Shown piece by piece: positions 1 through 64,000 of a stretch of 64,000 nucleotides of DNA. Origin of the DNA: Caldimonas caldifontis. Its GTDB lineage: Bacteria; Pseudomonadota; Gammaproteobacteria; Burkholderiales; Burkholderiaceae_C. Position numbers and translations under genes: made by a program. Location of the stretch: contig NZ_PSNX01000003.1 in assembly GCF_002930615.1 (NCBI RefSeq), positions 186,001 to 250,000 of the forward strand, given 5' to 3'. How positions within the stretch are numbered: the stretch's first letter is position 1; each line of letters begins with the position of its first letter. Under the pieces are notes generated by a model, which saw only the letters and a list, made by a program, of their open reading frames with translations, was not told the DNA's origin and made no database searches.

Positions 1-785
1 TTCACGGGGATGTGCCCCTGGTCGTGCAGCATGGCCACGTACAGATCGTGGGCCCGGCGGGCCAGCATGGCATCCGCGCCTTCGGGGCCGTCGACCTGGT
101 GGCCCTCGGCCCGCAGGGTCGCGACGGCCGGGGCCACCAAGGCCTCGTCCTCGGGCCCGAAAAGGCCCCCTTCGGACGCATGCGGATTGAGCCCGAAGAC
201 TCCGACGGCCGGCTGCGGCACGCCCAGCAGCCGGCAGGCCCTCAGGCCCGCCCGGGCCGCGGCCGCCACGCGCTGGGGCGTGATGCGCGCCAGCGCCGAG
301 GCCACGCTTTCGTGCAGCGTCACGTGCACGATGCGCAGGCCTGCACCCACCAGCATCAGGAAGACCTCGTCCTCGCGCAGGCCGCAGACGCGCGCCACCA
401 GGGAGGGATAGCCGCTGAAGGCCACGCCGGCCCGGGCGACGGCCCCCTCGTGATGCGGCCCGGCCGCCACGGCGTCATGCCGGCCGGCGCAGCAGGCCTG
501 CAGCGCGGCGGTGGCCGCGGCCACGGCACTGGCGCCCGCCTCGGCATGCACCAGGCCGGGACGCGAGGCCGACGGGGAGGGCTCGGGCGTGGCGACGCGC
601 GCCACGCGCTCGAGCAGATCGATCAGGCCGAGCTGCTGCGCCGTGCGCTCGAGCACCCCGGGCGGGCCGTACAGGGTCAGGTGCAGGCCCTGCTCGCCCT
701 GCAGGGCCTGCACCGCCTTCAGCGCGATCTCCGGGCCGATCCCGTTCGGATCGCCCACGGCCAGGGCCAGGCGCCGTGTGCTCAT
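1..785 (-). CDS. tphB: Terephthalate dihydrodiol dehydrogenase (PdxA family), 3' end outside window
   Basis: The enzyme oxidises and decarboxylates the cis-dihydrodiol made from terephthalate, giving protocatechuate. It belongs to the PdxA (4-hydroxythreonine-4-phosphate dehydrogenase) fold family. About 261 residues are visible. They show the family start [18 protein letters not shown], the block [10 protein letters not shown] with a metal-ligand histidine, [15 protein letters not shown], and near the left edge [13 protein letters not shown] with another ligand. ATG at 783-785 lies 10 bp after the stop of the dioxygenase small subunit, so the gene is co-transcribed with tphA2A3. A vitamin B6 role is possible for PdxA proteins in general. 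The operon context and close resemblance to Comamonas TphB favour the catabolic role. A tphA1 reductase, if present, would lie beyond the left edge. Confidence 0.93.
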
Positions 786-795
786 CGTCCGGTCC

Positions 796-1269
796 TCACA
801 GCGGCAGCGCCAGCAGGGTGTCGGTGACGGTGCTGTCGCACACGGCCACGCGCTCGGCCAGCAGCAGGCGCCCCCCTTCGCGCACGAAGCGGTCGTGGTA
901 GGCACCGGTGGCGAACAGCTCGGTCGGGCCGGTGGCCATGATGCGTGCCACCATGAACGGCGTGCGCGCTTCGATGGCCGCCTGGCCGTAGCCGGTGATC
1001 CACGGCATGCCCAGTAGGTGCCGGTAGCGGTGGCGCTCGTAGATGTTGGCCTCGCGCAGCGCCGCCACCCGGTCTTCGAGCATGGCGCGCGAGTCGGCAT
1101 AGACGATGCCGGCCGGCAGGCCCTCGCGGTGGTTCTCCACGTGCGTGATGCGGTAGTGGCAGCGTTCGGTGAAGAAGCCCGGCCAGGACTCCAGGGCGTC
1201 GCCGTCGATCGCATCGGCATAAGCGGCGTTGAAGGTGCACAGCTCGATCAGGTCGTGATGGACGTCCAT
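796..1269 (-). CDS. tphA3: Terephthalate 1,2-dioxygenase, small (beta) subunit
   Basis: This is the beta subunit of the ring-hydroxylating dioxygenase, 157 residues, a usual size for the family. It has the NTF2-like (SnoaL/beta subunit) fold and a structural role in the alpha3beta3 enzyme. Stretches such as [17 protein letters not shown] and [16 protein letters not shown] are very close to TphA3 of Comamonas as I recall it. The start ATG (1267-1269) is one base beyond the stop of tphA2 (1271-1273), so translation is likely coupled. No catalytic residues are expected in this subunit. Confidence 0.94.
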
Positions 1270-1270
1270 C

Positions 1271-2500
1271 TCACACCCCCATCAGGCTGCGGTAGGCTTT
1301 CCAGAAGCCGCGCACCGAGGCCTCGGTGGCGCGGCCCTCGCTGGAACAGGCCTGCTCGCCGCCCATCTCGAGCACCGCCTCCTGGTCCCGGGCTCCGGCG
1401 ATGCCACGCTGCACGAAACCGCCCACGGCTCCGTCCTCCATCGAGATGAACCCCGCCGGGCCGATCAGGTTGGCCTGTTTGAGCCTCACCTGGCGCTGCT
1501 CGGCGGTGTCGTCGGCATAGCCCAGATAGGTCCAGTTCAGCTCGCTGCGGCCCGTGCCCTTGGGCAGCACCTGGCGCACGGCCAGGCAGTTCTGGATCTG
1601 CTGCAGCACAAAGCCGGGGAAGACCGAGAGGATCTGCAGCGTCACGCCGTCGTCGAACTCGGGAAAGCCCTGCAGCAGCGTGGGGTCCTTGAGGCGGTAG
1701 CGGTCCGTGTCCGAGCGCAGCCCCTGCTCCTTGTAGGACGTGTCCTTGGCCTGCGGGTCGATCATCGAGTAGCTCACATGGTGAGCACCGCTGTCGTCGA
1801 CGATGACGCCCCCCTTCTGCGACAGGCGGTTGAGCTCGAAGGTCGTGAAGAACAGGTGCAGCAGGCTCGCGTGGTAGCTGTCCTTCACGTTCTCGACATA
1901 GAGCTTCCAGTTGTTGGGCAGGCCCTGGGTGAAACGGCCGATCACCTGCACCGGCTTGTGCAGCACGCGCTCGATGCGCTGGCAGATCTCCTCGCCAAGA
2001 TAGTCCTCGATGCCGGGCACCTCGTCATGGAAGCTGCCGAACACCAAGCCGCAGAAGCTGGCGATGCGCAGTTTGCGCGGGCCGTGGTCCTCCTTGCAGA
2101 AGCCCGGCGGCATGCCGCCCTGACCCTTCACGCCCTGCTCGAACGCCACCCCGGTGAGGTCGCCCCGGCGGTTGTAGCTCCAGGCGTGGTAGACGCACTG
2201 GAAGCTTTCGGCCCGGCCGGATTTCTCCAGCGCGATCAGCGCACCGCGGTGCGCGCAGCGGTTCTCGAAGCCGTAGAGCTCGCCGTCGCCGTCGCGCACG
2301 ACCACCACAGGGGTCTCGCCGACGAAGGTGGTGCGGTAGTGGCCCGCCTCGGGCACTTCGGCCTCCAGGCACAGGTAGTTCCAGGTGGGGCCACGGAAGA
2401 GCCGGGCCTGCTCCTGCTCGTGCAGCAGCTCGTCGCCGTACACCGCATACGGCACGCGGGTCAGGCCCTGGCTGCGCCAGACAATCGGCTGGGTGTGCAT
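1271..2500 (-). CDS. tphA2: Terephthalate 1,2-dioxygenase, large (alpha) subunit
   Basis: This is the catalytic subunit that adds O2 to the 1,2 positions of terephthalate, making the cis-dihydrodiol. It has 409 residues. The Rieske [2Fe-2S] ligands are C82-x-H84 and C102-x2-H105 (NRCAHRG and QCVYHAW). The mononuclear iron site has the D207-x2-H210-x4-H215 motif in [11 protein letters not shown]. Long blocks match Comamonas TphA2 (for example [10 protein letters not shown] and FCGLVFGSF). Such close similarity makes terephthalate the likely substrate rather than phthalate or isophthalate. It sits between tphC and tphA3 with 7 bp and 1 bp gaps. Electrons would come from a TphA1 reductase that is not in the window. 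Confidence 0.95.
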
Positions 2501-2507
2501 GGGGATC

Positions 2508-3479
2508 TCACTCCATCTTCACATTGGCGGTCTTGATGACCTGGTGCCACTTGTCCGACTCCGTGCGGATGAACCGCGCGGCCTGCTCGGGGCTCCAGCC
2601 ACGTGCGTCGGCCCCCTGTTCGGCGAACTTCTGCTTCACGTCCGCCTGCGCCAAGGCCGCGGACATCGCCTGGTGATGGGCCCGCACCAGCGGCTCGGGC
2701 GTCCCCGGCGGGGCCACCACCGCAAACCAGGTGACGGCCTGCATGTCCTTCAGACCGCTCTCGACGAAGGTGGGCACCTCGGGCAGGGCCTGCGATCGGG
2801 CTTCGTCGGCCACGGCCAGGATGCGCAGCTTGCCGGCCCGGTGGTGCGTGGCCGACGAGCTGAGGTTGTCGAAGAACACATCGACCTGGCCACCGATCAG
2901 GTCGACCAGCGCCGGGGCCGTGCCCTTGTAGGGCACGTGGACCATCTGGGTGCCGGTCAGGTTCATGAAGAGATTGGCGGTGAGGTGGGAGGTCGAGCCG
3001 TTGCCCTGGGAGGCGTAGCTGACCTTGCCCGGATGGGCCTTGAGGTAGGCGATCAGCTCGGCCACGCTGGTGACCGGCAGCTTCGGGCTCACGGCCAGCA
3101 CATTGGGCACCGTCGCCAGCACCGTCACAGGCACCCAACGCGTGGGATCGAAGCCGAGCCGGGGATACAGGTGGTGGTTGATCGCGATGGGCCCGGGGGG
3201 AGAGGCCAGCAGCGTGCCGCCGTCGGGGTCGGCCCGGTACACCACGTCGGCACCGATGTTGCCGCCTGCCCCGGAACGGTTCTCGACCACGACACCGGCC
3301 GGGTGGTTGGGGCGCAGCTTCTCGGCCACCAGCCGCGGCAGGATGTCGGCCGTGCCGCCAGCCGGGAAGGGCACGACGATGCGCAGGGCGGCAGGCAGGG
3401 ACTGGGCAAGCGCAGAGCCGCAGATCACGCCGCAGGCCGTCAATGCGGCCAGCCTGCGCAGCAGGGAACGGGGGGGCAT
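2508..3479 (-). CDS. tphC: Terephthalate-binding periplasmic protein (TctC/Bug family)
   Basis: This 323-residue extracytoplasmic receptor of the tripartite tricarboxylate transporter type delivers terephthalate for uptake. It has an N-terminal signal peptide ([15 protein letters not shown]). Bug-family motifs follow: [35 protein letters not shown], and VPYKG near the middle. ATG at 3477-3479 is preceded by AAGGAG. It is the first gene of the operon and is divergent from tphR. No membrane subunits (TctA/TctB) are in the window. TphC proteins are known to share a general TctAB elsewhere in the genome. Family assignment is secure and the ligand is inferred from context. Confidence 0.93.
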
Positions 3480-3545
3480 GGTGGTCTCCTTGTCGAATCG
3501 GGGCCTTTGAAGTGTGGTCGCCGGTTTGACCCGGAACAAGCTAGA

Positions 3546-3562
3546 TTTGCGCCATGCGCAAA
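3546..3562. promoter_or_regulatory. Perfect inverted repeat in the tphR-tphC intergenic region
   Basis: TTTGCG-CCATG-CGCAAA is a perfect 6+5+6 inverted repeat. It lies in the 109-bp gap between the divergent tphC and tphR starts, 27 bp before the tphR ATG. IclR-family regulators bind palindromes of about this size in such divergent regions, so it is a candidate TphR operator. This is inference from position and symmetry. Confidence 0.5.
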
Positions 3563-3588
3563 CTTCTGCTGCAACGCAAGGCCTCGCC

Positions 3589-4350
3589 ATGTCGGACAAG
3601 GATTTCGTCACCGCGCTGCGCAAAGGGCTGGACACCCTGACCTGCTTCAGCCGTGTGCACAGCCGCCTCACCCTGTCCGAGGTGGCCCGGCTGACGGGGT
3701 GCACGCCGGCCTCGGCCCGCCGGTCGCTGAGGACCCTCTGGCACCTGGGCTACCTGGAGTGCGACGGCAAGCACTACTGGATGAACCACAAGTGCCTGTT
3801 GGTGGCCAATGCCTATCTGGCCTCGCGTCCGCTGCCCTCGCTGGCGCAGCCGCTGCTGGACGGCCTGAGCGAGCGCACGCGGGAGTCCGCCTCGCTGGCC
3901 AAACTGCTCGATGGCGAGGCCCTCATCATCGCGCGCAGCACCGCGCGCCGCAGCCTGAGCGTGGGCCTGGGCATCGGCTCGCGCCTGCCGGCTTACTGTT
4001 CCGCCCTGGGCCGGGTGCTGCTGGCCAGCCTGCCCCGCAGCGAGGTCCGCGCGCGCGTGCGCCAGATGACGCTGCAGGCCCTGACGCCGCGCACCGTCAC
4101 CGACGCCTCCGAGGTGATCGCCCGGGTCGACGAGGCGCGCGAGCGGGGGTTCGCCACCAGCGATGGCGAGCTGGAGATCGGCGTGCGCTCGATGGCTGTG
4201 CCAGTGTTCAATCGGGCCGGCGCCGTGGTGGCCGGCCTGAGCATCGCAGTGCGGGCCGACCGCATGGGCCTGTCCGAGTTCATCGAGGGCTTCCTGCCGA
4301 TGCTGGGCCGTGCGCGCGACCGCCTGGGCGAGCAGATCTACCAGGACTGA
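3589..4350 (+). CDS. tphR: IclR-family regulator of the terephthalate operon
   Basis: This 253-residue transcriptional regulator is probably the terephthalate-responsive activator of tphC-A2-A3-B. The N-terminal winged HTH spans about residues 10-75 (TLSEVARLTGCTPASARRSL). The C-terminal IclR effector domain contains LGIGSRLPAYCSALGRVLLA and ARERGFATSDGELEIGVRSMAVPV. It is transcribed away from tphC, the same arrangement as tphR in Comamonas. The ATG at 3589 starts just before the conserved N-terminus. A GTG-type start at 3514 would extend it but would run through the intergenic inverted repeat. Confidence 0.9.
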   Translation: MSDKDFVTALRKGLDTLTCFSRVHSRLTLSEVARLTGCTPASARRSLRTLWHLGYLECDGKHYWMNHKCLLVANAYLASRPLPSLAQPLLDGLSERTRESASLAKLLDGEALIIARSTARRSLSVGLGIGSRLPAYCSALGRVLLASLPRSEVRARVRQMTLQALTPRTVTDASEVIARVDEARERGFATSDGELEIGVRSMAVPVFNRAGAVVAGLSIAVRADRMGLSEFIEGFLPMLGRARDRLGEQIYQD

Positions 4351-4374
4351 GCCCGCCCGCGCGGCCGCTGGCTT

Positions 4375-5252
4375 TCACTCCCGGGCGGCTGGTTCCACCG
4401 GTTGCGGCCTGACGCGCAACGCCGCCACCACACCGGTCACGAGCAGGGCGATGCCCCCCAGCGTCAAGGCGTCGGGCCAGGTACCCCGCAGCAGGTAGGC
4501 GTAGGCCAACGCCGCCAGGGTCTCGAAGTCGATGAACTGTTCGGCCAGGGTGGAGGGCAGGCGCTGGCTAGCTTCGTTCCAGCACACCGTGGCCAGCCAG
4601 GACGAGAGCACGGCCACGATGAGCAGGCCGCCGACAAAGGCCCACGGGTCGGTGCCGAGGCCGGCGAAGCTGTGCCGCCGCCCAGGCGGCCCCAGGCGAA
4701 CACGGTGAGAGTGCTCAGCAGGGCCGGCGGCAACGTGGCCAGTCCCTGGGCGGTGGCCCAGGTGCGGGGGCTGCGGTCGGGATTGGCGCGCAGCCAGTCG
4801 GCGTTGCCTCGCGGGTACCAGGTCCAGCAGTCCATAGCACCCACAGCCAGCGCCGCGCCGCTGACGTAGCGGCCCAGGTCGGCCGCCGGGTCATGGGCCA
4901 GGGCCCGCAGTTCCGCCTCGTTGATCAGCGCGATGCCGACGACGATCAGCGCCAGCAGCAGGGCCAGACGATGCCAGGGGAACAGCCCGTCGCGGGCCGC
5001 GTTGCGCCGGTTCGAGACCGAGGCGATCGCCACCGGCAGCGTGCCAATGATCAACGTGGGCAAGGGGACACCGGCGCGCGTGAGGCCGGCCAGGCGCCTT
5101 CGGTCCTGCCAGGCCAGGGGGAGGGCGATCAGGCCGAAGGCCAGCTGTGCGGCAGGCACCTCGGGCCGCCACAGCGGCAGCAAGAACACCAGACCCCACA
5201 TCAGGCCCGCCGCCAAGGCGAAGAATGCACCCGGCCATACCATGGGCGTCAA
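4375..5252 (-). pseudogene. Decayed EamA/DMT-type membrane transporter
   Basis: This is a remnant of a ten-helix drug/metabolite transporter. The first part (5252 to about 4680) reads in one frame with TM segments such as FFALAAGLMWGLVFLLPL, PTLIIGTLPVAIASV and LALLLALIVVGIALI, ending in AWGRLGGG. After about 4680 the homologous reading moves to another frame, with AVLSSWLATVCWNEASQRLP and LTLGGIALLVTGVVAALRV, ending at 4375. Compared with intact relatives as I remember them, there also seem to be two in-frame losses. One of about 8 residues follows RPEVPAA. Another of about 30 residues follows RRRLAGLTR, removing one helix. It would therefore not make a normal transporter. It is divergent from the GntR gene. 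Confidence 0.75.
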
Positions 5253-5312
5253 GGATTGCTGCCCCCATGGGGCTGCACCGGATGGCGCCGGAACGCTGGT
5301 TTGACCTAGATT

Positions 5313-5325
5313 GGATTCTGTATCC
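5313..5325. promoter_or_regulatory. Candidate GntR operator before the regulator gene
   Basis: GGATTC-T-GTATCC is a near-palindrome, the weakest member of the GNATAC-N-GTATNC set found at the other operons. It ends 50 bp before the GntR start codon and would allow autoregulation. Confidence 0.45.
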
Positions 5326-5375
5326 CGATAGACGAAATAGAATCAGGCACCCGTCACTCGCCCGCCGCATCCACC

Positions 5376-6029
5376 ATGGACACCCGCACAAAAGCAGCCA
5401 CGCTGGGCGCGACCCACTCGCCGCTGACCCACTTGGTGGTGACCGCCCTGCGCGAGCGCATCCTGGGCGGCGCGATTCCCCCGGGCGAACGGCTGGTAGA
5501 GGGTCGGCTGTCCGAAGAATTGGGCGTGTCGCGCATGCCCGTGCGCGAGGCCCTGCGCCAGTTGGCGGCCGAAGGCCTGGTGACGATCGAGCCGCGGCGG
5601 GGTGCGTCGGTGACCAGCTTCAGCGCCGATCAGGTGCGCGAGCTGGTGGAAGTGCGAGCGACGCTCGAAGGTCTGAATGCGAAGCTCGCGGCGAAGCGGC
5701 ACGATCCTGCCCAGATTGCCGAGCTTGAGCGCATCCTCGAGGAAGGCACGCGCCTGGCCGAGAGCGAGGACGTGGCCACCACGATGCTGATGAACCAGCG
5801 CTTCCATGACGCACTGGGCAACATCGCGGCCAACTCGGTGCTGCAAGACATCATGCGCTCGCTGCGCGACCGCACGGCCCTGCTGTTCGCTCCCATCAAC
5901 CGGGTGCGTGGCAAGCAGAACTGGGAAGAACACGCCGCCATCCTGCGCGCGGTGATCAAGGGCGATGCGGAGCTGGCCGCGCTGCTGGCCACGCGGCATG
6001 TCTACAACGCGGCCCAGATGGAGCCCTGA
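5376..6029 (+). CDS. GntR-family regulator, FadR subfamily with FCD domain
   Basis: This 217-residue DNA-binding regulator probably controls the catabolic cluster that follows. The GntR winged HTH is at residues 15-80 (ALRERILGGAIPPGERL, LSEELGVSRMPVREALRQLA). The all-helical FCD ligand domain covers about 90-210 and shows the metal/ligand residues typical of the family in MNQRFHDAL, WEEHAAIL and LLATRHV. FCD regulators often recognise GTATAC-like half sites. Such palindromes recur upstream of this gene and of the four neighbouring operons. The effector is unknown; it is most likely the substrate or an intermediate of the pathway. Confidence 0.9.
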   Translation: MDTRTKAATLGATHSPLTHLVVTALRERILGGAIPPGERLVEGRLSEELGVSRMPVREALRQLAAEGLVTIEPRRGASVTSFSADQVRELVEVRATLEGLNAKLAAKRHDPAQIAELERILEEGTRLAESEDVATTMLMNQRFHDALGNIAANSVLQDIMRSLRDRTALLFAPINRVRGKQNWEEHAAILRAVIKGDAELAALLATRHVYNAAQMEP

Positions 6030-6043
6030 GAGCCGCTGCCGGC

Positions 6044-6964
6044 TCATGCCCGATCCAGCAGGCGCTTCCAGGCCAGCCCGGCCAGGGCCACGTCTTCCAG
6101 GCCCACGCCGACCGACTTGTACAGCGTGATCTCCTCGTCGGTCCGGCGCCCGAGGGCCTGTCCGGTCACGAGGGCGCCGAGTTCCACGAGCTTGTCGGGC
6201 GTGACCAGGCCGGGGGCGGCCAGCACCAGATCACCGGCCTCGCGCTGCGTCTGAGGCCGCCATTCCACCGCGATGCACGCGGCGCGCTGCAAGGCGCGGT
6301 CGTCCAGTTCGCGGGTGTGGGGCAGGCTGGAGCCGATGGCGGCGACGAAGGTCCCCGGGCCCAGTTGATCGCCGGTGAACAGCGGCGTGGTCGAGCGCGA
6401 GGCCGTCACGACGATGTCGGCGCCGTCGATCACCTCGGCGGCCTGGGTGCACATGCGCACGCGGGTGCCGCACTGGGCCTGGAGTTGTGCGGCCAGGTCC
6501 GCCGGTGCATAGGGGTCGCACACGCGGATCTCCTCCAGCGCGAACGCCTGCGCCATTTGCTGGGCGTGTGCGCGACCCTGCACGCCCGCGCCGAACAGGC
6601 CCAGGCGGCGCGAAGCCGGTCGCGCCAGGTGGCGAGCGGCGATCACCGAGCACGCCGCGGTACGCAGGCGCGTGATGGCTCCCGCATCGAAGGAGGCCAA
6701 GGCCCGGCCGTCCTCGGTGGAGAACAGCAGGATCGCGAAGGTGAACCGGCCCTGGATCGTCGTGTAGACCTTGGCGCCGGCCACCTGCTGCCCCGGGATC
6801 ACGGCGCCCAGCGTCGACAGCTTGACGCCGCCGGCTTCGGTGCGGATGCGCTCCTGCATCGCCGCCTCGCCGTGCCCGAAGGCCCGGAAGGCCTCGAGCA
6901 GCACCTGCTGGGCGTCCTGCGGGCTCACGGCCGCGTCGATCATCGCATCGGTGATGTGTTGCAT
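6044..6964 (-). CDS. Ornithine cyclodeaminase / mu-crystallin family protein
   Basis: This 306-residue NAD(P)-dependent enzyme belongs to the OCD/mu-crystallin family, whose members are cyclodeaminases, imine reductases or amino-acid dehydrogenases. The Rossmann motif is GAGVQG at residues 125-130. The family block ITRLRTAACSVIAA and the conserved lysine in VAGAKVY precede it. It is the last gene of the minus-strand operon that begins at 8723, 23 bp after the TauE-like permease stop. In the cluster it could handle an imine or cyclic amine formed by oxidation of a nitrogen compound. That is inference; the exact reaction cannot be read from sequence. Confidence 0.85.
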   Translation of the reverse strand: MQHITDAMIDAAVSPQDAQQVLLEAFRAFGHGEAAMQERIRTEAGGVKLSTLGAVIPGQQVAGAKVYTTIQGRFTFAILLFSTEDGRALASFDAGAITRLRTAACSVIAARHLARPASRRLGLFGAGVQGRAHAQQMAQAFALEEIRVCDPYAPADLAAQLQAQCGTRVRMCTQAAEVIDGADIVVTASRSTTPLFTGDQLGPGTFVAAIGSSLPHTRELDDRALQRAACIAVEWRPQTQREAGDLVLAAPGLVTPDKLVELGALVTGQALGRRTDEEITLYKSVGVGLEDVALAGLAWKRLLDRA

Positions 6965-6987
6965 CTGGAGTTCCTCGAAGAAGGGGG

Positions 6988-7737
6988 TCAGGAGCGGGCC
7001 AGCGTTTGCACCAGCACGCCCAAGGCGCCCAGGGAGGCCAGCGTCAGGAGCAAGGGGCGCAGGCTCACGCCGGCCAGGCGGCGGCGCAGGCGCGAGGAGA
7101 TCGTGAAACCCACCAGCATCCAGGGCAGGAGCAGCGCGCTCAGCAGGAGATGCGCCGCCGACATGCGGCCCACCACGGCCAGTGCCACCAGCGAGACGGC
7201 CGCACCGATGAAGAAGATCGCACCGATGGTGGCCCGCAGCCGGTCGGGAGGCAGGTGCTGCATGGCGATCGCAAAGGGTGGGGCGCCGGCCGAGGTGATG
7301 GTGCCCATCAGGCCCGACGCCAGACCGGCGATGGTGGTGTTGCGCGCGTTGTGGTCCACGCGCCACCCGCCCAGGCTCAAGGCCACGCCGGCCAGGATGA
7401 GGGCGGCGAACAGGAAGGACAGGGTGCTCACGCTCAACCAGACCAGGCAGGCCATCGCCAGTGCGGTGCCCAGCACCCGGCCCAGCAGCGCAAAGCCCGT
7501 GGTGTGCCATTCGATCGCCTCGCGCTCGCGCAGGGCCGTCATCAGGGCCAGCGGGCAGCCCAGGGCCAGCAGCGGGCCGGGCACCAGCTCGGGGAACCAC
7601 AGCGCCGCCAGCGGCGCGCAGAACATCGCAAAGCCCAGACCGCCCACCCCTTGCAGGCAGGCCCCGGCCATCACCATGCCGCCCATGCCCAGGTAGCTCC
7701 ACAGGCCCAGGCCCTGAGGCCACCAGCCCGTCTCCAT
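6988..7737 (-). CDS. TauE/SafE-family membrane permease
   Basis: This 249-residue polytopic inner-membrane protein has about eight hydrophobic segments. It carries family-like repeats such as VMAGACLQGVGGLGFAMFCA near the N-terminus and GLASGLMGTITSAGAPPFAI near residue 150. TauE/SafE proteins export or import sulfonates, sulfite or other small organic anions. The ATG (7735-7737) lies one base beyond the stop of the upstream ferredoxin (7739-7741), so the two genes are tightly coupled. It could remove a sulfur-containing or acidic product of the pathway, but the cargo is unknown. Confidence 0.85.
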   Translation of the reverse strand: METGWWPQGLGLWSYLGMGGMVMAGACLQGVGGLGFAMFCAPLAALWFPELVPGPLLALGCPLALMTALREREAIEWHTTGFALLGRVLGTALAMACLVWLSVSTLSFLFAALILAGVALSLGGWRVDHNARNTTIAGLASGLMGTITSAGAPPFAIAMQHLPPDRLRATIGAIFFIGAAVSLVALAVVGRMSAAHLLLSALLLPWMLVGFTISSRLRRRLAGVSLRPLLLTLASLGALGVLVQTLARS

Positions 7738-7738
7738 C

Positions 7739-8017
7739 TCACCACGACACGGCGATGTCGCCGCGCACGAAGGTCTGGCAGGCCATGCGGTAGCCCTGGG
7801 CGAGCTGCTCGTCCGACAGGTGCTTGCGCTCCTTGGGCTTGACCTCGTCGGCGTGTTCCAGGCCCTGCTCGATGCGGCACTTGCAGGTGCCGCAGATCCC
7901 TCCGCCGCACTTGAAGGGGATGCCGCCCTGTTCACGCAGGGACACGCGCAGCAGGTTGCTGTTCTCGGGGGCGCTGACGACCTTGCGGTCGTTGTTGATG
8001 AAGGTGATCTGGATCAT
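7739..8017 (-). CDS. [2Fe-2S] ferredoxin, plant/adrenodoxin-like
   Basis: This is a 92-residue electron carrier. The cluster ligands are in KCGGGICGTCKC (C-x4-C-x2-C) with the fourth cysteine in RMACQTF, the plant-type pattern. The preceding small protein ends 4 bp upstream of this gene's start codon. It is one of two ferredoxins in this operon. With the divergently encoded reductase it could form an electron chain to the diiron oxidase. The ATG at 8015-8017 fits the domain start (IQITFINNDRKV). Confidence 0.9.
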   Translation of the reverse strand: MIQITFINNDRKVVSAPENSNLLRVSLREQGGIPFKCGGGICGTCKCRIEQGLEHADEVKPKERKHLSDEQLAQGYRMACQTFVRGDIAVSW

Positions 8018-8021
8018 GGGC

Positions 8022-8342
8022 TCAGGCGGCGCGGGGCATCGGAGGCAGGGCACGGGGCTGCAGCACGGCGTCCATGTGGCCGAAGCTGCACAGGTGGCGC
8101 AGTTCGGCGCGTGCGCGCTCCAGGGTGTCGAACTTCTCCAGGAACTTGGAGGGCACGAGGTTCACGGTGACCGGCTCGGTCTCGTCGACCAGGCGCACCC
8201 GGGTCTCGGCCTGCAGTTCGGCGATCACGAATTGCGCACGCACCCGTCCGTAGAACAGGTAGTCGTAGGCCTCGACGGGCTGCAGGCCGGCGCCGGCCTC
8301 GGTGCGGAACTGGCCGGGCTTGCTGGTGAGAATCACGTACAT
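8022..8342 (-). CDS. Small conserved protein of unknown function between two ferredoxins
   Basis: I do not recognise the family. This 106-residue soluble protein begins MYVILTSKPGQFRTE. It contains the acidic-aromatic stretch PVEAYDYLFYGRVRAQFVIAEL and a VNLVPSKFLEKFDTLERA segment. It has no signal peptide, membrane span or metal-binding cysteine motif (one cysteine). It lies between two ferredoxin genes in one operon, with gaps of 4 bp and 24 bp, so it probably works with the electron chain or the diiron oxidase. It could be a coupling or small oxygenase-component-like protein. This is inference from position only. Confidence 0.8.
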   Translation of the reverse strand: MYVILTSKPGQFRTEAGAGLQPVEAYDYLFYGRVRAQFVIAELQAETRVRLVDETEPVTVNLVPSKFLEKFDTLERARAELRHLCSFGHMDAVLQPRALPPMPRAA

Positions 8343-8366
8343 GGTCGGGGCTCCAGGCAGCGGCGC

Positions 8367-8723
8367 TCAGGCCGAAGGCGGCGGGGCACTGTGCACCCCC
8401 CGGGGTGCCACGGCGGCGATGGCGGCGGGAAGAGGCTCTTGCTGCAGCTCGATGTCATGCTCCAGCCAGAGCTGGCAGGCGAGCCGGTAGCCTTCCTCCA
8501 GGCGTGCACCGAGCTGCTTCTTCTCCTTCCAGTTCGGCGGCGGCAGGTGTTCGGCACCGCGCAGCACCTTGCAGGCGCACTTGGCGCACTTGCCCATGCC
8601 GCATTCGTACTGCAGATGGGGGTAGGGGAACTGCCGGATACCGGCGCGCACCACCAGGTTGGTCTTGGGTTGGACCTCGTCCCGGTAGATCTGGCCGTTC
8701 TTGTGCAGGGTCACGACGGGCAT
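8367..8723 (-). CDS. [2Fe-2S] ferredoxin with extended C-terminus
   Basis: This 118-residue plant-type ferredoxin has cluster ligands in YECGMGKCAKCACKV (C-x4-C-x2-C) and RLACQLW. A poorly conserved alanine/proline tail follows the fold. It is the first gene of the operon 8723-6044. ATG at 8721-8723 is 41 bp downstream of the palindrome at 8765-8777. It shares the divergent control region with the diiron oxidase gene, which suggests coordinated expression. A role as its electron donor is likely but unproven. Confidence 0.9.
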   Translation of the reverse strand: MPVVTLHKNGQIYRDEVQPKTNLVVRAGIRQFPYPHLQYECGMGKCAKCACKVLRGAEHLPPPNWKEKKQLGARLEEGYRLACQLWLEHDIELQQEPLPAAIAAVAPRGVHSAPPPSA

Positions 8724-8764
8724 GGCGGATTCTTTCGTGTCGGTGGCGGCAAGGCGGACTGTTG

Positions 8765-8777
8765 GTATACTGTATAC
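8765..8777. promoter_or_regulatory. Candidate GntR operator for the ferredoxin operon
   Basis: GTATAC-T-GTATAC is a perfect 6+1+6 inverted repeat and the best member of the set. It lies 41 bp upstream of the ferredoxin ATG in a 277-bp divergent intergenic region. Confidence 0.7.
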
Positions 8778-8930
8778 TGATATCCAATTCCAGATCAAGC
8801 CCCTCGAACGCCCTCGGCATCGGGGCTTACCCGAGCGCCGCCCCTCCTCGACCCCGTGCGGACTGCGCGCAGCAGGCGGGCCCATCCGGCCGCCCTCGGG
8901 ACAACCCGGGTGTTGACTTTCCGGTATTCG

Positions 8931-8943
8931 GTATACCGTATCC
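8931..8943. promoter_or_regulatory. Candidate GntR operator for the diiron oxidase operon
   Basis: GTATAC-C-GTATCC differs from the perfect palindrome at one position. It overlaps a second half site GGTATTC just upstream. It ends 57 bp before the ATG of the HDO-like gene. TTGACT at 8914-8919 could be part of the promoter. Confidence 0.65.
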
Positions 8944-9000
8944 ATTGACACGTATCATGTCACCGTTCCCGCCGCCCTTCACCCCTCACAGGAGCCCGAG

Positions 9001-9726
9001 ATGTCCCGACTGATGAACCGCGACGAATTCCGCACCGCCCTTGAAGAAGCCATCAAGGGCAAGAGCGCCAACAAGGCCCCCTTCAGCATCGCCTGGGCCA
9101 CCGGCCAGCTCAGCCGCGAGCACCTGGCCCGCTGGGCCGAGAACCACTACCACTACGTGGGCCCCTTTGCCGACTACCTGGCCTACATCTACGCGCGCAC
9201 GCCCGACCACATGACCGAGGCCAAGGACTTCCTGCTGGCCAACATGTACGAGGAGGAGATCGGCGGCGACCGTCACACCGACCTGCTGATCCGCTTCGCC
9301 GAAGCCTGCGGCACGACACGCGAGCGTGTGATCGACCCCGACAACATGTCGCCCACCACACGCGGGCTGCAGAGCTGGTGCTATGCGGTGGCCATGCGCG
9401 AGGACCCGGTCGTGGCCGTGGCCGGCCTCGTGGTGGGCCTGGAGTCGCAGGTGCCCTCGATCTACCGCAAGCAGACGCCCATCCTGCGCGAGAAGTACGG
9501 CTTCAGCGACGAGGAGGTCGAGTTCTTCGACCTGCACATCGTCTCCGACGAAATCCATGGCGAGCGCGGCTACCAGATCGTGCTGGAGCACGCCAACACG
9601 CCCGAGCTGCAGCAGCGCTGCCTGAAGATCTGCGAGATCGGCGCGCAGATGCGCCTGCTTTACACGACGGCCCTGTACCACGACTACGTCGCCAAGGACA
9701 TCCCCAACCTGGCGCTGGCCGCCTGA
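9001..9726 (+). CDS. Heme-oxygenase-like diiron oxidase (HDO; PqqC/TenA/CADD-like)
   Basis: This 241-residue, all-helical protein of the iron-containing redox superfamily is probably the oxygenase of the cluster. Diiron ligands can be assigned as E85 and H92 (EEEIGGDRH, spacing E-x6-H), E148 (GLESQVP), and H179-x3-D183-x2-H186 (HIVSDEIH). This spacing matches the set described for chlamydial CADD (E81, H88, E142, H174, D178, H181). It would not fit a cofactorless TenA or PqqC. AGGAG precedes the ATG. It heads an operon with aldehyde dehydrogenase, GlcG-like protein, reductase and SDR. The substrate is unknown; known HDOs oxidise amines, amino acids or fatty acids. Confidence 0.85.
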   Translation: MSRLMNRDEFRTALEEAIKGKSANKAPFSIAWATGQLSREHLARWAENHYHYVGPFADYLAYIYARTPDHMTEAKDFLLANMYEEEIGGDRHTDLLIRFAEACGTTRERVIDPDNMSPTTRGLQSWCYAVAMREDPVVAVAGLVVGLESQVPSIYRKQTPILREKYGFSDEEVEFFDLHIVSDEIHGERGYQIVLEHANTPELQQRCLKICEIGAQMRLLYTTALYHDYVAKDIPNLALAA

Positions 9727-9799
9727 GCCCCGCCGGCTGCGGCCGCCCGGCCGCGGCCCGTCCCTGTTGCCTGCCCCAGCCCCCCCGACGAGCCCGAGC

Positions 9800-11257
9800 A
9801 TGTCCCAGCCCATCGAAGAGTTCCTCAACCACATCAACGGTGAATGGGTGCGCAGCCTGAGCGGCCGCACCTTCGACAACGTCAACCCGGCGGACACGCG
9901 CGAGGTGGTGGGTCGCTTCCAGGCCTCGGCCTCGGCCGATGCCGAAGCGGCCGTGGCCGCCGCCTCGGCGGCCTTCGACGGCTGGCGCAGGACACCCATC
10001 GGCAAACGCGCGAAGATCCTCAATGCCGCAGCCGACTACCTGGAAGCCCACGCCGCGCGCTTTGGCGAAGAACTCACGCGCGAGGAGGGCAAGTCCGTGG
10101 CGCTGGCCAAGGACGAGTTCCTGCGTGCGGCCCAGACCTTCCGCTTCTACGCGATCGAAGGCCAGACCTTCGGTGGCGAGACCTATCCGCAGGACGACCC
10201 CGGCATGATGGTCTACAGCGTGCGCGAGCCGCTGGGGGTTGTCTCGGTGATCTCGCCCTGGAACTTCCCTGCCTCGATCCCGGCGCGCAAGATCGCCCCG
10301 GCGCTGATCACCGGCAACACCGTGGTCTTCAAGCCCTCGTCGGACGCCCCGCTGTCGGGGCTGCGGCTGGCCGAGGCCCTGGTGCAGGCCGGCCTGCCCA
10401 AGGGGGTGCTGAACTTCCTCACCGGCCGAGCCGGCGACGTGGGTCCGGTCATCACCACCTCCCAGGCCGTGCGGGCCATCTCCTTCACCGGCTCCACCCA
10501 GGCCGGCGAGTCGATCCACCGCACCGTGCACCTCACCACGCGGCTGCAGATGGAGCTGGGCGGCAAGAACCCGCTGATCGTGATGGAAGATGCCGACCTC
10601 GACCAGGCCGTGGAGCTCACCATCAAGGGCGGTTTCTCGCTGACCGGCCAGGCCTGCACCGGCACCAGCCGTGTGATCGTGATGCGCGAGGTCCGCGAGG
10701 CCTACACCCAGCGGCTCGTCGAGCGCGTCCAGCAGCTCAGGATCGGCCCGGGCTTGACCCCCGGCATGGACCTGGGCCCGCTGGCCACGGCCAAGCAGCT
10801 CGACACCGTGCTGGGCTACATCGAGCTCGGCAAGCGCGAAGCCCGGCTGCTTTGCGGCGGCCAACGCCTGGGCGGCAGCGTCTACGAGCATGGCTATTAC
10901 GTGGCGCCGGCGGTCTTCGACAACGTCACCCCGGCCATGCGCATCGCCCGCGAGGAAATCTTCGGGCCGGTGATCGCGGTGATCGAAGCCGAGAGCTTCG
11001 ACGACGCGATGGCCAAGGCCAACGACACCGAGTACGGCCTGTCGGCTGCGATCGCCACGCGCAACCCGCGCTACATGCAAGCCTTTGCTGACGACATCCA
11101 GTCGGGCACGGTCAAGATCAATCGCACCACCACCGGCAACCTGGTGAACGCGCCCTTCGGCGGCGTCAAGCACTCCAGCACCTCGACCTTCCGCGAGTCG
11201 GGCCGCGTCGGCCTGGAGTTCTTCACCCAGACCAAGGTGGTCTACCGCGGCCTGTGA
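9800..11257 (+). CDS. NAD(P)-dependent aldehyde dehydrogenase
   Basis: This 485-residue enzyme of the ALDH superfamily oxidises an aldehyde to the acid. The general base is E252 (MELGGKNP) and the catalytic cysteine is C286 (GQACTGTSR). The Rossmann region VISPWNFPASIPARKIAPAL is also present. The variant around the cysteine and the NPADTREVVGRF start resemble alpha-ketoglutarate semialdehyde dehydrogenases. Substrate specificity cannot be fixed, however. It lies 73 bp after the diiron oxidase and may process an aldehyde released by it. ATG at 9800 fits the family N-terminus. Confidence 0.93.
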   Translation: MSQPIEEFLNHINGEWVRSLSGRTFDNVNPADTREVVGRFQASASADAEAAVAAASAAFDGWRRTPIGKRAKILNAAADYLEAHAARFGEELTREEGKSVALAKDEFLRAAQTFRFYAIEGQTFGGETYPQDDPGMMVYSVREPLGVVSVISPWNFPASIPARKIAPALITGNTVVFKPSSDAPLSGLRLAEALVQAGLPKGVLNFLTGRAGDVGPVITTSQAVRAISFTGSTQAGESIHRTVHLTTRLQMELGGKNPLIVMEDADLDQAVELTIKGGFSLTGQACTGTSRVIVMREVREAYTQRLVERVQQLRIGPGLTPGMDLGPLATAKQLDTVLGYIELGKREARLLCGGQRLGGSVYEHGYYVAPAVFDNVTPAMRIAREEIFGPVIAVIEAESFDDAMAKANDTEYGLSAAIATRNPRYMQAFADDIQSGTVKINRTTTGNLVNAPFGGVKHSSTSTFRESGRVGLEFFTQTKVVYRGL

Positions 11258-11289
11258 GCCGCGACCCCATTCTTTCGAAGGACAGGCTC

Positions 11290-11766
11290 ATGAAAACCTC
11301 TCTCAAGCTCCAGCTCGACGAAGCCCGCCAGATGGCCCGAGCCGCGCTCGCCAAGGCCGCCGAGATCGGCGTGCCCGAGACGGTGTGCATCACCGATGAA
11401 GGGGGCTTTCCCCTCGTGCTCGAGCGCATGGACGGCGCCCGCGTGACGGGCCCGCAGATCGCCTGGAACAAGGCCTTCACCGCCGCCGGCCACAAGCGTT
11501 CGACCCACCTGTTCAACACCGCGCCCAACGGCCCTGCGCTGCCCGGCAATGAGGCGTTTGGCATCCAGTGGAGCTTCGAGGGCAAGTTCGCCGTCTTCGT
11601 TGGCGGCTTCCCCATCGTCGTCAACGGCGAAGTGGTGGGGGGCGTGGGCCTGAGCGGCGGCAACGGCGAGCAGGACACCCAGTGCGGCCTGGCCGCGCTG
11701 CAGGCGCTCAAGGAGCTGCTGGGCGCCAGCCACGAGGTGGTCGTCCAGGCCGACATCAAGAAGTGA
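11290..11766 (+). CDS. GlcG/HbpS family (DUF336) heme-binding-like protein
   Basis: This 158-residue protein is typical of the GlcG/HbpS fold. Motifs are ITDEGGFPLVLERMDGA, WNKAFTAAGHKRST, and GGFPIVVNGEVVGGVGLSGG. Members occur in many catabolic operons, bind heme or small ligands, and are mostly of unclear function. An AAGGA sequence precedes ATG 11290. The gene sits between the aldehyde dehydrogenase and the ferredoxin reductase. No signal peptide is visible, so it should be cytoplasmic. Confidence 0.88.
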   Translation: MKTSLKLQLDEARQMARAALAKAAEIGVPETVCITDEGGFPLVLERMDGARVTGPQIAWNKAFTAAGHKRSTHLFNTAPNGPALPGNEAFGIQWSFEGKFAVFVGGFPIVVNGEVVGGVGLSGGNGEQDTQCGLAALQALKELLGASHEVVVQADIKK

Positions 11767-11782
11767 ACGCCCGGAGACGAGC

Positions 11783-12778
11783 ATGAGCCATCGTGTGCTG
11801 TGGCTGGAAACCGGCCAGACCTTCGAGGTCGAGCCCGGCGAGGCCGTGCTCACCGCGGCCCTGCGCTGCGACGTGGGCCTGCCGCACGAGTGCCAGTTCG
11901 GCGGCTGCGGGAGCTGCCGCGTCCGGCTCGTCGACGGCCGCGTGGACTACGACGAGCCGCCCCTGGGCCTGAGCGAGGAAGAGGCCGCCGAAGGCTACGC
12001 CCTGATGTGCCGGGCCCGGCCGCAGGGCGACCTCGTCATCAGCGTGCCTCGGCCCGATGCCTGCTCGCAGCCCACGCGCATGCGCGCCACCGTGGCGGGC
12101 CTGCGCCCGCTGGCGCGCGAGGTGCTGCATCTGGAGCTGCGACTGCCCGAGGAAGCCGGCCTCGTCTACCGGCCGGGCCAGTACATGAACGTGCTGCTCG
12201 ACGACGGTCGTCACCGCAGCTTCTCGATGGCCTCGCGCCCCAACGGCGCGCGGGTGGACTTCCATGTGCGCCGCATTCCGGGCGGCCGTTTCACCGACCG
12301 GCGCCTGGCCGCCCTGCGCGAAGGCGAGAGCCTCGAGGTCGAGATCCCGCTGGGCAGCTTCCGCTACCACGCCGAGGACGATCGGCCGCTGGTGATGGTG
12401 GCCACAGGCACGGGGCTCGCGCCGATCAAGAGCATGCTGGAGTCGCTGATGGACAGCGACGACTGCCCGCCGGTCAGCCTGTACTGGGGCATGCGCACCG
12501 AAGACGAGCTCTACCTGCACGACGAGATCCAGACCTGGGCCGAGCGGCTCTACGACTTCCACTACGTGCCCGTGCTGTCGCGGGCCGGGGACGGCTGGAA
12601 GGGCCGCCGCGGGCACGTGCAGCAGGCCGTGCTGGCCGATCTGGGCGACCTGTCGGAGCATGCCGTGTACCTGTGCGGCTCGCCTGCGATGATCGCCGAC
12701 GCGAAGACCGCCTTCGTCGCCCGCGGCGCCAGCCTGGATCACCTCTACACCGACAGCTTCGTCTTCCAGAGCGCCTGA
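11783..12778 (+). CDS. Ferredoxin-fused flavin reductase (class IB oxygenase reductase type)
   Basis: This 331-residue three-domain electron-transfer protein resembles benzoate or phenol oxygenase reductases. The N-terminal [2Fe-2S] domain has ligands C37, C42, C45 and C76. The FAD domain follows with RHRSFSMAS. The NAD(P)H domain has ATGTGLAPIKSML and CGSPAMI. It should pass electrons from NAD(P)H to an oxygenase directly or through the two separate ferredoxins. Its presence argues that the diiron oxidase of this operon is a reductase-fed oxygenase. ATG 11783 is 16 bp after the GlcG stop. Confidence 0.92.
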   Translation: MSHRVLWLETGQTFEVEPGEAVLTAALRCDVGLPHECQFGGCGSCRVRLVDGRVDYDEPPLGLSEEEAAEGYALMCRARPQGDLVISVPRPDACSQPTRMRATVAGLRPLAREVLHLELRLPEEAGLVYRPGQYMNVLLDDGRHRSFSMASRPNGARVDFHVRRIPGGRFTDRRLAALREGESLEVEIPLGSFRYHAEDDRPLVMVATGTGLAPIKSMLESLMDSDDCPPVSLYWGMRTEDELYLHDEIQTWAERLYDFHYVPVLSRAGDGWKGRRGHVQQAVLADLGDLSEHAVYLCGSPAMIADAKTAFVARGASLDHLYTDSFVFQSA

Positions 12779-12790
12779 AGGAGGCCGTGC

Positions 12791-13570
12791 ATGGACCTGG
12801 GCATCGAGGGGCGGCGTGCGCTCGTCTTCGGCGGCAGCAAGGGCATGGGCCGCGCCTGTGCGCGGCACCTGGCCCAGGCCGGCGTGCAGGTGTGCATCGC
12901 CGCCCGCACCGAGGCGACCCTGGTCGAGGCGGCCTGCGCGCTGGCCGCCGACACCGGCCGCACGGTGGACTGGGTGGTGGCCGACATCACCACCGAAGCC
13001 GGGCGCGATGCTGCCCTGGCGGCCTGCCCCGCGCCAGACATCCTCGTCAACAACGCCGACGGCTTCCCGCCGGGGGATTTCCGCGAGTGGCTTCCGGCGC
13101 AGTGGCATGCCGCGCTGGACGCGATGATGGTCGGCCCAATCGAGATGATCCGACGCACCGTGGATCCGATGATGGAACGGCGCTTCGGGCGCATCGTCAA
13201 CATCGTCTCGCGCAGCGTGAAGTCACCGCACCTGGAGCTCGGCCTGTCCAGCGGCGCGCGCTCGGGCCTGGTGGGCTTCTCGGTGGCGTTGGCCAAGCAC
13301 ACGGTGCGCCACAACGTCACCCTCAACAACCTGCTGCCCGGGGTGTTCGCCACCGATGCGCAGCGCCGCCATGTGCACAAGCTTTCGCAAACGAGCGGCC
13401 GCCCGTTCGAGGAGATCTGGGCCGAGCGCGAGCGGAGCAACCCCGCCCGGCGCTTTGGCGACCCCGAGGAGATCGGCGCGTGGTGCGCCTTCCTCGCCTC
13501 GCAACACGCCGGCTACATGACCGGTCAGAGCCTTCTCGTGGACGGCGGGGACTATCCCGGCATCTATTGA
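12791..13570 (+). CDS. Atypical short-chain dehydrogenase/reductase lacking Tyr-x3-Lys
   Basis: This 259-residue SDR-fold protein has the nucleotide motif GGSKGMGRA near residue 16 and an NNAD variant of the NNAG motif. The C-terminal DPEEIGAWCAFLASQ and GQSLLVDGG are normal for FabG-like SDRs. Where the catalytic YxxxK is expected the sequence is LGLSSGARSGLVGF, so both tyrosine and lysine are replaced (S and R). This subclass is known among FabG-like proteins and its chemistry is unclear. It follows the reductase by 12 bp. Its last bases overlap the convergent hydrolase gene. Confidence 0.88.
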   Translation: MDLGIEGRRALVFGGSKGMGRACARHLAQAGVQVCIAARTEATLVEAACALAADTGRTVDWVVADITTEAGRDAALAACPAPDILVNNADGFPPGDFREWLPAQWHAALDAMMVGPIEMIRRTVDPMMERRFGRIVNIVSRSVKSPHLELGLSSGARSGLVGFSVALAKHTVRHNVTLNNLLPGVFATDAQRRHVHKLSQTSGRPFEEIWAERERSNPARRFGDPEEIGAWCAFLASQHAGYMTGQSLLVDGGDYPGIY

Positions 13571-14268
13571 GCTGGAGCGCTCATCGGGCGCGCGGCATGT
13601 CCGGGCCGAAGCCGCTCGATCACCTCGCCGGTGCTCAGCACATCGCCGAAGAACAGCATCCAGTTGTTCAGGCAGTGCTCGTGCTCCTGCGGGGTGACGG
13701 CCGACAGCGCATCGTCCACCATGATGGTGGCGTAGTCCATCATCATCGCGTCGCGCGCGGTGGACTCGCAGCACACGTTGGTCACGGTGCCGCCGATCAG
13801 GACATGTGTGACGCCGCGCGACTTCAGCACCTCGTTCAGCCGGGATGAGCCCGGGACCAGCGCGCTGTAGCAGCGCTTGACCACACGCTCGTCCTCGGGT
13901 GCCGGGCGCAGGCCCGCGGCGATCTCGAAACCCGGCGAGGTGCTGGCCAGCTCGCGCAGCCGGCGCGCGCTGCGCTCGGGGGTGAGCATGTGGGCGTGGT
14001 GGTGGGACCAGAACTCGTCGGCCCCGTCGGCGCTGGTCTGCACCCAGATCACGTGGCCGCCGGCCGCTCGCAGTGCATCGGCCAGGCGGTTGACGGCGGG
14101 GAAGGTCGCGCGCGCCGGGGCGCATTCGCCCAGGTAGCCCGGTTGCGTGTAGTAGTTCTGCAGGTCGATGACCACGAAGGCCGTGCGTTCGGCGACCAGG
14201 GTGTCATAGGGATGCAGCCGGCCCTGCCGAGCCACGACACGGTCGACCACCCACTGTGGGAATTGCAT
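13564..14268 (-). CDS. Isochorismatase-family cysteine hydrolase
   Basis: This 234-residue hydrolase has the family triad: D35 (VVIDLQNYY), K131 (VVKRCYS) and the nucleophile cysteine in TVTNVCCEST (C166). The family includes N-carbamoylsarcosine amidases, maleamate amidases, biuret and ureidoacrylate hydrolases, so an amide or carbamoyl substrate is plausible. It is the last gene of the minus-strand importer operon. It overlaps the end of the SDR gene by 7 bp tail to tail. Together with the OCD-like protein and the glutamyltransferase it hints at a nitrogen-containing substrate for the cluster. Confidence 0.88.
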   Translation of the reverse strand: MQFPQWVVDRVVARQGRLHPYDTLVAERTAFVVIDLQNYYTQPGYLGECAPARATFPAVNRLADALRAAGGHVIWVQTSADGADEFWSHHHAHMLTPERSARRLRELASTSPGFEIAAGLRPAPEDERVVKRCYSALVPGSSRLNEVLKSRGVTHVLIGGTVTNVCCESTARDAMMMDYATIMVDDALSAVTPQEHEHCLNNWMLFFGDVLSTGEVIERLRPGHAARPMSAPAQ

Positions 14269-14286
14269 GTGCGCTGCTCCTTGCGT

Positions 14287-15150
14287 TCAGCGGTAGCGTT
14301 TGGACAGCGCGGACTCGATGCGTGCGATCGCGAGGTACATCACCCCGGACAGCACCCCCAGCACGACGATGGACGTCATCACCACGTTGAGCTTGAAGAC
14401 CTGGCTGCCGTTGACGATCAGGAAGCCCAGCCCCTGGCTGGCCGACTGGAACTCGCCGACGATGACCCCCACCAGGGCCAGGCCGATGTTCATCTTCAGC
14501 GCGGCGATCAGCGTGGGCACGCTGCCGGGCAGCACCACCAGGCGCAGCACCTGCGCGCGGGTTGCGCCCAGCGTGCGGGCGAGCTTGATCTTGTTCGGGT
14601 CGATGCTCTGGAAGCCGTCGTACATCACCATGATCGTCACGAAGACGGCGATCGCCACGGCCATGCCGTACACCGAGTACTCGGACCCGAGCCAGATGTA
14701 GAAGATCGGCACGAAGGCGATCTTGGGCATCGCATTGGCCACGACGAGGAAGGGATCGAGGACCTTGTGCGCAAAGCTCGACCACCACAGCCCGGCGGCC
14801 ACGCCCGTGCCGATGAGCATGCTGAGCATGAAACCGATCAGCGTCGCCTTGAAGGTAGCCCAGGTGTGCCCCAGCAGGTTGCCGCCGTCCAGCAGCTCGA
14901 GGAAGGTGGGCCACAGCGCGCTGGGATAGCTCGTGAGCATGGGATTGACCACGTGCGACTTGGCCAGGATCTCCCACAGCAGCAGGAGGACGCCCAGCAG
15001 CGCGATGCGCGTGGCCAGGATGTAGTGGCGCCGCCGCTGCTCGCGCGCGCGCCAGGCGAGGTAGGCCGCGCTGGGTTCGCGCGACGGGGTGGCCGCCACC
15101 GGGGCCCCGCCGGCCACGGGTGCGGAAGCACTGGAGTTCATCGGTTTCAT
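14287..15150 (-). CDS. NitT/TauT-type ABC transporter permease
   Basis: This 287-residue inner-membrane permease of the SsuC/TauC family has about six helices. It starts with RIALLGVLLLLWEILAK. It carries the EAA-like loop GATRAQVLRLVVLPGSVPTLIAALKMNIGLA near residues 200-230. The ATG at 15148-15150 overlaps the stop of the ATPase gene as ATGA, indicating coupling. A second ATG at 15141 is possible. The family imports sulfonates, nitrate, thiamine precursors, phthalate-like acids and similar small molecules. Confidence 0.9.
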   Translation of the reverse strand: MKPMNSSASAPVAGGAPVAATPSREPSAAYLAWRAREQRRRHYILATRIALLGVLLLLWEILAKSHVVNPMLTSYPSALWPTFLELLDGGNLLGHTWATFKATLIGFMLSMLIGTGVAAGLWWSSFAHKVLDPFLVVANAMPKIAFVPIFYIWLGSEYSVYGMAVAIAVFVTIMVMYDGFQSIDPNKIKLARTLGATRAQVLRLVVLPGSVPTLIAALKMNIGLALVGVIVGEFQSASQGLGFLIVNGSQVFKLNVVMTSIVVLGVLSGVMYLAIARIESALSKRYR

Positions 15151-15962
15151 CCTTCCACGTGGACGTCGAGTTCGTCCCACAGGGTCGCGAAATAGGCGTT
15201 GAATTCGGGCAGCGAGCGCACCTCGAAGGGGCTGGGGCGCCGGCCTTCGCAGCTCGGGAAGTGCATGCGGTGCTCGGACTTGATGCGCCCCGGCCGGCGC
15301 GACAGCACGACCACGCGGTCGGTCATCGCGATGGCCTCGCCGATGTCGTGCGTGACCAGCACCACCGACTTGCCCTCCTCTCGCAGTACCTCGACCACTT
15401 CATCGGCAATCGCCAGGCGGGTCTGGGAGTCGAGGGCCGAGAAGGGTTCGTCGAGCAGTACGACATCCGGATCGGTCACAAGCGTGCGAGCCAGAGCGAC
15501 ACGCTGGCGCATCCCGCCCGAGAGCTGGCGTGGGTAGTGATTCAGGAAATCGCCCATGCCGCACTTGTGCAGCAGGTGCGCCGCGCGTTCGCGTGCCTGC
15601 TTCAGGTTGCGCCCCTGGATCTCGGCGCCCAGGACGGCGTTGTCGAGAATAGTGCGCCACTCGAATAGGTAGTCCTGCTGCAACATGTAGCCCACGCGGG
15701 GCGAGGGACCATTCACGCGCTCGCCATGCACCCACACCTCGCCGGACGAGGGCTCCAGGATGCCGGCCATGAGGGACAGCAGGGTGCTCTTGCCGCAGCC
15801 GGACTGACCGATCAGGACCACCGAGAGGTGGATGCGCTCCAGCGCCTGGGTTTCGCCTTCGGGGGTGAAGTAGCGCAGGGAGACGTCGCGAATCTCGATG
15901 CGTGGGGCGCGCTGCGCGGTTTCGCCACCGGCGGTCGGACGGTCAAGTACGGCACTCATCAT
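15147..15962 (-). CDS. NitT/TauT-type ABC transporter ATPase (short deletion before Walker A)
   Basis: This 271-residue ATPase has Walker A GQSGCGKST, the Q-loop MLQQDYL, signature LSGGMRQRVALARTL, Walker B DVVLLDEPFSALD and the H-loop VLVTHDIGEA. Immediately before Walker A the sequence reads RIHLSVVLIGQSG. Relatives have about six more residues there, including a GEF motif that forms a beta strand. An in-frame loss of roughly 15-18 bp is therefore likely. Whether the protein still works is uncertain. The start overlaps the end of the binding-protein gene (ATG at 15962 or 15959). Confidence 0.85.
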   Translation of the reverse strand: MMSAVLDRPTAGGETAQRAPRIEIRDVSLRYFTPEGETQALERIHLSVVLIGQSGCGKSTLLSLMAGILEPSSGEVWVHGERVNGPSPRVGYMLQQDYLFEWRTILDNAVLGAEIQGRNLKQARERAAHLLHKCGMGDFLNHYPRQLSGGMRQRVALARTLVTDPDVVLLDEPFSALDSQTRLAIADEVVEVLREEGKSVVLVTHDIGEAIAMTDRVVVLSRRPGRIKSEHRMHFPSCEGRRPSPFEVRSLPEFNAYFATLWDELDVHVEG

Positions 15963-16996
15963 TGGGCCTTTGCAGTGAAGTCGGTTACGACCACCTGCTC
16001 GTACTTGACGCGCTTGGCCGCATCTAGCACGCCGCTGGCCACCAGCATGTCCTGCAAGGTGTCGATGGCAAAGCGTTCGACGGTCGGGTTGGTCTTCCAC
16101 AAGCCGATGTCGCGGTAGCGGTCAATGGCAGCCACCAGTTCGACCGTGCCCATACCAGGGAAGAATTCGGCGATATGCTTGGCCAAGTCAGCCGCCGGAG
16201 CTGTGGCCACGTACTTCTGGGCGCGCACGATGGCATTTGTCCAGGCCTGGGCCACCTGGGGATTGCGCTTCAGGAAGGGGTCGGTGGCGGTGAAGACGGT
16301 GTAGTCCACCGCGCCGACCTCCCGACCGATCGACGCCACCACGAAGCCCTTGCCATTCTTCTCGAGCACTGTGGCTTCAGGCTCGAGGAAGATGGCGTAG
16401 TCCGTCTGCCCGGCCATCCAGGCCCCGGTGCGTGCAGCCGCGCCGATGTTGTTGACGATGCGCAGATCCTTCTTCGGGTCGATGCCATGCTTGCGCATCG
16501 CTGTCTCGAGGAAAACGTCGGGGTTGGAACCGGGACGAAAGCCCATGACGGCCTTGCCCTTGAGCTGGCCCCATTCGAACTTGGCCGCGGGCTTTTCACG
16601 GGCGACCAGCAGGAAGCCATCGGTGGCGGTGAGGCCGGAGAAGATCTTGGGCTTGACCGGCGATTCGCTGTTGGCGACATAAATAGACGCCTCCGGGCCG
16701 ATCAGCACAATGTCGGCGCTGCCCGATAGCAGCGCGGCCATGCCCTTGTCGGTGCCCTGGGAGGTTTTCATCGACACGTCAAGGCCAGCTTCACGGAAGT
16801 AGCCTTGGTTCAGCGCCACGTACGTGGGCAGATAGAGCACCGAGCGCACCACTTCCTCATAGCGCACCTTGGTGGGGGACGCGACGGACTGTGCAGCCAC
16901 GGTGCAAGCCAGGCCCAGCCCCGCTGCAGCCATGCCAAGCCGCAGCAGCAAGCGGGACCACAAGGGACGGGGGGATGGGGTGGACTCAGAAGACAT
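15959..16996 (-). CDS. NitT/TauT-type ABC transporter substrate-binding protein
   Basis: This 345-residue periplasmic receptor of the SsuA/TauA/NMT1 type has a signal peptide (LGMAAAGLGLACTVAAQ). Core motifs include LYLPTYVALNQGYFREAGLDV and the ligand-domain blocks GSADIVLIGPEAS, KAVMGFRPGSNPDV and GAWMAGQTDYAIFLEP. It is the first gene of the importer operon and has an AGGAG before ATG 16996. Two GntR-type palindromes lie 53 and 144 bp upstream. The ligand is unknown and should be the cluster's growth substrate. Confidence 0.92.
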   Translation of the reverse strand: MSSESTPSPRPLWSRLLLRLGMAAAGLGLACTVAAQSVASPTKVRYEEVVRSVLYLPTYVALNQGYFREAGLDVSMKTSQGTDKGMAALLSGSADIVLIGPEASIYVANSESPVKPKIFSGLTATDGFLLVAREKPAAKFEWGQLKGKAVMGFRPGSNPDVFLETAMRKHGIDPKKDLRIVNNIGAAARTGAWMAGQTDYAIFLEPEATVLEKNGKGFVVASIGREVGAVDYTVFTATDPFLKRNPQVAQAWTNAIVRAQKYVATAPAADLAKHIAEFFPGMGTVELVAAIDRYRDIGLWKTNPTVERFAIDTLQDMLVASGVLDAAKRVKYEQVVVTDFTAKAQ

Positions 16997-17049
16997 GGCG
17001 CTCTCACTCCTGTGCTGTGGTGGTTCGAACCCCGGGAGGCGGGATCGAG

Positions 17050-17062
17050 AAATACTGTATGC
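17050..17062. promoter_or_regulatory. Candidate GntR operator, importer-proximal
   Basis: AAATAC-T-GTATGC is a degenerate copy of the GNATAC-N-GTATNC palindrome, 53 bp upstream of the binding-protein ATG. It lies in the 433-bp divergent control region 16997-17429, which otherwise holds no gene. Confidence 0.5.
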
Positions 17063-17140
17063 AACATGTGTGCCGCGAGGGTGCGGGGCGAACTTTTGAA
17101 GGGGCCGGCACCTCAACGTCCCCGGCAGAAAGCTTAAACG

Positions 17141-17153
17141 GAATACAGTATTC
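17141..17153. promoter_or_regulatory. Candidate GntR operator, middle of the divergent region
   Basis: GAATAC-A-GTATTC is a perfect 13-bp inverted repeat, the same type as the other sites. It lies between the importer and permease operons. Confidence 0.65.
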
Positions 17154-17363
17154 ATTCTCTAGGGATTGCCCTCCCTCAAGCAGACATCACCGCGCGCAGC
17201 CCTCCAACAGGGCGCCGCGCCGCACATGAACTGAGCTCGGGGGATCAAAAAGCGCCCTGTTTCGGTGCATTCTGCTCGATCTGAGCCGACTGATCGCTTC
17301 GGGGAAGCCCTTGAACCTCGCGTTTACCCTGTGGCATGAGCCTTGCTGAGGATCAATACTTCT

Positions 17364-17376
17364 GAATACTGTATAC
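17364..17376. promoter_or_regulatory. Candidate GntR operator for the permease operon
   Basis: GAATAC-T-GTATAC matches the consensus with one asymmetric position. It ends 53 bp upstream of the permease ATG at 17430. Confidence 0.65.
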
Positions 17377-17429
17377 CGCACTTCGGTCACAGATTGCCCT
17401 CCTTCCCCACGATTCCTAGGAAGCTGCCC

Positions 17430-18968
17430 ATGGATGTCTCTACCGCAATCGGCCCCGCGCACTGGGTCTACCTGGCTGGCGTGGCGATCATCGTGCTGAC
17501 GATGATCCTGCGCGCCAATGTCGTCGTTCCATCCATCCTCGCGACGTTTTTCGTGGCGCTGGCCTGGTCGGGGAGCCCGATCACCGCGCTGGGCAGCATC
17601 TTCAGTGCCAGCTTCGTGGCAGCCAAGGAGTTGTTCAACATCTTCCTCATCATCGCCTTGATGACGGCGCTGCTGAATTCGCTCAAGGCGCTGCGCTCGG
17701 ACATCCGCATGGTCGAGCCCTTCCGCGCCGTGATGAAGAACGGTCACGTGGCCTTCTTCATCCTGGCGGCCATCACCTACGTGATCTCGCTGTTCTTCTG
17801 GCCCACGCCGGCGGTGCCGCTGGTGGCGGCCGTGCTGCTGCCCGCGGCCATCGCAGCCGGCCTGCCGCCGCTGGCCGGGGCCATGGCCATCGCGATCGCC
17901 GGGCAAGGGATGGCCTTGTCGTCCGACTATGTGATCGGCGTGGCACCTGGCATCAGTGCCAAGGCCGCCGGCGGTGCCGTGAGCGCCGCCTTGGTGGCAG
18001 ACCGTGCATTGGTGCTGTCGCTGGTCGTGGGCGGTATCGCGTTGCTGCTGTCCTACTTCACGATGCGCAAGCACATCGTGCCGGCGAACAACGGCTTGCT
18101 CGACCGCTGGCTCTCTCAGCCCCTGCAAGCCAACGTGGGACGCATCGAAGGGGCAGGACCCTATGACAAGTCCGAGATCGCGCGAGGCACCGGCCGCGAA
18201 CAGCCGATTGCGACCGACTCCGACTTCGACCGCGAGCTCGACGCCGTGGAGCGCCGCCGCGTGATCTGGTCCAAGCTGTTCGCCGTGCTCACGCCGCTGG
18301 CCTTCCTAGTGGTGGTGTTCGTGATGGTGGCCCCGAAGTTCATGTCCGGCATGCCTGATCTGAAGGGCGGTGATGCTGCGATGCTGGTGGGCGGCATGGC
18401 CGCCATGCTGATGATTCTGACCGCGCTGGCCGGGGAAGGTGCGCGCAAGATGCTCGACACCAGCGCAGAACACATCACCGAAGGCTTTGTCTTTGCCTTC
18501 AAGGCGATGGGGTCCGTGCTCCCGATCGCCGGCTTCTTCTTCATGGGCTCTGGCGAGACGGCGGGCGCCATCCTCGGCATTTCCGGCCAGGCACCGAGCC
18601 TGCTGTTCGAACTGGTACAGGCCGGCCAGGACTACATCCCGCACAGCGGCCTGCTGGTGGCCTTCGGCGTGCTGATCGTCGGCATGGTGACCGGCATCGA
18701 CGGCTCGGGCTTCTCGGGTCTGCCGCTGACGGGCACCCTGGCCGGTGCACTGGCCCCGGCCACCGGCATGGAAACCGCCGCGCTGGCCGCGGTGGGCCAG
18801 ATGGGGGCGATCTGGACGGGCGGCGGCACGCTGATCGCCTGGTCCTCCCTGATCGCCGTGGCCGGCTTCGCCCGCGTGCCCGTGCTCGAAGCCGCACGCG
18901 CCCTGCTGCTGCCGGTGCTGGTGGGCCTGGTGGTGGCCACGGGCGTGGCCGCGGCCCTGTGGGGCTGA
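17430..18968 (+). CDS. Multi-pass membrane permease, substrate unknown
   Basis: This 512-residue protein has about 12-14 hydrophobic segments. They start at HWVYLAGVAIIVLTMILRA and include ITYVISLFFWPTPAVPLVAAV and FAVLTPLAFLVVVFVMVA. A charged cytoplasmic loop at about residues 215-285 separates two halves. Glycine-rich re-entrant-like segments (AIAIAGQGMALSSDY, GFFFMGSGETAG, TGIDGSGFSGLP) recall ion-transporter-superfamily carriers such as GntP, but I cannot assign a family with certainty. AGGA precedes the ATG. It begins the fourth operon of the putative GntR regulon and may be a second uptake route for the substrate or exporter of a product. Confidence 0.8.
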   Translation: MDVSTAIGPAHWVYLAGVAIIVLTMILRANVVVPSILATFFVALAWSGSPITALGSIFSASFVAAKELFNIFLIIALMTALLNSLKALRSDIRMVEPFRAVMKNGHVAFFILAAITYVISLFFWPTPAVPLVAAVLLPAAIAAGLPPLAGAMAIAIAGQGMALSSDYVIGVAPGISAKAAGGAVSAALVADRALVLSLVVGGIALLLSYFTMRKHIVPANNGLLDRWLSQPLQANVGRIEGAGPYDKSEIARGTGREQPIATDSDFDRELDAVERRRVIWSKLFAVLTPLAFLVVVFVMVAPKFMSGMPDLKGGDAAMLVGGMAAMLMILTALAGEGARKMLDTSAEHITEGFVFAFKAMGSVLPIAGFFFMGSGETAGAILGISGQAPSLLFELVQAGQDYIPHSGLLVAFGVLIVGMVTGIDGSGFSGLPLTGTLAGALAPATGMETAALAAVGQMGAIWTGGGTLIAWSSLIAVAGFARVPVLEAARALLLPVLVGLVVATGVAAALWG

Positions 18969-18984
18969 GGCCAGGCAGATCCCC

Positions 18985-19014
18985 GATGGACCGGCACCCG
19001 ATGGACCGGCACCC
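18985..19014 (+). repeat. 15-bp tandem duplication containing the start codon
   Basis: The unit GATGGACCGGCACCC occurs twice in direct tandem (18985-18999 and 19000-19014). It gives the next gene two in-frame ATG codons (18986 and 19001). Confidence 0.85.
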
Positions 19015-20470
19015 GACGCCTCCTGCCGGCGTCCTCGGCGAGCGGGCGATGGTGGCCACCGGCCACCCGCTGGCCGCGCAAGCCGCCGCCGACGTGTTGC
19101 GTGAGGGTGGCAGCGCCGTCGACGCCGCCGTCGCGGCCGATGCCGTGCTCGGGGTGGTGGAACCCATGGCCACCAGCATCGGCGGGGACCTGCTGGCAAT
19201 GGTCGTGCCGCCCGACGGCGCACCGCTGAGCTACAACGGCACGGGCCGCGCGCCCGCCGCCCTGGACCCGGCACAGATCGAGGCCCTGCCCGGGCGGCGC
19301 ATCCCCGAGCGTCATCCCCTGTCCGTCACCGTGCCCGGCGCGGTGCGGGGCTGGCACGACCTGCACCGCCGCTTCGGCCGCCTGCCCTGGGCGCGGCTCC
19401 TGGAAGCCGCCATCGGCGCGGCCGAGCAGGGCTTCCCCGTGGCCCCGGTGGCGGCACGCGAATGGAGGCTCTTCGAGCCCGTGTTGCAGCGCGACCCGGT
19501 GTGCGCGTCGCTGTTCCGGGCCGGCCGCGTGCCCCGGGCCGGTGAGGTCTTCTGCAACCCCGAGCTGGCCGCCACCCTGCGCAGCATCGCCCAGGACGGC
19601 CCCGAGGCCTACTACCGCGGCACCCCGGCGCGTGCGGCCGCCCAGGCCGTGCAGGCCCTGGGCGGTGTGCTGGCGGCCGAGGACTTCGCTGTCCACAGCG
19701 GGCATTTCTGCGCGCCGGTGCTGGCGCGCTTCCGGGGCCTGACTGTGCTGGAATGCCCGCCCAACACCCATGGCGTGGCCGTGCTGCATGCCCTGCAGGC
19801 GCTGGAAGACCGGCCGCTGGACCCCGAGGCCCCCGACAGCCATGTGGCGATGGTGCACGCGATGCGCGAGGCCCTGCAGCACGCCCGCAAGACGGTGGCC
19901 GACCCGGCGGGCAACACCGTGTGCACCGTCGTCGTCGACGCCGACGGACTGGCCATCAGCCTGATGAGCAGCGTGTTCAAGCGCTTCGGCTCGGGTATCG
20001 CCGTGCCAGGCTGCGGCTTCGTGCTGCAAAACCGCGGCTTTGGCTTTGCCGCCCCGGGCGAGCTCAACGGTGCCGCGCCGTCGCGGCGCCCCTATCACAC
20101 CGTCGTGCCGGGCGCTGCCCTGAAGGACGGCCGCTTCCATGCGGCCCTGGGCGTGGTGGGCGGTGCGATGCAGCCTCAGGGCCAGGTGCAGCTCTTCGTG
20201 CGCACGGCGGCCTGGGGCCAGCCCCTGCAGGCGGCCATCGACGCCCCCCGCTGGCGCCTGGAATCCGACACCGCACTGGCCGCGGAGGAGGGCGTGCCCG
20301 AGGCCGTGCGCGCCGCCCTGCGGCAGGCCGGCTATGCCGAGCCCGCCGGCATGGGGGAACTGGGCGGGCGCAGCGACTTCGGCGGCGCCCAGATGGTGAT
20401 GCGCCTGCCCGATGGCCGCTTGGCCGGCGGCACCGACCCCCGCAAGGACGGCCAGGCCCTGGCCGTGTGA
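18986..20470 (+). CDS. Gamma-glutamyltransferase-family enzyme
   Basis: This 494-residue Ntn-hydrolase of the GGT/acylase family cleaves or transfers gamma-glutamyl groups or related amides. N-terminal MVATGHPLAAQAAADVLREGGSAVDAA is typical. The autocleavage and nucleophile threonine is probably T311 (AGNTVCTVVVDADG). SLMSSVFKRFGSG, QNRGFGF and VGGAMQPQGQVQ follow. No signal peptide is seen, so it may act in the cytoplasm, unlike classical periplasmic GGT. It starts 17 bp after the permease. In the cluster it could hydrolyse a glutamylated or amide intermediate. The alternative start at 19001 shortens it by five residues. Confidence 0.9.
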   Translation: MDRHPMDRHPTPPAGVLGERAMVATGHPLAAQAAADVLREGGSAVDAAVAADAVLGVVEPMATSIGGDLLAMVVPPDGAPLSYNGTGRAPAALDPAQIEALPGRRIPERHPLSVTVPGAVRGWHDLHRRFGRLPWARLLEAAIGAAEQGFPVAPVAAREWRLFEPVLQRDPVCASLFRAGRVPRAGEVFCNPELAATLRSIAQDGPEAYYRGTPARAAAQAVQALGGVLAAEDFAVHSGHFCAPVLARFRGLTVLECPPNTHGVAVLHALQALEDRPLDPEAPDSHVAMVHAMREALQHARKTVADPAGNTVCTVVVDADGLAISLMSSVFKRFGSGIAVPGCGFVLQNRGFGFAAPGELNGAAPSRRPYHTVVPGAALKDGRFHAALGVVGGAMQPQGQVQLFVRTAAWGQPLQAAIDAPRWRLESDTALAAEEGVPEAVRAALRQAGYAEPAGMGELGGRSDFGGAQMVMRLPDGRLAGGTDPRKDGQALAV

Positions 20471-20495
20471 CCCCTCGTATCCACCCCCTGCACCC

Positions 20496-21116
20496 ATGAC
20501 CCTGACGATTTACGGCATCGCCGCCTCCCGCGCCATCCGCCCGCTGTGGGCCGCCGAGGAGCTCGATCTGACCTACCGGCACATCAAGCTGCACCACGCC
20601 GCCCCCGAGACCAAGGCGCCCGACTACCTGAGGCTCAATCCAAACGGCACGGTCCCGGCCCTCGAGGATGACGGCCTGGTGCTCTTCGAGTCCCTCGCGA
20701 TCACCCTGTACCTGGCGCGCACCTACGGCCCCAGCCGGCTGTGGCCCGATGACGCGGCCGACCAGGCCCGCGTGCTGCAATGGACGCTGTGGGCCGCCAC
20801 CGAGGCCGAGCCGCCCGCGCGGCAGTGGTTCCACCATACGGCCTTCCTGCCGCCGGCCGAGCGCCAGCCCGCCCTGGCCGCAGCGGCCCTGCAGGCATTG
20901 GGTCGACGCCTGGCCGTGCTTGAGCGGCACTTCGCCGACGGCCGTCCCCACTTGCTGGGCGACGATTTCACGGTGGCCGACCTCAACCTGGCCGCGGTGC
21001 TGCAACGCCTGAAGGACTTGGGGGGAGGGGACCATCCCCGACTGAGCGCCTGGCATGCACGCTGCCTGGCACGTCCCGCCGCACAGCGGGCCTTTGCGCT
21101 GCGCCAGGCAGGCTGA
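20496..21116 (+). CDS. Glutathione S-transferase family protein
   Basis: This is a 206-residue GST. The thioredoxin-like N-domain has LTIYGIAASRAIRPLW and the glutathione-binding NPNGTVPALEDDG with FESLAITLYLA. The helical C-domain ends with LLGDDFTVADLNLAAVL. It follows the glutamyltransferase by 25 bp and is likely in the same operon. That would place a glutathione-linked detoxification or isomerisation step near a glutathione-splitting enzyme. Its role in the pathway is inferred only from position. Confidence 0.9.
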   Translation: MTLTIYGIAASRAIRPLWAAEELDLTYRHIKLHHAAPETKAPDYLRLNPNGTVPALEDDGLVLFESLAITLYLARTYGPSRLWPDDAADQARVLQWTLWAATEAEPPARQWFHHTAFLPPAERQPALAAAALQALGRRLAVLERHFADGRPHLLGDDFTVADLNLAAVLQRLKDLGGGDHPRLSAWHARCLARPAAQRAFALRQAG

Positions 21117-21140
21117 GGCCCGGCCGCCCGAAGCAGGGCC

Positions 21141-22037
21141 TCAGCCCAGCTCCTCGCCCCCGGCACTCACCACCCGCGTGTTGCCCAGGCCCAGCAGGTC
21201 GCGCGCCTCGCGCAGCAAGGGCATCACCTCACGCAGGTTGCGGTCGCGGCGCGAATGGATGAGGTAGCGCTCGATGTCGAGCACCAACTCCCCCAGTTCC
21301 TTGAGCGTGCTGCAGCGTGCCAGCCGCGCCGGGACCCGGGAGGTGAAGGGCGGAGGCTCGCGGCGCACCACGGTGCGCAGGAGTTCGAGCACCTGGTCGT
21401 GCAGTGCCGTTTCTGAAGGGGTGGTCTCAGGGCTGGGTTCGTCTTCGACCACCGTGAGCACAGGCAGCTCGACGGGCATGGTCAAGGTGAGCGGCGGCAG
21501 TTCCGGATCGGTGGGGGGCTTGCGGCTGGCGCGCGGTGTGGACGACTTGGCAGGGCGCACCTTGGGGGGCGGTGACGGTGGCCGCACGGCCGCTGCCGCC
21601 TTGGGCGCCGGCGCCTGGGCCTGAGAGACCGGCGGCATCGAGGCCGCTTGCGCAAGGGCCCGGGCCAGCGGTGCCAGCGGCATGCCTGCCTGCGCTGCGG
21701 AATGGGGGAGGTCCGCTGCCGCCTCCGCGGGGGCCGGGACTGGCTCGGACACGACCGGCACCGGCACCGACACCAGCAAGCCCGCCGGTTCCTCGATCGG
21801 CGGGGCCGGCACGGGGTCGGGCCGGGCGGGCAGCTCCACCAGGCCCAGTTTCAGCAAGTCCTCGAAATGCTGGGTGCTCGCCCCGGCCTTCTGCGCCATG
21901 CCCAGCACTTCGGCGAGCGGGCGCACGCCATCGACCAGCAGCAGTACCGTGCGATGGCGCTGGCTGAGCCGGTGGACGCGGTGACGCAGCTCCTCGTGGC
22001 CGAGGGCGGTCTTGGTGGGGATTGCGGGTGTGCTCAT
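21141..22037 (-). CDS. Unknown protein with winged-helix-like N-terminus and proline/alanine-rich linker
   Basis: I do not recognise a named family. Of 298 residues, about 1-80 form a small helical domain (HRLSQRHRTVLLLVDGVRPLAEVL, FEDLLKLGLVEL). This resembles the short helix-turn-helix-like domain found in many Burkholderiales signalling proteins. Residues 80-200 are rich in Pro and Ala and probably disordered. The last 90 residues are helical (ALHDQVLELLRTVVRREPP, LKELGELVLDIERYLIHSRR). There is no signal peptide or membrane span. It is a single gene, convergent with the GST. Confidence 0.75.
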   Translation of the reverse strand: MSTPAIPTKTALGHEELRHRVHRLSQRHRTVLLLVDGVRPLAEVLGMAQKAGASTQHFEDLLKLGLVELPARPDPVPAPPIEEPAGLLVSVPVPVVSEPVPAPAEAAADLPHSAAQAGMPLAPLARALAQAASMPPVSQAQAPAPKAAAAVRPPSPPPKVRPAKSSTPRASRKPPTDPELPPLTLTMPVELPVLTVVEDEPSPETTPSETALHDQVLELLRTVVRREPPPFTSRVPARLARCSTLKELGELVLDIERYLIHSRRDRNLREVMPLLREARDLLGLGNTRVVSAGGEELG

Positions 22038-22335
22038 CGCCGAAACGAAGCGCGGGCTCACATTGTGGCGTACCGCCAGAGTGCGCGCCGTGCATCCAGC
22101 ACAAATCGGGCGGTCGGCGTCGGTGGAAAGTCACAGTCGGGGCGCTCAGCGACCCTCGGACGGCAACCGCGCATCATGCACCAGCCATCGGGCCCGCGGG
22201 GCGCCGATCGGGCGGGCGCCCCCCAGATGTGTGGATGCAGGCGCACAACGCTGGCCTCGGACCGTCGCCCGGCCTAAGGTGGGCGGCTCCAGAACCGCTG
22301 ACGAGGCCGGCACAAGGCCCGAAGGAGACAAACCC

Positions 22336-24729
22336 ATGCATTCCGTCTGGAAGACCCTGGTCCCCGGGGCGCTTGGCGCCGCCCTGCTGGCCGCCTGTGG
22401 CGGTGGGGGCGACGCGCCCACCGATGTGGCGGCGCTCGACGTGTCCGCGCAAGGGGCCGGCCACGGCGCCGCCGCGCGGCTCGAGATCGTGTCGAGTCCG
22501 CCGCAGTACGTGTCGGGCGGCGACGCACGCGTCGTCATCTCCGCCGCCCCCGGCCTGCGCCGCCACCTGGAGCTCTGGCTCAACGGCCGCAAGCTGATGG
22601 ACGCCGACGCGCTGCCGGCCACGACCGAGGGCTTCGAGGGCGTCGTCGCCGGCCTGCGCAACGGCCCCAACACCCTGGAGCTGCGCCACAAGGGCCGGGT
22701 CGTGATGGACCGGCTGGCGCTGAAGAACCACCCGATCACCGGGCCGATGTTCTCAGGCCCCCAGCAGCAACCCTTCATGTGTACGACCACGCAGGGGGCG
22801 GTGGGCCGCCAGCCGGTGGTGGAGTCGGCCACGGGCCCGGGCTTCCCGGTGTTCGACGCGGCCGGCAACCGCATCGGCTACACGCGGACGTGCTCCATCG
22901 ACACCTTCGTGACCTACTGGTATCGCACCACGACCAACCAGTGGCAGTTACTGCCGACCGACGGCTCGACGCCTGCGAACATGCAGCGCATCACGCTGGC
23001 CGATGGCCGCGAGGTGGACTTCATCGTGCGCCAGGAGCGCGGCAGCATCAACCGCTTCCTCTACAGCTTTGCAATGCTGGCGCCCCGCGGGGAAGATCCG
23101 TCATCGCCGGACCTGAGCCTGTGGAACCGCCGGCTGCAGTACTGGTTCCAGGGCGGCGTGGCGATCGGCCACAGCCAGGGCACGCTGCACAGCGGCGCGA
23201 TGAACGCCGACATCCTGCGCACCGGCCAGGCCATCGTGCATTCCAGCGGCAACAACACCGGCACGCACTACAACCTGCAGGTGGCCGCGGAAACCGCGAT
23301 GATGACCAAGGAGCGCTTCATCGAGCGCTACGGGCGCCCGCTGTACACCTACGGCCTGGGCGGCTCGGGCGGCGCGATCCAGCAATACATCCTGCAGCAG
23401 AACAGTCCCGGCATCCTCGACGCCGCCCTGCCCGTGCAGTCCTACCCCGACATGGTCACCCAGACCATCCACGTGGGCGACTGCGAGCTGCTCGAGCACT
23501 ACATGGACGCCACCGACCGCGCCAACCCGAAGTGGCGGGTCACCAAGAACCGCACCTGGCTCGTGGGCATGAACGCCGAAGAGGGCTTCGCGCGTGTGAA
23601 CGATGCGCTGGTACCGCTCAAGCAGGCGCTGGGCTACAGCACGGCGCCGGGCTCGACCGAGTGCATCCCCGGCTGGCGCGGCCTGTCACCGCTGGCCATG
23701 AACCCGCACTACGGCCAGGCCCCCAACCAGCAGCTCTACGAGCCGCAGAGCGAGGTGGCCGCGATCCGCTGGACCCACTATGACGACCTGCGCAACATCT
23801 ACGGCGTGGATGCCACCGGCGCGGCCCGGCCCACCTGGGACAACGTGGGCGTGCAGTACGGCCTGCGCTCGCTGCGCGCCGGGCTCATCACGCCCGAGGA
23901 GTTCCTGCACCTGAACTGGCACGTGGGCGGCTGGAAGCATCCCAGCCAGATGGTGCAGGAAGGCTTCCCCTTCTTCGGCACCACGCAAGCCGAGATCAAC
24001 CGGGCCCTGACCGAACCCGGCTACTTCGACCCCTGGAGCCGGCGCAACATGAACCTCAGCCCCGGGCCCGACCAGCCCGCGCCACGCACCGCCGGCGATC
24101 CGCTGGCCATGCGCGCGGCCTACACCTCGGGCATGGTCTTCGGCGGCAAGCTCTCCGTGCCCACCATCGACCACCGCCAGTACATGGAGCGCGAACTCGA
24201 CATGCACAACGTGCACCAGAGCTTCGCGGTGCGCCAGCGCGTGCTGCAGGCCATGGGCCATTCCGATCACCTGGTGATCTGGTTCACCGACACGGTGCCA
24301 GGGCAGCCCAAGGCGAGCAACACCTTCGATGCCATCGCGGTGATGGACGAATGGATGGCCAACCTCCGCGCCAACCCGAAGAAGGGCATCGCCGCCAACC
24401 GCCCGGCGCGTGCGGTGGACAGCTGTTTCGACGTGCACGGCCAGCTCATCTACGCCGGCGCCGACGCGTGGGATGGCATCCTCGACAACAAGGTCCCCGG
24501 CCCCTGCACCCAGCGCTTCCCGATCTACGGCACCTCGCGCACCGTGGCCGGCGCGCCCATCGAAGGCGGCATCTACCGCTGTGCCCTCAAGCCGGTGGAG
24601 CAGGCCATCGCCGACGGCACCTACGGGGCTTGGATGCCCAGCGGCGCCCAGGTGGCGGCCCTGCGTCAGATCTTCCCGCAAGGCGTGTGCGACTACAGCA
24701 AGCCGGACCAGGCGAAGCCGCAGAAGTAA
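22336..24729 (+). CDS. DUF6351-family lipoprotein, probable alpha/beta-hydrolase
   Basis: This 797-residue exported protein has a lipobox LLAAC with C21 as the lipid-modified residue. An Ig-like N-terminal region follows (LEIVSSPPQYVSGGDARVVI). The large C-terminal part has a nucleophile-elbow-like GLGGSGGAIQQY with S344. SYPDMVTQT, HYMDATDRANPKW and a late MGHSDHLVIW could supply the Asp and His. The family (DUF6351, from memory) has no known function. A secreted esterase or depolymerase is plausible. Ribosome site GAAGGAGA precedes the ATG. It stands alone; a link with the terephthalate operon 18 kb away is only a possibility. GxSGG fits a serine hydrolase but does not match PETase or tannase-type MHETase. 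Confidence 0.8.
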   Translation: MHSVWKTLVPGALGAALLAACGGGGDAPTDVAALDVSAQGAGHGAAARLEIVSSPPQYVSGGDARVVISAAPGLRRHLELWLNGRKLMDADALPATTEGFEGVVAGLRNGPNTLELRHKGRVVMDRLALKNHPITGPMFSGPQQQPFMCTTTQGAVGRQPVVESATGPGFPVFDAAGNRIGYTRTCSIDTFVTYWYRTTTNQWQLLPTDGSTPANMQRITLADGREVDFIVRQERGSINRFLYSFAMLAPRGEDPSSPDLSLWNRRLQYWFQGGVAIGHSQGTLHSGAMNADILRTGQAIVHSSGNNTGTHYNLQVAAETAMMTKERFIERYGRPLYTYGLGGSGGAIQQYILQQNSPGILDAALPVQSYPDMVTQTIHVGDCELLEHYMDATDRANPKWRVTKNRTWLVGMNAEEGFARVNDALVPLKQALGYSTAPGSTECIPGWRGLSPLAMNPHYGQAPNQQLYEPQSEVAAIRWTHYDDLRNIYGVDATGAARPTWDNVGVQYGLRSLRAGLITPEEFLHLNWHVGGWKHPSQMVQEGFPFFGTTQAEINRALTEPGYFDPWSRRNMNLSPGPDQPAPRTAGDPLAMRAAYTSGMVFGGKLSVPTIDHRQYMERELDMHNVHQSFAVRQRVLQAMGHSDHLVIWFTDTVPGQPKASNTFDAIAVMDEWMANLRANPKKGIAANRPARAVDSCFDVHGQLIYAGADAWDGILDNKVPGPCTQRFPIYGTSRTVAGAPIEGGIYRCALKPVEQAIADGTYGAWMPSGAQVAALRQIFPQGVCDYSKPDQAKPQK

Positions 24730-24732
24730 GCC

Positions 24733-27700
24733 TCAGGAGGCCTGGCGGCGCGCCAGGTCCTCCACCACTTTCGTCAGCCGCGCCAGGTCCAGCGGCTTGG
24801 TGAGGTAGGCGGCGAAGCCGGCCGCCTTGCCACGCTCCAGGTCCTGCGGCATGGCATTGGCGCTCACCGCCACCACCGGGATCGCTGCGGTGGCCGGGTG
24901 CTCGCGCAGACAGCGCATCACCTCGTAGCCGTCCATGTCGGGCAGGTTGATGTCGAGCAGGATCACGGCCGGGTGGTGGCTGCGCGCGAGCTCCAGCCCC
25001 AGCCCCGGCGCCATGGCGGTGAGCAGCTGCACCTCCGACCGCCCCGCAAACACCGCCTCGACCAGGCGCAGGTTGGTGGGGTTGTCCTCGATGCACAGTA
25101 CCTTGACCACAGCCCCCGTCGAGGCGTGCACGTCTGCGACGCCTTGCATGGCCGGGGTGGCATGTGCCGCAGCCGCAGCCTCGACCACGGGCAGGCGGAT
25201 CCAGAACTCACTGCCGGCGCCGGGCTGGCTGTCCACGCCGATGGCGCCGCCCATCATCTCGATGAGCCGTTTGCTCAGGGCCAGGCCAATGCCGGTGCCC
25301 TTGATGCGGCGCGTCTCGGCGTCGAGCCGCTCGAAGGGTACGAAGAGCCGGGCTTGCTGCTCGGGCGTGAGGCCCTCGCCGGTGTCGCGCACGGCCAGGC
25401 GGACCCAGGGTTGACCAGCCCTGGTCTCGCGATGGCACGAGATGCCCACCATCCCCTGCGGGCGGTTGTACTTGATGGCATTGGACAGCAGGTTGAGCAG
25501 CACCTGCTTGAGCCGGGTGCGGTCGGCCCGCACCTGCACTTCGCAAGCCTTGAGGGTCTGCACCGAGGGGTCAGGCCATTGCACGCTGCGCTCGCGGGCC
25601 AGCGGCCGCAGCAGCGAGACCGCCTCCACCACGGCGGCGTGCAGATCCACCGGTTCGGGGCTGATGGACAGCTTGCCCGATTCCACACGGGCCAGGTCGA
25701 GCACGTCGTTGATGAGGGCCAGCAGATGCTCGCCGGCCTGGCGGATCTCGCGCACCTGGCGGTTGTGGCGCTCGTCGCGCAGCTCCAGTTCGAGGAGCTG
25801 ACCGAAGCCCAGGATGGCGTTGAGGGGGGTGCGCAACTCGTGGCTCATGCGCGAGAGGAACTCGCTCTTGGCGGCATTCGCCCGCTCCAGCTCCCGCGTG
25901 CGCTCGCGCACACGCTCCTCCAGCGCCTCGTTGGCGCGGCTGAGCTGCTCCTCGGCGCGCTTGCGCTCGCTGATGTCGCGCACGAAGGCGAGCGAATAGT
26001 TCTCGCCTCCCGAGCGGATGTGGCTGACGGCCACTTCCACCGGGAAGCGGGTGCCGTCCTGGCGCTGGTGTACGGTCTCGAACAGGGCCCAGCCCTCGCG
26101 ACGCAGGCGTCGGCGCAGGTCGGCGAGTCGCTCGGGCGTGAAACAGGGGTCGAAGTCGTGGATGGTCTTGCGAAGGATCTCCTCTTGCGTGAGGCCCAGG
26201 CTCAGGCAGGCCTGCTCGTTGGCTCGCAGCACCCGGCCGTTGATGTCCAGCGACATCACCGCGTCGTGGCTGTGGTCGATGGCGAACTGCATCAGCTCGA
26301 GGTTGCGTTGCGCCCGCTTGCTTTCGGTGATGTCGTGCAGGGTGAACTGCAGCAAGGGGCCCTGCGGGCCCTCGAAGCGCATGAGGTGCACCTGGGCATC
26401 CCACAACGTGCCATCGGGGCGGCGATGGCGCCACTCGAACTGCGTCTCGCCCTCGGCCATCGCACGCTGCATGTGCTGCTGCGCGGCCTGCAGGGAATCG
26501 GTACCATCGGCCTGGATGGGCGCTGACACCTCCGGCACACCTTGCCCCACCGTCTCCTGCGGGCCGGCATGCCCGTACAAGGCCGAGGCCGCCGGGTTGC
26601 AGTCGATGATGCGGCCCGTGGTGGCCTCCATCACGCCGATGGCCACCTGCGAGCCCTCGAACACCCGTTGCCGGAACGCCTGGCTGGCCGCCATCTTCGC
26701 CTGCTGCCGCGCCAGCAGCAGGGTCATGACCACCACGCTGCCTCCGAAGATCACCAGCAGGGCCAGCACGGCCAGGCCGACCTGCCGGTCGATGCGCAGG
26801 GACTCCTGCAGGGGCGCCAGCACGGTGTCGTCCGCCAGCCCGATGGCCGTCACCAGCGCACTGCCTTCCAGGCGCTGCCAGGCATAGGTGCGCCAGACAT
26901 CATCGACCTGGCCCCTGGCACGGAACAGTCCATTGCGGGCCGATGGGTCGGCCAGGAAGGGCCGGTCTGCCGGGAGGCGCTGCCCCATGGCCTTCTCGTG
27001 GTCAGTGCTGCGCGCCAGGAAGCGGCCCTCGCCGTCGATCAGGGCCACCACGTCGTGCTCCGACAGGCGCAGGCCGGCGAGTTTGCGAGACAGGTACTCC
27101 GTGGACACCGACGCGTTCACCGCCCCCACGTAGCGGCCCTCGCGCAGGATCGGCCGGGTGGCCACCAGCGTCCAGCTGCGGCCCAGGCGCGAATACACCG
27201 GCGTGCCCACGATCAAGCGGTCCTGCCCGTCCTGATGCGCCAGGATGTGGGGCCGATCGCCCACGTACACCCGCTCACCAGGATGCAAGGAGTTGTAGGC
27301 CGTGTAGCCCTCGGCATCCACCACGGTGAAGTGGCTGACGGCCCCCTGCGGCAGCTTGCCCAGCAGGTCGCGCACACGCCCATCGAAGCCCTGAGGCGAC
27401 GCTGCCCACTCATTGCGCAACTGCAGCAGGGCGAGATCGATGGTGGTGAACAGGCCGGCCACCTGCCCGGCCATGGCATCGGCCAGTTGCAGGCTGCGCT
27501 TTTCGGCCTGGGCCACGAGCTGGTCGCGCAGCAGCGTCTGCGTGCGCAGGTGCTGCCAGGCCCACAGCGCAATGCAGGCCAGCGTCAGGAAAGCAACCAG
27601 GGCGGCCACGAGGCCGGGGCGGGGGGTCAGGGCCCGGGGCGTGTGGCGATGGGACGCATCGGCCGGGGGCGTCGGGGGTGGTACTGCGGGCACGACTGGT

Positions 27701-27873
27701 CCGAGGTCAGGAGTCTGGGCCCCACCGCTGCTCACCCGCGACGCAGCGCCATCAACAGGGCCTTGGGCAGCATCATCGCATTGCCTCAGGACGGCCTCAA
27801 GCCAGGCCTGTGCGAACAGCCACGAGGGCTTACCCGTAGCACTGGCTTGATGCAACGCAAGGGTGCCAGGCAC
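24733..27873 (-). CDS. Hybrid sensor histidine kinase/response regulator
   Basis: This 1046-residue membrane kinase has TM1 at about residues 88-107 (VAALVAFLTLACIALWAW). A large periplasmic Cache-like sensor at about 110-345 follows, then TM2 at about 358-382. Two PAS domains come next (FEGSQVAIGVMEATTGRI, FAIDHSHDAVMSLDINGRV) and a short coiled coil. HisKA has the phospho-accepting histidine in SHELRTPLNA. The HATPase has N box NLLSNAIKYN, and G boxes RDTGEGL and GTGIGLALSK. A receiver domain at the C-terminus has LLDINLPDMDGYEV and lysine in LTKPLD. No output regulator is adjacent. The ligand is unknown. The first about 80 residues are low in conservation, so the true start could be further in. 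Confidence 0.9.
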   Translation of the reverse strand: MPGTLALHQASATGKPSWLFAQAWLEAVLRQCDDAAQGPVDGAASRVSSGGAQTPDLGPVVPAVPPPTPPADASHRHTPRALTPRPGLVAALVAFLTLACIALWAWQHLRTQTLLRDQLVAQAEKRSLQLADAMAGQVAGLFTTIDLALLQLRNEWAASPQGFDGRVRDLLGKLPQGAVSHFTVVDAEGYTAYNSLHPGERVYVGDRPHILAHQDGQDRLIVGTPVYSRLGRSWTLVATRPILREGRYVGAVNASVSTEYLSRKLAGLRLSEHDVVALIDGEGRFLARSTDHEKAMGQRLPADRPFLADPSARNGLFRARGQVDDVWRTYAWQRLEGSALVTAIGLADDTVLAPLQESLRIDRQVGLAVLALLVIFGGSVVVMTLLLARQQAKMAASQAFRQRVFEGSQVAIGVMEATTGRIIDCNPAASALYGHAGPQETVGQGVPEVSAPIQADGTDSLQAAQQHMQRAMAEGETQFEWRHRRPDGTLWDAQVHLMRFEGPQGPLLQFTLHDITESKRAQRNLELMQFAIDHSHDAVMSLDINGRVLRANEQACLSLGLTQEEILRKTIHDFDPCFTPERLADLRRRLRREGWALFETVHQRQDGTRFPVEVAVSHIRSGGENYSLAFVRDISERKRAEEQLSRANEALEERVRERTRELERANAAKSEFLSRMSHELRTPLNAILGFGQLLELELRDERHNRQVREIRQAGEHLLALINDVLDLARVESGKLSISPEPVDLHAAVVEAVSLLRPLARERSVQWPDPSVQTLKACEVQVRADRTRLKQVLLNLLSNAIKYNRPQGMVGISCHRETRAGQPWVRLAVRDTGEGLTPEQQARLFVPFERLDAETRRIKGTGIGLALSKRLIEMMGGAIGVDSQPGAGSEFWIRLPVVEAAAAAHATPAMQGVADVHASTGAVVKVLCIEDNPTNLRLVEAVFAGRSEVQLLTAMAPGLGLELARSHHPAVILLDINLPDMDGYEVMRCLREHPATAAIPVVAVSANAMPQDLERGKAAGFAAYLTKPLDLARLTKVVEDLARRQAS

Positions 27874-27877
27874 CCCC

Positions 27878-28864
27878 TCAGGCCGCGATCAGGCCCGGCT
27901 GGTTGATGTGATCAAGCGGCTCCTGGCCCTCCAGCACGGCCAGCAGGTTGTCGGCCGCTCGATGCTCGATGGCCAGGCGCACCTCCTGGACGGCCGAGCC
28001 GAGGTGCGGTGTGAACAGCGTGCGCGGAGCGTCCAGCAGGGCGGCCGGCACCTGCCGGGGGCGGTCGGGCAGCCCCCAGTCTTCGCAGGCGAACACGTCG
28101 CTCGCATAACCGCCCAGCTGCCCGCTGTGCAGGGCCGAGGCCACGGCTTCCTCGTCCACCACCGAGCCGCGGCCGATGTTGACCAGCCACTGGCCCGGCC
28201 GTGCACGGGCGAGCCGGGCCGCATCGATCAGGCCACGCGTGGACGGTGTGAGCGGCACGGCAAGGAAGACGAACTGCGACACCGCCAGGGCTTCATCCAG
28301 CGAGACGTTGCGGGCCGCCGGGTGCCGGGCTGCCGGATCCACACCCAGGATCTGGGCACACCCGAAGCCCGACAGGCGGTCCACGATGGCCCGGCCGACC
28401 AAGCCCAGGCCCACCACCGCCGCGGTGGCATGACGCAGCCCGGTGCCGTACAGATGGGCCCGCCAGCCGGCATACCCCGGGGCGCGCACCACGGCATCAC
28501 CGGTGCGCACATGGCGCGCCAGGCCGATCGCCAGACCCACCGCCAGCTCGGCCGTGGGTTCGGTGAGCAGGTCGGGCACGATGCTCAGCCAGACGCCACG
28601 CCGGGTGCAGGCGTCGACGTCGTAGGCGTCGTAGCCCTTGAGGGCGCAGGCCACGATGCGCAGCTGCGGCGCCTGGGCCAGCAGCGTGTCGTCGATGCGG
28701 TCGGTCATGAAGCCCATCATGGCCGTGGCCGGGCGCAGGCGGCGCCCGAGTTCTTCGCTCGACCAGGGTTCGAGCCCGGGATTCATGTCCACCCGGGCCC
28801 GGGTCTGCAGGCGCGCCAGCACCTCGTCATGGATGCGGTTGGTCACCACCACGTGGTGTTGCAT
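27878..28864 (-). CDS. ptxD: Phosphite (phosphonate) dehydrogenase
   Basis: This 328-residue NAD-dependent enzyme oxidises phosphite to phosphate. It belongs to the D-2-hydroxyacid dehydrogenase family. Catalytic residues correspond to those known in the Pseudomonas stutzeri enzyme: K76 (CALKGYD), R232 (NIGRGSVVDE), E261 (FACEDWG) and H287 (FTPHLGS). The Rossmann motif is VVGLGLVGRA. The block GVWLSIVPDLLTEPTAELAVGLA is diagnostic of PtxD rather than other hydroxyacid dehydrogenases. It is the last gene of ptxA-B-C-D and begins 14 bp after ptxC. Confidence 0.93.
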   Translation of the reverse strand: MQHHVVVTNRIHDEVLARLQTRARVDMNPGLEPWSSEELGRRLRPATAMMGFMTDRIDDTLLAQAPQLRIVACALKGYDAYDVDACTRRGVWLSIVPDLLTEPTAELAVGLAIGLARHVRTGDAVVRAPGYAGWRAHLYGTGLRHATAAVVGLGLVGRAIVDRLSGFGCAQILGVDPAARHPAARNVSLDEALAVSQFVFLAVPLTPSTRGLIDAARLARARPGQWLVNIGRGSVVDEEAVASALHSGQLGGYASDVFACEDWGLPDRPRQVPAALLDAPRTLFTPHLGSAVQEVRLAIEHRAADNLLAVLEGQEPLDHINQPGLIAA

Positions 28865-28878
28865 GGAGGGAGGCTCCT

Positions 28879-29694
28879 TCACTTGAGCTTGCGGCGCAGC
28901 ATCGCGCCGATGCCGTCCACCACCACGACGCAGGCCAGGATGGTGAGCAGGATGGCCGCGACCTCGTCGTACTTGATCAGGCGCAGCGCGGCCATCAGCT
29001 CGAAGCCGATGCCGCCGGCGCCCACGATGCCCAGCACTGCCGAGGCGCGGAAGTGGTATTCCCAGCGGTAGATGGTGATGTCGGCCAGCTGCGGCAGCAC
29101 CTGGGGCAGCACGGCATGCGTGATGACCTGCAGGGGACTGGCTCCGGCCGCGCGTGCGGCCTCGATGGGCTTGGGGTCGACATGTTCGATGGCCTCGGCG
29201 TAGAACTTGGCCACCATGCCCACCGAATGGCAGGCCAGGGCCAGCACGCCCGGCAGGGCCCCGAACCCGACCGCCGCCACGAAAAGGATGCCCAGGATGA
29301 TCTCGGGCACCGAACGCAGGGCTGCGAGCAGCGTGCGGGCAGCCCGGTACACCACGGGGTGCGGCGTGGTGTTGGGGGCCGCCAGCAAGGCCAGCGGCAG
29401 CGACAGGATCACCGCCAGTGCCGTGCCGGCGATCGACATAGCCAGGGTGTCGAGCAACGGGCGCAGCCAGTGCTGCCAGCGCGCGAAGTCGGGCGGCACC
29501 ATCTCGCTGGCGAGCTGGGCGATGGCCGGGGCGCCCTCGATGAAGCGTTGCGCGTCAAAGAAGCCGGTGAGGGCCAGCGACGCGATGCACACCACCCCCA
29601 CCGCGAGCACCAGCCTGAGCTGGCGACCGGCACGCACGCGGTGCGCGGCCAGGATCGCGGTGTAGTCGGGCCTGCGGGCAGCGGCGGCGTCCAT
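28879..29694 (-). CDS. ptxC: Phosphite ABC transporter permease
   Basis: This 271-residue inner-membrane permease of the PhnE type has about six helices. They include LVLAVGVVCIASLALTGFF near the N-terminus and LDTLAMSIAGTALAVILSLPLALL. The coupling loop EAARAAGASPLQVITHAVLPQVLP is present, and GIVGAGGIGFELMAAL follows it. The start overlaps the ptxB stop as ATGA. Phosphonate importers use the same families. The ptxD gene downstream makes phosphite the likely cargo. Confidence 0.92.
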   Translation of the reverse strand: MDAAAARRPDYTAILAAHRVRAGRQLRLVLAVGVVCIASLALTGFFDAQRFIEGAPAIAQLASEMVPPDFARWQHWLRPLLDTLAMSIAGTALAVILSLPLALLAAPNTTPHPVVYRAARTLLAALRSVPEIILGILFVAAVGFGALPGVLALACHSVGMVAKFYAEAIEHVDPKPIEAARAAGASPLQVITHAVLPQVLPQLADITIYRWEYHFRASAVLGIVGAGGIGFELMAALRLIKYDEVAAILLTILACVVVVDGIGAMLRRKLK

Positions 29695-30560
29695 CAGTTC
29701 ATCCGTCCCAGGTCGAGCTTGAGGATGGTGGCCGTCTCACGCAGGATGTCGTAGGCCGCATCATCGGTGGGCGCGAAGCCTTCCACCCGGAAGGCCTTGA
29801 GCACCTGCGGGTCCTTCAGGCTCAGGAAGGCCTCGCGGATCGCCGCCTTCAGCTCCGGCGCCAGCCTGCCCTGCATCACGATCGGGTAGTTGGGGATGGG
29901 CGGCGAGAGGTCGAGCTGCACCACCTTGGCCGGGTCGATCATCTTGCGGCTCACCAGGTTGTCGAAGATCGGTTTCGACAGGGCGCCTGCAGGCACCTGC
30001 CCCGCCTGGACCGCACGGGCCACCGCATCGTGCGTGCCCAGGTGCACGGGCTGGTAGTCGCGCCCGCCTTCCAGGCCGACCTGCTTCAGCAGATGGGCGC
30101 GCGGGGCCAGGTGGCTGGACGTGGAGGCCTGGTCGCCATAGGCGAAGGGCTTGCCGCGGATGTCTTCCAGGCGGCTCACCGGGCCGCCGGCCGTCGCGAT
30201 CAGCACCGAGTTGTAGGTGGGCGCGCCGCGTTCCACGCCCACGGCGAAAGGTTCGATCTCCGGGGCGCGCGACTTCGCCAGCACGTAGGAGAACGGGCCG
30301 AAGTAGGCCACCTCGATGCGCCCGAAACGCATGGCTTCGATCATCGAGGAGTAGTCGGTCGTCACGACGATCTCGATGTCCTTCTTCAGCGTGCGCTCAA
30401 GGTGAGCTTTGAGCGGCTGCGCGTTCTGGATCAGCGTGGTGGCGTTCTCGTCCGGCAGCAGGGCCACCCGCAGGCGCGAGGGGTTGGCGGTCTGCGCCTG
30501 GGCCAGCGGGGTCAGCAGCGCAAGCGCCAGGGTGGTGCTGAGCAGGTGACGACGGTTCAT
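29694..30560 (-). CDS. ptxB: Phosphite-binding periplasmic protein
   Basis: This 288-residue receptor of the PhnD/PtxB family has a signal peptide (LLSTTLALALLTPLAQAQ). Family blocks are LRVALLPDENATTLIQNAQPL, TTDYSSMIEAMRFGRIEVAYFGPFSYVLA, and YGDQASTSSHLAPRAHLL. The serine/threonine-rich loop in the last block is the usual oxyanion site. ATG 30560 is preceded by AAGGAG. It lies between ptxA and ptxC in the operon. Confidence 0.92.
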   Translation of the reverse strand: MNRRHLLSTTLALALLTPLAQAQTANPSRLRVALLPDENATTLIQNAQPLKAHLERTLKKDIEIVVTTDYSSMIEAMRFGRIEVAYFGPFSYVLAKSRAPEIEPFAVGVERGAPTYNSVLIATAGGPVSRLEDIRGKPFAYGDQASTSSHLAPRAHLLKQVGLEGGRDYQPVHLGTHDAVARAVQAGQVPAGALSKPIFDNLVSRKMIDPAKVVQLDLSPPIPNYPIVMQGRLAPELKAAIREAFLSLKDPQVLKAFRVEGFAPTDDAAYDILRETATILKLDLGRMN

Positions 30561-30590
30561 GATGGGGCTCCTTGCAGTCATCGGGTCAGG

Positions 30591-30622
30591 AGGGGGTCAA
30601 GAGGGGGTCAAGAGGGGGTCAG
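30591..30622. repeat. 11-bp tandem repeat between ptxB and ptxA
   Basis: The unit AGGGGGTCAAG occurs about three times in direct tandem. The third copy is incomplete and supplies the TGA stop codon of ptxA on the minus strand. It looks like simple slippage expansion. Confidence 0.8.
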
Positions 30623-31386
30623 TGGGCCTGGGCGCCGTACAGCTCGGCCACGGCGGACTCGTTCAGCGACGACGGGGGGCCATCGAACACAACGGCACCA
30701 CCGCGCAGCCCCACGATGCGATCGGCATGGCGGCGCGCCAGCTCCACCTGGTGCAGGCTCACCACCGCCGTCAGACCGTCGCTGCGGCAGATGCGGTGCA
30801 TCAGGCTCATCAGGTGTTCGGCCGTGGCCGGGTCGAGACTGGCCACGGGCTCGTCGGCCAGCAGCACCCGGGGTTGCTGCACCAGCGCCCGTGCCACGCC
30901 CACACGCTGCTGCTGTCCGCCCGAGAGTTCGTCGGCCCGGTGCAGGGCACGCTCGATCAGGCCCACACGATCGATGGCTGCCAGGGCGCGCTCCTTCTCC
31001 TCGCGCGACCAGGGGCGCAGCGTGGCCCAGGACGCGTGGTAGCCCAGCCGGCCCATCAGCACGTTGGCCAGCACGCTCAGGCGGCCGATCAGGTGATGCT
31101 GCTGGAAGACCATGCCGGTCTGGCGGCGGTGCTGTCGCAGGCGGGCCGCGTCATCGAGCGTGCCCAGGCCCTCGACCCGGACCTGACCACCCGTGGGTCG
31201 GACCAGGCCGTTCAGGCAGCGCAGCAGGGTGGATTTGCCGGCCCCCGAGGCGCCCAGCAGCACCGTGAAGCGCCCGGGCTCGAAGCGAAGCGTGGTGGGC
31301 TGCAGGGCCTGCGTCCCGTTGGCATAGCGCACGGCCACCGACTCGGCATGGACCGCCACGCCTGACGCGCCGCGCACGGCGTCCAT
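30619..31386 (-). CDS. ptxA: Phosphite ABC transporter ATPase
   Basis: This 255-residue PhnC-like ATPase has Walker A LLGASGAGKSTLL, Q-loop MVFQQHHLIGR, signature ELSGGQQQRVGVARAL, Walker B RVLLADEPVASLD and H-loop VVSLHQVELA. The ATG at 31386, with GAGGGA upstream, gives the usual family length. In-frame starts at 31482 or 31497 would add about 32-37 residues without family similarity and approach the divergent LysR gene. It is the first gene of ptxABCD. Confidence 0.92.
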   Translation of the reverse strand: MDAVRGASGVAVHAESVAVRYANGTQALQPTTLRFEPGRFTVLLGASGAGKSTLLRCLNGLVRPTGGQVRVEGLGTLDDAARLRQHRRQTGMVFQQHHLIGRLSVLANVLMGRLGYHASWATLRPWSREEKERALAAIDRVGLIERALHRADELSGGQQQRVGVARALVQQPRVLLADEPVASLDPATAEHLMSLMHRICRSDGLTAVVSLHQVELARRHADRIVGLRGGAVVFDGPPSSLNESAVAELYGAQAH

Positions 31387-31524
31387 CTCGGTTTCGTCCC
31401 TCGGGAGGGTCCATCGCAAGGCTGCGGTCACGGCGATCTCCAGTGCGGCAGTGGGGAAGTCCGCAGTGTCCCGAGGCTTCATGACAAGCCTCTCCATCAA
31501 ACCGTCACAGGAACCGAATAGCCT

Positions 31525-31539
31525 ATAGACCATGTCTAT
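31525..31539. promoter_or_regulatory. LysR-type inverted repeat over the ptxE start codon
   Basis: ATAGAC-CAT-GTCTAT is a perfect 6+3+6 inverted repeat containing a T-N11-A box, the LysR-family binding hallmark. The ATG of the LysR gene lies inside it. It is a likely operator for autoregulation and for the divergent ptxA promoter. Confidence 0.6.
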
Positions 31540-32455
31540 GGGTGTGTCCTCCTCGGCCGAACTGCGGGCGTTCGAAGCCACGGCCCGCGCGGGCAGCATG
31601 TCGGCTGCGGCACGGCAGCTCGGCCTGAGCCAGCCCACGGTCTCGGCCCACATCGCCAGCCTGGAGCAACGCTTCGGGGTGGAGCTGTTCTATCGGTGCG
31701 GTCGCGGCGTGGCGCTGACCGAGTTCGGCGCGCTGCTGCACGAGGCCACCCACCGCATCCGCCGCGCCGAGGAAGAGGCCGAACTGCTGCTGCTCAGTGC
31801 GCGCAGCCAGTACCAGGGGCACCTGCGCCTGGGTGCCATCGGGCCCTACAACGTGCTGCCCATGCTGCGGCGCTTCCGCGCCGCCTGTCCCAAGGTGCAG
31901 GTGAGCGTGCGCATGGGCGATTCCCGTGCGGTGCTGCGCGGCGTGCTCGACCTGGAGCACGACGTGGGCATCTTGCTGCATGCCGTGGACGATGCCCGTG
32001 TGCATTGCCTGCCCTACCGTCGCCAGCCGCTCGTGGTGCTGGCTCCTCGGGCCCACCCGCTGGCCGCACGGGGGCAGATCTCGCTGGCCGACCTGCACGG
32101 CCAGGAGTTCGTGCTGCGTGAAGCGGGTTCGGGCACGCGGGCCGTGTTCGAGGCGGGGTTGGCGGCAGCGGGTGTCCAGGTGCGCTGTGCCCTGGTGATG
32201 GGCAGCCGCGAGGGGGTCAAGGAGGCCGTGGCCCAGGGTCTGGGGCTGGGCGTGGTGGCCGCCACCGCCTGGGTGCCCGATGACCGCGTGGTGGCGCTCC
32301 CGGTGCAGCCCGCCGATCTGGCCACACACGTGCACGTGGTGTGCCTGAAAGATCGCCTGCAGGCCTCGCTGATCCAGCGCTTCCTGCAGGCGGCCCAGGC
32401 TGCGCGCACAATCGACGGTTTCCCGTGTCCTGAACCGCCTGCCCTCCGCCCATGA
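31532..32455 (+). CDS. ptxE: LysR-family regulator of the ptx operon
   Basis: This is a 307-residue LysR regulator. The N-terminal HTH has [35 protein letters not shown], quoted here as two adjoining parts of about 18 residues. A substrate-binding domain follows ([37 protein letters not shown]). It is divergent from ptxA, whereas in Pseudomonas stutzeri ptxE follows ptxD. It is also close to regulators of aminoethylphosphonate use, so a phosphonate-sensing role is an alternative. Its stop overlaps the ATG of the next gene (ATGA), implying coupled translation with a succinate-semialdehyde dehydrogenase. Confidence 0.82.
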
Positions 32456-33891
32456 CCTACCCCCACACCCAGCTCTTCATCGCCGGCCAGTGGTGCGATG
32501 CCGCCGACGGCCGCACGCTGCCCGTCTTCAACCCCGCCACCGGCCAGGAGATCGGCCGCGTGGCCCATGCGGCCCAGGCCGACCTCGACCGCGCCCTGCA
32601 GGCCGCTCAGCAGGGCTTCGAGACCTGGCGCGACATGGCCCCGGCCGAGCGCGCGAAGATCATGCGCCGCGCCGCCGCGCTGATCCGCGAGCGCGCCAAC
32701 GAGATCGCCCCGCTCATCACCCAGGAGCAGGGCAAGCCCCTGGCCGAGGCCAAGGCCGAGACCCTGGCCGCCGCCGACCTCACCGAGTGGTTCGCCGACG
32801 AAGGCCTGCGCGTCTATGGGCGCATCGTGCCGTCGCGCGCTCGGCCCGAGCTGCGCCAGATGGTGCTCAAGGACCCGGTAGGGCCGGTGGCCGCCTTCAC
32901 GCCCTGGAACTTCCCGATCAACCAGGTCGTGCGCAAGGTGGGCCCGGCGCTGGCCGCCGGCTGCTCGATGCTGGTGAAGGCCGCCGAGGAAACCCCCGCC
33001 GGCCCGGCCGCCTACATCCGCGCCTTTGCCGACGCCGGCCTGCCCGCGGGCGTGCTGGGCCTGGTCTACGGCAACCCCGCCGAGATCTCGGGCTATCTCA
33101 TCCCGCACCCGGTCATCCGCAAGATCACCTTCACCGGCTCCACGCCGGTGGGCAAGCAGCTCGCCGCGCTGGCCGGGCAGCACATGAAGCGTGTGACGAT
33201 GGAGCTGGGCGGCCATGCCCCGGTGATCGTCTGCGAGGACGCCGACATCGCGCTGGCTGTGAAGACGGCCGGTGGCGCCAAGTTCCGCAACGCCGGCCAG
33301 GTGTGCATCTCGCCCACACGCTTCCTCGTGCACGAGAGCATCCGCCAGGAGTTTGCCCAGGCGCTGGCCCAGCACGCCCAGGGCCTGAAGGTGGGCGACG
33401 GCCTGGCCGAGGGCACGCAGATGGGCCCGCTGGCCAACCCGCGCCGCGTGACGGCCATGGCCGAGCTGCTGCGTGATGCGGTGGAGCAGGGCGCCACCGT
33501 GCTGGCCGGCGGCGAGCGCATCGGCCAGAGCGGCAACTTCTGGCAGCCGACCATCCTCGCCGACGTGCCCACGAGCGCTCGCCTCTTCAACGACGAGCCC
33601 TTCGGCCCGGTGGCCGCCATCCGCGGCTTCAACACGCTGGACGAGGCCATCGCCGAGGCCAACCGCCTGCCCTATGGCCTGGCGGGCTATGCCTTCACGC
33701 GCTCGCTGAAGAACGCCGACCTCCTCACGCGCCGCGTCGAGGTGGGCATGCTGTGGATCAACATGCCCGCCATGCCTTCGGCCGAGATGCCCTTTGGCGG
33801 CCTCAAGGATTCGGGCTACGGCTCCGAAGGCGGTCCCGAGGCGCTGGAGGCCTATGTCAACGTGCGCTCGGTGGCGGTGATGAACGGCTGA
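32452..33891 (+). CDS. NAD(P)-dependent succinate-semialdehyde dehydrogenase type ALDH
   Basis: This 479-residue aldehyde dehydrogenase has general base glutamate in MELGGHAPV, nucleophile cysteine in [11 protein letters not shown], and [20 protein letters not shown]. The [10 protein letters not shown] motif and the overall pattern resemble GabD, which oxidises succinate semialdehyde to succinate. Other semialdehydes or phosphonoacetaldehyde-like substrates are possible because the gene overlaps the ptx LysR gene by 4 bp. Its 3' end overlaps the 3' end of the convergent dadA by 40 bp. Confidence 0.9.
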
Positions 33892-35138
33892 GGCGCGGCC
33901 ACGGGCACGGCGGCGGGGCGTCCTGCCGCCTGCTCGACCACGCCGCCCACCAGCTCGGCCGTGGCCGCCGACAGCGTCCAGCCCAGGTGGCCATGCCCGG
34001 TGTTGTAGAACACGCGCGGATGACGGCCGCGGCCCACGCGGGGCATCATGTCGGGCATCATCGGACGCAGGCCCGCCCAGGGCACCACGCTGCGCGTGGA
34101 CACGCCGGGGAAGCAGCGCGCCACCCAATCCACCAGCGGGCGGATGCGGTCGGCGCGGATGTCACGGTTCTCGCCGTTGAACTCGGCCGTGCCGGCCACG
34201 CGGAAGCGGTCCGCCCCGAGCCGGCTCGTCACGATCTTGGTCTCGTCGTCGAGCAGGCTCACCGTGGGCGCCGCCGCACGGCTCATCTCGTCGGCCAGGT
34301 TCACGGTGATCGAATAGCCCTTCACCGGATAGACGTTGACCCGGTCGCCCAGCTGCGCGGCAAAGGCCCGGCTGGCCACGCCGGCGCACACGACCACGCC
34401 ATCGAAGTGCAGTTCGTGCTCGCCCCCGACGCCGTCCAGCGTCACGCGCACGCCGTCATCGCGCGCCTGCAGCCGCCGCACGTCCTGCCCGTAGAGGCAG
34501 CGCACGCCGCGGCGCTGCGCCGCCTCGGCCAGGCCGTTCGTGAACTTGTGGATGTCGCCGGTGGTGTCGCTCTCGGTGTACCAGCCACCGAAGTAGCGGC
34601 CCGCCAGCGTCGGCGCGATCGCGCGGATCTCCTCGGGCGTCACCGCACGGCGCGCCAGGCCACCCGCGGCCAGCAGCACCGACACCTGCTTCGCATGGTC
34701 GAACCCCGCCTTGTCGCGGTAGATGTGCAGGATGCCTTCGCGGCGGTGGTCGAAGTCGATGCCTTCGTCGGCCGCCCACGCATATAGATGGTCACGCGCA
34801 GCAAGGGCCAGGCGCGCGGTTTCGATGGTGTTGCGGCGGTAGTGCGGAATGCTCGCGATGAACTCGGCGAACCAGCTCAGCTTGTGCCAGCCCGGCCGCG
34901 GGTTCACCAGCAGCGGCGCATCGGCCTTGAGCATCCATTTCAGGCCCTTCCACACCGTGGACGCGTGGTTCCACACCTCGGCATTGGAGGCCGACAGCTG
35001 GCCGCCGTTGGCGTAGGAGGTTTCCATCGCGGCGTAGCGATGGCGTTCGAACAGAGTGACGGCAAGGCCGCGACGGGCCAGGGCATAGGCGGTGGTGACG
35101 CCGGTGATGCCGCCGCCGATGACAGCGATGGATTTCAT
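33852..35138 (-). CDS. dadA: D-amino acid dehydrogenase (DadA family), glycine-riboswitch controlled
   Basis: This 428-residue FAD enzyme oxidises amino acids to keto acids and passes electrons to the respiratory chain. The FAD-binding motif [18 protein letters not shown] is at the N-terminus, followed by [18 protein letters not shown], as in DadA. Near the C-terminus, [17 protein letters not shown] and [13 protein letters not shown] complete the fold. A tandem glycine riboswitch lies directly upstream, suggesting that the physiological substrate includes glycine. That would make it function like a glycine oxidase or dehydrogenase. The last 40 bp overlap the convergent aldehyde dehydrogenase gene. 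Confidence 0.9.
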
Positions 35139-35219
35139 GACAGGAGCTCTCAGGTCAGGGACGGCGTCGAGGTCGGGAGCCCGCGCTGCGCATGCCGCAG
35201 CCCAGGCGCCCCCTCTGTT

Positions 35220-35406
35220 GCGGACCTGAGAGATTCACGGGCGCACGAGCCACCCGCTTGCTCCTTCGGTGCTGGCCGGCGACGCACACCACCGGCAAGC
35301 TCTTCAGAGTCGAGGGGCGATGCCGGTCCTTTGGCCTGAGAGTTTCCGGGGCGGTTGCTCCTTCGGCGCCGCCTCGGTGCTTGCACACCCGGCGGGCTCT
35401 CCCGAC
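35220..35406 (-). promoter_or_regulatory. Tandem glycine riboswitch in the dadA leader
   Basis: Read on the minus strand, aptamer I runs from GGGAGAG (about 35403) through CGCCGAAGGAGCAA to GGAAACTCTCAGG, followed by the linker CCAAAGGACCGG. Aptamer II follows with CACCGAAGGAGCAA and GTGAATCTCTCAGG (35225-35238). These are the conserved core elements of the two glycine aptamers in the usual order and spacing. The riboswitch ends about 80 bp before the dadA ATG. Such switches usually turn genes on when glycine is abundant. Confidence 0.92.
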
Positions 35407-35453
35407 ATCACCGTGGCCGCAACCGAGGCGCGGCGCACGGCGCGATTGTGCCA

Positions 35454-35672
35454 TCAGTAATGCGGCGGCAGTTCGTCGCGCAGGCTGGGCGCCGGGCCGG
35501 TCGTGCTGTCCTGCACGAGTTGCTGCAGCCGCCCGATCTCGCGCTTGAGCAGGTCGATCTGCGCCTGCTGGCGCACCACCTCCTCGTTGAGCCGGTCCAG
35601 CAGGTCGTCGGTGTAGCTCGCCTTGATCTCCAGGTCGATCAGGCGCTGCTCGAGAGGGGAGGGAGCGTCCAT
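35454..35672 (-). CDS. slyX: SlyX family protein
   Basis: This 72-residue coiled-coil protein (LIDLEIKASYTDDLLDRLN, QQAQIDLLKREIGRLQ) has the SlyX-typical C-terminus DELPPHY. The function of SlyX is unknown. It lies upstream of the dadA riboswitch on the same strand but probably has its own promoter. Confidence 0.92.
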   Translation of the reverse strand: MDAPSPLEQRLIDLEIKASYTDDLLDRLNEEVVRQQAQIDLLKREIGRLQQLVQDSTTGPAPSLRDELPPHY

Positions 35673-35794
35673 GATGAGGCGAAGGGTAGCCCAGGTCGAG
35701 TTCGTTGCAACGTCTGTGCTGTCGAATCTTCACGGTGGCGCATGTGCGGATTCTCGGACAATCCCCTGCGCGCCGTGTGGTCGCGTCCGTTTGC

Positions 35795-36607
35795 ATGCTC
35801 TCCCGCCTTCGCCACCTCTTCCGCCGCTTCCGCGAGGCCCGCCTGGCCCAGGTGGCCGGCAGCCTCACCTTCACGACCCTGCTGTCGCTGGTGCCGCTGC
35901 TGGCGGTGGGCTTTGCGCTGTTCACCCACGTGCCCGCGCTACGGCCCTTCAAGCGTTCGCTCGAAGAGCTGTGGCTGGCCCACCTGCTGCCGCCCGACAT
36001 CGCCCGCTCGGTGCTGCAGCACCTGGGCCGCTTTGCCGACAACGCGCATGGCCTGACCTGGACCGGCTCGGCCTTCCTGCTGGTGGCCGCGCTGGCGCTG
36101 ATGCTCACGGTGGAAAACGCCCTCAATCAGATCTGGCAGGTGCGCCAGGGCCGGCCGTGGTTCAGGCGCCTGGCGCTGTACCTGCCCCTCATCGCGGCCG
36201 GCCCGCTGGTGCTGGGCGCCAGCCTGTGGGCCACCTCGCGGGCCCTGGCCGCCTCCAAGGGCTGGCTGCGCGAACTGCCACCCGCCGCCGAGTTCGTCAG
36301 GACGCTGGGCCCGGCCACGTTGAGCTTCGTCGCGCTGGCGCTGCTCTTCTACATCGTGCCCCACACGGCCGTGCGCCGCCGCGAGGCCCTGCTGGGCGGG
36401 CTGCTGGGTGCAGCGGGGCTGGAGGCCGGCAAGCAGGCCTTTGCCGCCTACGTGCTCAAGCTGCCCACCTACCAGACGGTGTACGGCAGCTTTGCGGTGG
36501 TGCCGGTCTTCCTGCTGTGGATCTACTGCTCCTGGGTCGTGACGCTGGCCGCGGCGCTGGTGGCCGCCAGCGTCGGGGTAGGGCCGGGTGGCCGTCGGCG
36601 TGCCTGA
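35795..36607 (+). CDS. YihY/BrkB-family inner-membrane protein
   Basis: This 270-residue membrane protein has about six helices. Conserved blocks are VAGSLTFTTLLSLVPLLAV near residue 20, LMLTVENALNQIWQV, and TYQTVYGSFAVVPVFLLWIY near 230. Once called RNase BN, the family is now considered a membrane protein of unclear role, possibly transport. It is divergent from slyX. ATG at 35795 fits the conserved N-terminal amphipathic segment. Confidence 0.9.
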   Translation: MLSRLRHLFRRFREARLAQVAGSLTFTTLLSLVPLLAVGFALFTHVPALRPFKRSLEELWLAHLLPPDIARSVLQHLGRFADNAHGLTWTGSAFLLVAALALMLTVENALNQIWQVRQGRPWFRRLALYLPLIAAGPLVLGASLWATSRALAASKGWLRELPPAAEFVRTLGPATLSFVALALLFYIVPHTAVRRREALLGGLLGAAGLEAGKQAFAAYVLKLPTYQTVYGSFAVVPVFLLWIYCSWVVTLAAALVAASVGVGPGGRRRA

Positions 36608-36626
36608 CGGCCTCGGCAACCCGGGC

Positions 36627-37049
36627 TCACAACACCATGCGCGTTTCCACCGCGATCCTGAACTCGCTGATGGACAGCCGGTCCGCCAGCGCCGACAGCC
36701 CGGACGCATCGCGCGCGGCGGCCTCCACCACCGCATCGTGCGGGCCCGACACCGACCACACCTGCCGGATCTCGGGCTGGGCCCTCAGGTAGGCCAGCAC
36801 CGGCGCACAGGGGCGGGCCGCAAAGCGCAGCAGCAACAGCGCACGGGCCGGCGTGGCTTCCCCGGGCCAGGCCACCTCCGCGTGGTAGCCACGGATCACG
36901 CCCACTTCCTCCAGGCGCCTCACGCGCGCCAGCACCGCCGTGCGCGACAGATGCACCCGCTCGCCCAGCTCGGTCATCGACACCCGCGCATTGGCCGCCA
37001 GCTCGGCCAGGATCCTGCGGTCGATCCGATCCAACGTGTCCACGGACAT
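36627..37049 (-). CDS. Lrp/AsnC-family regulator
   Basis: This 140-residue regulator has an N-terminal HTH (LDRIDRRILAELAANARVS, TELGERVHLSRTAVLARVRR). The C-terminal RAM/AsnC ligand domain contains EIRQVWSVSGPHDAVVEAAA. Such proteins form octamers and sense amino acids. It is divergent from the cupin gene and may regulate it. The target is otherwise unknown. Confidence 0.9.
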   Translation of the reverse strand: MSVDTLDRIDRRILAELAANARVSMTELGERVHLSRTAVLARVRRLEEVGVIRGYHAEVAWPGEATPARALLLLRFAARPCAPVLAYLRAQPEIRQVWSVSGPHDAVVEAAARDASGLSALADRLSISEFRIAVETRMVL

Positions 37050-37156
37050 GAGGCTCCTTGCGCTTTGAACGAAGCGTGCAGTGGCTCCGACGATTCGTCG
37101 GCCGCAAGACGGCGGCCAGCGCCTATCGTATCGGCAACGCAGCTTCACACCGCCCC

Positions 37157-37468
37157 ATGCGCAAGATCGACCCCCAGGGCTTCATCGGCCAGCAGGCCTG
37201 GCAGGCCCTCCACATCGACACCATCGAAGGCGCCACCGTGCGCCTGCATTGGACCGACCGGCCCTACCGCTGGCACGTGAACGACGGCGCGGAGGTGTTC
37301 GTGCCGCTGGATGGCAGCGTCACCATGCGCTACCGCCGCAACGGCCAGGAACATGCCCTGCTGCTGAACCCCGGCGACATCTGCCATGCGGAGGTCGGCG
37401 ACGAGCACGTCGCCGAACCGCATGGCGCCGTGCGCATCCTGGTGATCGAGAAGGCGGGCAGCGTCTAG
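37157..37468 (+). CDS. Small cupin-domain protein
   Basis: This 103-residue single-domain cupin has the barrel motifs [19 protein letters not shown] and [19 protein letters not shown]. One histidine and glutamate pair typical of metal ligands is present. The function is unknown; such proteins may act as sugar isomerases, dioxygenases or non-catalytic sensors. It is divergent from the Lrp-type regulator, with 107 bp between them. Its stop codon overlaps the end of a decayed gene on the other strand. Confidence 0.82.
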
Positions 37469-37799
37469 GCCAGCTGCTCGGCGGGGCGCGTCCTCTCGGC
37501 GGCCACCTGCGCGAGCGCGGCCTCGGCCTCGCGAAAGGTCTGGGCAAAGCGTTCCGTCTCGTCGCTTTCGGCCGCGATCACCTGCACGTCGGTGATGCCG
37601 ATGAATTCCAGCGCCGCGCGCAACCAGGTGTCGGCGTGATTCAGGTGGGCTTCATGCCCGGGCCGAAGGCTCGCGCCAGTTCAGCGCCGAAGATGTGCTG
37701 CTTGTCTTCGCTGTGGTCCACGATCAGCACCGTGAGCTTGACCACGTCGCGCGGGCCGGCAATGAAGGCCAGGGCGCCGGCGCCCACAACGGTGGACAT
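37465..37799 (-). pseudogene. Broken gene with azoreductase-like C-terminus
   Basis: From 37799 a frame with a good ribosome site (GGAGAAG) encodes about 52 residues that I do not recognise (GALAFIAGPRDVVKLTV) and stops near 37641. In another frame about 37655-37465 encodes [20 protein letters not shown] followed by an alanine-rich helix. This resembles the C-terminus of FMN-dependent NADH-azoreductase (AzoR). The central part of that enzyme is missing. I read this as a remnant after deletion and frameshift. The N-terminal piece might be an unrelated small gene. Confidence 0.45.
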
Positions 37800-38090
37800 G
37801 GAAGCTTCTCCGTGTGGGCGTGTGAGTGGATCGCCCTTTTGACGACGGCCGGGCCCCTGCGGCTGTGACACCCCGGCAGGTTTCGCGACGCACTTGTTAC
37901 TCACACACCCGGGGCCCGCTGCGTAGATTGGCTTCCTGTCTCAACCCACAGGAAAGCCACCACGGCCAACATCGTTCATCGCATCGGCATCCATGCCCCC
38001 GCCGCGCGCGTCAACCAGGCGCTCGCCACCCGCAAGCCCCGTGCGCTACAGTGCAGTGGCAAAGCCCTCCACCTTCCGCTGTCGCCGCCC
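37800..38090. other. Intergenic stretch with no recognised gene
   Basis: Between the azoreductase-like remnant and the metallophosphoesterase I see no convincing gene or RNA element. It should hold the promoter of the phosphoesterase gene. Confidence 0.4.
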
Positions 38091-38840
38091 ATGGTCACCG
38101 CCACCACCCTCGCCGTCGTTTCCGACATCCACGGCAACCTGCCCGCACTGCAGGCAGTGGTCGATGATGCCCACGCGCTGGGCATCCGCCACTTCATCAA
38201 CCTCGGCGACTCGCTCTCGGGCCCGCTCTACCCACGCGAGACGGCCGAGTACCTGATGTCGGTGGACTGGCTGCAGATCCGCGGCAACCACGAACGCCAG
38301 GTGCTGGGCGAGGGGATCTCACAGCGCGGGCCGTCCGACCAGTTCACCTACGACGCGCTGGACGACACCCACCTCGCCTGGATCCGCAGCCTGCCCACCA
38401 CGGCCTGGTGGAGCCCCGACGTCTACCTGTGCCACGGCACGCCGCACTCCGATCTCGAATACCTGCTGGAGGGCTTCGAGGGCACGCGCTTTCATGAGCG
38501 CACCCCCGAGCAGGTGCAGCCCCTCGTCGAAGGGGTGAACGCGCAGGTGGTGCTGTGCGGCCACTCCCACCTGCCGCGTGTCCTGCGTGTGCCCCACGGC
38601 CCCCTGGTGGTGAACCCCGGCAGCGTCGGCCTGCAGGCCTACGACGACGAACACCCCGTCTACCACCAGGTCGTCAACGGCGACCCGATGGCCCGCTACG
38701 CCGTCCTGCGCCACACCGACGCCGGCTGGCAGGCCGAGATCCGCAAGGTGGCTTATGCGTGCGAAGCGGTGGCCGACCTGGCGCAGGCGCGGGGGCGCAA
38801 GGATTGGGTCGAGGCCTTGAGGACGGGGCGGTTGGGGTGA
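38091..38840 (+). CDS. Metallophosphoesterase (YfcE-like)
   Basis: This 249-residue calcineurin-like phosphoesterase has all five metal-site blocks: SDIHGN (residues 11-16), NLGDSLSGP, RGNHERQ, LCHGTPHS and CGHSHLPRV. Substrates of the family are phosphomonoesters or phosphodiesters, and the exact one here is unknown. It stands alone, with an ATG at 38091 just before the core fold. Slightly lower GC genes of the hip module follow on the other strand. Confidence 0.9.
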   Translation: MVTATTLAVVSDIHGNLPALQAVVDDAHALGIRHFINLGDSLSGPLYPRETAEYLMSVDWLQIRGNHERQVLGEGISQRGPSDQFTYDALDDTHLAWIRSLPTTAWWSPDVYLCHGTPHSDLEYLLEGFEGTRFHERTPEQVQPLVEGVNAQVVLCGHSHLPRVLRVPHGPLVVNPGSVGLQAYDDEHPVYHQVVNGDPMARYAVLRHTDAGWQAEIRKVAYACEAVADLAQARGRKDWVEALRTGRLG

Positions 38841-38887
38841 GGGGTAGCCATCGCATCTGGCTGCAGGGTGCTCTGTGCAGCGCTCCC

Positions 38888-40279
38888 CTAAGGCAGGAGC
38901 CTCGCCGCCATCTCGGGCAGCACGATATGACGAAGCGCTCGCAGGACTGCGAGCTGCTGCGCTTTCTCCTGGGGTGGCAGCTGCGCCGGCAAGCCTTCTT
39001 GTTGCGAGTCCTGCTCTGAGTCGAGCGCATCAAAGGCACCAAGGACGCGGGCCACGACTTCACGGATGGTCCGAACGGCCAGTTTCTCAGGCACACCGAG
39101 AACCTGGCCGGCGGCCAGCACGGCCTGAGGCGTCACCTGGTCGAAGCGCGTGACGTCCTTCGATAGATGGACGGCCAGAGGCACCTGGGGCCACTTCCCG
39201 TTGTCGTCTGCAAACGCTCGGGTGTGGTAGACCCCGGTGGCCAGCAAGTCGTAGTGAGGGGAGAGGGCGATTCGACCCGGGGTGACCAGGAACGACAGGT
39301 TCTTCAGATGGCAGTCGTCGTTGGCCACGAGAAGGTTGAAGACCAGCCAGCGAAAGAGCAGCACGGGTGTCGTGAGCTTGTCAGAGCAGGCCTGAGAAAC
39401 CTCTCGCAGGGCTTGGACGTCCTTTCCGTACTTGAACACCCGCGACTTGTTGAGCAGCTGACAGGCGTCAATGGCGTGCACGCGCTGCACCTCAGGTGGC
39501 GCTGTACCGGATTCCGGTGCCAACGCGGCACGGTCAAATCGGCGGTCAAACCGTTCAATGGCGTAGACCGGCTGTGGAACGTGCAGCAACTCCACGGCTG
39601 GCACATCCAGCTTTGCGGAGGCTGCCAGCTTCATGGTGAGCCATTCCAGGTAGGCCGAGGCGGGGTAGGTCTCGCTCGAAGGGTGGTCTGGCTTGAGGAT
39701 GTGGGTGGAGGGCATCGCGCCCACCGGCTCGTAGACGTCCTGGCCCTTGAGCACCGCCAACATCTTGTGTTGTGCCCCGGCCAGCGACATGCGCTTGGGC
39801 GCCTCCCTCGTCAACGTGGAGCGAGGCAACCCGCGTATTCGTTGGCTCAGCGCCTCATAGGGCAAGGGCTTCAGTGCAGGATGGGTCGCAGGCTCCTGGC
39901 CTTGCGGCAACAGCGTCAAGGAGCCCGCTGACTCGGCACCCAGATACTCCAACAGCGCGAAGGCATCCTCGTGATGGCGCAGCTTGGCGTCCGCCGCAAC
40001 GAGCTCGCGCAGCTTCTCTTCGGGCAACAAGTTGTCGAAGTACCACTGCACCGGCCGAAGCGTGGCCCCGTCGCGGTGCAGCAGCTGGCCGCGCGGCAGG
40101 GCCGGGCTGAGGTCAAAGCTGTCTTCTCGAGCGGCCCATTCCGGGAGGTAGGCAAGGGCCCAGAGGTCGTTGTCCTCATGCAGCGTGCCAACGCGGACCT
40201 GGTTGATGAAGATGTTGAGCCGGCGGCCCCCTGGGGGCAGCGCGTCTTTCGTCGCATCAGTCACCAGCGTTGGCCCCAT
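38888..40279 (-). CDS. hipA: HipA-family serine/threonine kinase toxin
   Basis: This 463-residue kinase is of the HipA type, which phosphorylates targets such as glutamyl-tRNA synthetase. The N-terminal HipA domain (LNIFINQVRVGTLHEDNDLW) is followed by the kinase core. MSLAGAQHKMLAVL carries the nucleotide-binding loop, LVANDDCHLKNLSFL the catalytic Asp and Asn, and SPHYDLLAT the metal-binding Asp. The start ATG (40279) lies inside the 3' end of hipB by 23 bp, the normal toxin-antitoxin arrangement. It sits beside gyrB, 0.5 kb from the origin block. Confidence 0.92.
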   Translation of the reverse strand: MGPTLVTDATKDALPPGGRRLNIFINQVRVGTLHEDNDLWALAYLPEWAAREDSFDLSPALPRGQLLHRDGATLRPVQWYFDNLLPEEKLRELVAADAKLRHHEDAFALLEYLGAESAGSLTLLPQGQEPATHPALKPLPYEALSQRIRGLPRSTLTREAPKRMSLAGAQHKMLAVLKGQDVYEPVGAMPSTHILKPDHPSSETYPASAYLEWLTMKLAASAKLDVPAVELLHVPQPVYAIERFDRRFDRAALAPESGTAPPEVQRVHAIDACQLLNKSRVFKYGKDVQALREVSQACSDKLTTPVLLFRWLVFNLLVANDDCHLKNLSFLVTPGRIALSPHYDLLATGVYHTRAFADDNGKWPQVPLAVHLSKDVTRFDQVTPQAVLAAGQVLGVPEKLAVRTIREVVARVLGAFDALDSEQDSQQEGLPAQLPPQEKAQQLAVLRALRHIVLPEMAARLLP

Positions 40280-40613
40280 CCGTTCCGGCCTTCATCGACT
40301 CGCTGCCTTTCGCAAGGGCAGGACGCTTGCGACTCTGCCGACTCGCCCGGCGCAACTGGGCCTTGCTCAGTTCGTCCCGGTAGGACAGCACCTCCGACTC
40401 CGGAAGCTCCAGGACCACCTTCACGCCCAGACGCTGCAGCAACTCCAAGACCCTGCCCATCTGCACGGTCGCCTTGCCGTTTTCCAGATCGGTCATGAAC
40501 TGCTTGCTCACCCCCGCCGTGAGCGCGAAGTCGTCGATGCGAATGCCCGCTCGCTTGCGCAGAGTTCGGATGGCAACGCCTGCTTCCAGGACCGAGGTCA
40601 AAGGGATGCCCAT
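40257..40613 (-). CDS. hipB: HipB-type antitoxin, XRE HTH regulator
   Basis: This 118-residue DNA-binding antitoxin has an HTH at about residues 10-65 (IRTLRKRAGIRIDDFAL, GVSKQFMTDLENGKATVQM). The C-terminal tail is rich in Arg and Lys. It should neutralise HipA and repress the operon. ATG at 40613 fits the family start. A GTG at 40631 would add six residues. Two direct repeats just upstream, 40614-40631 and 40685-40701, are candidate HipB sites. Confidence 0.9.
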   Translation of the reverse strand: MGIPLTSVLEAGVAIRTLRKRAGIRIDDFALTAGVSKQFMTDLENGKATVQMGRVLELLQRLGVKVVLELPESEVLSYRDELSKAQLRRASRQSRKRPALAKGSESMKAGTDGANAGD

Positions 40614-40631
40614 GAGTATTCCTACGTTCAC
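40614..40631 (-). promoter_or_regulatory. Candidate HipB operator, copy 1
   Basis: On the minus strand GTGAACGTAGGAATACTC directly precedes the hipB ATG. A near copy lies about 70 bp upstream. The pair brackets the likely promoter. Confidence 0.45.
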
Positions 40632-40684
40632 AGGAGTTGTACTCTGACACAGGTCACGTATCTAGAACATTCCTTTGACCGCAG

Positions 40685-40701
40685 GAATATTCTGCGTTCA
40701 C
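40685..40701 (-). promoter_or_regulatory. Candidate HipB operator, copy 2
   Basis: On the minus strand GTGAACGCAGAATATTC matches copy 1 with one base missing and two changed. It contains the palindrome GAATATTC. Confidence 0.45.
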
Positions 40702-40796
40702 GGCCTCTTTTCGTTCAATGTTCTTACGGTGTGAGGAACTTCTGAAGCTGGGTGATGGGCGTCGATGACAAGCTATGGGTGCTGGCTACAACAACC

Positions 40797-43313
<2,517 letters not shown>

Positions 43314-43376
43314 TCAAACATGCATGCCCGCGCGTGGCGGGCATCGGGAAACAGGGGCTGGGCTGGGGGGTGAGCC

Positions 43377-44483
43377 TCAGATCCGCATGGGCATCACGAC
43401 ATACTTGAAGCCGTTGTCGTCGGGGATGGTGATCAGCGCGCTGGAGTTGGCGTCCTGCAGCTCGACCTTCACCATCTCCTGGCTCATGTTGGCCAGGGCA
43501 TCGACCAGGTAGGTCACGTTGAAGCCGATCTCGATGGTGTCGCCACCGTAATCGATCTCCAGCTCCTCCTTGGCCTCTTCCTGTTCGGCATTGCTCGAGG
43601 CGATGCGCAGGGTACCGGGCTCGATGTTCACGCGCACGCCCTTGAACTTCTCGCTCGTGAGGATGGCCGCGCGCTGCAGGCTGGCCAGCAGCGCCGCACG
43701 GCCCAGCGTGACGCTGTTCTTGTGGTTCTTGGGGATGACGCGGTTGTAGTCGGGGAACTTGCCTTCCACGAGCTTGGTGACGAACTCCATGCCCGAGAAG
43801 CTGAACTTGGCCTGGTTGCCGGCAAAGCGCATCTCGATGGGGGTGTCCTCATCCTTGAGCAGGCGCTGCAGCTCCAGCACGGTCTTGCGCGGCAGGATCA
43901 CCTCCTGGCGCGGCATCTCCACTTCCAGCGTGGCGCTGGCCAGGGCCAGGCGGTGGCCGTCGGTGGCCACGAGCGTGAGCTGCTTGCCTTCGGCCACGAA
44001 GAGGATGCCGTTGAGGTAGTAGCGGATGTCGTGCACGGCCATCGCGAAGTGCACCTGCCCGATCAGGCTCTTGAGCGTCTTCTGCGGCACGCTGAAGCTC
44101 GGGCCGAAGTCGGCGGCTTCCTGCACCAGCGGGAAGTCCTCGGCCGGCAGGGTCTGCAGTGTGAAGCGGCTTTTACCGCCTTGCAGCGTGAGCTTGTTCT
44201 GGTTGGCCGAAAGCGACACCACCTGGTCGGCCGGCAGCGAGCGCAGGATGTCGATGAGCTTGCGCGCGCCCACCGAGGTGCTGAAGTTGCCGGCATCGCC
44301 CTCCAGTTCGGCCGTGGTGCGCACCTGGATCTCCAGGTCGCTGGTGGTGAACTCCACCTGGGCTCCGGTCTTGCGGATGAGCACATTGGCCAGGATGGGC
44401 AGGGTGTGGCGGCGCTCCACGATGCCGGAGACGGCCTGGAGGGCGCCGAGCACTTTGTCCTGGGGTGCTTTCAACACAATCAT
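43377..44483 (-). CDS. dnaN: DNA polymerase III beta subunit (sliding clamp)
   Basis: This 368-residue protein forms the ring-shaped dimer that tethers polymerase III. It shows the three-fold clamp repeats. The N-terminal APQDKVLGALQAVSGIVERR, the central FLVAEGKQLTLVATDGHRLAL-like segment and the C-terminal NGFKYVVMPMRI are diagnostic. It starts 259 bp downstream of dnaA, and gyrB follows it. Confidence 0.98.
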   Translation of the reverse strand: MIVLKAPQDKVLGALQAVSGIVERRHTLPILANVLIRKTGAQVEFTTSDLEIQVRTTAELEGDAGNFSTSVGARKLIDILRSLPADQVVSLSANQNKLTLQGGKSRFTLQTLPAEDFPLVQEAADFGPSFSVPQKTLKSLIGQVHFAMAVHDIRYYLNGILFVAEGKQLTLVATDGHRLALASATLEVEMPRQEVILPRKTVLELQRLLKDEDTPIEMRFAGNQAKFSFSGMEFVTKLVEGKFPDYNRVIPKNHKNSVTLGRAALLASLQRAAILTSEKFKGVRVNIEPGTLRIASSNAEQEEAKEELEIDYGGDTIEIGFNVTYLVDALANMSQEMVKVELQDANSSALITIPDDNGFKYVVMPMRI

Positions 44484-44742
44484 GTGAACCTCTTAAGGTG
44501 GTAGCCGTAGTAGGGGGCCGTTGTTTTTGTGGAGAACGCTATTTTGTCTTGTTCGATCAAGGGCTTGGCGCAAGGACAAGCCTGTGGGGGGTGCCGGGGG
44601 AAGCCCGCGCGCTGACCGACAACAACTTCGCAAAAGCGGCCGATCCTGTGGACAAGGCGGAGCTTGTTCCAGAGTTGTCCCCAGCTTTGTGCTTTGACAA
44701 CAAGCCCCCCCTTGGTGCTGATGGCGCGTGTCATGGTCGGTG
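44484..44742. other. dnaA-dnaN intergenic region, oriC candidate
   Basis: This 259-bp gap contains several DnaA-box-like 9-mers. Examples are TTGTCCACA on the minus strand within CTGTGGACAAG near 44648, and variants near 44528 (TTGTGGAGAA) and 44675 (TTGTCCCCA). None is a perfect TTATCCACA. It also must hold the dnaN promoter. It is one of two origin candidates flanking dnaA. Confidence 0.45.
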
Positions 44743-46149
44743 TCAGCCCTTGAGGGTCTGCTCCAGCACGTGCAACTGCTGGTTCAGCTCAGTGTTCTTG
44801 CTGCGTTCGCCACCGATCTTGCGCACCGCGTGCAGCACGGTGGTGTGGTCGCGTCCGCCAAAGAGCTCGCCGATCTCGGGCAGGCTCTTCTGCGTCAGTT
44901 CCTTGGCCAGGTACATCGCGATCTGGCGCGGTCGGGCGATGGAGGCGGGCCGCTTCTTGGAATACATGTCGGCGACCTTGATCTTGTAGAAGTCGGCCAC
45001 CGTCTTCTGGATGTTCTCGACCGAGATCTGCCGGTTCTGGATCGAGAGCAAGTCCTTGAGTGCCTCGCGGGCCAGGGCGATGTTGATTTCCTTGTGGGAA
45101 AACCGTGAATAAGCCAGGATCTTGCGCAACGCGCCTTCGAGTTCGCGCACGTTGGCGCGCACGTTCTTGGCCACGAAGAAGGCCACGTCCTCGGGCATCT
45201 GGGCGCCTTCGGTCTCGGCCTTCTTGATCAGGATGGCCACGCGCATCTCCAGCTCGGGCGGCTCGATGGCCACGGTGAGGCCGGAGTCGAAGCGGCTGGT
45301 CAGGCGCTCGTCGATGTCCACCAACCCCTTGGGGTAGGTGTCGCTGGTCATGATGATGTGGGCCTTCTTGGCCAGCAGGGCCTCGAAGGCGTTGAAGAAC
45401 TCTTCCTGGGTGCGGTCCTTGCCGGCGAAGAACTGCACGTCGTCGATCAGCAGCAGGTCGAGCTGGTGGTACTTGGCCTTGAGCTCGTCGAAGGTCTTGC
45501 GCTGGTAGTTCTTCACCACGTCGGAGATGAACTGCTCGGCGTGCAGGTAGAGCACCTTGGCATCGGGCCGGTCGGCCAGCAGGGCATTGCCCACGGCGTT
45601 CATCAGGTGGGTCTTGCCCAGGCCCACGCCACCGTAGATGAAGAGCGGGTTGTACATCTGGCCCGGCGCCCCGGCCACATGCAGCGCGGCGGTGCGCGCC
45701 ATCTGGTTGGCCCGCCCGGGCACCAGGGTGTCGAAGGTCAGGCTGGGGTTGAGCCGGTTGCGCGAGGGCTGGGAGGCCGGTGCGGGAGCCGGACTGACCA
45801 CGGGGGGAGCCACGGCGTGCCCGTTGTGGCTGCCGTTCAGTCCCTGGGGCAGGGCGTGCACCGCCGCAGCCACCGGGCGCGGTGAAAGGGCTTCACGGGG
45901 CGCCAGGCTCAATTCGAGCCGCATGGGCTGCCCGTTCAGTTCGGCCAGCAAGGCCTCGATACGGGCGGCGTACTGGTTGCGGATCCAGTCGAGCTTGAAG
46001 CGGTTGGGCACGCGCACCGACATGACCGGCCCGGCCTCGGTGTGCGTGACGAGGCCTGCGGGCAGCGGTCGGATCCAGGTGGCGAATTGCTGTTCGGGCA
46101 GTTCGGTGGCGAGTCGTTCGCAGCACCGCTGCCACAAGTCGGAGCTCAT
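44743..46149 (-). CDS. dnaA: Chromosomal replication initiator DnaA
   Basis: This 468-residue initiator has domain I (residues 1-85, [21 protein letters not shown]) and a proline-rich domain II linker at about 85-130. The AAA+ domain III has Walker A GGVGLGKT at 173-180, Walker [13 protein letters not shown], and the sensor regions. DNA-binding domain IV carries the [15 protein letters not shown] signature near 435. It is divergent from rpmH, which is the ancestral origin arrangement. Both flanking gaps contain DnaA-box-like sequences, so autoregulation is likely. Confidence 0.98.
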
Positions 46150-46388
46150 GGAGTTGTGGAAAACTTTTTCTTGGAGCCGGGCGATTCTAGCCCCGACGAG
46201 GGCCTGAGGGGGGACTTATCCACAGAAAATGTGCCCGGGCAAACCCCCAGGCCAACGCCAGGTATCGTGCGCAAGTCATTGACCTGAAAGGGGGTGTTTG
46301 GTGTAATTGAGGGTTTCCCGAATTCGGGCGACTTCGTCGAACTCATCCATTCGCGCCCTCCGGGCGGAGTGCTCCGAGAGGATCCATC
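46150..46388. other. dnaA-rpmH intergenic region, oriC candidate
   Basis: This 239-bp divergent region has a perfect DnaA box TTATCCACA at 46216-46224 (plus strand). It also has a one-mismatch box TTTTCCACA on the minus strand near 46153-46161, next to the dnaA start. The rpmH promoter lies at its right side. Together with 44484-44742 it is where oriC should be. Confidence 0.5.
46279..46307 (+). promoter_or_regulatory. Sigma-70 type promoter of rpmH
   Basis: TTGACC (46279-46284) and TGTAAT (46302-46307) are separated by 17 bp, 81 bp before the rpmH ATG. This is close to the sigma-70 consensus. Confidence 0.65.
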
Positions 46389-46523
46389 ATGAAACGCTCT
46401 TACCAACCTTCCAAGGTCCGTCGTGCGCGCACGCACGGCTTCCTGGTGCGCATGAAGACCAAGGGTGGCCGCAAGGTCATCAACGCTCGTCGCGCCAAGG
46501 GCCGCAAGCGCCTGGCCGTCTGA
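46389..46523 (+). CDS. rpmH: Ribosomal protein bL34
   Basis: This 44-residue very basic protein begins [18 protein letters not shown] and ends [11 protein letters not shown], the full bL34 signature. It is a component of the large ribosomal subunit. It starts the rpmH-rnpA-yidD-yidC-mnmE series, the usual partner of dnaA. Confidence 0.98.
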
Positions 46524-46565
46524 TCCCGCGCGGCGAGCGCCGGGTTGGCCCCGTCCTCGACGCCT

Positions 46566-47015
46566 GTGGGCCTGGTGCGACTCAAGCGTCGCGCCGATTT
46601 CGAACGGGTGCTGGGGGCTGGCGGCCCGGCCATCGTGGCCCGCAGCCCGCATTTCGTGCTGCACCACTTGCGTGAATCCGGCCAGTTGTCAACAGGGTCT
46701 GCCCCTGACAGTGGCCCGCTTGTGGATGGCTCGATGGCCTTGCCCCGGCGGCTGTGCGTGGGGGTGGTGATTCCGAAGCGCTGGGCGCGTCGGGCCGTCA
46801 CCCGCAACGTGCTGAAGCGGCAGATGTACGCAGCCTTCGCGCGCTACCAACACGTCCTGCCCGGCGGGATGTGGGTGGCGCGCTTGCGCTCGTCCTTTGA
46901 TCGCAGCCAGTTTCCCAGTGCGGATTCGCCCGCTTTGCGCCAGGCCGTGCGTGTCGAGATCGATGCACTGATGGCCGGTGCCGCGCGGCGTCTGGGCCTG
47001 GGGGGCCAGCCATGA
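46566..47015 (+). CDS. rnpA: Ribonuclease P protein component
   Basis: This roughly 149-residue basic protein assists the RNase P RNA in maturing tRNA 5' ends. The core shows LKRRADFERVL at the start, and VGVVIPKRWARRAVTRNVLKR with the conserved RNR-like segment. There is no ATG. GTG at 46566 begins right at the conserved core, while TTG at 46545 would add seven residues. A 20-25 residue insertion near residue 45 (SGQLSTGSAPDSGPLVDGSM) is common in this group. The stop overlaps the yidD start. Confidence 0.94.
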   Translation: MGLVRLKRRADFERVLGAGGPAIVARSPHFVLHHLRESGQLSTGSAPDSGPLVDGSMALPRRLCVGVVIPKRWARRAVTRNVLKRQMYAAFARYQHVLPGGMWVARLRSSFDRSQFPSADSPALRQAVRVEIDALMAGAARRLGLGGQP

Positions 47016-47311
47016 TGGCCGGGGCCCTCAAGGCGATGGTGCGCGGCTACCAGCTGCTTTTCAGTGCCTGGGTGGGGGGCGACTGCCGTTTCGAGCCCAC
47101 CTGCTCGGCCTATGCGCTGCAGGCGCTCGACCGCCACGGCGCGGCCGCGGGCAGTTACCTGGCCGCCCGCCGCCTGCTGCGCTGCCACCCCTGGTGCGAG
47201 GGTGGCCACGACCCGGTGCCTGCGCGGCGACCGGGCCTGTTCTCCCGCCATGTCGAGCCCGGTCCCGTGCCGGGCGCCACGTCCAATTCCACCAGCGAGT
47301 CGTCTCCATGA
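47012..47311 (+). CDS. yidD: Membrane protein insertion efficiency factor YidD
   Basis: This 99-residue small membrane-associated protein has the YidD signature: MVRGYQLLFSAWVGGDCRFEP, then TCSAYALQALDRHG, and CHPWCEGGHDPVP. It helps YidC insert membrane proteins. It overlaps rnpA upstream and yidC downstream as ATGA-type junctions, so the three genes are translationally coupled. Confidence 0.96.
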   Translation: MMAGALKAMVRGYQLLFSAWVGGDCRFEPTCSAYALQALDRHGAAAGSYLAARRLLRCHPWCEGGHDPVPARRPGLFSRHVEPGPVPGATSNSTSESSP

Positions 47312-49029
47312 CCGATATGCGCCGCACCATCCTGTGGGTGGTGTTCTCGATGTCCCTCGTCCTGCTCTGGGACGCCTGGAACAAGCACTCCGGCCGGCCC
47401 TCGATGTTCTCGCCGACCCCCGTGGCCCAGCAGAGCGCGCCCGCCTCCGCCACACCCGAAGGTGGCGCATCGGCCGCAGCCTTGCCGGCCCCGGCGGCAG
47501 TCACCACTCCGGGCAGCATTGCCACACAGGCCGCCGTGCCCGCAGCGGCCACGCCTGCAGCGTCCGAGCGGCTGGAGATCACCACCGACGTGGTCAAGGC
47601 CGTGATCGACACCCAGGGTGGCACGCTGAGCTACGTCGAGTTGCTGAAGTTCTCCGACCAGAACGACCGCAGCCGCAACGTGGTGCTGCTCGACCAGTCG
47701 GCCCAGCGGGTCTATCTGGCCCAGACCGGTCTGATCAACAAGGACGATGCGGGCGAGCGCTTCCCCAACCACTTCACGGTGATGACCGCCGAGCCGGGCC
47801 CGCGCGTGCTGGCCGATGGCCAGGACCGCCTGGAGGTGAAGCTGAGCTCGCCGGTGGTGGGCGGCCTGCAGTACGTCAAGACCTATACCTTCACCCGGGG
47901 CGAATACACGGTGGGCGTGCGCCATGAGGTGGTCAACAGCGCCGACGCGCCGCGCGATCCTCAGCTCTACCTGCAGCTCGTGCGTGACGGCAACCCGCCT
48001 CCCGGTGAGTCGAGCTTCTACTTCACCTTCACGGGCCCGGCGCTCTACACCGACGCCAAGAAGTTCCACAAGATCGACTTCAAGGACATCGAGCGCGGTC
48101 GCGCTGAAACCGCGGCACCGGCCGACAACGGCTGGATCGCGATGGTGCAGCACTACTTCGCCTCGGCCTGGCTGCTCAACGTGCCGGGCCACGACAGGCT
48201 GCAGCGCGAGTTCCGCACGGCCAAGGTGAGCAACAACCTCTACTCGATCGCAATGGTCGTGCCCCTGCCCACGGTGGCCCCCGGCGAGACGCACACCGTG
48301 GAGACCACGTTCTTCGTGGGCCCGCAGGAAGAGAAGAAGCTCGAAGCCCTGGCCCCCGGCCTGGAACTGGTGAAGGACTATGGCTGGTTCACCATTCTGT
48401 CCAAGCCGCTGTTCTGGCTGCTCGACAAGCTCCATGCACTGCTGGGCAACTGGGGCTGGTCGATCGTGGCGCTGGTGTTCCTGCTGAAGGCGGCCTTCTA
48501 CTGGCTCAATGCCAAGGCCTATGCCTCGATGGCCAAGATGAAGGCCGTGGCGCCCCGCATCACCGAGCTGCGCGAGCGCTACAAGGACAAGCCGCAGCAG
48601 ATGCAGCAGGAGATGATGCGCATCTACCGCGAGGAGAAGGTCAACCCGATGGGTGGGTGCTTCCCCATCCTGATCCAGATCCCCGTGTTCATCGCGCTGT
48701 ACTGGGTGCTGCTGTCGTCGGTGGAGATGCGCAACGCGCCCTGGATTCTGTGGATCACCGACCTGTCGGCCAAGGATCCGTATTACATCCTGCCGCTGCT
48801 GATGACGGCCTCGACATTGCTGCAGACCTGGCTGAACCCCACGCCGCCGGACCCCATCCAGGCCAAGATGATGTGGATCATGCCGCTGATGTTCTCGGTG
48901 ATGTTCTTCCTCTTCCCGGCCGGCCTGGTGCTGTACTGGCTGACGAACAACATCCTGTCGATCGCGCAGCAGTGGTACATCAACAAGAAGCTGGGCGTGC
49001 TCGACCTCAAGTTCTCGAAGAAGAGCTGA
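47308..49029 (+). CDS. yidC: Membrane protein insertase YidC
   Basis: This 573-residue inner-membrane insertase has an N-terminal signal-anchor (TILWVVFSMSLVLLWDAW) and an Ala/Pro-rich linker. The large periplasmic beta domain covers about residues 75-345. Five C-terminal helices follow, with the conserved VNPMGGCFPILIQIPVFIAL and LFPAGLVLYWLTNN. It works with Sec or alone for membrane protein insertion. The ATG overlaps the yidD stop. Confidence 0.97.
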   Translation: MTDMRRTILWVVFSMSLVLLWDAWNKHSGRPSMFSPTPVAQQSAPASATPEGGASAAALPAPAAVTTPGSIATQAAVPAAATPAASERLEITTDVVKAVIDTQGGTLSYVELLKFSDQNDRSRNVVLLDQSAQRVYLAQTGLINKDDAGERFPNHFTVMTAEPGPRVLADGQDRLEVKLSSPVVGGLQYVKTYTFTRGEYTVGVRHEVVNSADAPRDPQLYLQLVRDGNPPPGESSFYFTFTGPALYTDAKKFHKIDFKDIERGRAETAAPADNGWIAMVQHYFASAWLLNVPGHDRLQREFRTAKVSNNLYSIAMVVPLPTVAPGETHTVETTFFVGPQEEKKLEALAPGLELVKDYGWFTILSKPLFWLLDKLHALLGNWGWSIVALVFLLKAAFYWLNAKAYASMAKMKAVAPRITELRERYKDKPQQMQQEMMRIYREEKVNPMGGCFPILIQIPVFIALYWVLLSSVEMRNAPWILWITDLSAKDPYYILPLLMTASTLLQTWLNPTPPDPIQAKMMWIMPLMFSVMFFLFPAGLVLYWLTNNILSIAQQWYINKKLGVLDLKFSKKS

Positions 49030-49048
49030 GCCTGACCTGCTGAACCCG

Positions 49049-49087
49049 ACGCCCTGTGGTGCAAGCCGCGGGGCGTTTGTCTTTTGT
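49049..49087 (+). terminator. Rho-independent terminator after yidC
   Basis: ACGCCCTG pairs with CGGGGCGT (8-bp stem, one G-T pair, loop of 12) and is followed by TTTGTCTTTTG. It may only partly separate yidC from mnmE. Confidence 0.6.
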
Positions 49088-49094
49088 GAGGACA

Positions 49095-50480
49095 ATGCAT
49101 CCCATGCTGCCTCGCCATCAGGATCCCATCCTTGCGATTGCCACCGCCCCCGGCCGCGGGGCCGTGGGCATCGTGCGGGTGTCGGGGCGCGACCTGTCGG
49201 GCTTCGTGTCGGCCTTGCTGGGCCGCGCGCTGCAGCCGCGCCATGCCCATTACCTGCCCTTCCCGGACGCCCAGGGCCAGGCCATCGACCAGGGGCTGGC
49301 GTTGTATTTCCCGGCCCCCCATTCCTACACCGGCGAAGACGTGCTGGAGCTGCAGGCCCATGGCGGGCCGGTGGTGCTGCAGCTGCTGCTGGCCCGTTGC
49401 CTGGAGGTGGCCGCCACGGCGCTGCCGCCGCTGCGCCTGGCCGAGCCGGGCGAGTTCACCGAACGGGCCTTTCTGAACGACAAGCTCGACCTCGCCCAGG
49501 CCGAGGCGGTGAGCGACCTCATCGAAGCCAGCACCGAAGCGGCGGCGCGCTCGGCCGGGCGCTCGCTGCAAGGGGCCTTCTCGCAGCAGGTGGAGGCCTT
49601 GCGCGAACGCCTGGTGCGTCTGCGCATGCTGGTGGAGGCCACGCTCGACTTCCCCGAGGAAGAGATCGACTTCCTCGAGAAGGCCGATGCGCGCGGCCAG
49701 CTCGACGCCATCCGCACCGCACTCGATGCCTTGCTGGACCGCGCCCACCAGGGCGCCCTGCTGCGCGAAGGCATCCGACTTGTGCTGGCCGGCCAGCCCA
49801 ACGTGGGCAAGAGCTCCCTGCTCAATGCCCTGGCCGGGGCCGAACTGGCCATCGTCACCCCCATTCCCGGCACCACGCGCGACAAGGTCAGCGAGACCAT
49901 CCAGATCGAGGGCGTGCCGCTGCACATCATCGACACCGCCGGCCTGCGCGAAGCCACCGACGAGGTGGAGCGCATCGGCATCGCGCGTACCTGGAGCGAG
50001 ATCGGCCAGGCCGATGCCGTGCTCTTCCTGCACGACCTCACCCGCCTGGGCCAGGCCGACTACGACGCGGGCGAGGCGGCGATCGCCTCGCGCCTGCCCG
50101 AGGGCGCGCGCATCGTGCACGTGTACAACAAGCTCGATGCCGGCGGCCTCCCGGCGGGCCTGGGCGAACCCCACGTGGCGCTGTCGGCGAAGACGGGCGA
50201 AGGGCTGGAAGCCTTGCGCCGGCAGCTGCTGGCCCTGGCCGGCTGGCATGCCCAGCCCGAGGGGGTGTTCATCGCGCGCGAGCGGCACCTGCGCGCGCTC
50301 AGGCGCACGGCGCAGCACCTGGCCCAGGCCGACGCCCACGCCCGCGTGGCCGACGCCGCGCTGGACCTGCTGGCCGAGGAGCTGCGCCTGGCCCACGATG
50401 CGCTGGGCGAGATCACCGGCCGCATGACGGCCGACGAGTTGCTGGGCGAGATCTTCAGTAAGTTCTGCATCGGCAAGTAA
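49095..50480 (+). CDS. mnmE: tRNA modification GTPase MnmE
   Basis: This 461-residue GTPase works with MnmG on the wobble uridine of tRNA. The N-terminal formyl-tetrahydrofolate domain shows [16 protein letters not shown]. The helical domain contains the inserted G domain with [12 protein letters not shown] (P loop), PGTTRD (switch I), DTAGLRE (G3) and NKLD (G4). It ends with the catalytic CIGK. The start ATG at 49095 has GAGGAC upstream. A second ATG nine bases on is possible. Confidence 0.97.
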
Positions 50481-50664
50481 CGGCGGCCCTCCCGCCCGCG
50501 ATGAACGGCGCACGAGCGCCGATGGACGCGCGCAACCCCCCACCCTGAGCCGGGGGGCGTGATTGTGGGGGCGCGGTGACACGTCCCATAATGGGTGCAC
50601 CTGATGCCGGGGCCTCGCGCCTTCGCGCAGGCGGCATCCAGCGCAGTGCAAAGGACAGAAGAAC

Positions 50665-51132
50665 ATGGAAGGCCAGGACCTGATCCAGGCGGTGCAGTCG
50701 CTCAACACCGAGGACGCATTCCGCCCCCGACTCAATGCCCAGCAGTGGCAGCAGCTCACGCAGTTCCTCACGCGCCACGAGGTGCGCATGGGCGACCAGG
50801 TGATCAAGCAGGGCGACCGCGACCGGGCGATGTACTTCCTGGCCCAGGGCACGATGCAGGTGTTCGTGAGTGGCGGCCCACCGGGTGCCAACAAGGTGGC
50901 CATCCTGCGCCCCGGCGCGATCCTGGGCGAGCCCTCGCTTTTTGCCGACGGGCCGCGCATGGCCAACGTCGAGGCCATGACGCCCGGCGTGATCTACGCG
51001 CTGCGTCTGCCGCGCCTGGAAGAGATGGCCGCCCGCCTCCCGGTGGTGGCCCTGGAGGTGCTGCGGGCGGCCGGTGCGGTCATGGCCATTCGCATGCGCG
51101 CCAACCTGGCCAACCGCATGCCCATGACCTGA
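50665..51132 (+). CDS. Cyclic-nucleotide-binding domain protein without HTH
   Basis: This 155-residue single cNMP-binding (Crp-like) domain has VIKQGDRDRAMYFLAQGTMQVFV and a phosphate-binding-cassette-like GAILGEPSLFADGPRMANVEA. It ends before any DNA-binding domain. Such stand-alone domains bind cAMP or c-di-GMP in signalling complexes, and the partner here is unknown. AAGGACAG precedes the ATG. Confidence 0.85.
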   Translation: MEGQDLIQAVQSLNTEDAFRPRLNAQQWQQLTQFLTRHEVRMGDQVIKQGDRDRAMYFLAQGTMQVFVSGGPPGANKVAILRPGAILGEPSLFADGPRMANVEAMTPGVIYALRLPRLEEMAARLPVVALEVLRAAGAVMAIRMRANLANRMPMT

Positions 51133-51144
51133 GTGGTCCTTGCC

Positions 51145-51684
51145 TCAGTGCCCCTCGAAGCTCACCAGGGTGAAGAGGGGCAGCCCGCTGGCGCGCAGCT
51201 TGTCGCCGCCGCCCAGTTCCGGCAGCTCGACGATGGCGGCGCCCTCGATCACCGTGGCGCCCAGGCGTTCGAGCAGGCGTTTGCCGGCCATCATGGTGCC
51301 GCCGGTGGCGATGAGGTCGTCGATCAGCACGACGCGGTCGCCGGGCTTCACGGCATCGGTGTGCAGCTCCACCGTGGCCGATCCGTACTCCAGCTCGTAG
51401 GTTTCTTCCACCGTGGTGAAGGGCAGCTTGCCCTTCTTGCGGATGGGCACGAAGCCGACATTGAGCTCGTAGGCCAGCACCGAGCCGATGATGAAGCCGC
51501 GTGCGTCCAGCCCGGCCACCACGTCCACCGTGGTGTCGAAGTAGCGGTGCACGAACTGGTCGATCAGCACCCGGAAAACCTTGGGGTTCTGCAGCAGCGG
51601 CGTGATGTCGCGGAACTGCACGCCTGGCGAGGGCCAGTCGGGCACGGTGCGGATGTGGCGCTTGATGTAGTCGGCGGTGTCCAT
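51145..51684 (-). CDS. apt: Adenine phosphoribosyltransferase
   Basis: This 179-residue purine salvage enzyme converts adenine and PRPP to AMP. It has [19 protein letters not shown] near residue 20 and the PRPP-binding motif [16 protein letters not shown] near 118. The hood region [14 protein letters not shown] is also present. It precedes the divergently organised mnmE block and is followed by nothing on its strand within 12 bp of the cNMP protein stop. Confidence 0.96.
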
Positions 51685-51724
51685 GGCAGAGGCGCAAGAG
51701 GGCGGGGTGGGCCGCCCGCGCGTC

Positions 51725-52300
51725 TCAGGCGCCCAGGCTCAGCCGGCCCAGCATTGTGCCGCCATCGGGGCCGCCGCGGATCACCACAGCCTCGCCCATG
51801 CCCACCCAGGTGCCGGTGAGCGCGGTGATGTTGACCTGGTGCGTCACCCAGGCCTCGAAGCCTGGTGCGGGCAGCCCGGCCAGCGCGCGCCGCAGTTCGG
51901 CGGTCTGCGGGTCGCGCTGGGCCGCGCGTTCCGCAAAGAAGGAATGCAGGGCGGGCCAGATCTCGTGGCGCCCGAAGGCCAGCTCGGCCGTGTCGATGCA
52001 GCGGCACCAGCCACTGGAGCGCACCGCGCGGGGCACCAGGCCGCGCGCGGCCAGGGCCTGGCCGATGCGTCGGGATTGGGCCCGGCCGGCTTCAGACAGA
52101 TTGCGCTGGGTGCTGCACTGGCCCAGTCGGAACCCAGGCGGGTCGCCCACGCCGGCTTCGGTCTGGGCGTGGCGCAGCATCAGGACCGTGCCACCTTGGC
52201 GCAGGGCGTCGAAGAGTGCGTCGTCGCTGGCCTGGGCGCGGCCCAGCCCGGGCGTGAGGCCCAGGGTGGCCAGGCCATGCAGGGCGAGGCGGCGCTGCAT
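51725..52300 (-). CDS. Histidine phosphatase family protein, exported
   Basis: This 191-residue phosphoglycerate-mutase-like phosphatase has the catalytic [11 protein letters not shown] (RHG variant RHA). The second active-site block is [17 protein letters not shown] late [12 protein letters not shown] carries the second histidine. The N-terminus ([19 protein letters not shown]) looks like a signal peptide. The usual RHG glycine is alanine, which is seen in some members. Substrate unknown. It lies 14 bp downstream of the MBL hydrolase gene and is probably co-transcribed with it. Confidence 0.88.
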
Positions 52301-52314
52301 GGCCGGCCCCTGGC

Positions 52315-53289
52315 TCAGGCCGTCACCGGCGTGAAGTCGTAGCCGTCGCCACGGGTGCGGATCGCGCCGAAGGCGGGGAAGGGGAAGTGGTAGCCTCCCA
52401 CCGTCACGCCGTCCTGCGCGGCCATGGCGAGGATCTTGCGGCGCACGGCGCGCGCGGCCTGCGGATCCATGTCGAAGGCCACGGCCCAGTCGGGCTGGCG
52501 CACGAAGAGCGCGGGGATGTTGGACAGGTCGGCCACGTTGAGGAAGCGCTGGCCACCCGACTCCACCTGGAACATCGACATGCCCGGCGTGTGGCCGTGG
52601 GCCGAGATCGCGCGCAGACCCGGCATCAGCGTCGCGTCGGCGGCGAATTTCTGCACCTCGCCGGCGATGGGGCCGAAGACCCGGCGCACGTTCTGGAAGG
52701 CACCGCGCATCGCCTCGGGGGCGGCGTTCATGCGGGCATCGTCCATCCAGAAGGCCCATTCGGCCTCGGGCACCCAGACCTTGGCCTTGGTGAAGGGCGT
52801 CTGGCCTTCGCGATTGCGCAGGCCGTTGATGTGGTCGCCGTGGAAGTGCGTGATCAACACGGTGTCGATGCTGTCGGGGGCGATGCCGGCGGCCTGGAGA
52901 TTGGCGAGCAGCCGGCCGGTGGTGGGCGCGCCGAACTGGCCGTTGCCGGTGTCCATCAGCACGCGACGCTCGCCCATGATGGCCACGAAGGCGGTGAAGC
53001 TGATGTCCACATGCGTGGTGGGCAGGCCGGCCTCGGTCAGGGCGGCCTGGACCTGCGACAGCGGCACGTCGCGCACGAAGCCTTCGGCCAGCGGTCGGCG
53101 GGCCACGCCATCATGGATGGCCACGATCTCGACCTCCCCGATGCGCAGGCGGGCAAAGCCGGGGTTGGGCAGGGTGGGGGTGCCCAGGTCGGGCGCGTTC
53201 TGGGCCCACACGGGCGCAAAGCCCAGGGAGCCGAAAGAGCCAAGGGCCAGGGCGGCCGAACCGGCAAGAAACTGGCGGCGATGCATCAT
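52315..53289 (-). CDS. Exported MBL-fold metallohydrolase
   Basis: This 324-residue metallo-beta-lactamase-fold hydrolase has the zinc motif LITHFHGDHINGL. Other ligands are in ISAHGHTPGM, NVADLSN and VGGYHFPF. The N-terminus HRRQFLAGSAALALGSFG is a Tat-like signal with RRQFL. Relatives include quorum-quenching lactonases and alkylsulfatase-like enzymes. The substrate cannot be assigned. Two adjacent ATG codons (53289 and 53286) follow an AGGAG. Confidence 0.9.
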   Translation of the reverse strand: MMHRRQFLAGSAALALGSFGSLGFAPVWAQNAPDLGTPTLPNPGFARLRIGEVEIVAIHDGVARRPLAEGFVRDVPLSQVQAALTEAGLPTTHVDISFTAFVAIMGERRVLMDTGNGQFGAPTTGRLLANLQAAGIAPDSIDTVLITHFHGDHINGLRNREGQTPFTKAKVWVPEAEWAFWMDDARMNAAPEAMRGAFQNVRRVFGPIAGEVQKFAADATLMPGLRAISAHGHTPGMSMFQVESGGQRFLNVADLSNIPALFVRQPDWAVAFDMDPQAARAVRRKILAMAAQDGVTVGGYHFPFPAFGAIRTRGDGYDFTPVTA

Positions 53290-53424
53290 GGGAACGCTCC
53301 TGTTCAAATTGCGACCAATGGGTAACAAATGGATCGCGATGGTGGCGCCATTTGGAATCCCGCGCCAGTCGAACCTGGAAGCCCCCGCAGGGTTCCCGAC
53401 TTTGCGCGCTGTGCGCGCAGTGTC

Positions 53425-55422
53425 TCAGGGGCCGAGCAGGCGTTCCTCGGCTCGCGCCAAGGCTTCCGGCAGCCCGAGCAGCACCAGCGTGTCGTCGCCG
53501 CGCAGGAGCAACTGGGCGTCGGGTCGCACCACGGCGCCCTGGGACCGCCGCACCGACACCACCTGCACCGCCAAGGCATCCAGCGCCAGCCGGATGAGGG
53601 GCTGGCCGGCCCAGGGCGAGCCGGTCGGCAAGGTGACGGACTGCAGGCGCTGGGTGTGGGTTTCGTCGGCCCCGCTGTCGTCGGCGCCGTGGAAGTAGCC
53701 GCGCAGCAGGCTGTAGCGGGCCTCGCGCTGTTCCTGCACGCGGCGCAGCACGCGGCGCATGGGCACGCCCACCAGGGCCATGGCATGCGAGGCCAGCATC
53801 AGCGAGCCCTCGATGGCCTCGGGCACCACCTCGGTGGCGCCGGCCGCGCGCAGGCGCTCGAGGTCGGCGTCGTCGATGGTGCGCACGATCACCGGCACCT
53901 TCGGCGCGTGCTCGCGCACGAGCTGCAGGATCTTCAGCGCCGAGGCGGTGTCGTGGTAACTCACCACCACGGCACTGGCGCGCGACAGGCCCGCGGCCAT
54001 CAGGCTCTGCAGCCGTGCGGCGTCGCCGAAGACCACGCTCTGGCCGGCCGCCGCCGCCTGGCGCACGCGGTCGGGGTCGAGGTCCAGCGCCATGTAGGGG
54101 ATGGATTCCGCCTCCAGCATGCGCGCGAGGTTCTGGCCGCTGCGGCCGTAGCCGCAGATGATCATGTGGGCCTCGGTGCGGATGGATTTCTTCGCGATGC
54201 TGGTGAGCTGCACCGACTGCAGCATCCAGTCGTTCGAGGACAGGCGCATCACGATGCGGTCGGCATGCTGGATGATGAGGGGTGTGGCCAGCATCGACAG
54301 CACCATGGCGGCCAGCACCGCGCTGCGCAGGTCGGTGGGCACCAGGCCGCGGTCGGTGGCGAGGTTGAGCAGGACCAGGCCGAACTCGCCGGCCTGCGCG
54401 AGGTACAGGCCCGTGCGCAGGGCCACGCCGGTGGGCGAGCCGAAGAGCTTGGCCAGCACGGCAATGAAGACGAACTTGAACAGCAGCGGCAGCGTGAGCA
54501 ACAGCAGCACCAGCGGCCATTGCTGCCACACCACGCGCCAGTCCAGCAGCATGCCGATGGTGATGAAGAACAGGCCCAGCAGCACATCATGGAAGGGGCG
54601 GATGTCGGCTTCCACGTGGTGCTTGTATTCGGTTTCGGCGATCAGCATGCCGGCCACGAAGGCGCCCAGGGCGAGCGACAGGCCGGCGTGCTCGGTGAGC
54701 CAGGCCAGGCCCAGGGTGACCAGCAGCACGTTGAGGATGAAGAGCTCCTCGCTCTTGCGCCGCGCCACCAGGGTGAGCCACCAGCGCATCACGCGCTGCC
54801 CGCCCACCAGCAGCACGCCCAGCAGTGCCGTGGCCTTGAGCAGGGCCAGGCCCAGGTCGTGCACCATCACGTCGGCCGCAGCCCCCAGCGAGGGGATGAG
54901 CACGAGGAAGGGCACCACGGCCAGGTCCTGGAAGAGCAGCACCGCGATCACGCGCCGGCCATGCTCGCTGTCGAGCTCCAGCCGCTCGGCCATGAGCTTG
55001 ACCACGATGGCGGTGGACGACATCGCCAGCGCACCACCCAGTGCCAGCGCGGTGGGCCAGGGCAGGCTCCAGGACCGCCCGATGGCGCTGAAAACCAGCG
55101 CCAGCCCGGCGTTGCCCGCCACCACCAGCGCCACCGTGCCCACGACCTGGCTGAGCCCCAGCCCGAAGACCAGGCGACGCATGCTCCTGAGCTTGGGCAG
55201 GTTGAATTCCAGCCCGATCACGAACATCAGGAAGACCACGCCGAATTCGGCCAGGTAGCGGATCCCGGCCGAGTCCTTGGCCAGGGCCATGGCATTGGGG
55301 CCGATCAGCACGCCCACGGCCAGGTAGCCGAGCATGGGCGGCAGCTTGAGGCTGCGGCAGGCGACCACCCCCAGCACAGCGGCCAGCAGGTAGAGCAGCA
55401 CGAGATCGAAGGTGGAGGCCAT
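53425..55422 (-). CDS. CPA2-type cation:proton antiporter with TrkA-N/TrkA-C domains
   Basis: This 665-residue Kef/YbaL-like protein has about 12 membrane helices in residues 1-385. LGYLAVGVLIGPNAMAL and FLMFVIGLEFNLPKLR mark the exchanger core. The RCK (TrkA-N) domain has MIICGYGRSGQNLARML near residue 415. A TrkA-C domain at the C-terminus contains SPWAGQPLIRLALDALAVQ. It exports K+ or Na+ against H+. It is divergent from kdsD with a 92-bp gap, the same neighbourhood as the calcium/cation exchanger next to kdsD in other proteobacteria. Confidence 0.92.
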   Translation of the reverse strand: MASTFDLVLLYLLAAVLGVVACRSLKLPPMLGYLAVGVLIGPNAMALAKDSAGIRYLAEFGVVFLMFVIGLEFNLPKLRSMRRLVFGLGLSQVVGTVALVVAGNAGLALVFSAIGRSWSLPWPTALALGGALAMSSTAIVVKLMAERLELDSEHGRRVIAVLLFQDLAVVPFLVLIPSLGAAADVMVHDLGLALLKATALLGVLLVGGQRVMRWWLTLVARRKSEELFILNVLLVTLGLAWLTEHAGLSLALGAFVAGMLIAETEYKHHVEADIRPFHDVLLGLFFITIGMLLDWRVVWQQWPLVLLLLTLPLLFKFVFIAVLAKLFGSPTGVALRTGLYLAQAGEFGLVLLNLATDRGLVPTDLRSAVLAAMVLSMLATPLIIQHADRIVMRLSSNDWMLQSVQLTSIAKKSIRTEAHMIICGYGRSGQNLARMLEAESIPYMALDLDPDRVRQAAAAGQSVVFGDAARLQSLMAAGLSRASAVVVSYHDTASALKILQLVREHAPKVPVIVRTIDDADLERLRAAGATEVVPEAIEGSLMLASHAMALVGVPMRRVLRRVQEQREARYSLLRGYFHGADDSGADETHTQRLQSVTLPTGSPWAGQPLIRLALDALAVQVVSVRRSQGAVVRPDAQLLLRGDDTLVLLGLPEALARAEERLLGP

Positions 55423-55514
55423 GGTGGCGCGCGCGGGAAAAGCCGGCGCGAGCCGGGCCCGGCGCCTAGAATCCCTGGCATCCTAAACGAGCAACCCCCG
55501 CGCTGCCTGAACCC

Positions 55515-56510
55515 ATGTCAAGCCCGCCCGCCCCTGGCTTCAATGCCGACCGTGCCATCGAGCTGGCTCGCCAGACCCTGCAGATCGAGGCCCAGGCCCT
55601 GCTGGCCCTGAAGGACCGCCAGGGCGAGCCCCTGGCCCAGGCCGTGGGCCTGATCCTGGCCTGCACCGGCCGGGTGGTGGTGATGGGCATGGGCAAGAGC
55701 GGCCACGTGGGTCGCAAGATGGCCGCCACCTTGGCCTCCACCGGCACCCCGGCCATGTTCGTCCACCCGGCCGAGGCCAGTCACGGTGACCTGGGCATGG
55801 TCACGCCCGCTGACGTGGTGATCGCGATCTCGAACTCCGGCGAGAGCGACGAGCTCACCGCCATCCTGCCCCTGCTCAAGCGCCTGGGGGTGCGCCTGAT
55901 CGGCATGACGGGGCGCGCGACCTCCACGCTCGCCAGGCACAGCGACGTGATGCTCGACACCTCGGTCGCGCAGGAGGCCTGTCCGTTGAACCTGGCTCCC
56001 ACGGCCAGCACCACCGCCCAGATTGCCCTGGGCGATGCCCTGGCCGTGGCCCTGCTCGACGCCCGCGGCTTCCGCGAGGAGGACTTCGCGCGCTCGCACC
56101 CAGGCGGGGCGCTGGGCCGCAAGCTGCTCACCCACGTGCGCGACGTGATGCGCCAGGGCGAGGCCGTGCCGCGCGTGCGGTCGGACACCGGCTTCTCGGC
56201 CATGATGCGCGAGATGTCGGCCAAGGGCCTGGGCGCCACCGCGGTGGTGGATGCCGAGGACCGTGTCGTGGGGATCTTCACCGACGGCGACCTGCGCCGC
56301 CAGATCGAGCAGGGCCGCGACCTGCGTGGCCTGAGCGCTGGCGACCTGATGACCCGACACCCGCGCACCGTGCGCGCCGATGCGCTGGCCGTCGAGGCAG
56401 CCGACCTGATGGAAGAGGCCCGCATCACCTCGGTGCTGGTGGTGGACGAGGCGCAGCGCCTAGTGGGGGCGCTGAACACCAACGACCTGATGCGTGCCAA
56501 GGTGATCTGA
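55515..56510 (+). CDS. kdsD: Arabinose-5-phosphate isomerase
   Basis: This 331-residue enzyme interconverts ribulose-5-phosphate and arabinose-5-phosphate for KDO synthesis. The SIS domain has VVVMGMGKSGHVGRKMAATL and PAEASHGDLGM. Two CBS domains form the C-terminal third (ATAVVDAEDRVVGIFTDGDL, VLVVDEAQRLVGALNTNDLM). The last base of its stop codon is the A of the kdsC ATG. It begins kdsD-kdsC-lptC. Confidence 0.96.
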   Translation: MSSPPAPGFNADRAIELARQTLQIEAQALLALKDRQGEPLAQAVGLILACTGRVVVMGMGKSGHVGRKMAATLASTGTPAMFVHPAEASHGDLGMVTPADVVIAISNSGESDELTAILPLLKRLGVRLIGMTGRATSTLARHSDVMLDTSVAQEACPLNLAPTASTTAQIALGDALAVALLDARGFREEDFARSHPGGALGRKLLTHVRDVMRQGEAVPRVRSDTGFSAMMREMSAKGLGATAVVDAEDRVVGIFTDGDLRRQIEQGRDLRGLSAGDLMTRHPRTVRADALAVEAADLMEEARITSVLVVDEAQRLVGALNTNDLMRAKVI

Positions 56511-57097
56511 TGCGCGAGCTGCGTCCGGTGCTCACCGCCCCGCCCGAGCTGCTGCTGCAGGCCCAGGGCGTGCGCGCGGCCATCTTCGACGTGGACGGCG
56601 TGCTCACCGACGGCCGGCTCTACATCGGCGAGGACGGCGAATCCTTCAAGGCCTTCCATGCGCTGGACGGCCATGGCCTCAAGCTGCTGCCGCGCGCGGG
56701 CATCGAGCCGGTGGTGATCACCGGGCGCGACTCGCCCGCGGTGCGCCGTCGCCTGGCCGACCTGGGCATCACGCGGGCGCACTTCGGCGTGCACGACAAG
56801 CTGGCCGTGGCTCAGGCGCTGCTCGATGCGCAAGGCTGGTCCTGGGACGAGCTGGCCGTGATCGGCGACGACTGGCCCGACCTGCCGCTGATGGTGCGCG
56901 CCGGCTTCGTGGGCGCCCCGGCCAATGCCCACGCCGAAGCCAAGGCCGTGGCCCACCATGTCAGCGCGCTGCGTGGCGGGGAAGGGGCCGCACGCGAGTT
57001 CTGCGACCTCCTGCTGATGGCCAGCGGCCGCTACGCCGAGTTGCTGCACGGCCACCTGCAGACCCTGGACGACGGGCGTGCCGGTGCTGCCGACTGA
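56510..57097 (+). CDS. kdsC: KDO 8-phosphate phosphatase
   Basis: This 195-residue HAD-family phosphatase removes phosphate from KDO-8-phosphate. Motif I is FDVDGVLTDG with both catalytic aspartates, motif II VVITGRDS and motif III/IV AVIGDDWPDLPLM. It starts on the last base of kdsD. Its end overlaps the probable GTG start of lptC by 20 bp. Confidence 0.95.
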   Translation: MRELRPVLTAPPELLLQAQGVRAAIFDVDGVLTDGRLYIGEDGESFKAFHALDGHGLKLLPRAGIEPVVITGRDSPAVRRRLADLGITRAHFGVHDKLAVAQALLDAQGWSWDELAVIGDDWPDLPLMVRAGFVGAPANAHAEAKAVAHHVSALRGGEGAAREFCDLLLMASGRYAELLHGHLQTLDDGRAGAAD

Positions 57098-57776
57098 CGA
57101 TTCCCTGCCCCCGGCGAATGAGGTCGCGACGGCGTCGCCGCCCCTGCCTCGCTGGGCCCGCGCCTGGGACCAGCTCATGGCCTCGCTGCCCGTGCTGCTG
57201 ATGGCCCTGCTGGCTGCCTTCACCTACTGGCTGGTGCGCAGCACCCCGGTGCCCGAGGCGCCCCGCGAGGCGGCCGCGCCGCGCAGCGACCCCGACTACG
57301 TCATGCAAGGCTTTTCGGTGCAGCACTACAGCGAGGCCGGCCTGCCCGGTGTGCGCCTGGAAGGTCGCGAGATGCGCCACTATCCCGACACCGACCGCAT
57401 CGAGATCGACGACGTGCGCGTGCGCCACACCGACGAGCAGGGCCGCCTCTCGGTGGCCACCGCGCGCCAGGCCCAGGCCGAAGGCGACGGCAGCGAGGTG
57501 CGTCTGGTGGGCCAGGCCGTGGTCGTGCGCGAAGCCCTGTCACCCGACGCCACCGACCCGCTCGCCCAACGCCTCGAGTTTCGCAGCGAGTTCCTCCACT
57601 TTTTCGTCGATGACCAGCGTGTGGAGTCGGATCAGCCCGTGACCCTGGTACAGGGCGGCGCGCAGATCCGCGGCCAGGCGCTGCGGTATGACCACAGCCG
57701 CCGGGTGCTCGAACTGACCGGTGGCGTGCAGGGCGAACTCCCCCCGGCCGGCCGCCGCGCCGCAGCGTCGTCATGA
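57078..57776 (+). CDS. lptC: LPS export protein LptC
   Basis: This 232-residue membrane-anchored periplasmic protein carries lipopolysaccharide from LptB2FG to LptA. It has one N-terminal membrane anchor (ASLPVLLMALLAAFTYWLV). The beta-jellyroll contains YVMQGFSVQHYSEAGLPGV and RLEFRSEFLHFFVDDQRV. The start is a GTG at 57078 or 57084 within the kdsC end. Its stop overlaps the next ATG (ATGA). The lptA gene is not directly downstream. Confidence 0.92.
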   Translation: MPVLPTDDSLPPANEVATASPPLPRWARAWDQLMASLPVLLMALLAAFTYWLVRSTPVPEAPREAAAPRSDPDYVMQGFSVQHYSEAGLPGVRLEGREMRHYPDTDRIEIDDVRVRHTDEQGRLSVATARQAQAEGDGSEVRLVGQAVVVREALSPDATDPLAQRLEFRSEFLHFFVDDQRVESDQPVTLVQGGAQIRGQALRYDHSRRVLELTGGVQGELPPAGRRAAASS

Positions 57777-58549
57777 CCCGCCCGCTCGCCTACATCACCG
57801 GCGCGTCCAGCGGCATCGGCCAGGCCCTGGCGCAGCGCTTCCACCGCGGCGGCTACCGCCTCGCCCTGGTGGCGCGCCGCGCTGCCGAGATCGAAGCCTG
57901 GGCGCAGGCCCAGGGCTGGACCGCCGAAGACTGCACGGTCTATGCCGCCGACGTGCGCGACGTGCACGCCATCACCGCCGCGGGCCGCGCCTGCATCGAC
58001 GCCCAGGGCCTGCCCGACGTGGTGATTGCCAACGCCGGCATCAGCGTGGGCATGGACACCGCCGTGTTCGACGACCTCGACGTGATGCGTGCCATCTTCG
58101 AGACCAACAACCTGGGCATGGCCGCCACCTTCCATCCCTTCATTGACGGCCTGCGCACCCGCCGCTCCGGCCGCCTGGTGGGCATCGCCAGCGTCGCGGC
58201 CATCCGCGGCCTGCCCGGCCACGGCGCCTATTGCGGCAGCAAGGCCGCGGTGGTGAGCTACTGCGAAAGCCTGCGCGGCGAGATGCGCCCCTACGGCGTG
58301 AGTGTCGTGACCCTGCTGCCCGGCTACATCGACACCCCGCTCACGCGCGAGAACCGCTACCCCATGCCCTTCCTGATGAGCGCCGACGCCTTCGCCGACC
58401 GCGCCTTCGCCGCCATCGAGGCCGGTGTGAGCTACCGCGTCATCCCCTGGCAGATGGGCATTGTCGTCAAGCTGCTGCGCCTGCTGCCCAACGCGCTGTT
58501 CGACCGGGTCTTTGCGGGGCGGGAGCGGAAGAAGCGAACAGGGGAGTGA
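57773..58549 (+). CDS. Short-chain dehydrogenase/reductase
   Basis: This 258-residue classical SDR has TGASSGIGQALA (residues 10-21), the NAGIS motif and the catalytic IASVAAIRGLPGHGAYCGSKAA with Ser, Tyr and Lys in place. The substrate is unknown. A C-terminal hydrophobic and basic segment (VVKLLRLLPNALFDRVFAG) suggests membrane association. The 4-bp overlap with lptC indicates co-expression with the LPS export genes, so a lipid-related role is possible. Confidence 0.92.
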   Translation: MTRPLAYITGASSGIGQALAQRFHRGGYRLALVARRAAEIEAWAQAQGWTAEDCTVYAADVRDVHAITAAGRACIDAQGLPDVVIANAGISVGMDTAVFDDLDVMRAIFETNNLGMAATFHPFIDGLRTRRSGRLVGIASVAAIRGLPGHGAYCGSKAAVVSYCESLRGEMRPYGVSVVTLLPGYIDTPLTRENRYPMPFLMSADAFADRAFAAIEAGVSYRVIPWQMGIVVKLLRLLPNALFDRVFAGRERKKRTGE

Positions 58550-58555
58550 GGATCC

Positions 58556-59020
58556 TCACAGGCACAGCAAGCTGCCTGGCACCAGGCGCCATCGGTCCTT
58601 GGTGAAGTGGCCGCGGACGAAGGCGTTGGCGACGAAGCCTTCGGTGATGTCCTCCTGCACCATGTTGAGCGAGCAGGCCCAGGCATCGATCACGCGGCCA
58701 TCGGGCGCCTCCACCTGATCCGCCTTGCAAGCCCCTTTCAGCACCGCTCGGTGATGCTCGGGATGGTCCAGCGCATCCCCCAGCACCTGCGCCAGCCGGT
58801 CCCGCAGCGTGAGGCGGGCATCGAGGGCCTCGCTGGACATGCAGCCTGAACCGCGCAGGGGCACGTCGCCCTGGCTCAGGAAGAGTTGCATCATCTGTGC
58901 CCCATTGGGCGGTTGGCTGGGATCGATGGCCAGTCGCTCGCCTGTCCAGGGGTCGACGGGGGCGTGGGCGCAGCCCACCAGCATCAAGGCTCCCCCTAGG
59001 CGCCACAGTTGCGTTCTCAA
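58556..59020 (-). CDS. Cysteine-rich lipoprotein of unknown function
   Basis: This 154-residue protein has a signal peptide and lipobox (GGALMLVGC), with C17 as the lipid-modified residue. The rest contains four or more cysteines and a proline-rich start. I do not recognise a family. The start is TTG (59018-59020), overlapping the stop of the upstream amidase-like gene by 4 bp. This tight pairing would fit a periplasmic immunity or inhibitor protein for that gene product. This is inference. Confidence 0.75.
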   Translation of the reverse strand: MRTQLWRLGGALMLVGCAHAPVDPWTGERLAIDPSQPPNGAQMMQLFLSQGDVPLRGSGCMSSEALDARLTLRDRLAQVLGDALDHPEHHRAVLKGACKADQVEAPDGRVIDAWACSLNMVQEDITEGFVANAFVRGHFTKDRWRLVPGSLLCL

Positions 59021-59520
59021 ATGAACTCTCCGAAGTAGAACTCCACGGTCTTGCCAGACATTTGATAGACCCGGCCGAAACGTTCATTGAAGGCTGAGAC
59101 GGCTTCACTCACCACCCGACGCCCCGTATTGCTGTAGTGCCAGACGGTTCCTCCAAGGTGGATGCCGATGTGCTTCCAGCGGGAGTCGCGCATCTCCAGC
59201 TGGTGGCCAACCTCGACGACGTTGCTGGTGTGGGTCACAAAGATCAGGCAACCCTGGAGGTGCAAGGGCCGCTGGGACCACAAACCTCGTTGGCGGCAGC
59301 GGTTGAAGACTTCGTCCACGCGGAGGTTGGCACCGGGCTCCTCGCGCTGCTTGTCCGTCCAGGTGAAGGTCTTGCATGTGTGTCCGAAATCGTAGCCCAG
59401 CATGTGGCTCACGAAGTGGGCGCAATGATTCTGTTGATTGTCTTTGGCGATGGAGAAGGGGCACAGGTCGCTGATGTGCTTGCCAACGGCGTCGGCAAGG
59501 GGCACGGTGGTGTGCAGCAT
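59017..59520 (-). CDS. Probable NlpC/P60-like cysteine amidase
   Basis: I do not recognise a named family. The 167-residue protein shows a papain-like pair. C33 is in QNHCAHFVSHMLGYDFG. H117 and H121 are in KHIGIHLGGTVWHYSNTG, which resembles the HVGIYLG motif of NlpC/P60 peptidoglycan hydrolases. No signal peptide is present, so it must act inside the cell or be delivered by a secretion system. A lipoprotein gene overlaps its end. A type VI-like effector with immunity protein is one reading, but no secretion genes are in the window. Confidence 0.65.
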   Translation of the reverse strand: MLHTTVPLADAVGKHISDLCPFSIAKDNQQNHCAHFVSHMLGYDFGHTCKTFTWTDKQREEPGANLRVDEVFNRCRQRGLWSQRPLHLQGCLIFVTHTSNVVEVGHQLEMRDSRWKHIGIHLGGTVWHYSNTGRRVVSEAVSAFNERFGRVYQMSGKTVEFYFGEFI

Positions 59521-59727
59521 GGAAAGTCCTCTCTGAATCTTGTGGTGCGTGGCGCCCGGGAGGCGCCTGGGGATTCTAGGAATCAAGGCCTGCAAGTGAC
59601 TGTGTCGAGCCGTAAGCGGCCGTGACAGGCCCTCGCGACGGATCGCGGCGCGATCGGGAGACAGCGCCGGGCATCGGCGCTATCGTTGGGCCCGGGCCAT
59701 CCACCGTGCGGTGGCCGGGAGACGCAC

Positions 59728-61122
59728 ATGCCCACCCGCATCGAAACCGATTCCATGGGGCCCATCGAGGTGCCGGCCGATCGCTACTGGGGCGCGCAGA
59801 CGCAGCGCTCGGTGCAGCACTTTGCGATTGGCGTGCCGCGCTTCGTGTGGACGCGGCCCGTCATTCGCGCGCTGGGGCTGCTCAAGCTCGCGGCGGTGCG
59901 GGCCAATGGCGACCTGGGTGAATTGCCGCTGCAACTGGTCTCGCTGATCGCGCCGGCGGCCGAGGAGGTGGCCGAGGGGCGGCTCGACGAGCACTTCCCG
60001 CTCGTGGTGTTCCAGACGGGTTCGGGCACGCAGTCGAACATGAATGCCAACGAGGTGATCGCCAACCGCGCCATCGAGCGTGCCGGTGGCGTGCTGGGCA
60101 GCAAGCAGCCGGTGCACCCGAACGACCACGTCAACCGGGGTCAGTCGTCGAACGACACCTTTCCCACCGCCATGCACATCGCCGTGGTGGAGCAGCTGCA
60201 CGAGCGGCTCTTCCCCGCGGTGGAGGCGCTGCGCCACACGCTGGACGTGAAGGCCAAGACCTACGAGCACCTGGTGAAGACCGGCCGCACCCACCTGCAG
60301 GACGCCACGCCCATCACTCTGGGGCAGGAGATCGGCGCCTGGGTGTCGCAACTCGACTTCGGACTGCAGGCGGTGCGGCAGTCGCTGGGCGGGCTGTATG
60401 ACCTGGCCATCGGCGGCACGGCGGTCGGCACGGGGCTCAACGCCCACCCGCACTTCGGCGAGCGCACGGCCTGGCACCTGGAACAGCTCACCGGCCACCC
60501 CTTCCGCAGCGCGCCCGACAAGTTCTTCGCGCTGGCCGCGCACGACGCGCTGGTGCAGTGCTCGGCGGCGCTGCGCACCCTCGCCGGCGGCCTGATGAAG
60601 ATGGCCAACGACGTGCGCTGGCTGGCCAGCGGGCCGCGCTGCGGCATCGGCGAGTTGCGCATCCCCGAGAACGAGCCGGGCTCGTCCATCATGCCGGGCA
60701 AGGTGAACCCCACCCAGTGCGAGGCGCTCACGATGGTGTGCGTGCAGGTCTTTGGCAACGACGCAGCCGTGGCCTTTGCGGGCACGCAGGGCAACTTCCA
60801 GCTCAATGTGTACAAGCCCGTGATGGTGCACAACGTGCTCGAGAGCATCACTTTGCTGGCCGATGCCTGCGAAAGCTTCGATCGCCACTGCGCCCAGGGC
60901 CTGGCGCCCAACGAGCCGGTGATCGACGAGCACCTGGAGCGCAACCTGATGCTGGTGACGGCGCTGAACCGGCACATCGGCTACGACCGCGCCGCGCAGA
61001 TCGCCAAGGCCGCCCATGCGCATGGGCTCACGCTGCGCGAGGCCGCGATCGAAAGCGGCTTCGTGAGCCCGGAAGACTACGACCGCTGGATCGACCCGCT
61101 GGCGATGACACGTCCTGGCTGA
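59728..61122 (+). CDS. fumC: Class II fumarate hydratase
   Basis: This 464-residue TCA enzyme converts fumarate and malate. Early motifs are [20 protein letters not shown] and [20 protein letters not shown]. The active-site serine loop is the superfamily signature [11 protein letters not shown]. The length is standard for homotetrameric class II fumarases. AGACGCAC precedes ATG 59728. The SbtA-like transporter gene follows 29 bp downstream and may be co-transcribed. Confidence 0.97.
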
Positions 61123-61151
61123 CCGGCCTTGTGGCACCATCGCGGCCGATC

Positions 61152-62087
61152 ATGATCGACGTCGTTGTCTTCTTCTTCCTGCTGGGCGTGTTCGCCCGCC
61201 TGGTGCGCTCGGACCTGCGCCTGCCCGAGGCGCTGTACGAGACGCTGTCCATCTACCTGCTGCTGGCCATCGGCCTGAAGGGCGGCATCGAGCTGTCGAA
61301 GCAACCGCTGGTGGCGCTGCTGCCGCAGATCGGCGCCACCATGGCGCTGGGGCTGGCCATTCCCTTCGTGCTCTACCCGGTGCTGCGGGGGCTGCGTCTG
61401 AGCGGGCCGGATGCGGCCTCGGTGGCCGCCCACTACGGTTCGGTGAGCGTGGTGACCTTCGCCGTGGCCAGCGCGGCCCTCATGCGCGAGGGCATTCCTT
61501 TCGAAAGCCATGCCTCGCTGTGGGTGGCGGTGATGGAGGCGCCAGGCATCATTTCAGGCATCCTGCTGGCGCGGCTGTCCCGCCTGCGCGAGGTGAAGTG
61601 GGCCACGCTGGCCCATGAGGTGGCCTTCGGCAAGAGCGTGCTGCTGCTGGTGGGCGGCCTGTTCATCGGCGCCATCGCCGGCGAGGCAGGCACGGCCCCC
61701 ATCCAGGCCGTGTTCGTCGAGCCCTTCAAGGGCGTGCTGGCGCTCTTCCTGCTGGAACTCGGTCTGGTGGCCGGTGGTCGCCTGGCCGAGGTGAGGCGCT
61801 TCGGCTTCGTGGTGATCGGCGTGGGCCTCGTCGTGCCGCCGGTGCTGTCGCTGGCCGGCGCGGGCGTGGGCCTGATGCTGGGCCTGTCCACCGGCGGGGT
61901 GGCGCTGCTGGCCACGCTGGCGGCCAGTGCCAGCTACATCGCGGCGCCCACGGCCATGCGCATCGCGGTGCCTGAAGCCAATGCGGGTCTGTCGATCACG
62001 GCGGCGCTGGGCGTGAGCTTTCCCTTCAACATCCTCGTGGGCATTCCGCTGTACATCGCGATGGCCCAGGCCCTGACCGGAGGCTGA
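61152..62087 (+). CDS. SbtA-type sodium-dependent bicarbonate transporter
   Basis: This 311-residue membrane protein has about ten helices. SbtA-family blocks are YLLLAIGLKGGIELSKQPL, AAHYGSVSVVTFAVASAAL and ASYIAAPTAMRIAVPEANAG. In cyanobacteria SbtA imports bicarbonate with Na+ and is gated by SbtB. A PII-like gene follows 2 bp downstream, reproducing the sbtA-sbtB pair. Here it probably supplies bicarbonate to carboxylases. A different anion is possible. Confidence 0.88.
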   Translation: MIDVVVFFFLLGVFARLVRSDLRLPEALYETLSIYLLLAIGLKGGIELSKQPLVALLPQIGATMALGLAIPFVLYPVLRGLRLSGPDAASVAAHYGSVSVVTFAVASAALMREGIPFESHASLWVAVMEAPGIISGILLARLSRLREVKWATLAHEVAFGKSVLLLVGGLFIGAIAGEAGTAPIQAVFVEPFKGVLALFLLELGLVAGGRLAEVRRFGFVVIGVGLVVPPVLSLAGAGVGLMLGLSTGGVALLATLAASASYIAAPTAMRIAVPEANAGLSITAALGVSFPFNILVGIPLYIAMAQALTGG

Positions 62088-62089
62088 GC

Positions 62090-62398
62090 ATGGCCCTCAT
62101 CAAACACCCCCGCATGCTGCTGGTGATCATTGCCGAGGCGGCGCTGGAGAAGCAGCTCGTGGCCGACGTGAAGCGCCTGGGCGCGCACGGCTACACCGTC
62201 TATGACGTGCGCGGAGAAGGGACGATGGGTGTGCGCGAAGGCGCCTGGGAGGCCGACCGGACCATCGAGATGAAGGTGATCTGCGAAACGGCCGTGGCCG
62301 ACCAGATCGCCGAGCACGTGCTGGCCCAGTATGTGCCGCACTTCGGCGTGACGATGTTCTTTGCCGACGTGCAGGTGCTGCGCCCGCACAAGTTCTGA
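62090..62398 (+). CDS. SbtB-like PII-family signalling protein
   Basis: This 102-residue PII-like protein starts MLLVIIAEAALEKQLVADV, with the T-loop region GYTVYDVRGEGTMGVREGAW and a C-terminal ferredoxin-like strand (YVPHFGVTMFFADVQVL). It lacks the tyrosine of the canonical GlnB uridylylation site and has no CGPxGC redox tail of cyanobacterial SbtB. It should bind adenyl nucleotides and control the adjacent transporter. It is co-transcribed with the SbtA-like gene. Confidence 0.88.
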   Translation: MALIKHPRMLLVIIAEAALEKQLVADVKRLGAHGYTVYDVRGEGTMGVREGAWEADRTIEMKVICETAVADQIAEHVLAQYVPHFGVTMFFADVQVLRPHKF

Positions 62399-62415
62399 GC
62401 GCCCCCACCAAGCAA

Positions 62416-62446
62416 AACGGCGAAGCCGAAGCTTCGCCGCCTTGTG
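62416..62446. terminator. Bidirectional terminator between the PII-like and RNA-binding genes
   Basis: GGCGAAGC-CGAA-GCTTCGCC is a perfect 8-bp stem with a 4-nt loop (62419-62438). On the minus strand it is followed by GTTTTGCTT, a good rho-independent terminator for the RNA-binding protein gene. On the plus strand it is followed by CTTGTGTGT. Confidence 0.75.
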
Positions 62447-62462
62447 TGTGAGGCGCTGGGGT

Positions 62463-62873
62463 TCAGTAGCCGCCGCGACCGCCGCCGCCATAGCCACCGC
62501 CACCCCCCCCGCCGTAGCCGCCACGGCCACCGCCACCACCGCCACCGTAGCCCCCGCGGCCGCCGCCACCGCCACCGCCGCCAAAGCCGCGGCCACCGCC
62601 GCCGCCAAAGCCACCCGGGCGCGGTTCACGCGGACGGGCTTCGTTGACGACAATGGCGCGGCCAGAGAGGGCCTGGCCATTCATGCCGTTGATGGCCGAT
62701 TGGGCTTCGGCGTCCGAGCCCATCTCCACAAAGCCGAAGCCCTTGGAGCGGCCGGTGTCGCGGTCCATCATGACCTTCGCCGACGTCACGGCACCGAACT
62801 GGCTGAAGGCCTCGTTGAGGTCTTCGTCACGCACGGAATAGGCGAGGTTGCCCACGTATAGCTTGTTGCCCAT
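62463..62873 (-). CDS. Glycine-rich RRM RNA-binding protein
   Basis: This 136-residue protein has an N-terminal RNA recognition motif with RNP2 KLYVGNLAY and RNP1 KGFGFVEM. The C-terminal roughly 45 residues are almost only Gly, Arg, Phe and Tyr, in repeats of the GGGGYGG type. Such bacterial RRM proteins bind single-stranded RNA and are often cold- or stress-induced. Ribosome site AAAGGAG precedes ATG 62873. The repetitive DNA at 62465-62620 encodes the glycine tail. Confidence 0.92.
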   Translation of the reverse strand: MGNKLYVGNLAYSVRDEDLNEAFSQFGAVTSAKVMMDRDTGRSKGFGFVEMGSDAEAQSAINGMNGQALSGRAIVVNEARPREPRPGGFGGGGGRGFGGGGGGGGRGGYGGGGGGGRGGYGGGGGGGYGGGGRGGY

Positions 62874-63109
62874 CGAGAGAGCTCCTTTCAATCGCTCATC
62901 GGTCAGTTGGAGCTTCTACCCGTCGAGAACCACTCACGCCTAGGCGCCGCATCCACACAGAGACTCGGCCATTATGGGCGAGCGGCCTGCGAATGGGAGG
63001 CTCAGGTGTGAAAAAGTGTTGTTTTCCCGGGGCGGGTTTCTCCGGGGGGCGGGGCGTTCCCCCCTTTGGTGCGTGACGGGGCGGGGTGTGCTTGAGGCAA
63101 GATCAGACC

Positions 63110-63910
63110 ATGCCCCTGTTCGCCCCCGACGCTCCCCGCATCGCCAGCTTGGTGCCCTCGGTCACCGAGTTGCTGTTCGCGCTGGGCCTGGGCCCCTGGG
63201 TGGTGGCGCGCACGGGCTTCTGCGTCCACCCGCGCGAAGCGGTGGCGGCCGTGCCCAAGGTGGGCGGCACCAAGGACGTGAAGCTCGAGGTGCTGCGTGC
63301 GCTGGCCCCCACGCATGTCGTGGTGAATGTGGACGAGAACGAGTGGCCCACGGTGCAGGCGCTGCGCGAGTTCGTCCCGGAGGTGATCGTCACCCACCCG
63401 TGCGCGCCCGAGGACAACCTGGCGCTGTACGAGCAGGTGGCCCAGGCCTTCGGTCACCTGCCGGGCGTGCGGGAGCGGGCCGAGGACCTGTCTGGCCGGC
63501 TTCGCGATGCGCTGATGTCCTTGGACAGCGCCGGTCCCTGGCCCGAGCGCCGGGTGCTCTACGTCATCTGGCGCGAGCCCTGGATGACGGTGGCGCGTGA
63601 CACCTACATCTCGCGGCTGCTCGCCCGCGTGCGCTGGCAGACCTGGCCGGAGGTGGCGGGGGGGTCTCATGGCGCAGCGCGTTACCCGGTGTTCGAGTGG
63701 AGCGAGGCGCGGGACGCCGGCGTGGACCTGGTGCTGCTGTCCAGCGAGCCCTACCGCTTCGACGAGCGCCATCGCGACGAGGTGGCGCAACGGCTGCCCG
63801 GCGCGCAGGTCCTGCTCGTCGATGGCGAAATGTTGAGCTGGTATGGCAGCCGGGCGGTGGAGGGGCTGGCCTACCTCAAGACCCTGGCAGCTGGTGTCTT
63901 GGGCCCATGA
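63110..63910 (+). CDS. BtuF-like helical-backbone metal receptor without signal peptide
   Basis: This 266-residue protein has the cobalamin/Fe3+-siderophore binding fold. IASLVPSVTELLFALGLGPWV is followed by VVARTGFCVHP, VGGTKDVKLEVLRALAP and a late VLLSSEPYRFDERHRDEV. No N-terminal signal is visible and the fold starts at residue 10. It may therefore be a cytoplasmic member or have lost its leader. No BtuC or BtuD genes are next to it. A start upstream would not add a signal peptide. Its stop overlaps the next ATG. Confidence 0.85.
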   Translation: MPLFAPDAPRIASLVPSVTELLFALGLGPWVVARTGFCVHPREAVAAVPKVGGTKDVKLEVLRALAPTHVVVNVDENEWPTVQALREFVPEVIVTHPCAPEDNLALYEQVAQAFGHLPGVRERAEDLSGRLRDALMSLDSAGPWPERRVLYVIWREPWMTVARDTYISRLLARVRWQTWPEVAGGSHGAARYPVFEWSEARDAGVDLVLLSSEPYRFDERHRDEVAQRLPGAQVLLVDGEMLSWYGSRAVEGLAYLKTLAAGVLGP

Positions 63911-64000
63911 CACTCGATCCGCGCACCCTCTTCTTCTCGATGTGGCTCACGGTGAGCCTCACGATCGTGGCCTTGCTGGTGGGCGTGGGCTGGACGCGGG
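63907..64000 (+). CDS. N-terminus of a membrane protein, truncated by the window edge
   Basis: The ATG at 63907 overlaps the stop of the upstream gene. The visible 31 residues begin MTLDPRTLFFSMWLTVSLTI and form one membrane helix. Many diguanylate cyclases (GGDEF) begin this way, but the rest of the gene lies outside the window. Confidence 0.5.
   Translation, partial: MTLDPRTLFFSMWLTVSLTIVALLVGVGWTR

Follow-up and report, generated by a model that had tools for sequence, protein, structure and literature searches.

A predicted GntR/FCD regulon with GTATAC-like operators around a haem-oxygenase-like dimetal oxidase in Caldimonas caldifontis

The segment from 5.3 to 21.1 kb of a 64-kb stretch of Caldimonas caldifontis DNA (the window, taken at its full length of 64,000 nucleotides) is probably best explained as a local regulon of an FCD-type GntR regulator, which would serve inducible uptake and oxidation around a haem-oxygenase-like dimetal oxidase (HDO). 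We predict with high confidence that the cluster forms one regulon, and we lean towards a single catabolic pathway. Computation showed that the sites exist, are confined to the cluster and are conserved; it also covered the co-occurrence of the GntR gene, the protein families and the metal ligands. The features of the cluster are:

5313..5325, no strand: operator-like palindrome upstream of gntR, GGATTCTGTATCC, one mismatch, 12.2 bits, 50 bp from start
5376..6029, plus: GntR/FCD regulator, 217 aa (Pfam FCD 8.2e-25, GntR 1.7e-19)
6044..6964, minus: ornithine cyclodeaminase/mu-crystallin family protein (OCD; Pfam 7.8e-51)
6988..7737, minus: TauE/SafE-type membrane exporter (Pfam 4.7e-18)
7739..8017, minus: [2Fe-2S] ferredoxin B (Pfam Fer2 5.7e-15)
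8022..8342, minus: 106-aa conserved protein, without Pfam or NCBIfam match; model pLDDT 90.9 without fold match; 89 of 91 loci
8367..8723, minus: [2Fe-2S] ferredoxin A (fdA), heading the leftward operon (Pfam Fer2 1.7e-07)
8765..8777, no strand: operator-like palindrome upstream of fdA, GTATACTGTATAC, 26.5 bits, 41 bp
8924..8943, no strand: operator-like array upstream of hdo, three GTATNC units with a 7-bp period; matches at 8924 and 8931 overlap; 15.4 and 16.5 bits; 57 bp
9001..9726, plus: HDO, 241 aa (Pfam Haem_oxygenas_2 1e-37; PDB relatives CADD and PqqC; metal ligands)
9800..11257, plus: aldehyde dehydrogenase (ALDH), nearest to 2-oxoglutarate-semialdehyde dehydrogenases
11290..11766, plus: GlcG/HbpS-like protein (Pfam 7.2e-35)
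11783..12778, plus: Fer2-FAD-NAD reductase, BenC-like layout (domain profiles)
12791..13570, plus: SDR dehydrogenase (domain profiles)
13564..14268, minus: isochorismatase-type hydrolase, last in the sbp operon (nearest solved: RutB)
14287..15150, minus: ABC importer permease (domain profiles)
15147..15962, minus: ABC importer ATPase (domain profiles)
15959..16996, minus: NMT1/SsuA-type solute-binding protein (sbp; domain profiles)
17050..17062, no strand: operator-like palindrome upstream of sbp, proximal, AAATACTGTATGC, one mismatch, 17.0 bits, 53 bp
17141..17153, no strand: operator-like palindrome upstream of sbp, distal, GAATACAGTATTC, perfect palindrome, 24.2 bits, 144 bp
17364..17376, no strand: operator-like palindrome upstream of the permease gene, GAATACTGTATAC, 25.4 bits, 53 bp
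17430..18968, plus: permease, 512 aa, without Pfam family; modelled fold may resemble DASS/TRAP/ArsB transporters
18986..20470, plus: gamma-glutamyltranspeptidase-family (GGT) hydrolase (Pfam 1.1e-111)
20496..21116, plus: glutathione S-transferase (GST) family protein, optional (2 of 91 loci)

Six 13-bp palindromes resembling GNATAC-N-GTATNC had been proposed in the initial annotation, and a pattern scan of the window confirmed every one at its coordinate. Those at 8765, 8931, 17141 and 17364 match GNATACNGTATNC exactly, and those at 5313 (GGATTCTGTATCC) and 17050 (AAATACTGTATGC) carry one mismatch each. An additional one-mismatch match at 8924 overlaps the site at 8931 and represents a third unit, the seventh match in the window. 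At up to one mismatch, these seven matches compare with 0.23 expected, and seven were reached in none of 100 shuffles. The claimed spacing of 41-57 bp between site and start codon was also correct (gntR 50, fdA 41, hdo 57, sbp 53, permease 53); the sbp promoter carries two sites, the distal one lying 144 bp from the sbp start. A matrix built from 147 distinct sites of relatives, with the window's own sites left out, gave the seven cluster sites the highest scores of the window (12.2-26.5 bits, the next hit scoring 6.1). A consensus scan for sigma-70-like promoters had no hit in 5200-21200 (shuffles 1.0). An operator overlapping a -35/-10 promoter was not supported, as TTGACA-like boxes at -19 occur in only 8 of 51 distinct hdo promoters.

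The genome scan proposed earlier was run as a pattern scan and gave four exact matches in the 3.64-Mb genome, all of them inside the cluster; the reversed-pattern control gave none. With one mismatch allowed, 21 sites were found genome-wide, seven in the window and 14 elsewhere. Since the reversed control gives 11, the 14 outside sites are near background. Nine of them lie in coding-like ORFs and five were labelled 'intergenic?' by the filter, the best-scoring of which (C23:155984, 14.7 bits) falls within a 748-aa frame; the other four score 0.7-7.5 bits. Regulon members beyond the cluster were rejected on these grounds. Ten HDO-bearing genomes of the family together hold 28 exact sites, and 25 of these are no more than about 10 kb away from the HDO gene; the exceptions are G380, with three exact sites on other contigs, and G302, which has none. 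An isolated exact match means little, because of the 389 family genomes that lack HDO, 111 carry at least one.

Conservation was assessed in 91 loci picked by HDO similarity, which are non-independent (many Cupriavidus and Achromobacter, and at least two contigs present twice). Upstream sites were counted within 300 bp, with no more than one mismatch against the strict pattern, unless the relaxed Y/R pattern is stated. The hdo gene has such a site in 86/91 loci (shuffles 0.7; exact in 30/91), the permease gene in 58/80 (shuffles 0.4; exact in 19/80; relaxed pattern 77/80, shuffles 1.4) and sbp in 9/10 (shuffles 0.3; exact in 8/10). Even with the relaxed pattern, no site was seen upstream of HDO in four of the 91 loci (L070, L092, L093 and L103), three of which show single GTATAC hexamers there and L070 none. 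Ferredoxin A has its own site in 9 of 43 loci (exact in 9 of 43; 7 of 57 with a site in a second ORF set); in the remaining loci it may be a member of a longer operon. Genes internal to operons are nearly free of sites: 0/89 for the 106-aa gene, 1/89 for ferredoxin B, 1/90 for GlcG and 0/12 each for the ABC permease, ATPase and hydrolase. Where transcription units are rearranged in relatives, the sites stay in front of their first genes. Four Variovorax loci have hdo and aldh in divergent orientation, each with a site of its own; Cupriavidus loci carry sites upstream of the permease, of TauE/OCD and of hdo; and an amidase gene present in 22 loci is preceded by a site in 21 of them, with none before any of the 21 MFS genes that follow it. 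Confinement to the cluster and conservation at rearranged promoters support the five-promoter regulon put forward in the initial annotation.

The regulator consists of an N-terminal GntR winged helix-turn-helix (wHTH) and a C-terminal FCD domain, both past the Pfam gathering cut-off. A relative of at least 46% identity, counted anywhere in each locus's fetched stretch, is present in 90/91 loci. Relatives keep the helix segment SR-PVREAL almost unchanged and show N140, H144, H186 and H208 without exception (66/66); we take these four residues to fit the Asp/Asn-His-His-His set of the metal-binding FCD domain. As for the claim that gntR controls itself, the site 50 bp upstream stands, but it is the weakest in the window (12.2 bits) and a counterpart occurs in only 33 of 90 relatives (42 relaxed, 2 exact). 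Autoregulation of the gene is therefore less certain than the other parts of the regulon, though still probable. A NanR-like triple array was rejected as a general rule. A third unit, defined as at least 4/6 matches, stands at -7 in only 22 of 218 distinct GTATAC pairs, a set that includes sites without demonstrated regulatory role, and other offsets from -21 to -8 gave 0-14; a third unit is therefore only sometimes present.

Across the 91 loci a near-constant gene set was found: HDO (91), GntR (90), GlcG (90), ferredoxin B (89), the 106-aa protein (89), ALDH (86), the permease (80) and the reductase (75). The optional genes are TauE (60), OCD (49), GGT (18), SDR (13), the ABC importer and its hydrolase (10-12) and GST (2); other loci carry nearby an amidase with an MFS gene, an M20 peptidase, an alpha/beta hydrolase, a carboxylesterase or peptide-type ABC transporters. 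The earlier claim that all listed genes form one catabolic pathway is not shown: OCD, GGT, SDR, the ABC importer/hydrolase and GST are optional, and are more plausibly interpreted as exchangeable functions that feed the core or stand beside it. In the ferredoxin operon, two genes absent from the earlier gene list were seen, the TauE-type exporter (6988-7737) and the 106-aa protein (8022-8342).

The haem-oxygenase-like fold of the HDO is predicted from its sequence, with Pfam 1e-37 and PDB matches to 9pj4 (2e-18) and to 1rcw and 8va9 (both 1.1e-17). The 3-His/3-carboxylate dimetal ligands E85, H92, E148, H179, D183 and H186 are invariant (75/75). Identity to the window protein across the 91 HDO-chosen loci has a median of 89.4% and a minimum of 86.0%, and the organisms range from Cupriavidus to Bradyrhizobium and Azospirillum. 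The search for relatives gave 492 related stretches, 80 of which were available for comparison, and Cupriavidus necator A5-1, UYPR2.512 and SHC 2-3 are among the carriers of the cluster. An assignment as CADD 4-aminobenzoate synthase is not supported: the positions of CADD Tyr27 and Lys152, which we take to have functional roles, align with Ser29 and Gln158 in 75/75, and the NCBIfam CADD score of 97.3 is below the cut-off of 200. For the ALDH, an assignment as 2-oxoglutarate-semialdehyde dehydrogenase was likewise dismissed (NCBIfam 536.7 and 535.4 bits, cut-offs 750 and 770), and a PDB sequence search at a limit of 1e-100 gave no match. The isochorismatase-type hydrolase reaches 86.5 bits against the NCBIfam cut-off of 377.95 for RutB ureidoacrylate amidohydrolase. 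With both enzymes under curated cut-offs, naming a substrate from the nearest families was abandoned. The permease model (pLDDT 75.3, pTM 0.75) gave a best Foldseek E of 7.7e-06 at a TM of about 0.5, and a PDB sequence search yielded one weak match (E 0.0075). A Rieske dioxygenase at 1271-2500 was rejected as a system member; the only match to its large subunit among the loci searched, in L104, is 28% identical.

In the mechanism we propose, an FCD-type GntR repressor would occupy operators in which GTATAC-like boxes repeat at 7-bp spacing, placed 41-57 bp upstream of the first gene in each of five transcription units, and would keep these units silent until it binds a small carboxylate effector. 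The derepressed cell would make the anion permease and the ABC importer, and the isochorismatase-type and GGT-type hydrolases would free the central compound from conjugates. Electrons would pass from NAD(P)H through the Fer2-FAD-NAD reductase and ferredoxins A/B to the HDO, which the 106-aa protein and GlcG may assist, and the ALDH could oxidise the resulting aldehyde, presumably for catabolism.

The same observations might be explained in other ways. One GntR regulon could serve several functions, with a conserved HDO core and unrelated transport or detoxification genes that share an inducer. The strong differences among the optional genes (from TauE in 60 loci down to GST in two) and the varied neighbours of other loci, from amidase and MFS genes to peptide-type ABC transporters, favour this idea; many optional genes, however, are of one chemical kind (amide/ester hydrolases and importers), which fits feeders into one core, and 21 of the 22 amidase genes carry this operator too, so that we consider it possible but unlikely. 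We consider it improbable that the HDO acts in a biosynthetic cluster with its own transport, producing a signal, a metallophore or an antimetabolite rather than breaking a compound down. The cluster does hold a TauE-type exporter, and the excerpted text of a 2026 paper states that HDOs appear specialised in biosynthetic pathways with amino acid substrates (PMC13185094). On the other hand, ligase, NRPS, PKS and ATP-grasp genes were not seen among the window-cluster genes scanned, and a GntR operator ahead of two importers, hydrolases and an ALDH would rather point to uptake and breakdown.

The palindromes could also be bound by another regulator, the neighbouring GntR being a bystander, and the weak or missing gntR-upstream sites in more than half of the relatives are in line with this. 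We regard it as very improbable, given the GntR relative in 90/91 loci, the fit of the GTATAC box to the FadR-subfamily consensus (excerpt of PMC4494728) and the binding of ATGTATACAT by the solved FCD regulator Atu1419 (excerpt of PMC7797058). The motif is AT-rich and located at promoters, as would be expected if AT-rich promoter DNA looked palindromic by accident. This explanation is in effect refuted, and its probability negligible, because the count was reached in 0/100 shuffles, the reversed pattern is absent from the genome, and 86/91 loci conserve the hdo site compared with 0.7 in shuffles of the same regions.

Our preferred reading, an inducible HDO regulon, would place a highly conserved HDO with ferredoxins and a reductase inside an apparent uptake-and-breakdown system. 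HDOs are a growing superfamily, and the characterisation of a dedicated redox partner is very recent (excerpt of PMC13185094). The operator is of practical use, since any of the five promoters fused to a reporter could reveal the inducer, and hence substrate and reaction. Among the matches listed in open-licence PMC literature there was no catabolic HDO cluster and no GTATAC-N-GTATAC operator. We tentatively suggest, at somewhat less than even confidence, a widespread, so far uncharacterised multicomponent oxygenase class: a catabolic HDO supplied with electrons by a chain of its own (two [2Fe-2S] ferredoxins and a Fer2-FAD-NAD reductase), an effector-like small protein of new fold, a GlcG partner, substrate induction via a GTATAC-N-GTATAC GntR operator, and interchangeable amide hydrolases as feeders.

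Compared with known systems, the regulator is of an ordinary type. Rieske and soluble diiron monooxygenase systems share the BenC-type Fer2-FAD-NAD reductase layout and ferredoxins, but the oxygenase here is an HDO, neither Rieske nor ferritin-like. The 106-aa protein, which we liken to the small effector protein of multicomponent monooxygenases, differs from such proteins in having no sequence family or fold match. With Atu1419 and NanR the regulator shares the GntR wHTH and FCD domain. Atu1419, of the VanR type, is described as binding ATGTATACAT at several promoters including its own (excerpt of PMC7797058), and NanR as binding repeated GGTATA units, whereas binding here is predicted at paired, sometimes three, GTATAC-like boxes 7 bp apart that form a 13-bp palindrome. 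The FadR-subfamily operator consensus is a palindrome with GT and AC 2-3 nt apart (excerpt of PMC4494728), which a single GTATAC box fits, an intact GTATAC being present in 3/6 listed window sites. All six metal ligands are shared with the HDOs CADD, UndA, BesC, SznF and MboA, with sequence kinship to CADD and to the fold relative PqqC; the 3-His/3-carboxylate set is also named for HDOs in the excerpt of PMC13185094, which presents MboA/MboB, a biosynthetic system, as perhaps the first HDO system with a dedicated redox partner to be characterised. In contrast to these HDOs, the one described here is encoded beside two ferredoxins, a reductase, importers and hydrolases, and what sets the cluster apart is that this apparently catabolic HDO comes with redox partners of its own.

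Six copies of a 13-bp palindrome, GNATACNGTATNC in its strict form, had been proposed in the initial annotation to tie five promoters into one GntR regulon, and a pattern scan of the window found all six in place. Four are exact matches (8765, 8931, 17141 and 17364) and two carry one mismatch (5313 and 17050); a further unit at 8924 overlaps the one at 8931. The gap between site and start codon is 50 bp for gntR, 41 bp for ferredoxin A, 57 bp for the haem-oxygenase-like dimetal oxidase (HDO) and 53 bp each for the binding protein and the permease. The site at 17141 is a second, distal one of the binding-protein promoter. The genes concerned are:

5376-6029: GntR regulator with C-terminal FCD domain
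from 8723, leftward: ferredoxin A, 106-aa protein, ferredoxin B, TauE, ornithine cyclodeaminase family protein (OCD)
from 9001, rightward: HDO, ALDH, GlcG, reductase, SDR
from 16996, leftward: binding protein, ATPase and permease of an ABC importer, isochorismatase-type hydrolase
from 17430, rightward: 512-aa permease, gamma-glutamyltranspeptidase (GGT)-type hydrolase, GST

About 3 kb to the left of the regulon (796-2500, minus strand) lie genes that resemble the anthranilate dioxygenase subunits AndAc and AndAd, scoring under the curated cut-offs; they are not part of the neighbourhood conserved among the relative loci. At 4375-5252 (minus strand), a stretch that we take to encode an EamA-type transporter is seemingly split over two reading frames, owing either to gene disruption or to misassembly. 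Some 35 kb to the left of the regulon on the same contig, a stretch with a 748-aa frame (L116, G000:C23:154500-157500) looks AT-richer than the window.

Across the genome (3.64 Mb, 33 contigs), the four exact sites all fall inside the cluster, as the initial annotation would have it, and the reversed pattern had no match. Allowing up to one mismatch gave 21 sites, 7 in the cluster and 14 elsewhere, compared to 11 for the reversed control. The window was also scored with a matrix built from 147 distinct sites of relatives, window excluded; since the matrix was made symmetric, scanning one strand was enough. The seven palindrome units took the top seven places of all plus-strand positions: 8765 (26.5 bits), 17364 (25.4), 17141 (24.2), 17050 (17.0), 8931 (16.5), 8924 (15.4) and 5313 (12.2), with the next-best position at 6.1, on a matrix that partly depends on the proposed pattern because its source sites were chosen with a consensus close to it.

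Searching for HDO orthologues at E <= 1e-40 turned up 10 carriers among the family's 399 genomes and 492 stretches in a GTDB-based collection. We compared 91 loci, namely the best 80 of these 492 stretches, two plasmid records and nine further genome stretches; the shorter L002 and L015-L022 were left out of the upstream-site, box and conservation counts because L105-L113 cover the same nine genomes at greater length. Locus counts are not independent events: to judge from length and content, at least two contigs are present twice (L106/L041 and L109/L100), and a large share of the loci comes from Cupriavidus and Achromobacter.

Loci with a site within 300 bp upstream: no more than one mismatch against the strict pattern (shuffled control in brackets), relaxed pattern (Y/R at inner positions), exact strict pattern
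HDO: 86/91 (0.7), 87/91, 30/91
permease: 58/80 (0.4), 77/80, 19/80
binding protein: 9/10 (0.3), 9/10, 8/10
gntR: 33/90 (0.2), 42/90, 2/90
ferredoxin A: 9/43 (0.3), 9/43, 9/43

Overall, the proposed GntR regulon is strongly supported. Operon-internal controls carried few sites: none for the 106-aa gene (0/89), SDR (0/13), ABC permease, ATPase and hydrolase (0/12 each) and GST (0/2), one each for ferredoxin B (1/89) and GlcG (1/90), two for GGT (2/18) and three for the reductase (3/75; relaxed 4). Sites were found in part of the loci for ALDH (6/86 strict, 32 relaxed), OCD (9/49) and TauE (18/60 strict, 44 relaxed). Some of these genes stand first in a unit of their own in relatives; aldh does so in four Variovorax loci, and TauE/OCD in Cupriavidus, to give two examples. 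Among the 10 HDO-bearing family genomes, 25 of 28 exact sites lie within about 10 kb of the HDO gene, with one reversed match in all; the other three are on other contigs of one genome (G380), and one genome (G302) has none. At least one exact match anywhere was also seen in 111 of 389 HDO-less genomes; this is background of a short pattern, and the reversed control likewise matches many.

An amidase gene carries an operator in 21 of 22 loci, mainly Cupriavidus but also Paraburkholderia (L025) and Azospirillum (L071), and the MFS gene behind it in 0/21 (example, L028:15210-18032); for the L071 amidase, a separate site listing of the loci held no site near the gene. Amidase and MFS gene form a regulon branch that is absent from the window's cluster. 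The single catabolic pathway of the initial annotation has only partial support, because OCD, SDR, GGT, the ABC importer with its hydrolase, and GST are optional in relatives.

Most likely, judging from sequence, uptake, hydrolysis and oxidation are governed by a repressor of the FCD type whose effector is a metal-bound carboxylate. Electrons would pass from the reductase via the ferredoxins to the HDO, and ALDH would take the resulting aldehyde. GntR residues N140, H144, H186 and H208, presumably the metal-binding set of the FCD domain, are invariant in 66/66 sequences. DASS/TRAP/ArsB-kind transporters carry organic or inorganic anions, and the model of the 512-aa permease (pLDDT 75.3) resembles them (best E 7.7e-06); this predicted fold offers the best clue to the substrate, which may be carboxylate- or sulfonate-like. 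Some relatives carry, close to the core, additional genes for amide/ester hydrolases (isochorismatase type, GGT type, amidase, M20 peptidase, alpha/beta hydrolase and carboxylesterase), and the nearest solved structures to the amidase are ClbL and urethanases. The 106-aa protein (8022-8342, minus strand), kept in 89/91 HDO loci, was modelled confidently (pLDDT 90.9) and matched no Pfam or NCBIfam family and no PDB fold (best E 0.5). Possibly it represents a new family of small oxygenase effectors.

Of all proteins compared, the HDO is the best conserved (median identity 89.4%, minimum 86.0%, 91 loci), a figure biased upward because loci were selected by HDO similarity; medians of the others are 77% (GlcG), 75% (ferredoxin B), 72% (ALDH), 61% (GntR) and 58% (106-aa protein). 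Among solved structures, CADD-type 4-aminobenzoate synthases and PqqC are the closest to the HDO. All 75 aligned sequences (74 relatives and the window) keep the six ligands unchanged, and Ser and Gln replace CADD Tyr27 and Lys152, which we take to be positions with functional roles, in all 75. According to the accessible part of PMC13185094, HDOs appear specialised in biosynthesis, and MboA/MboB may be the first case among characterised HDOs to have a dedicated redox partner; the survey of known HDO reactions in PMC12614342 names no catabolic one in its accessible part. Among the matches listed in open-licence literature, no description was found of a catabolic-looking, substrate-induced HDO setting with its own ferredoxins.

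Neither the regulator nor its short palindromic operators are out of the ordinary. The putative operators pair two GTATAC-like boxes 7 bp apart, with three at some sites, and many relatives keep one box intact with the other degenerate. Either one dimer may bind each 13-bp palindrome or two dimers may occupy the two boxes. Each GTATAC box alone matches the FadR-subfamily consensus, with GT and AC 2-3 nt apart, as given in the accessible part of PMC4494728, and the Atu1419 palindrome ATGTATACAT likewise has one such box at its core (PMC7797058, accessible part). Three GTATNC-like units at a 7-bp period, found at 8924-8943 of the window and in two relatives (L098:9906-9925 and L101:9907-9926), recall repeat operators, that of NanR for example.
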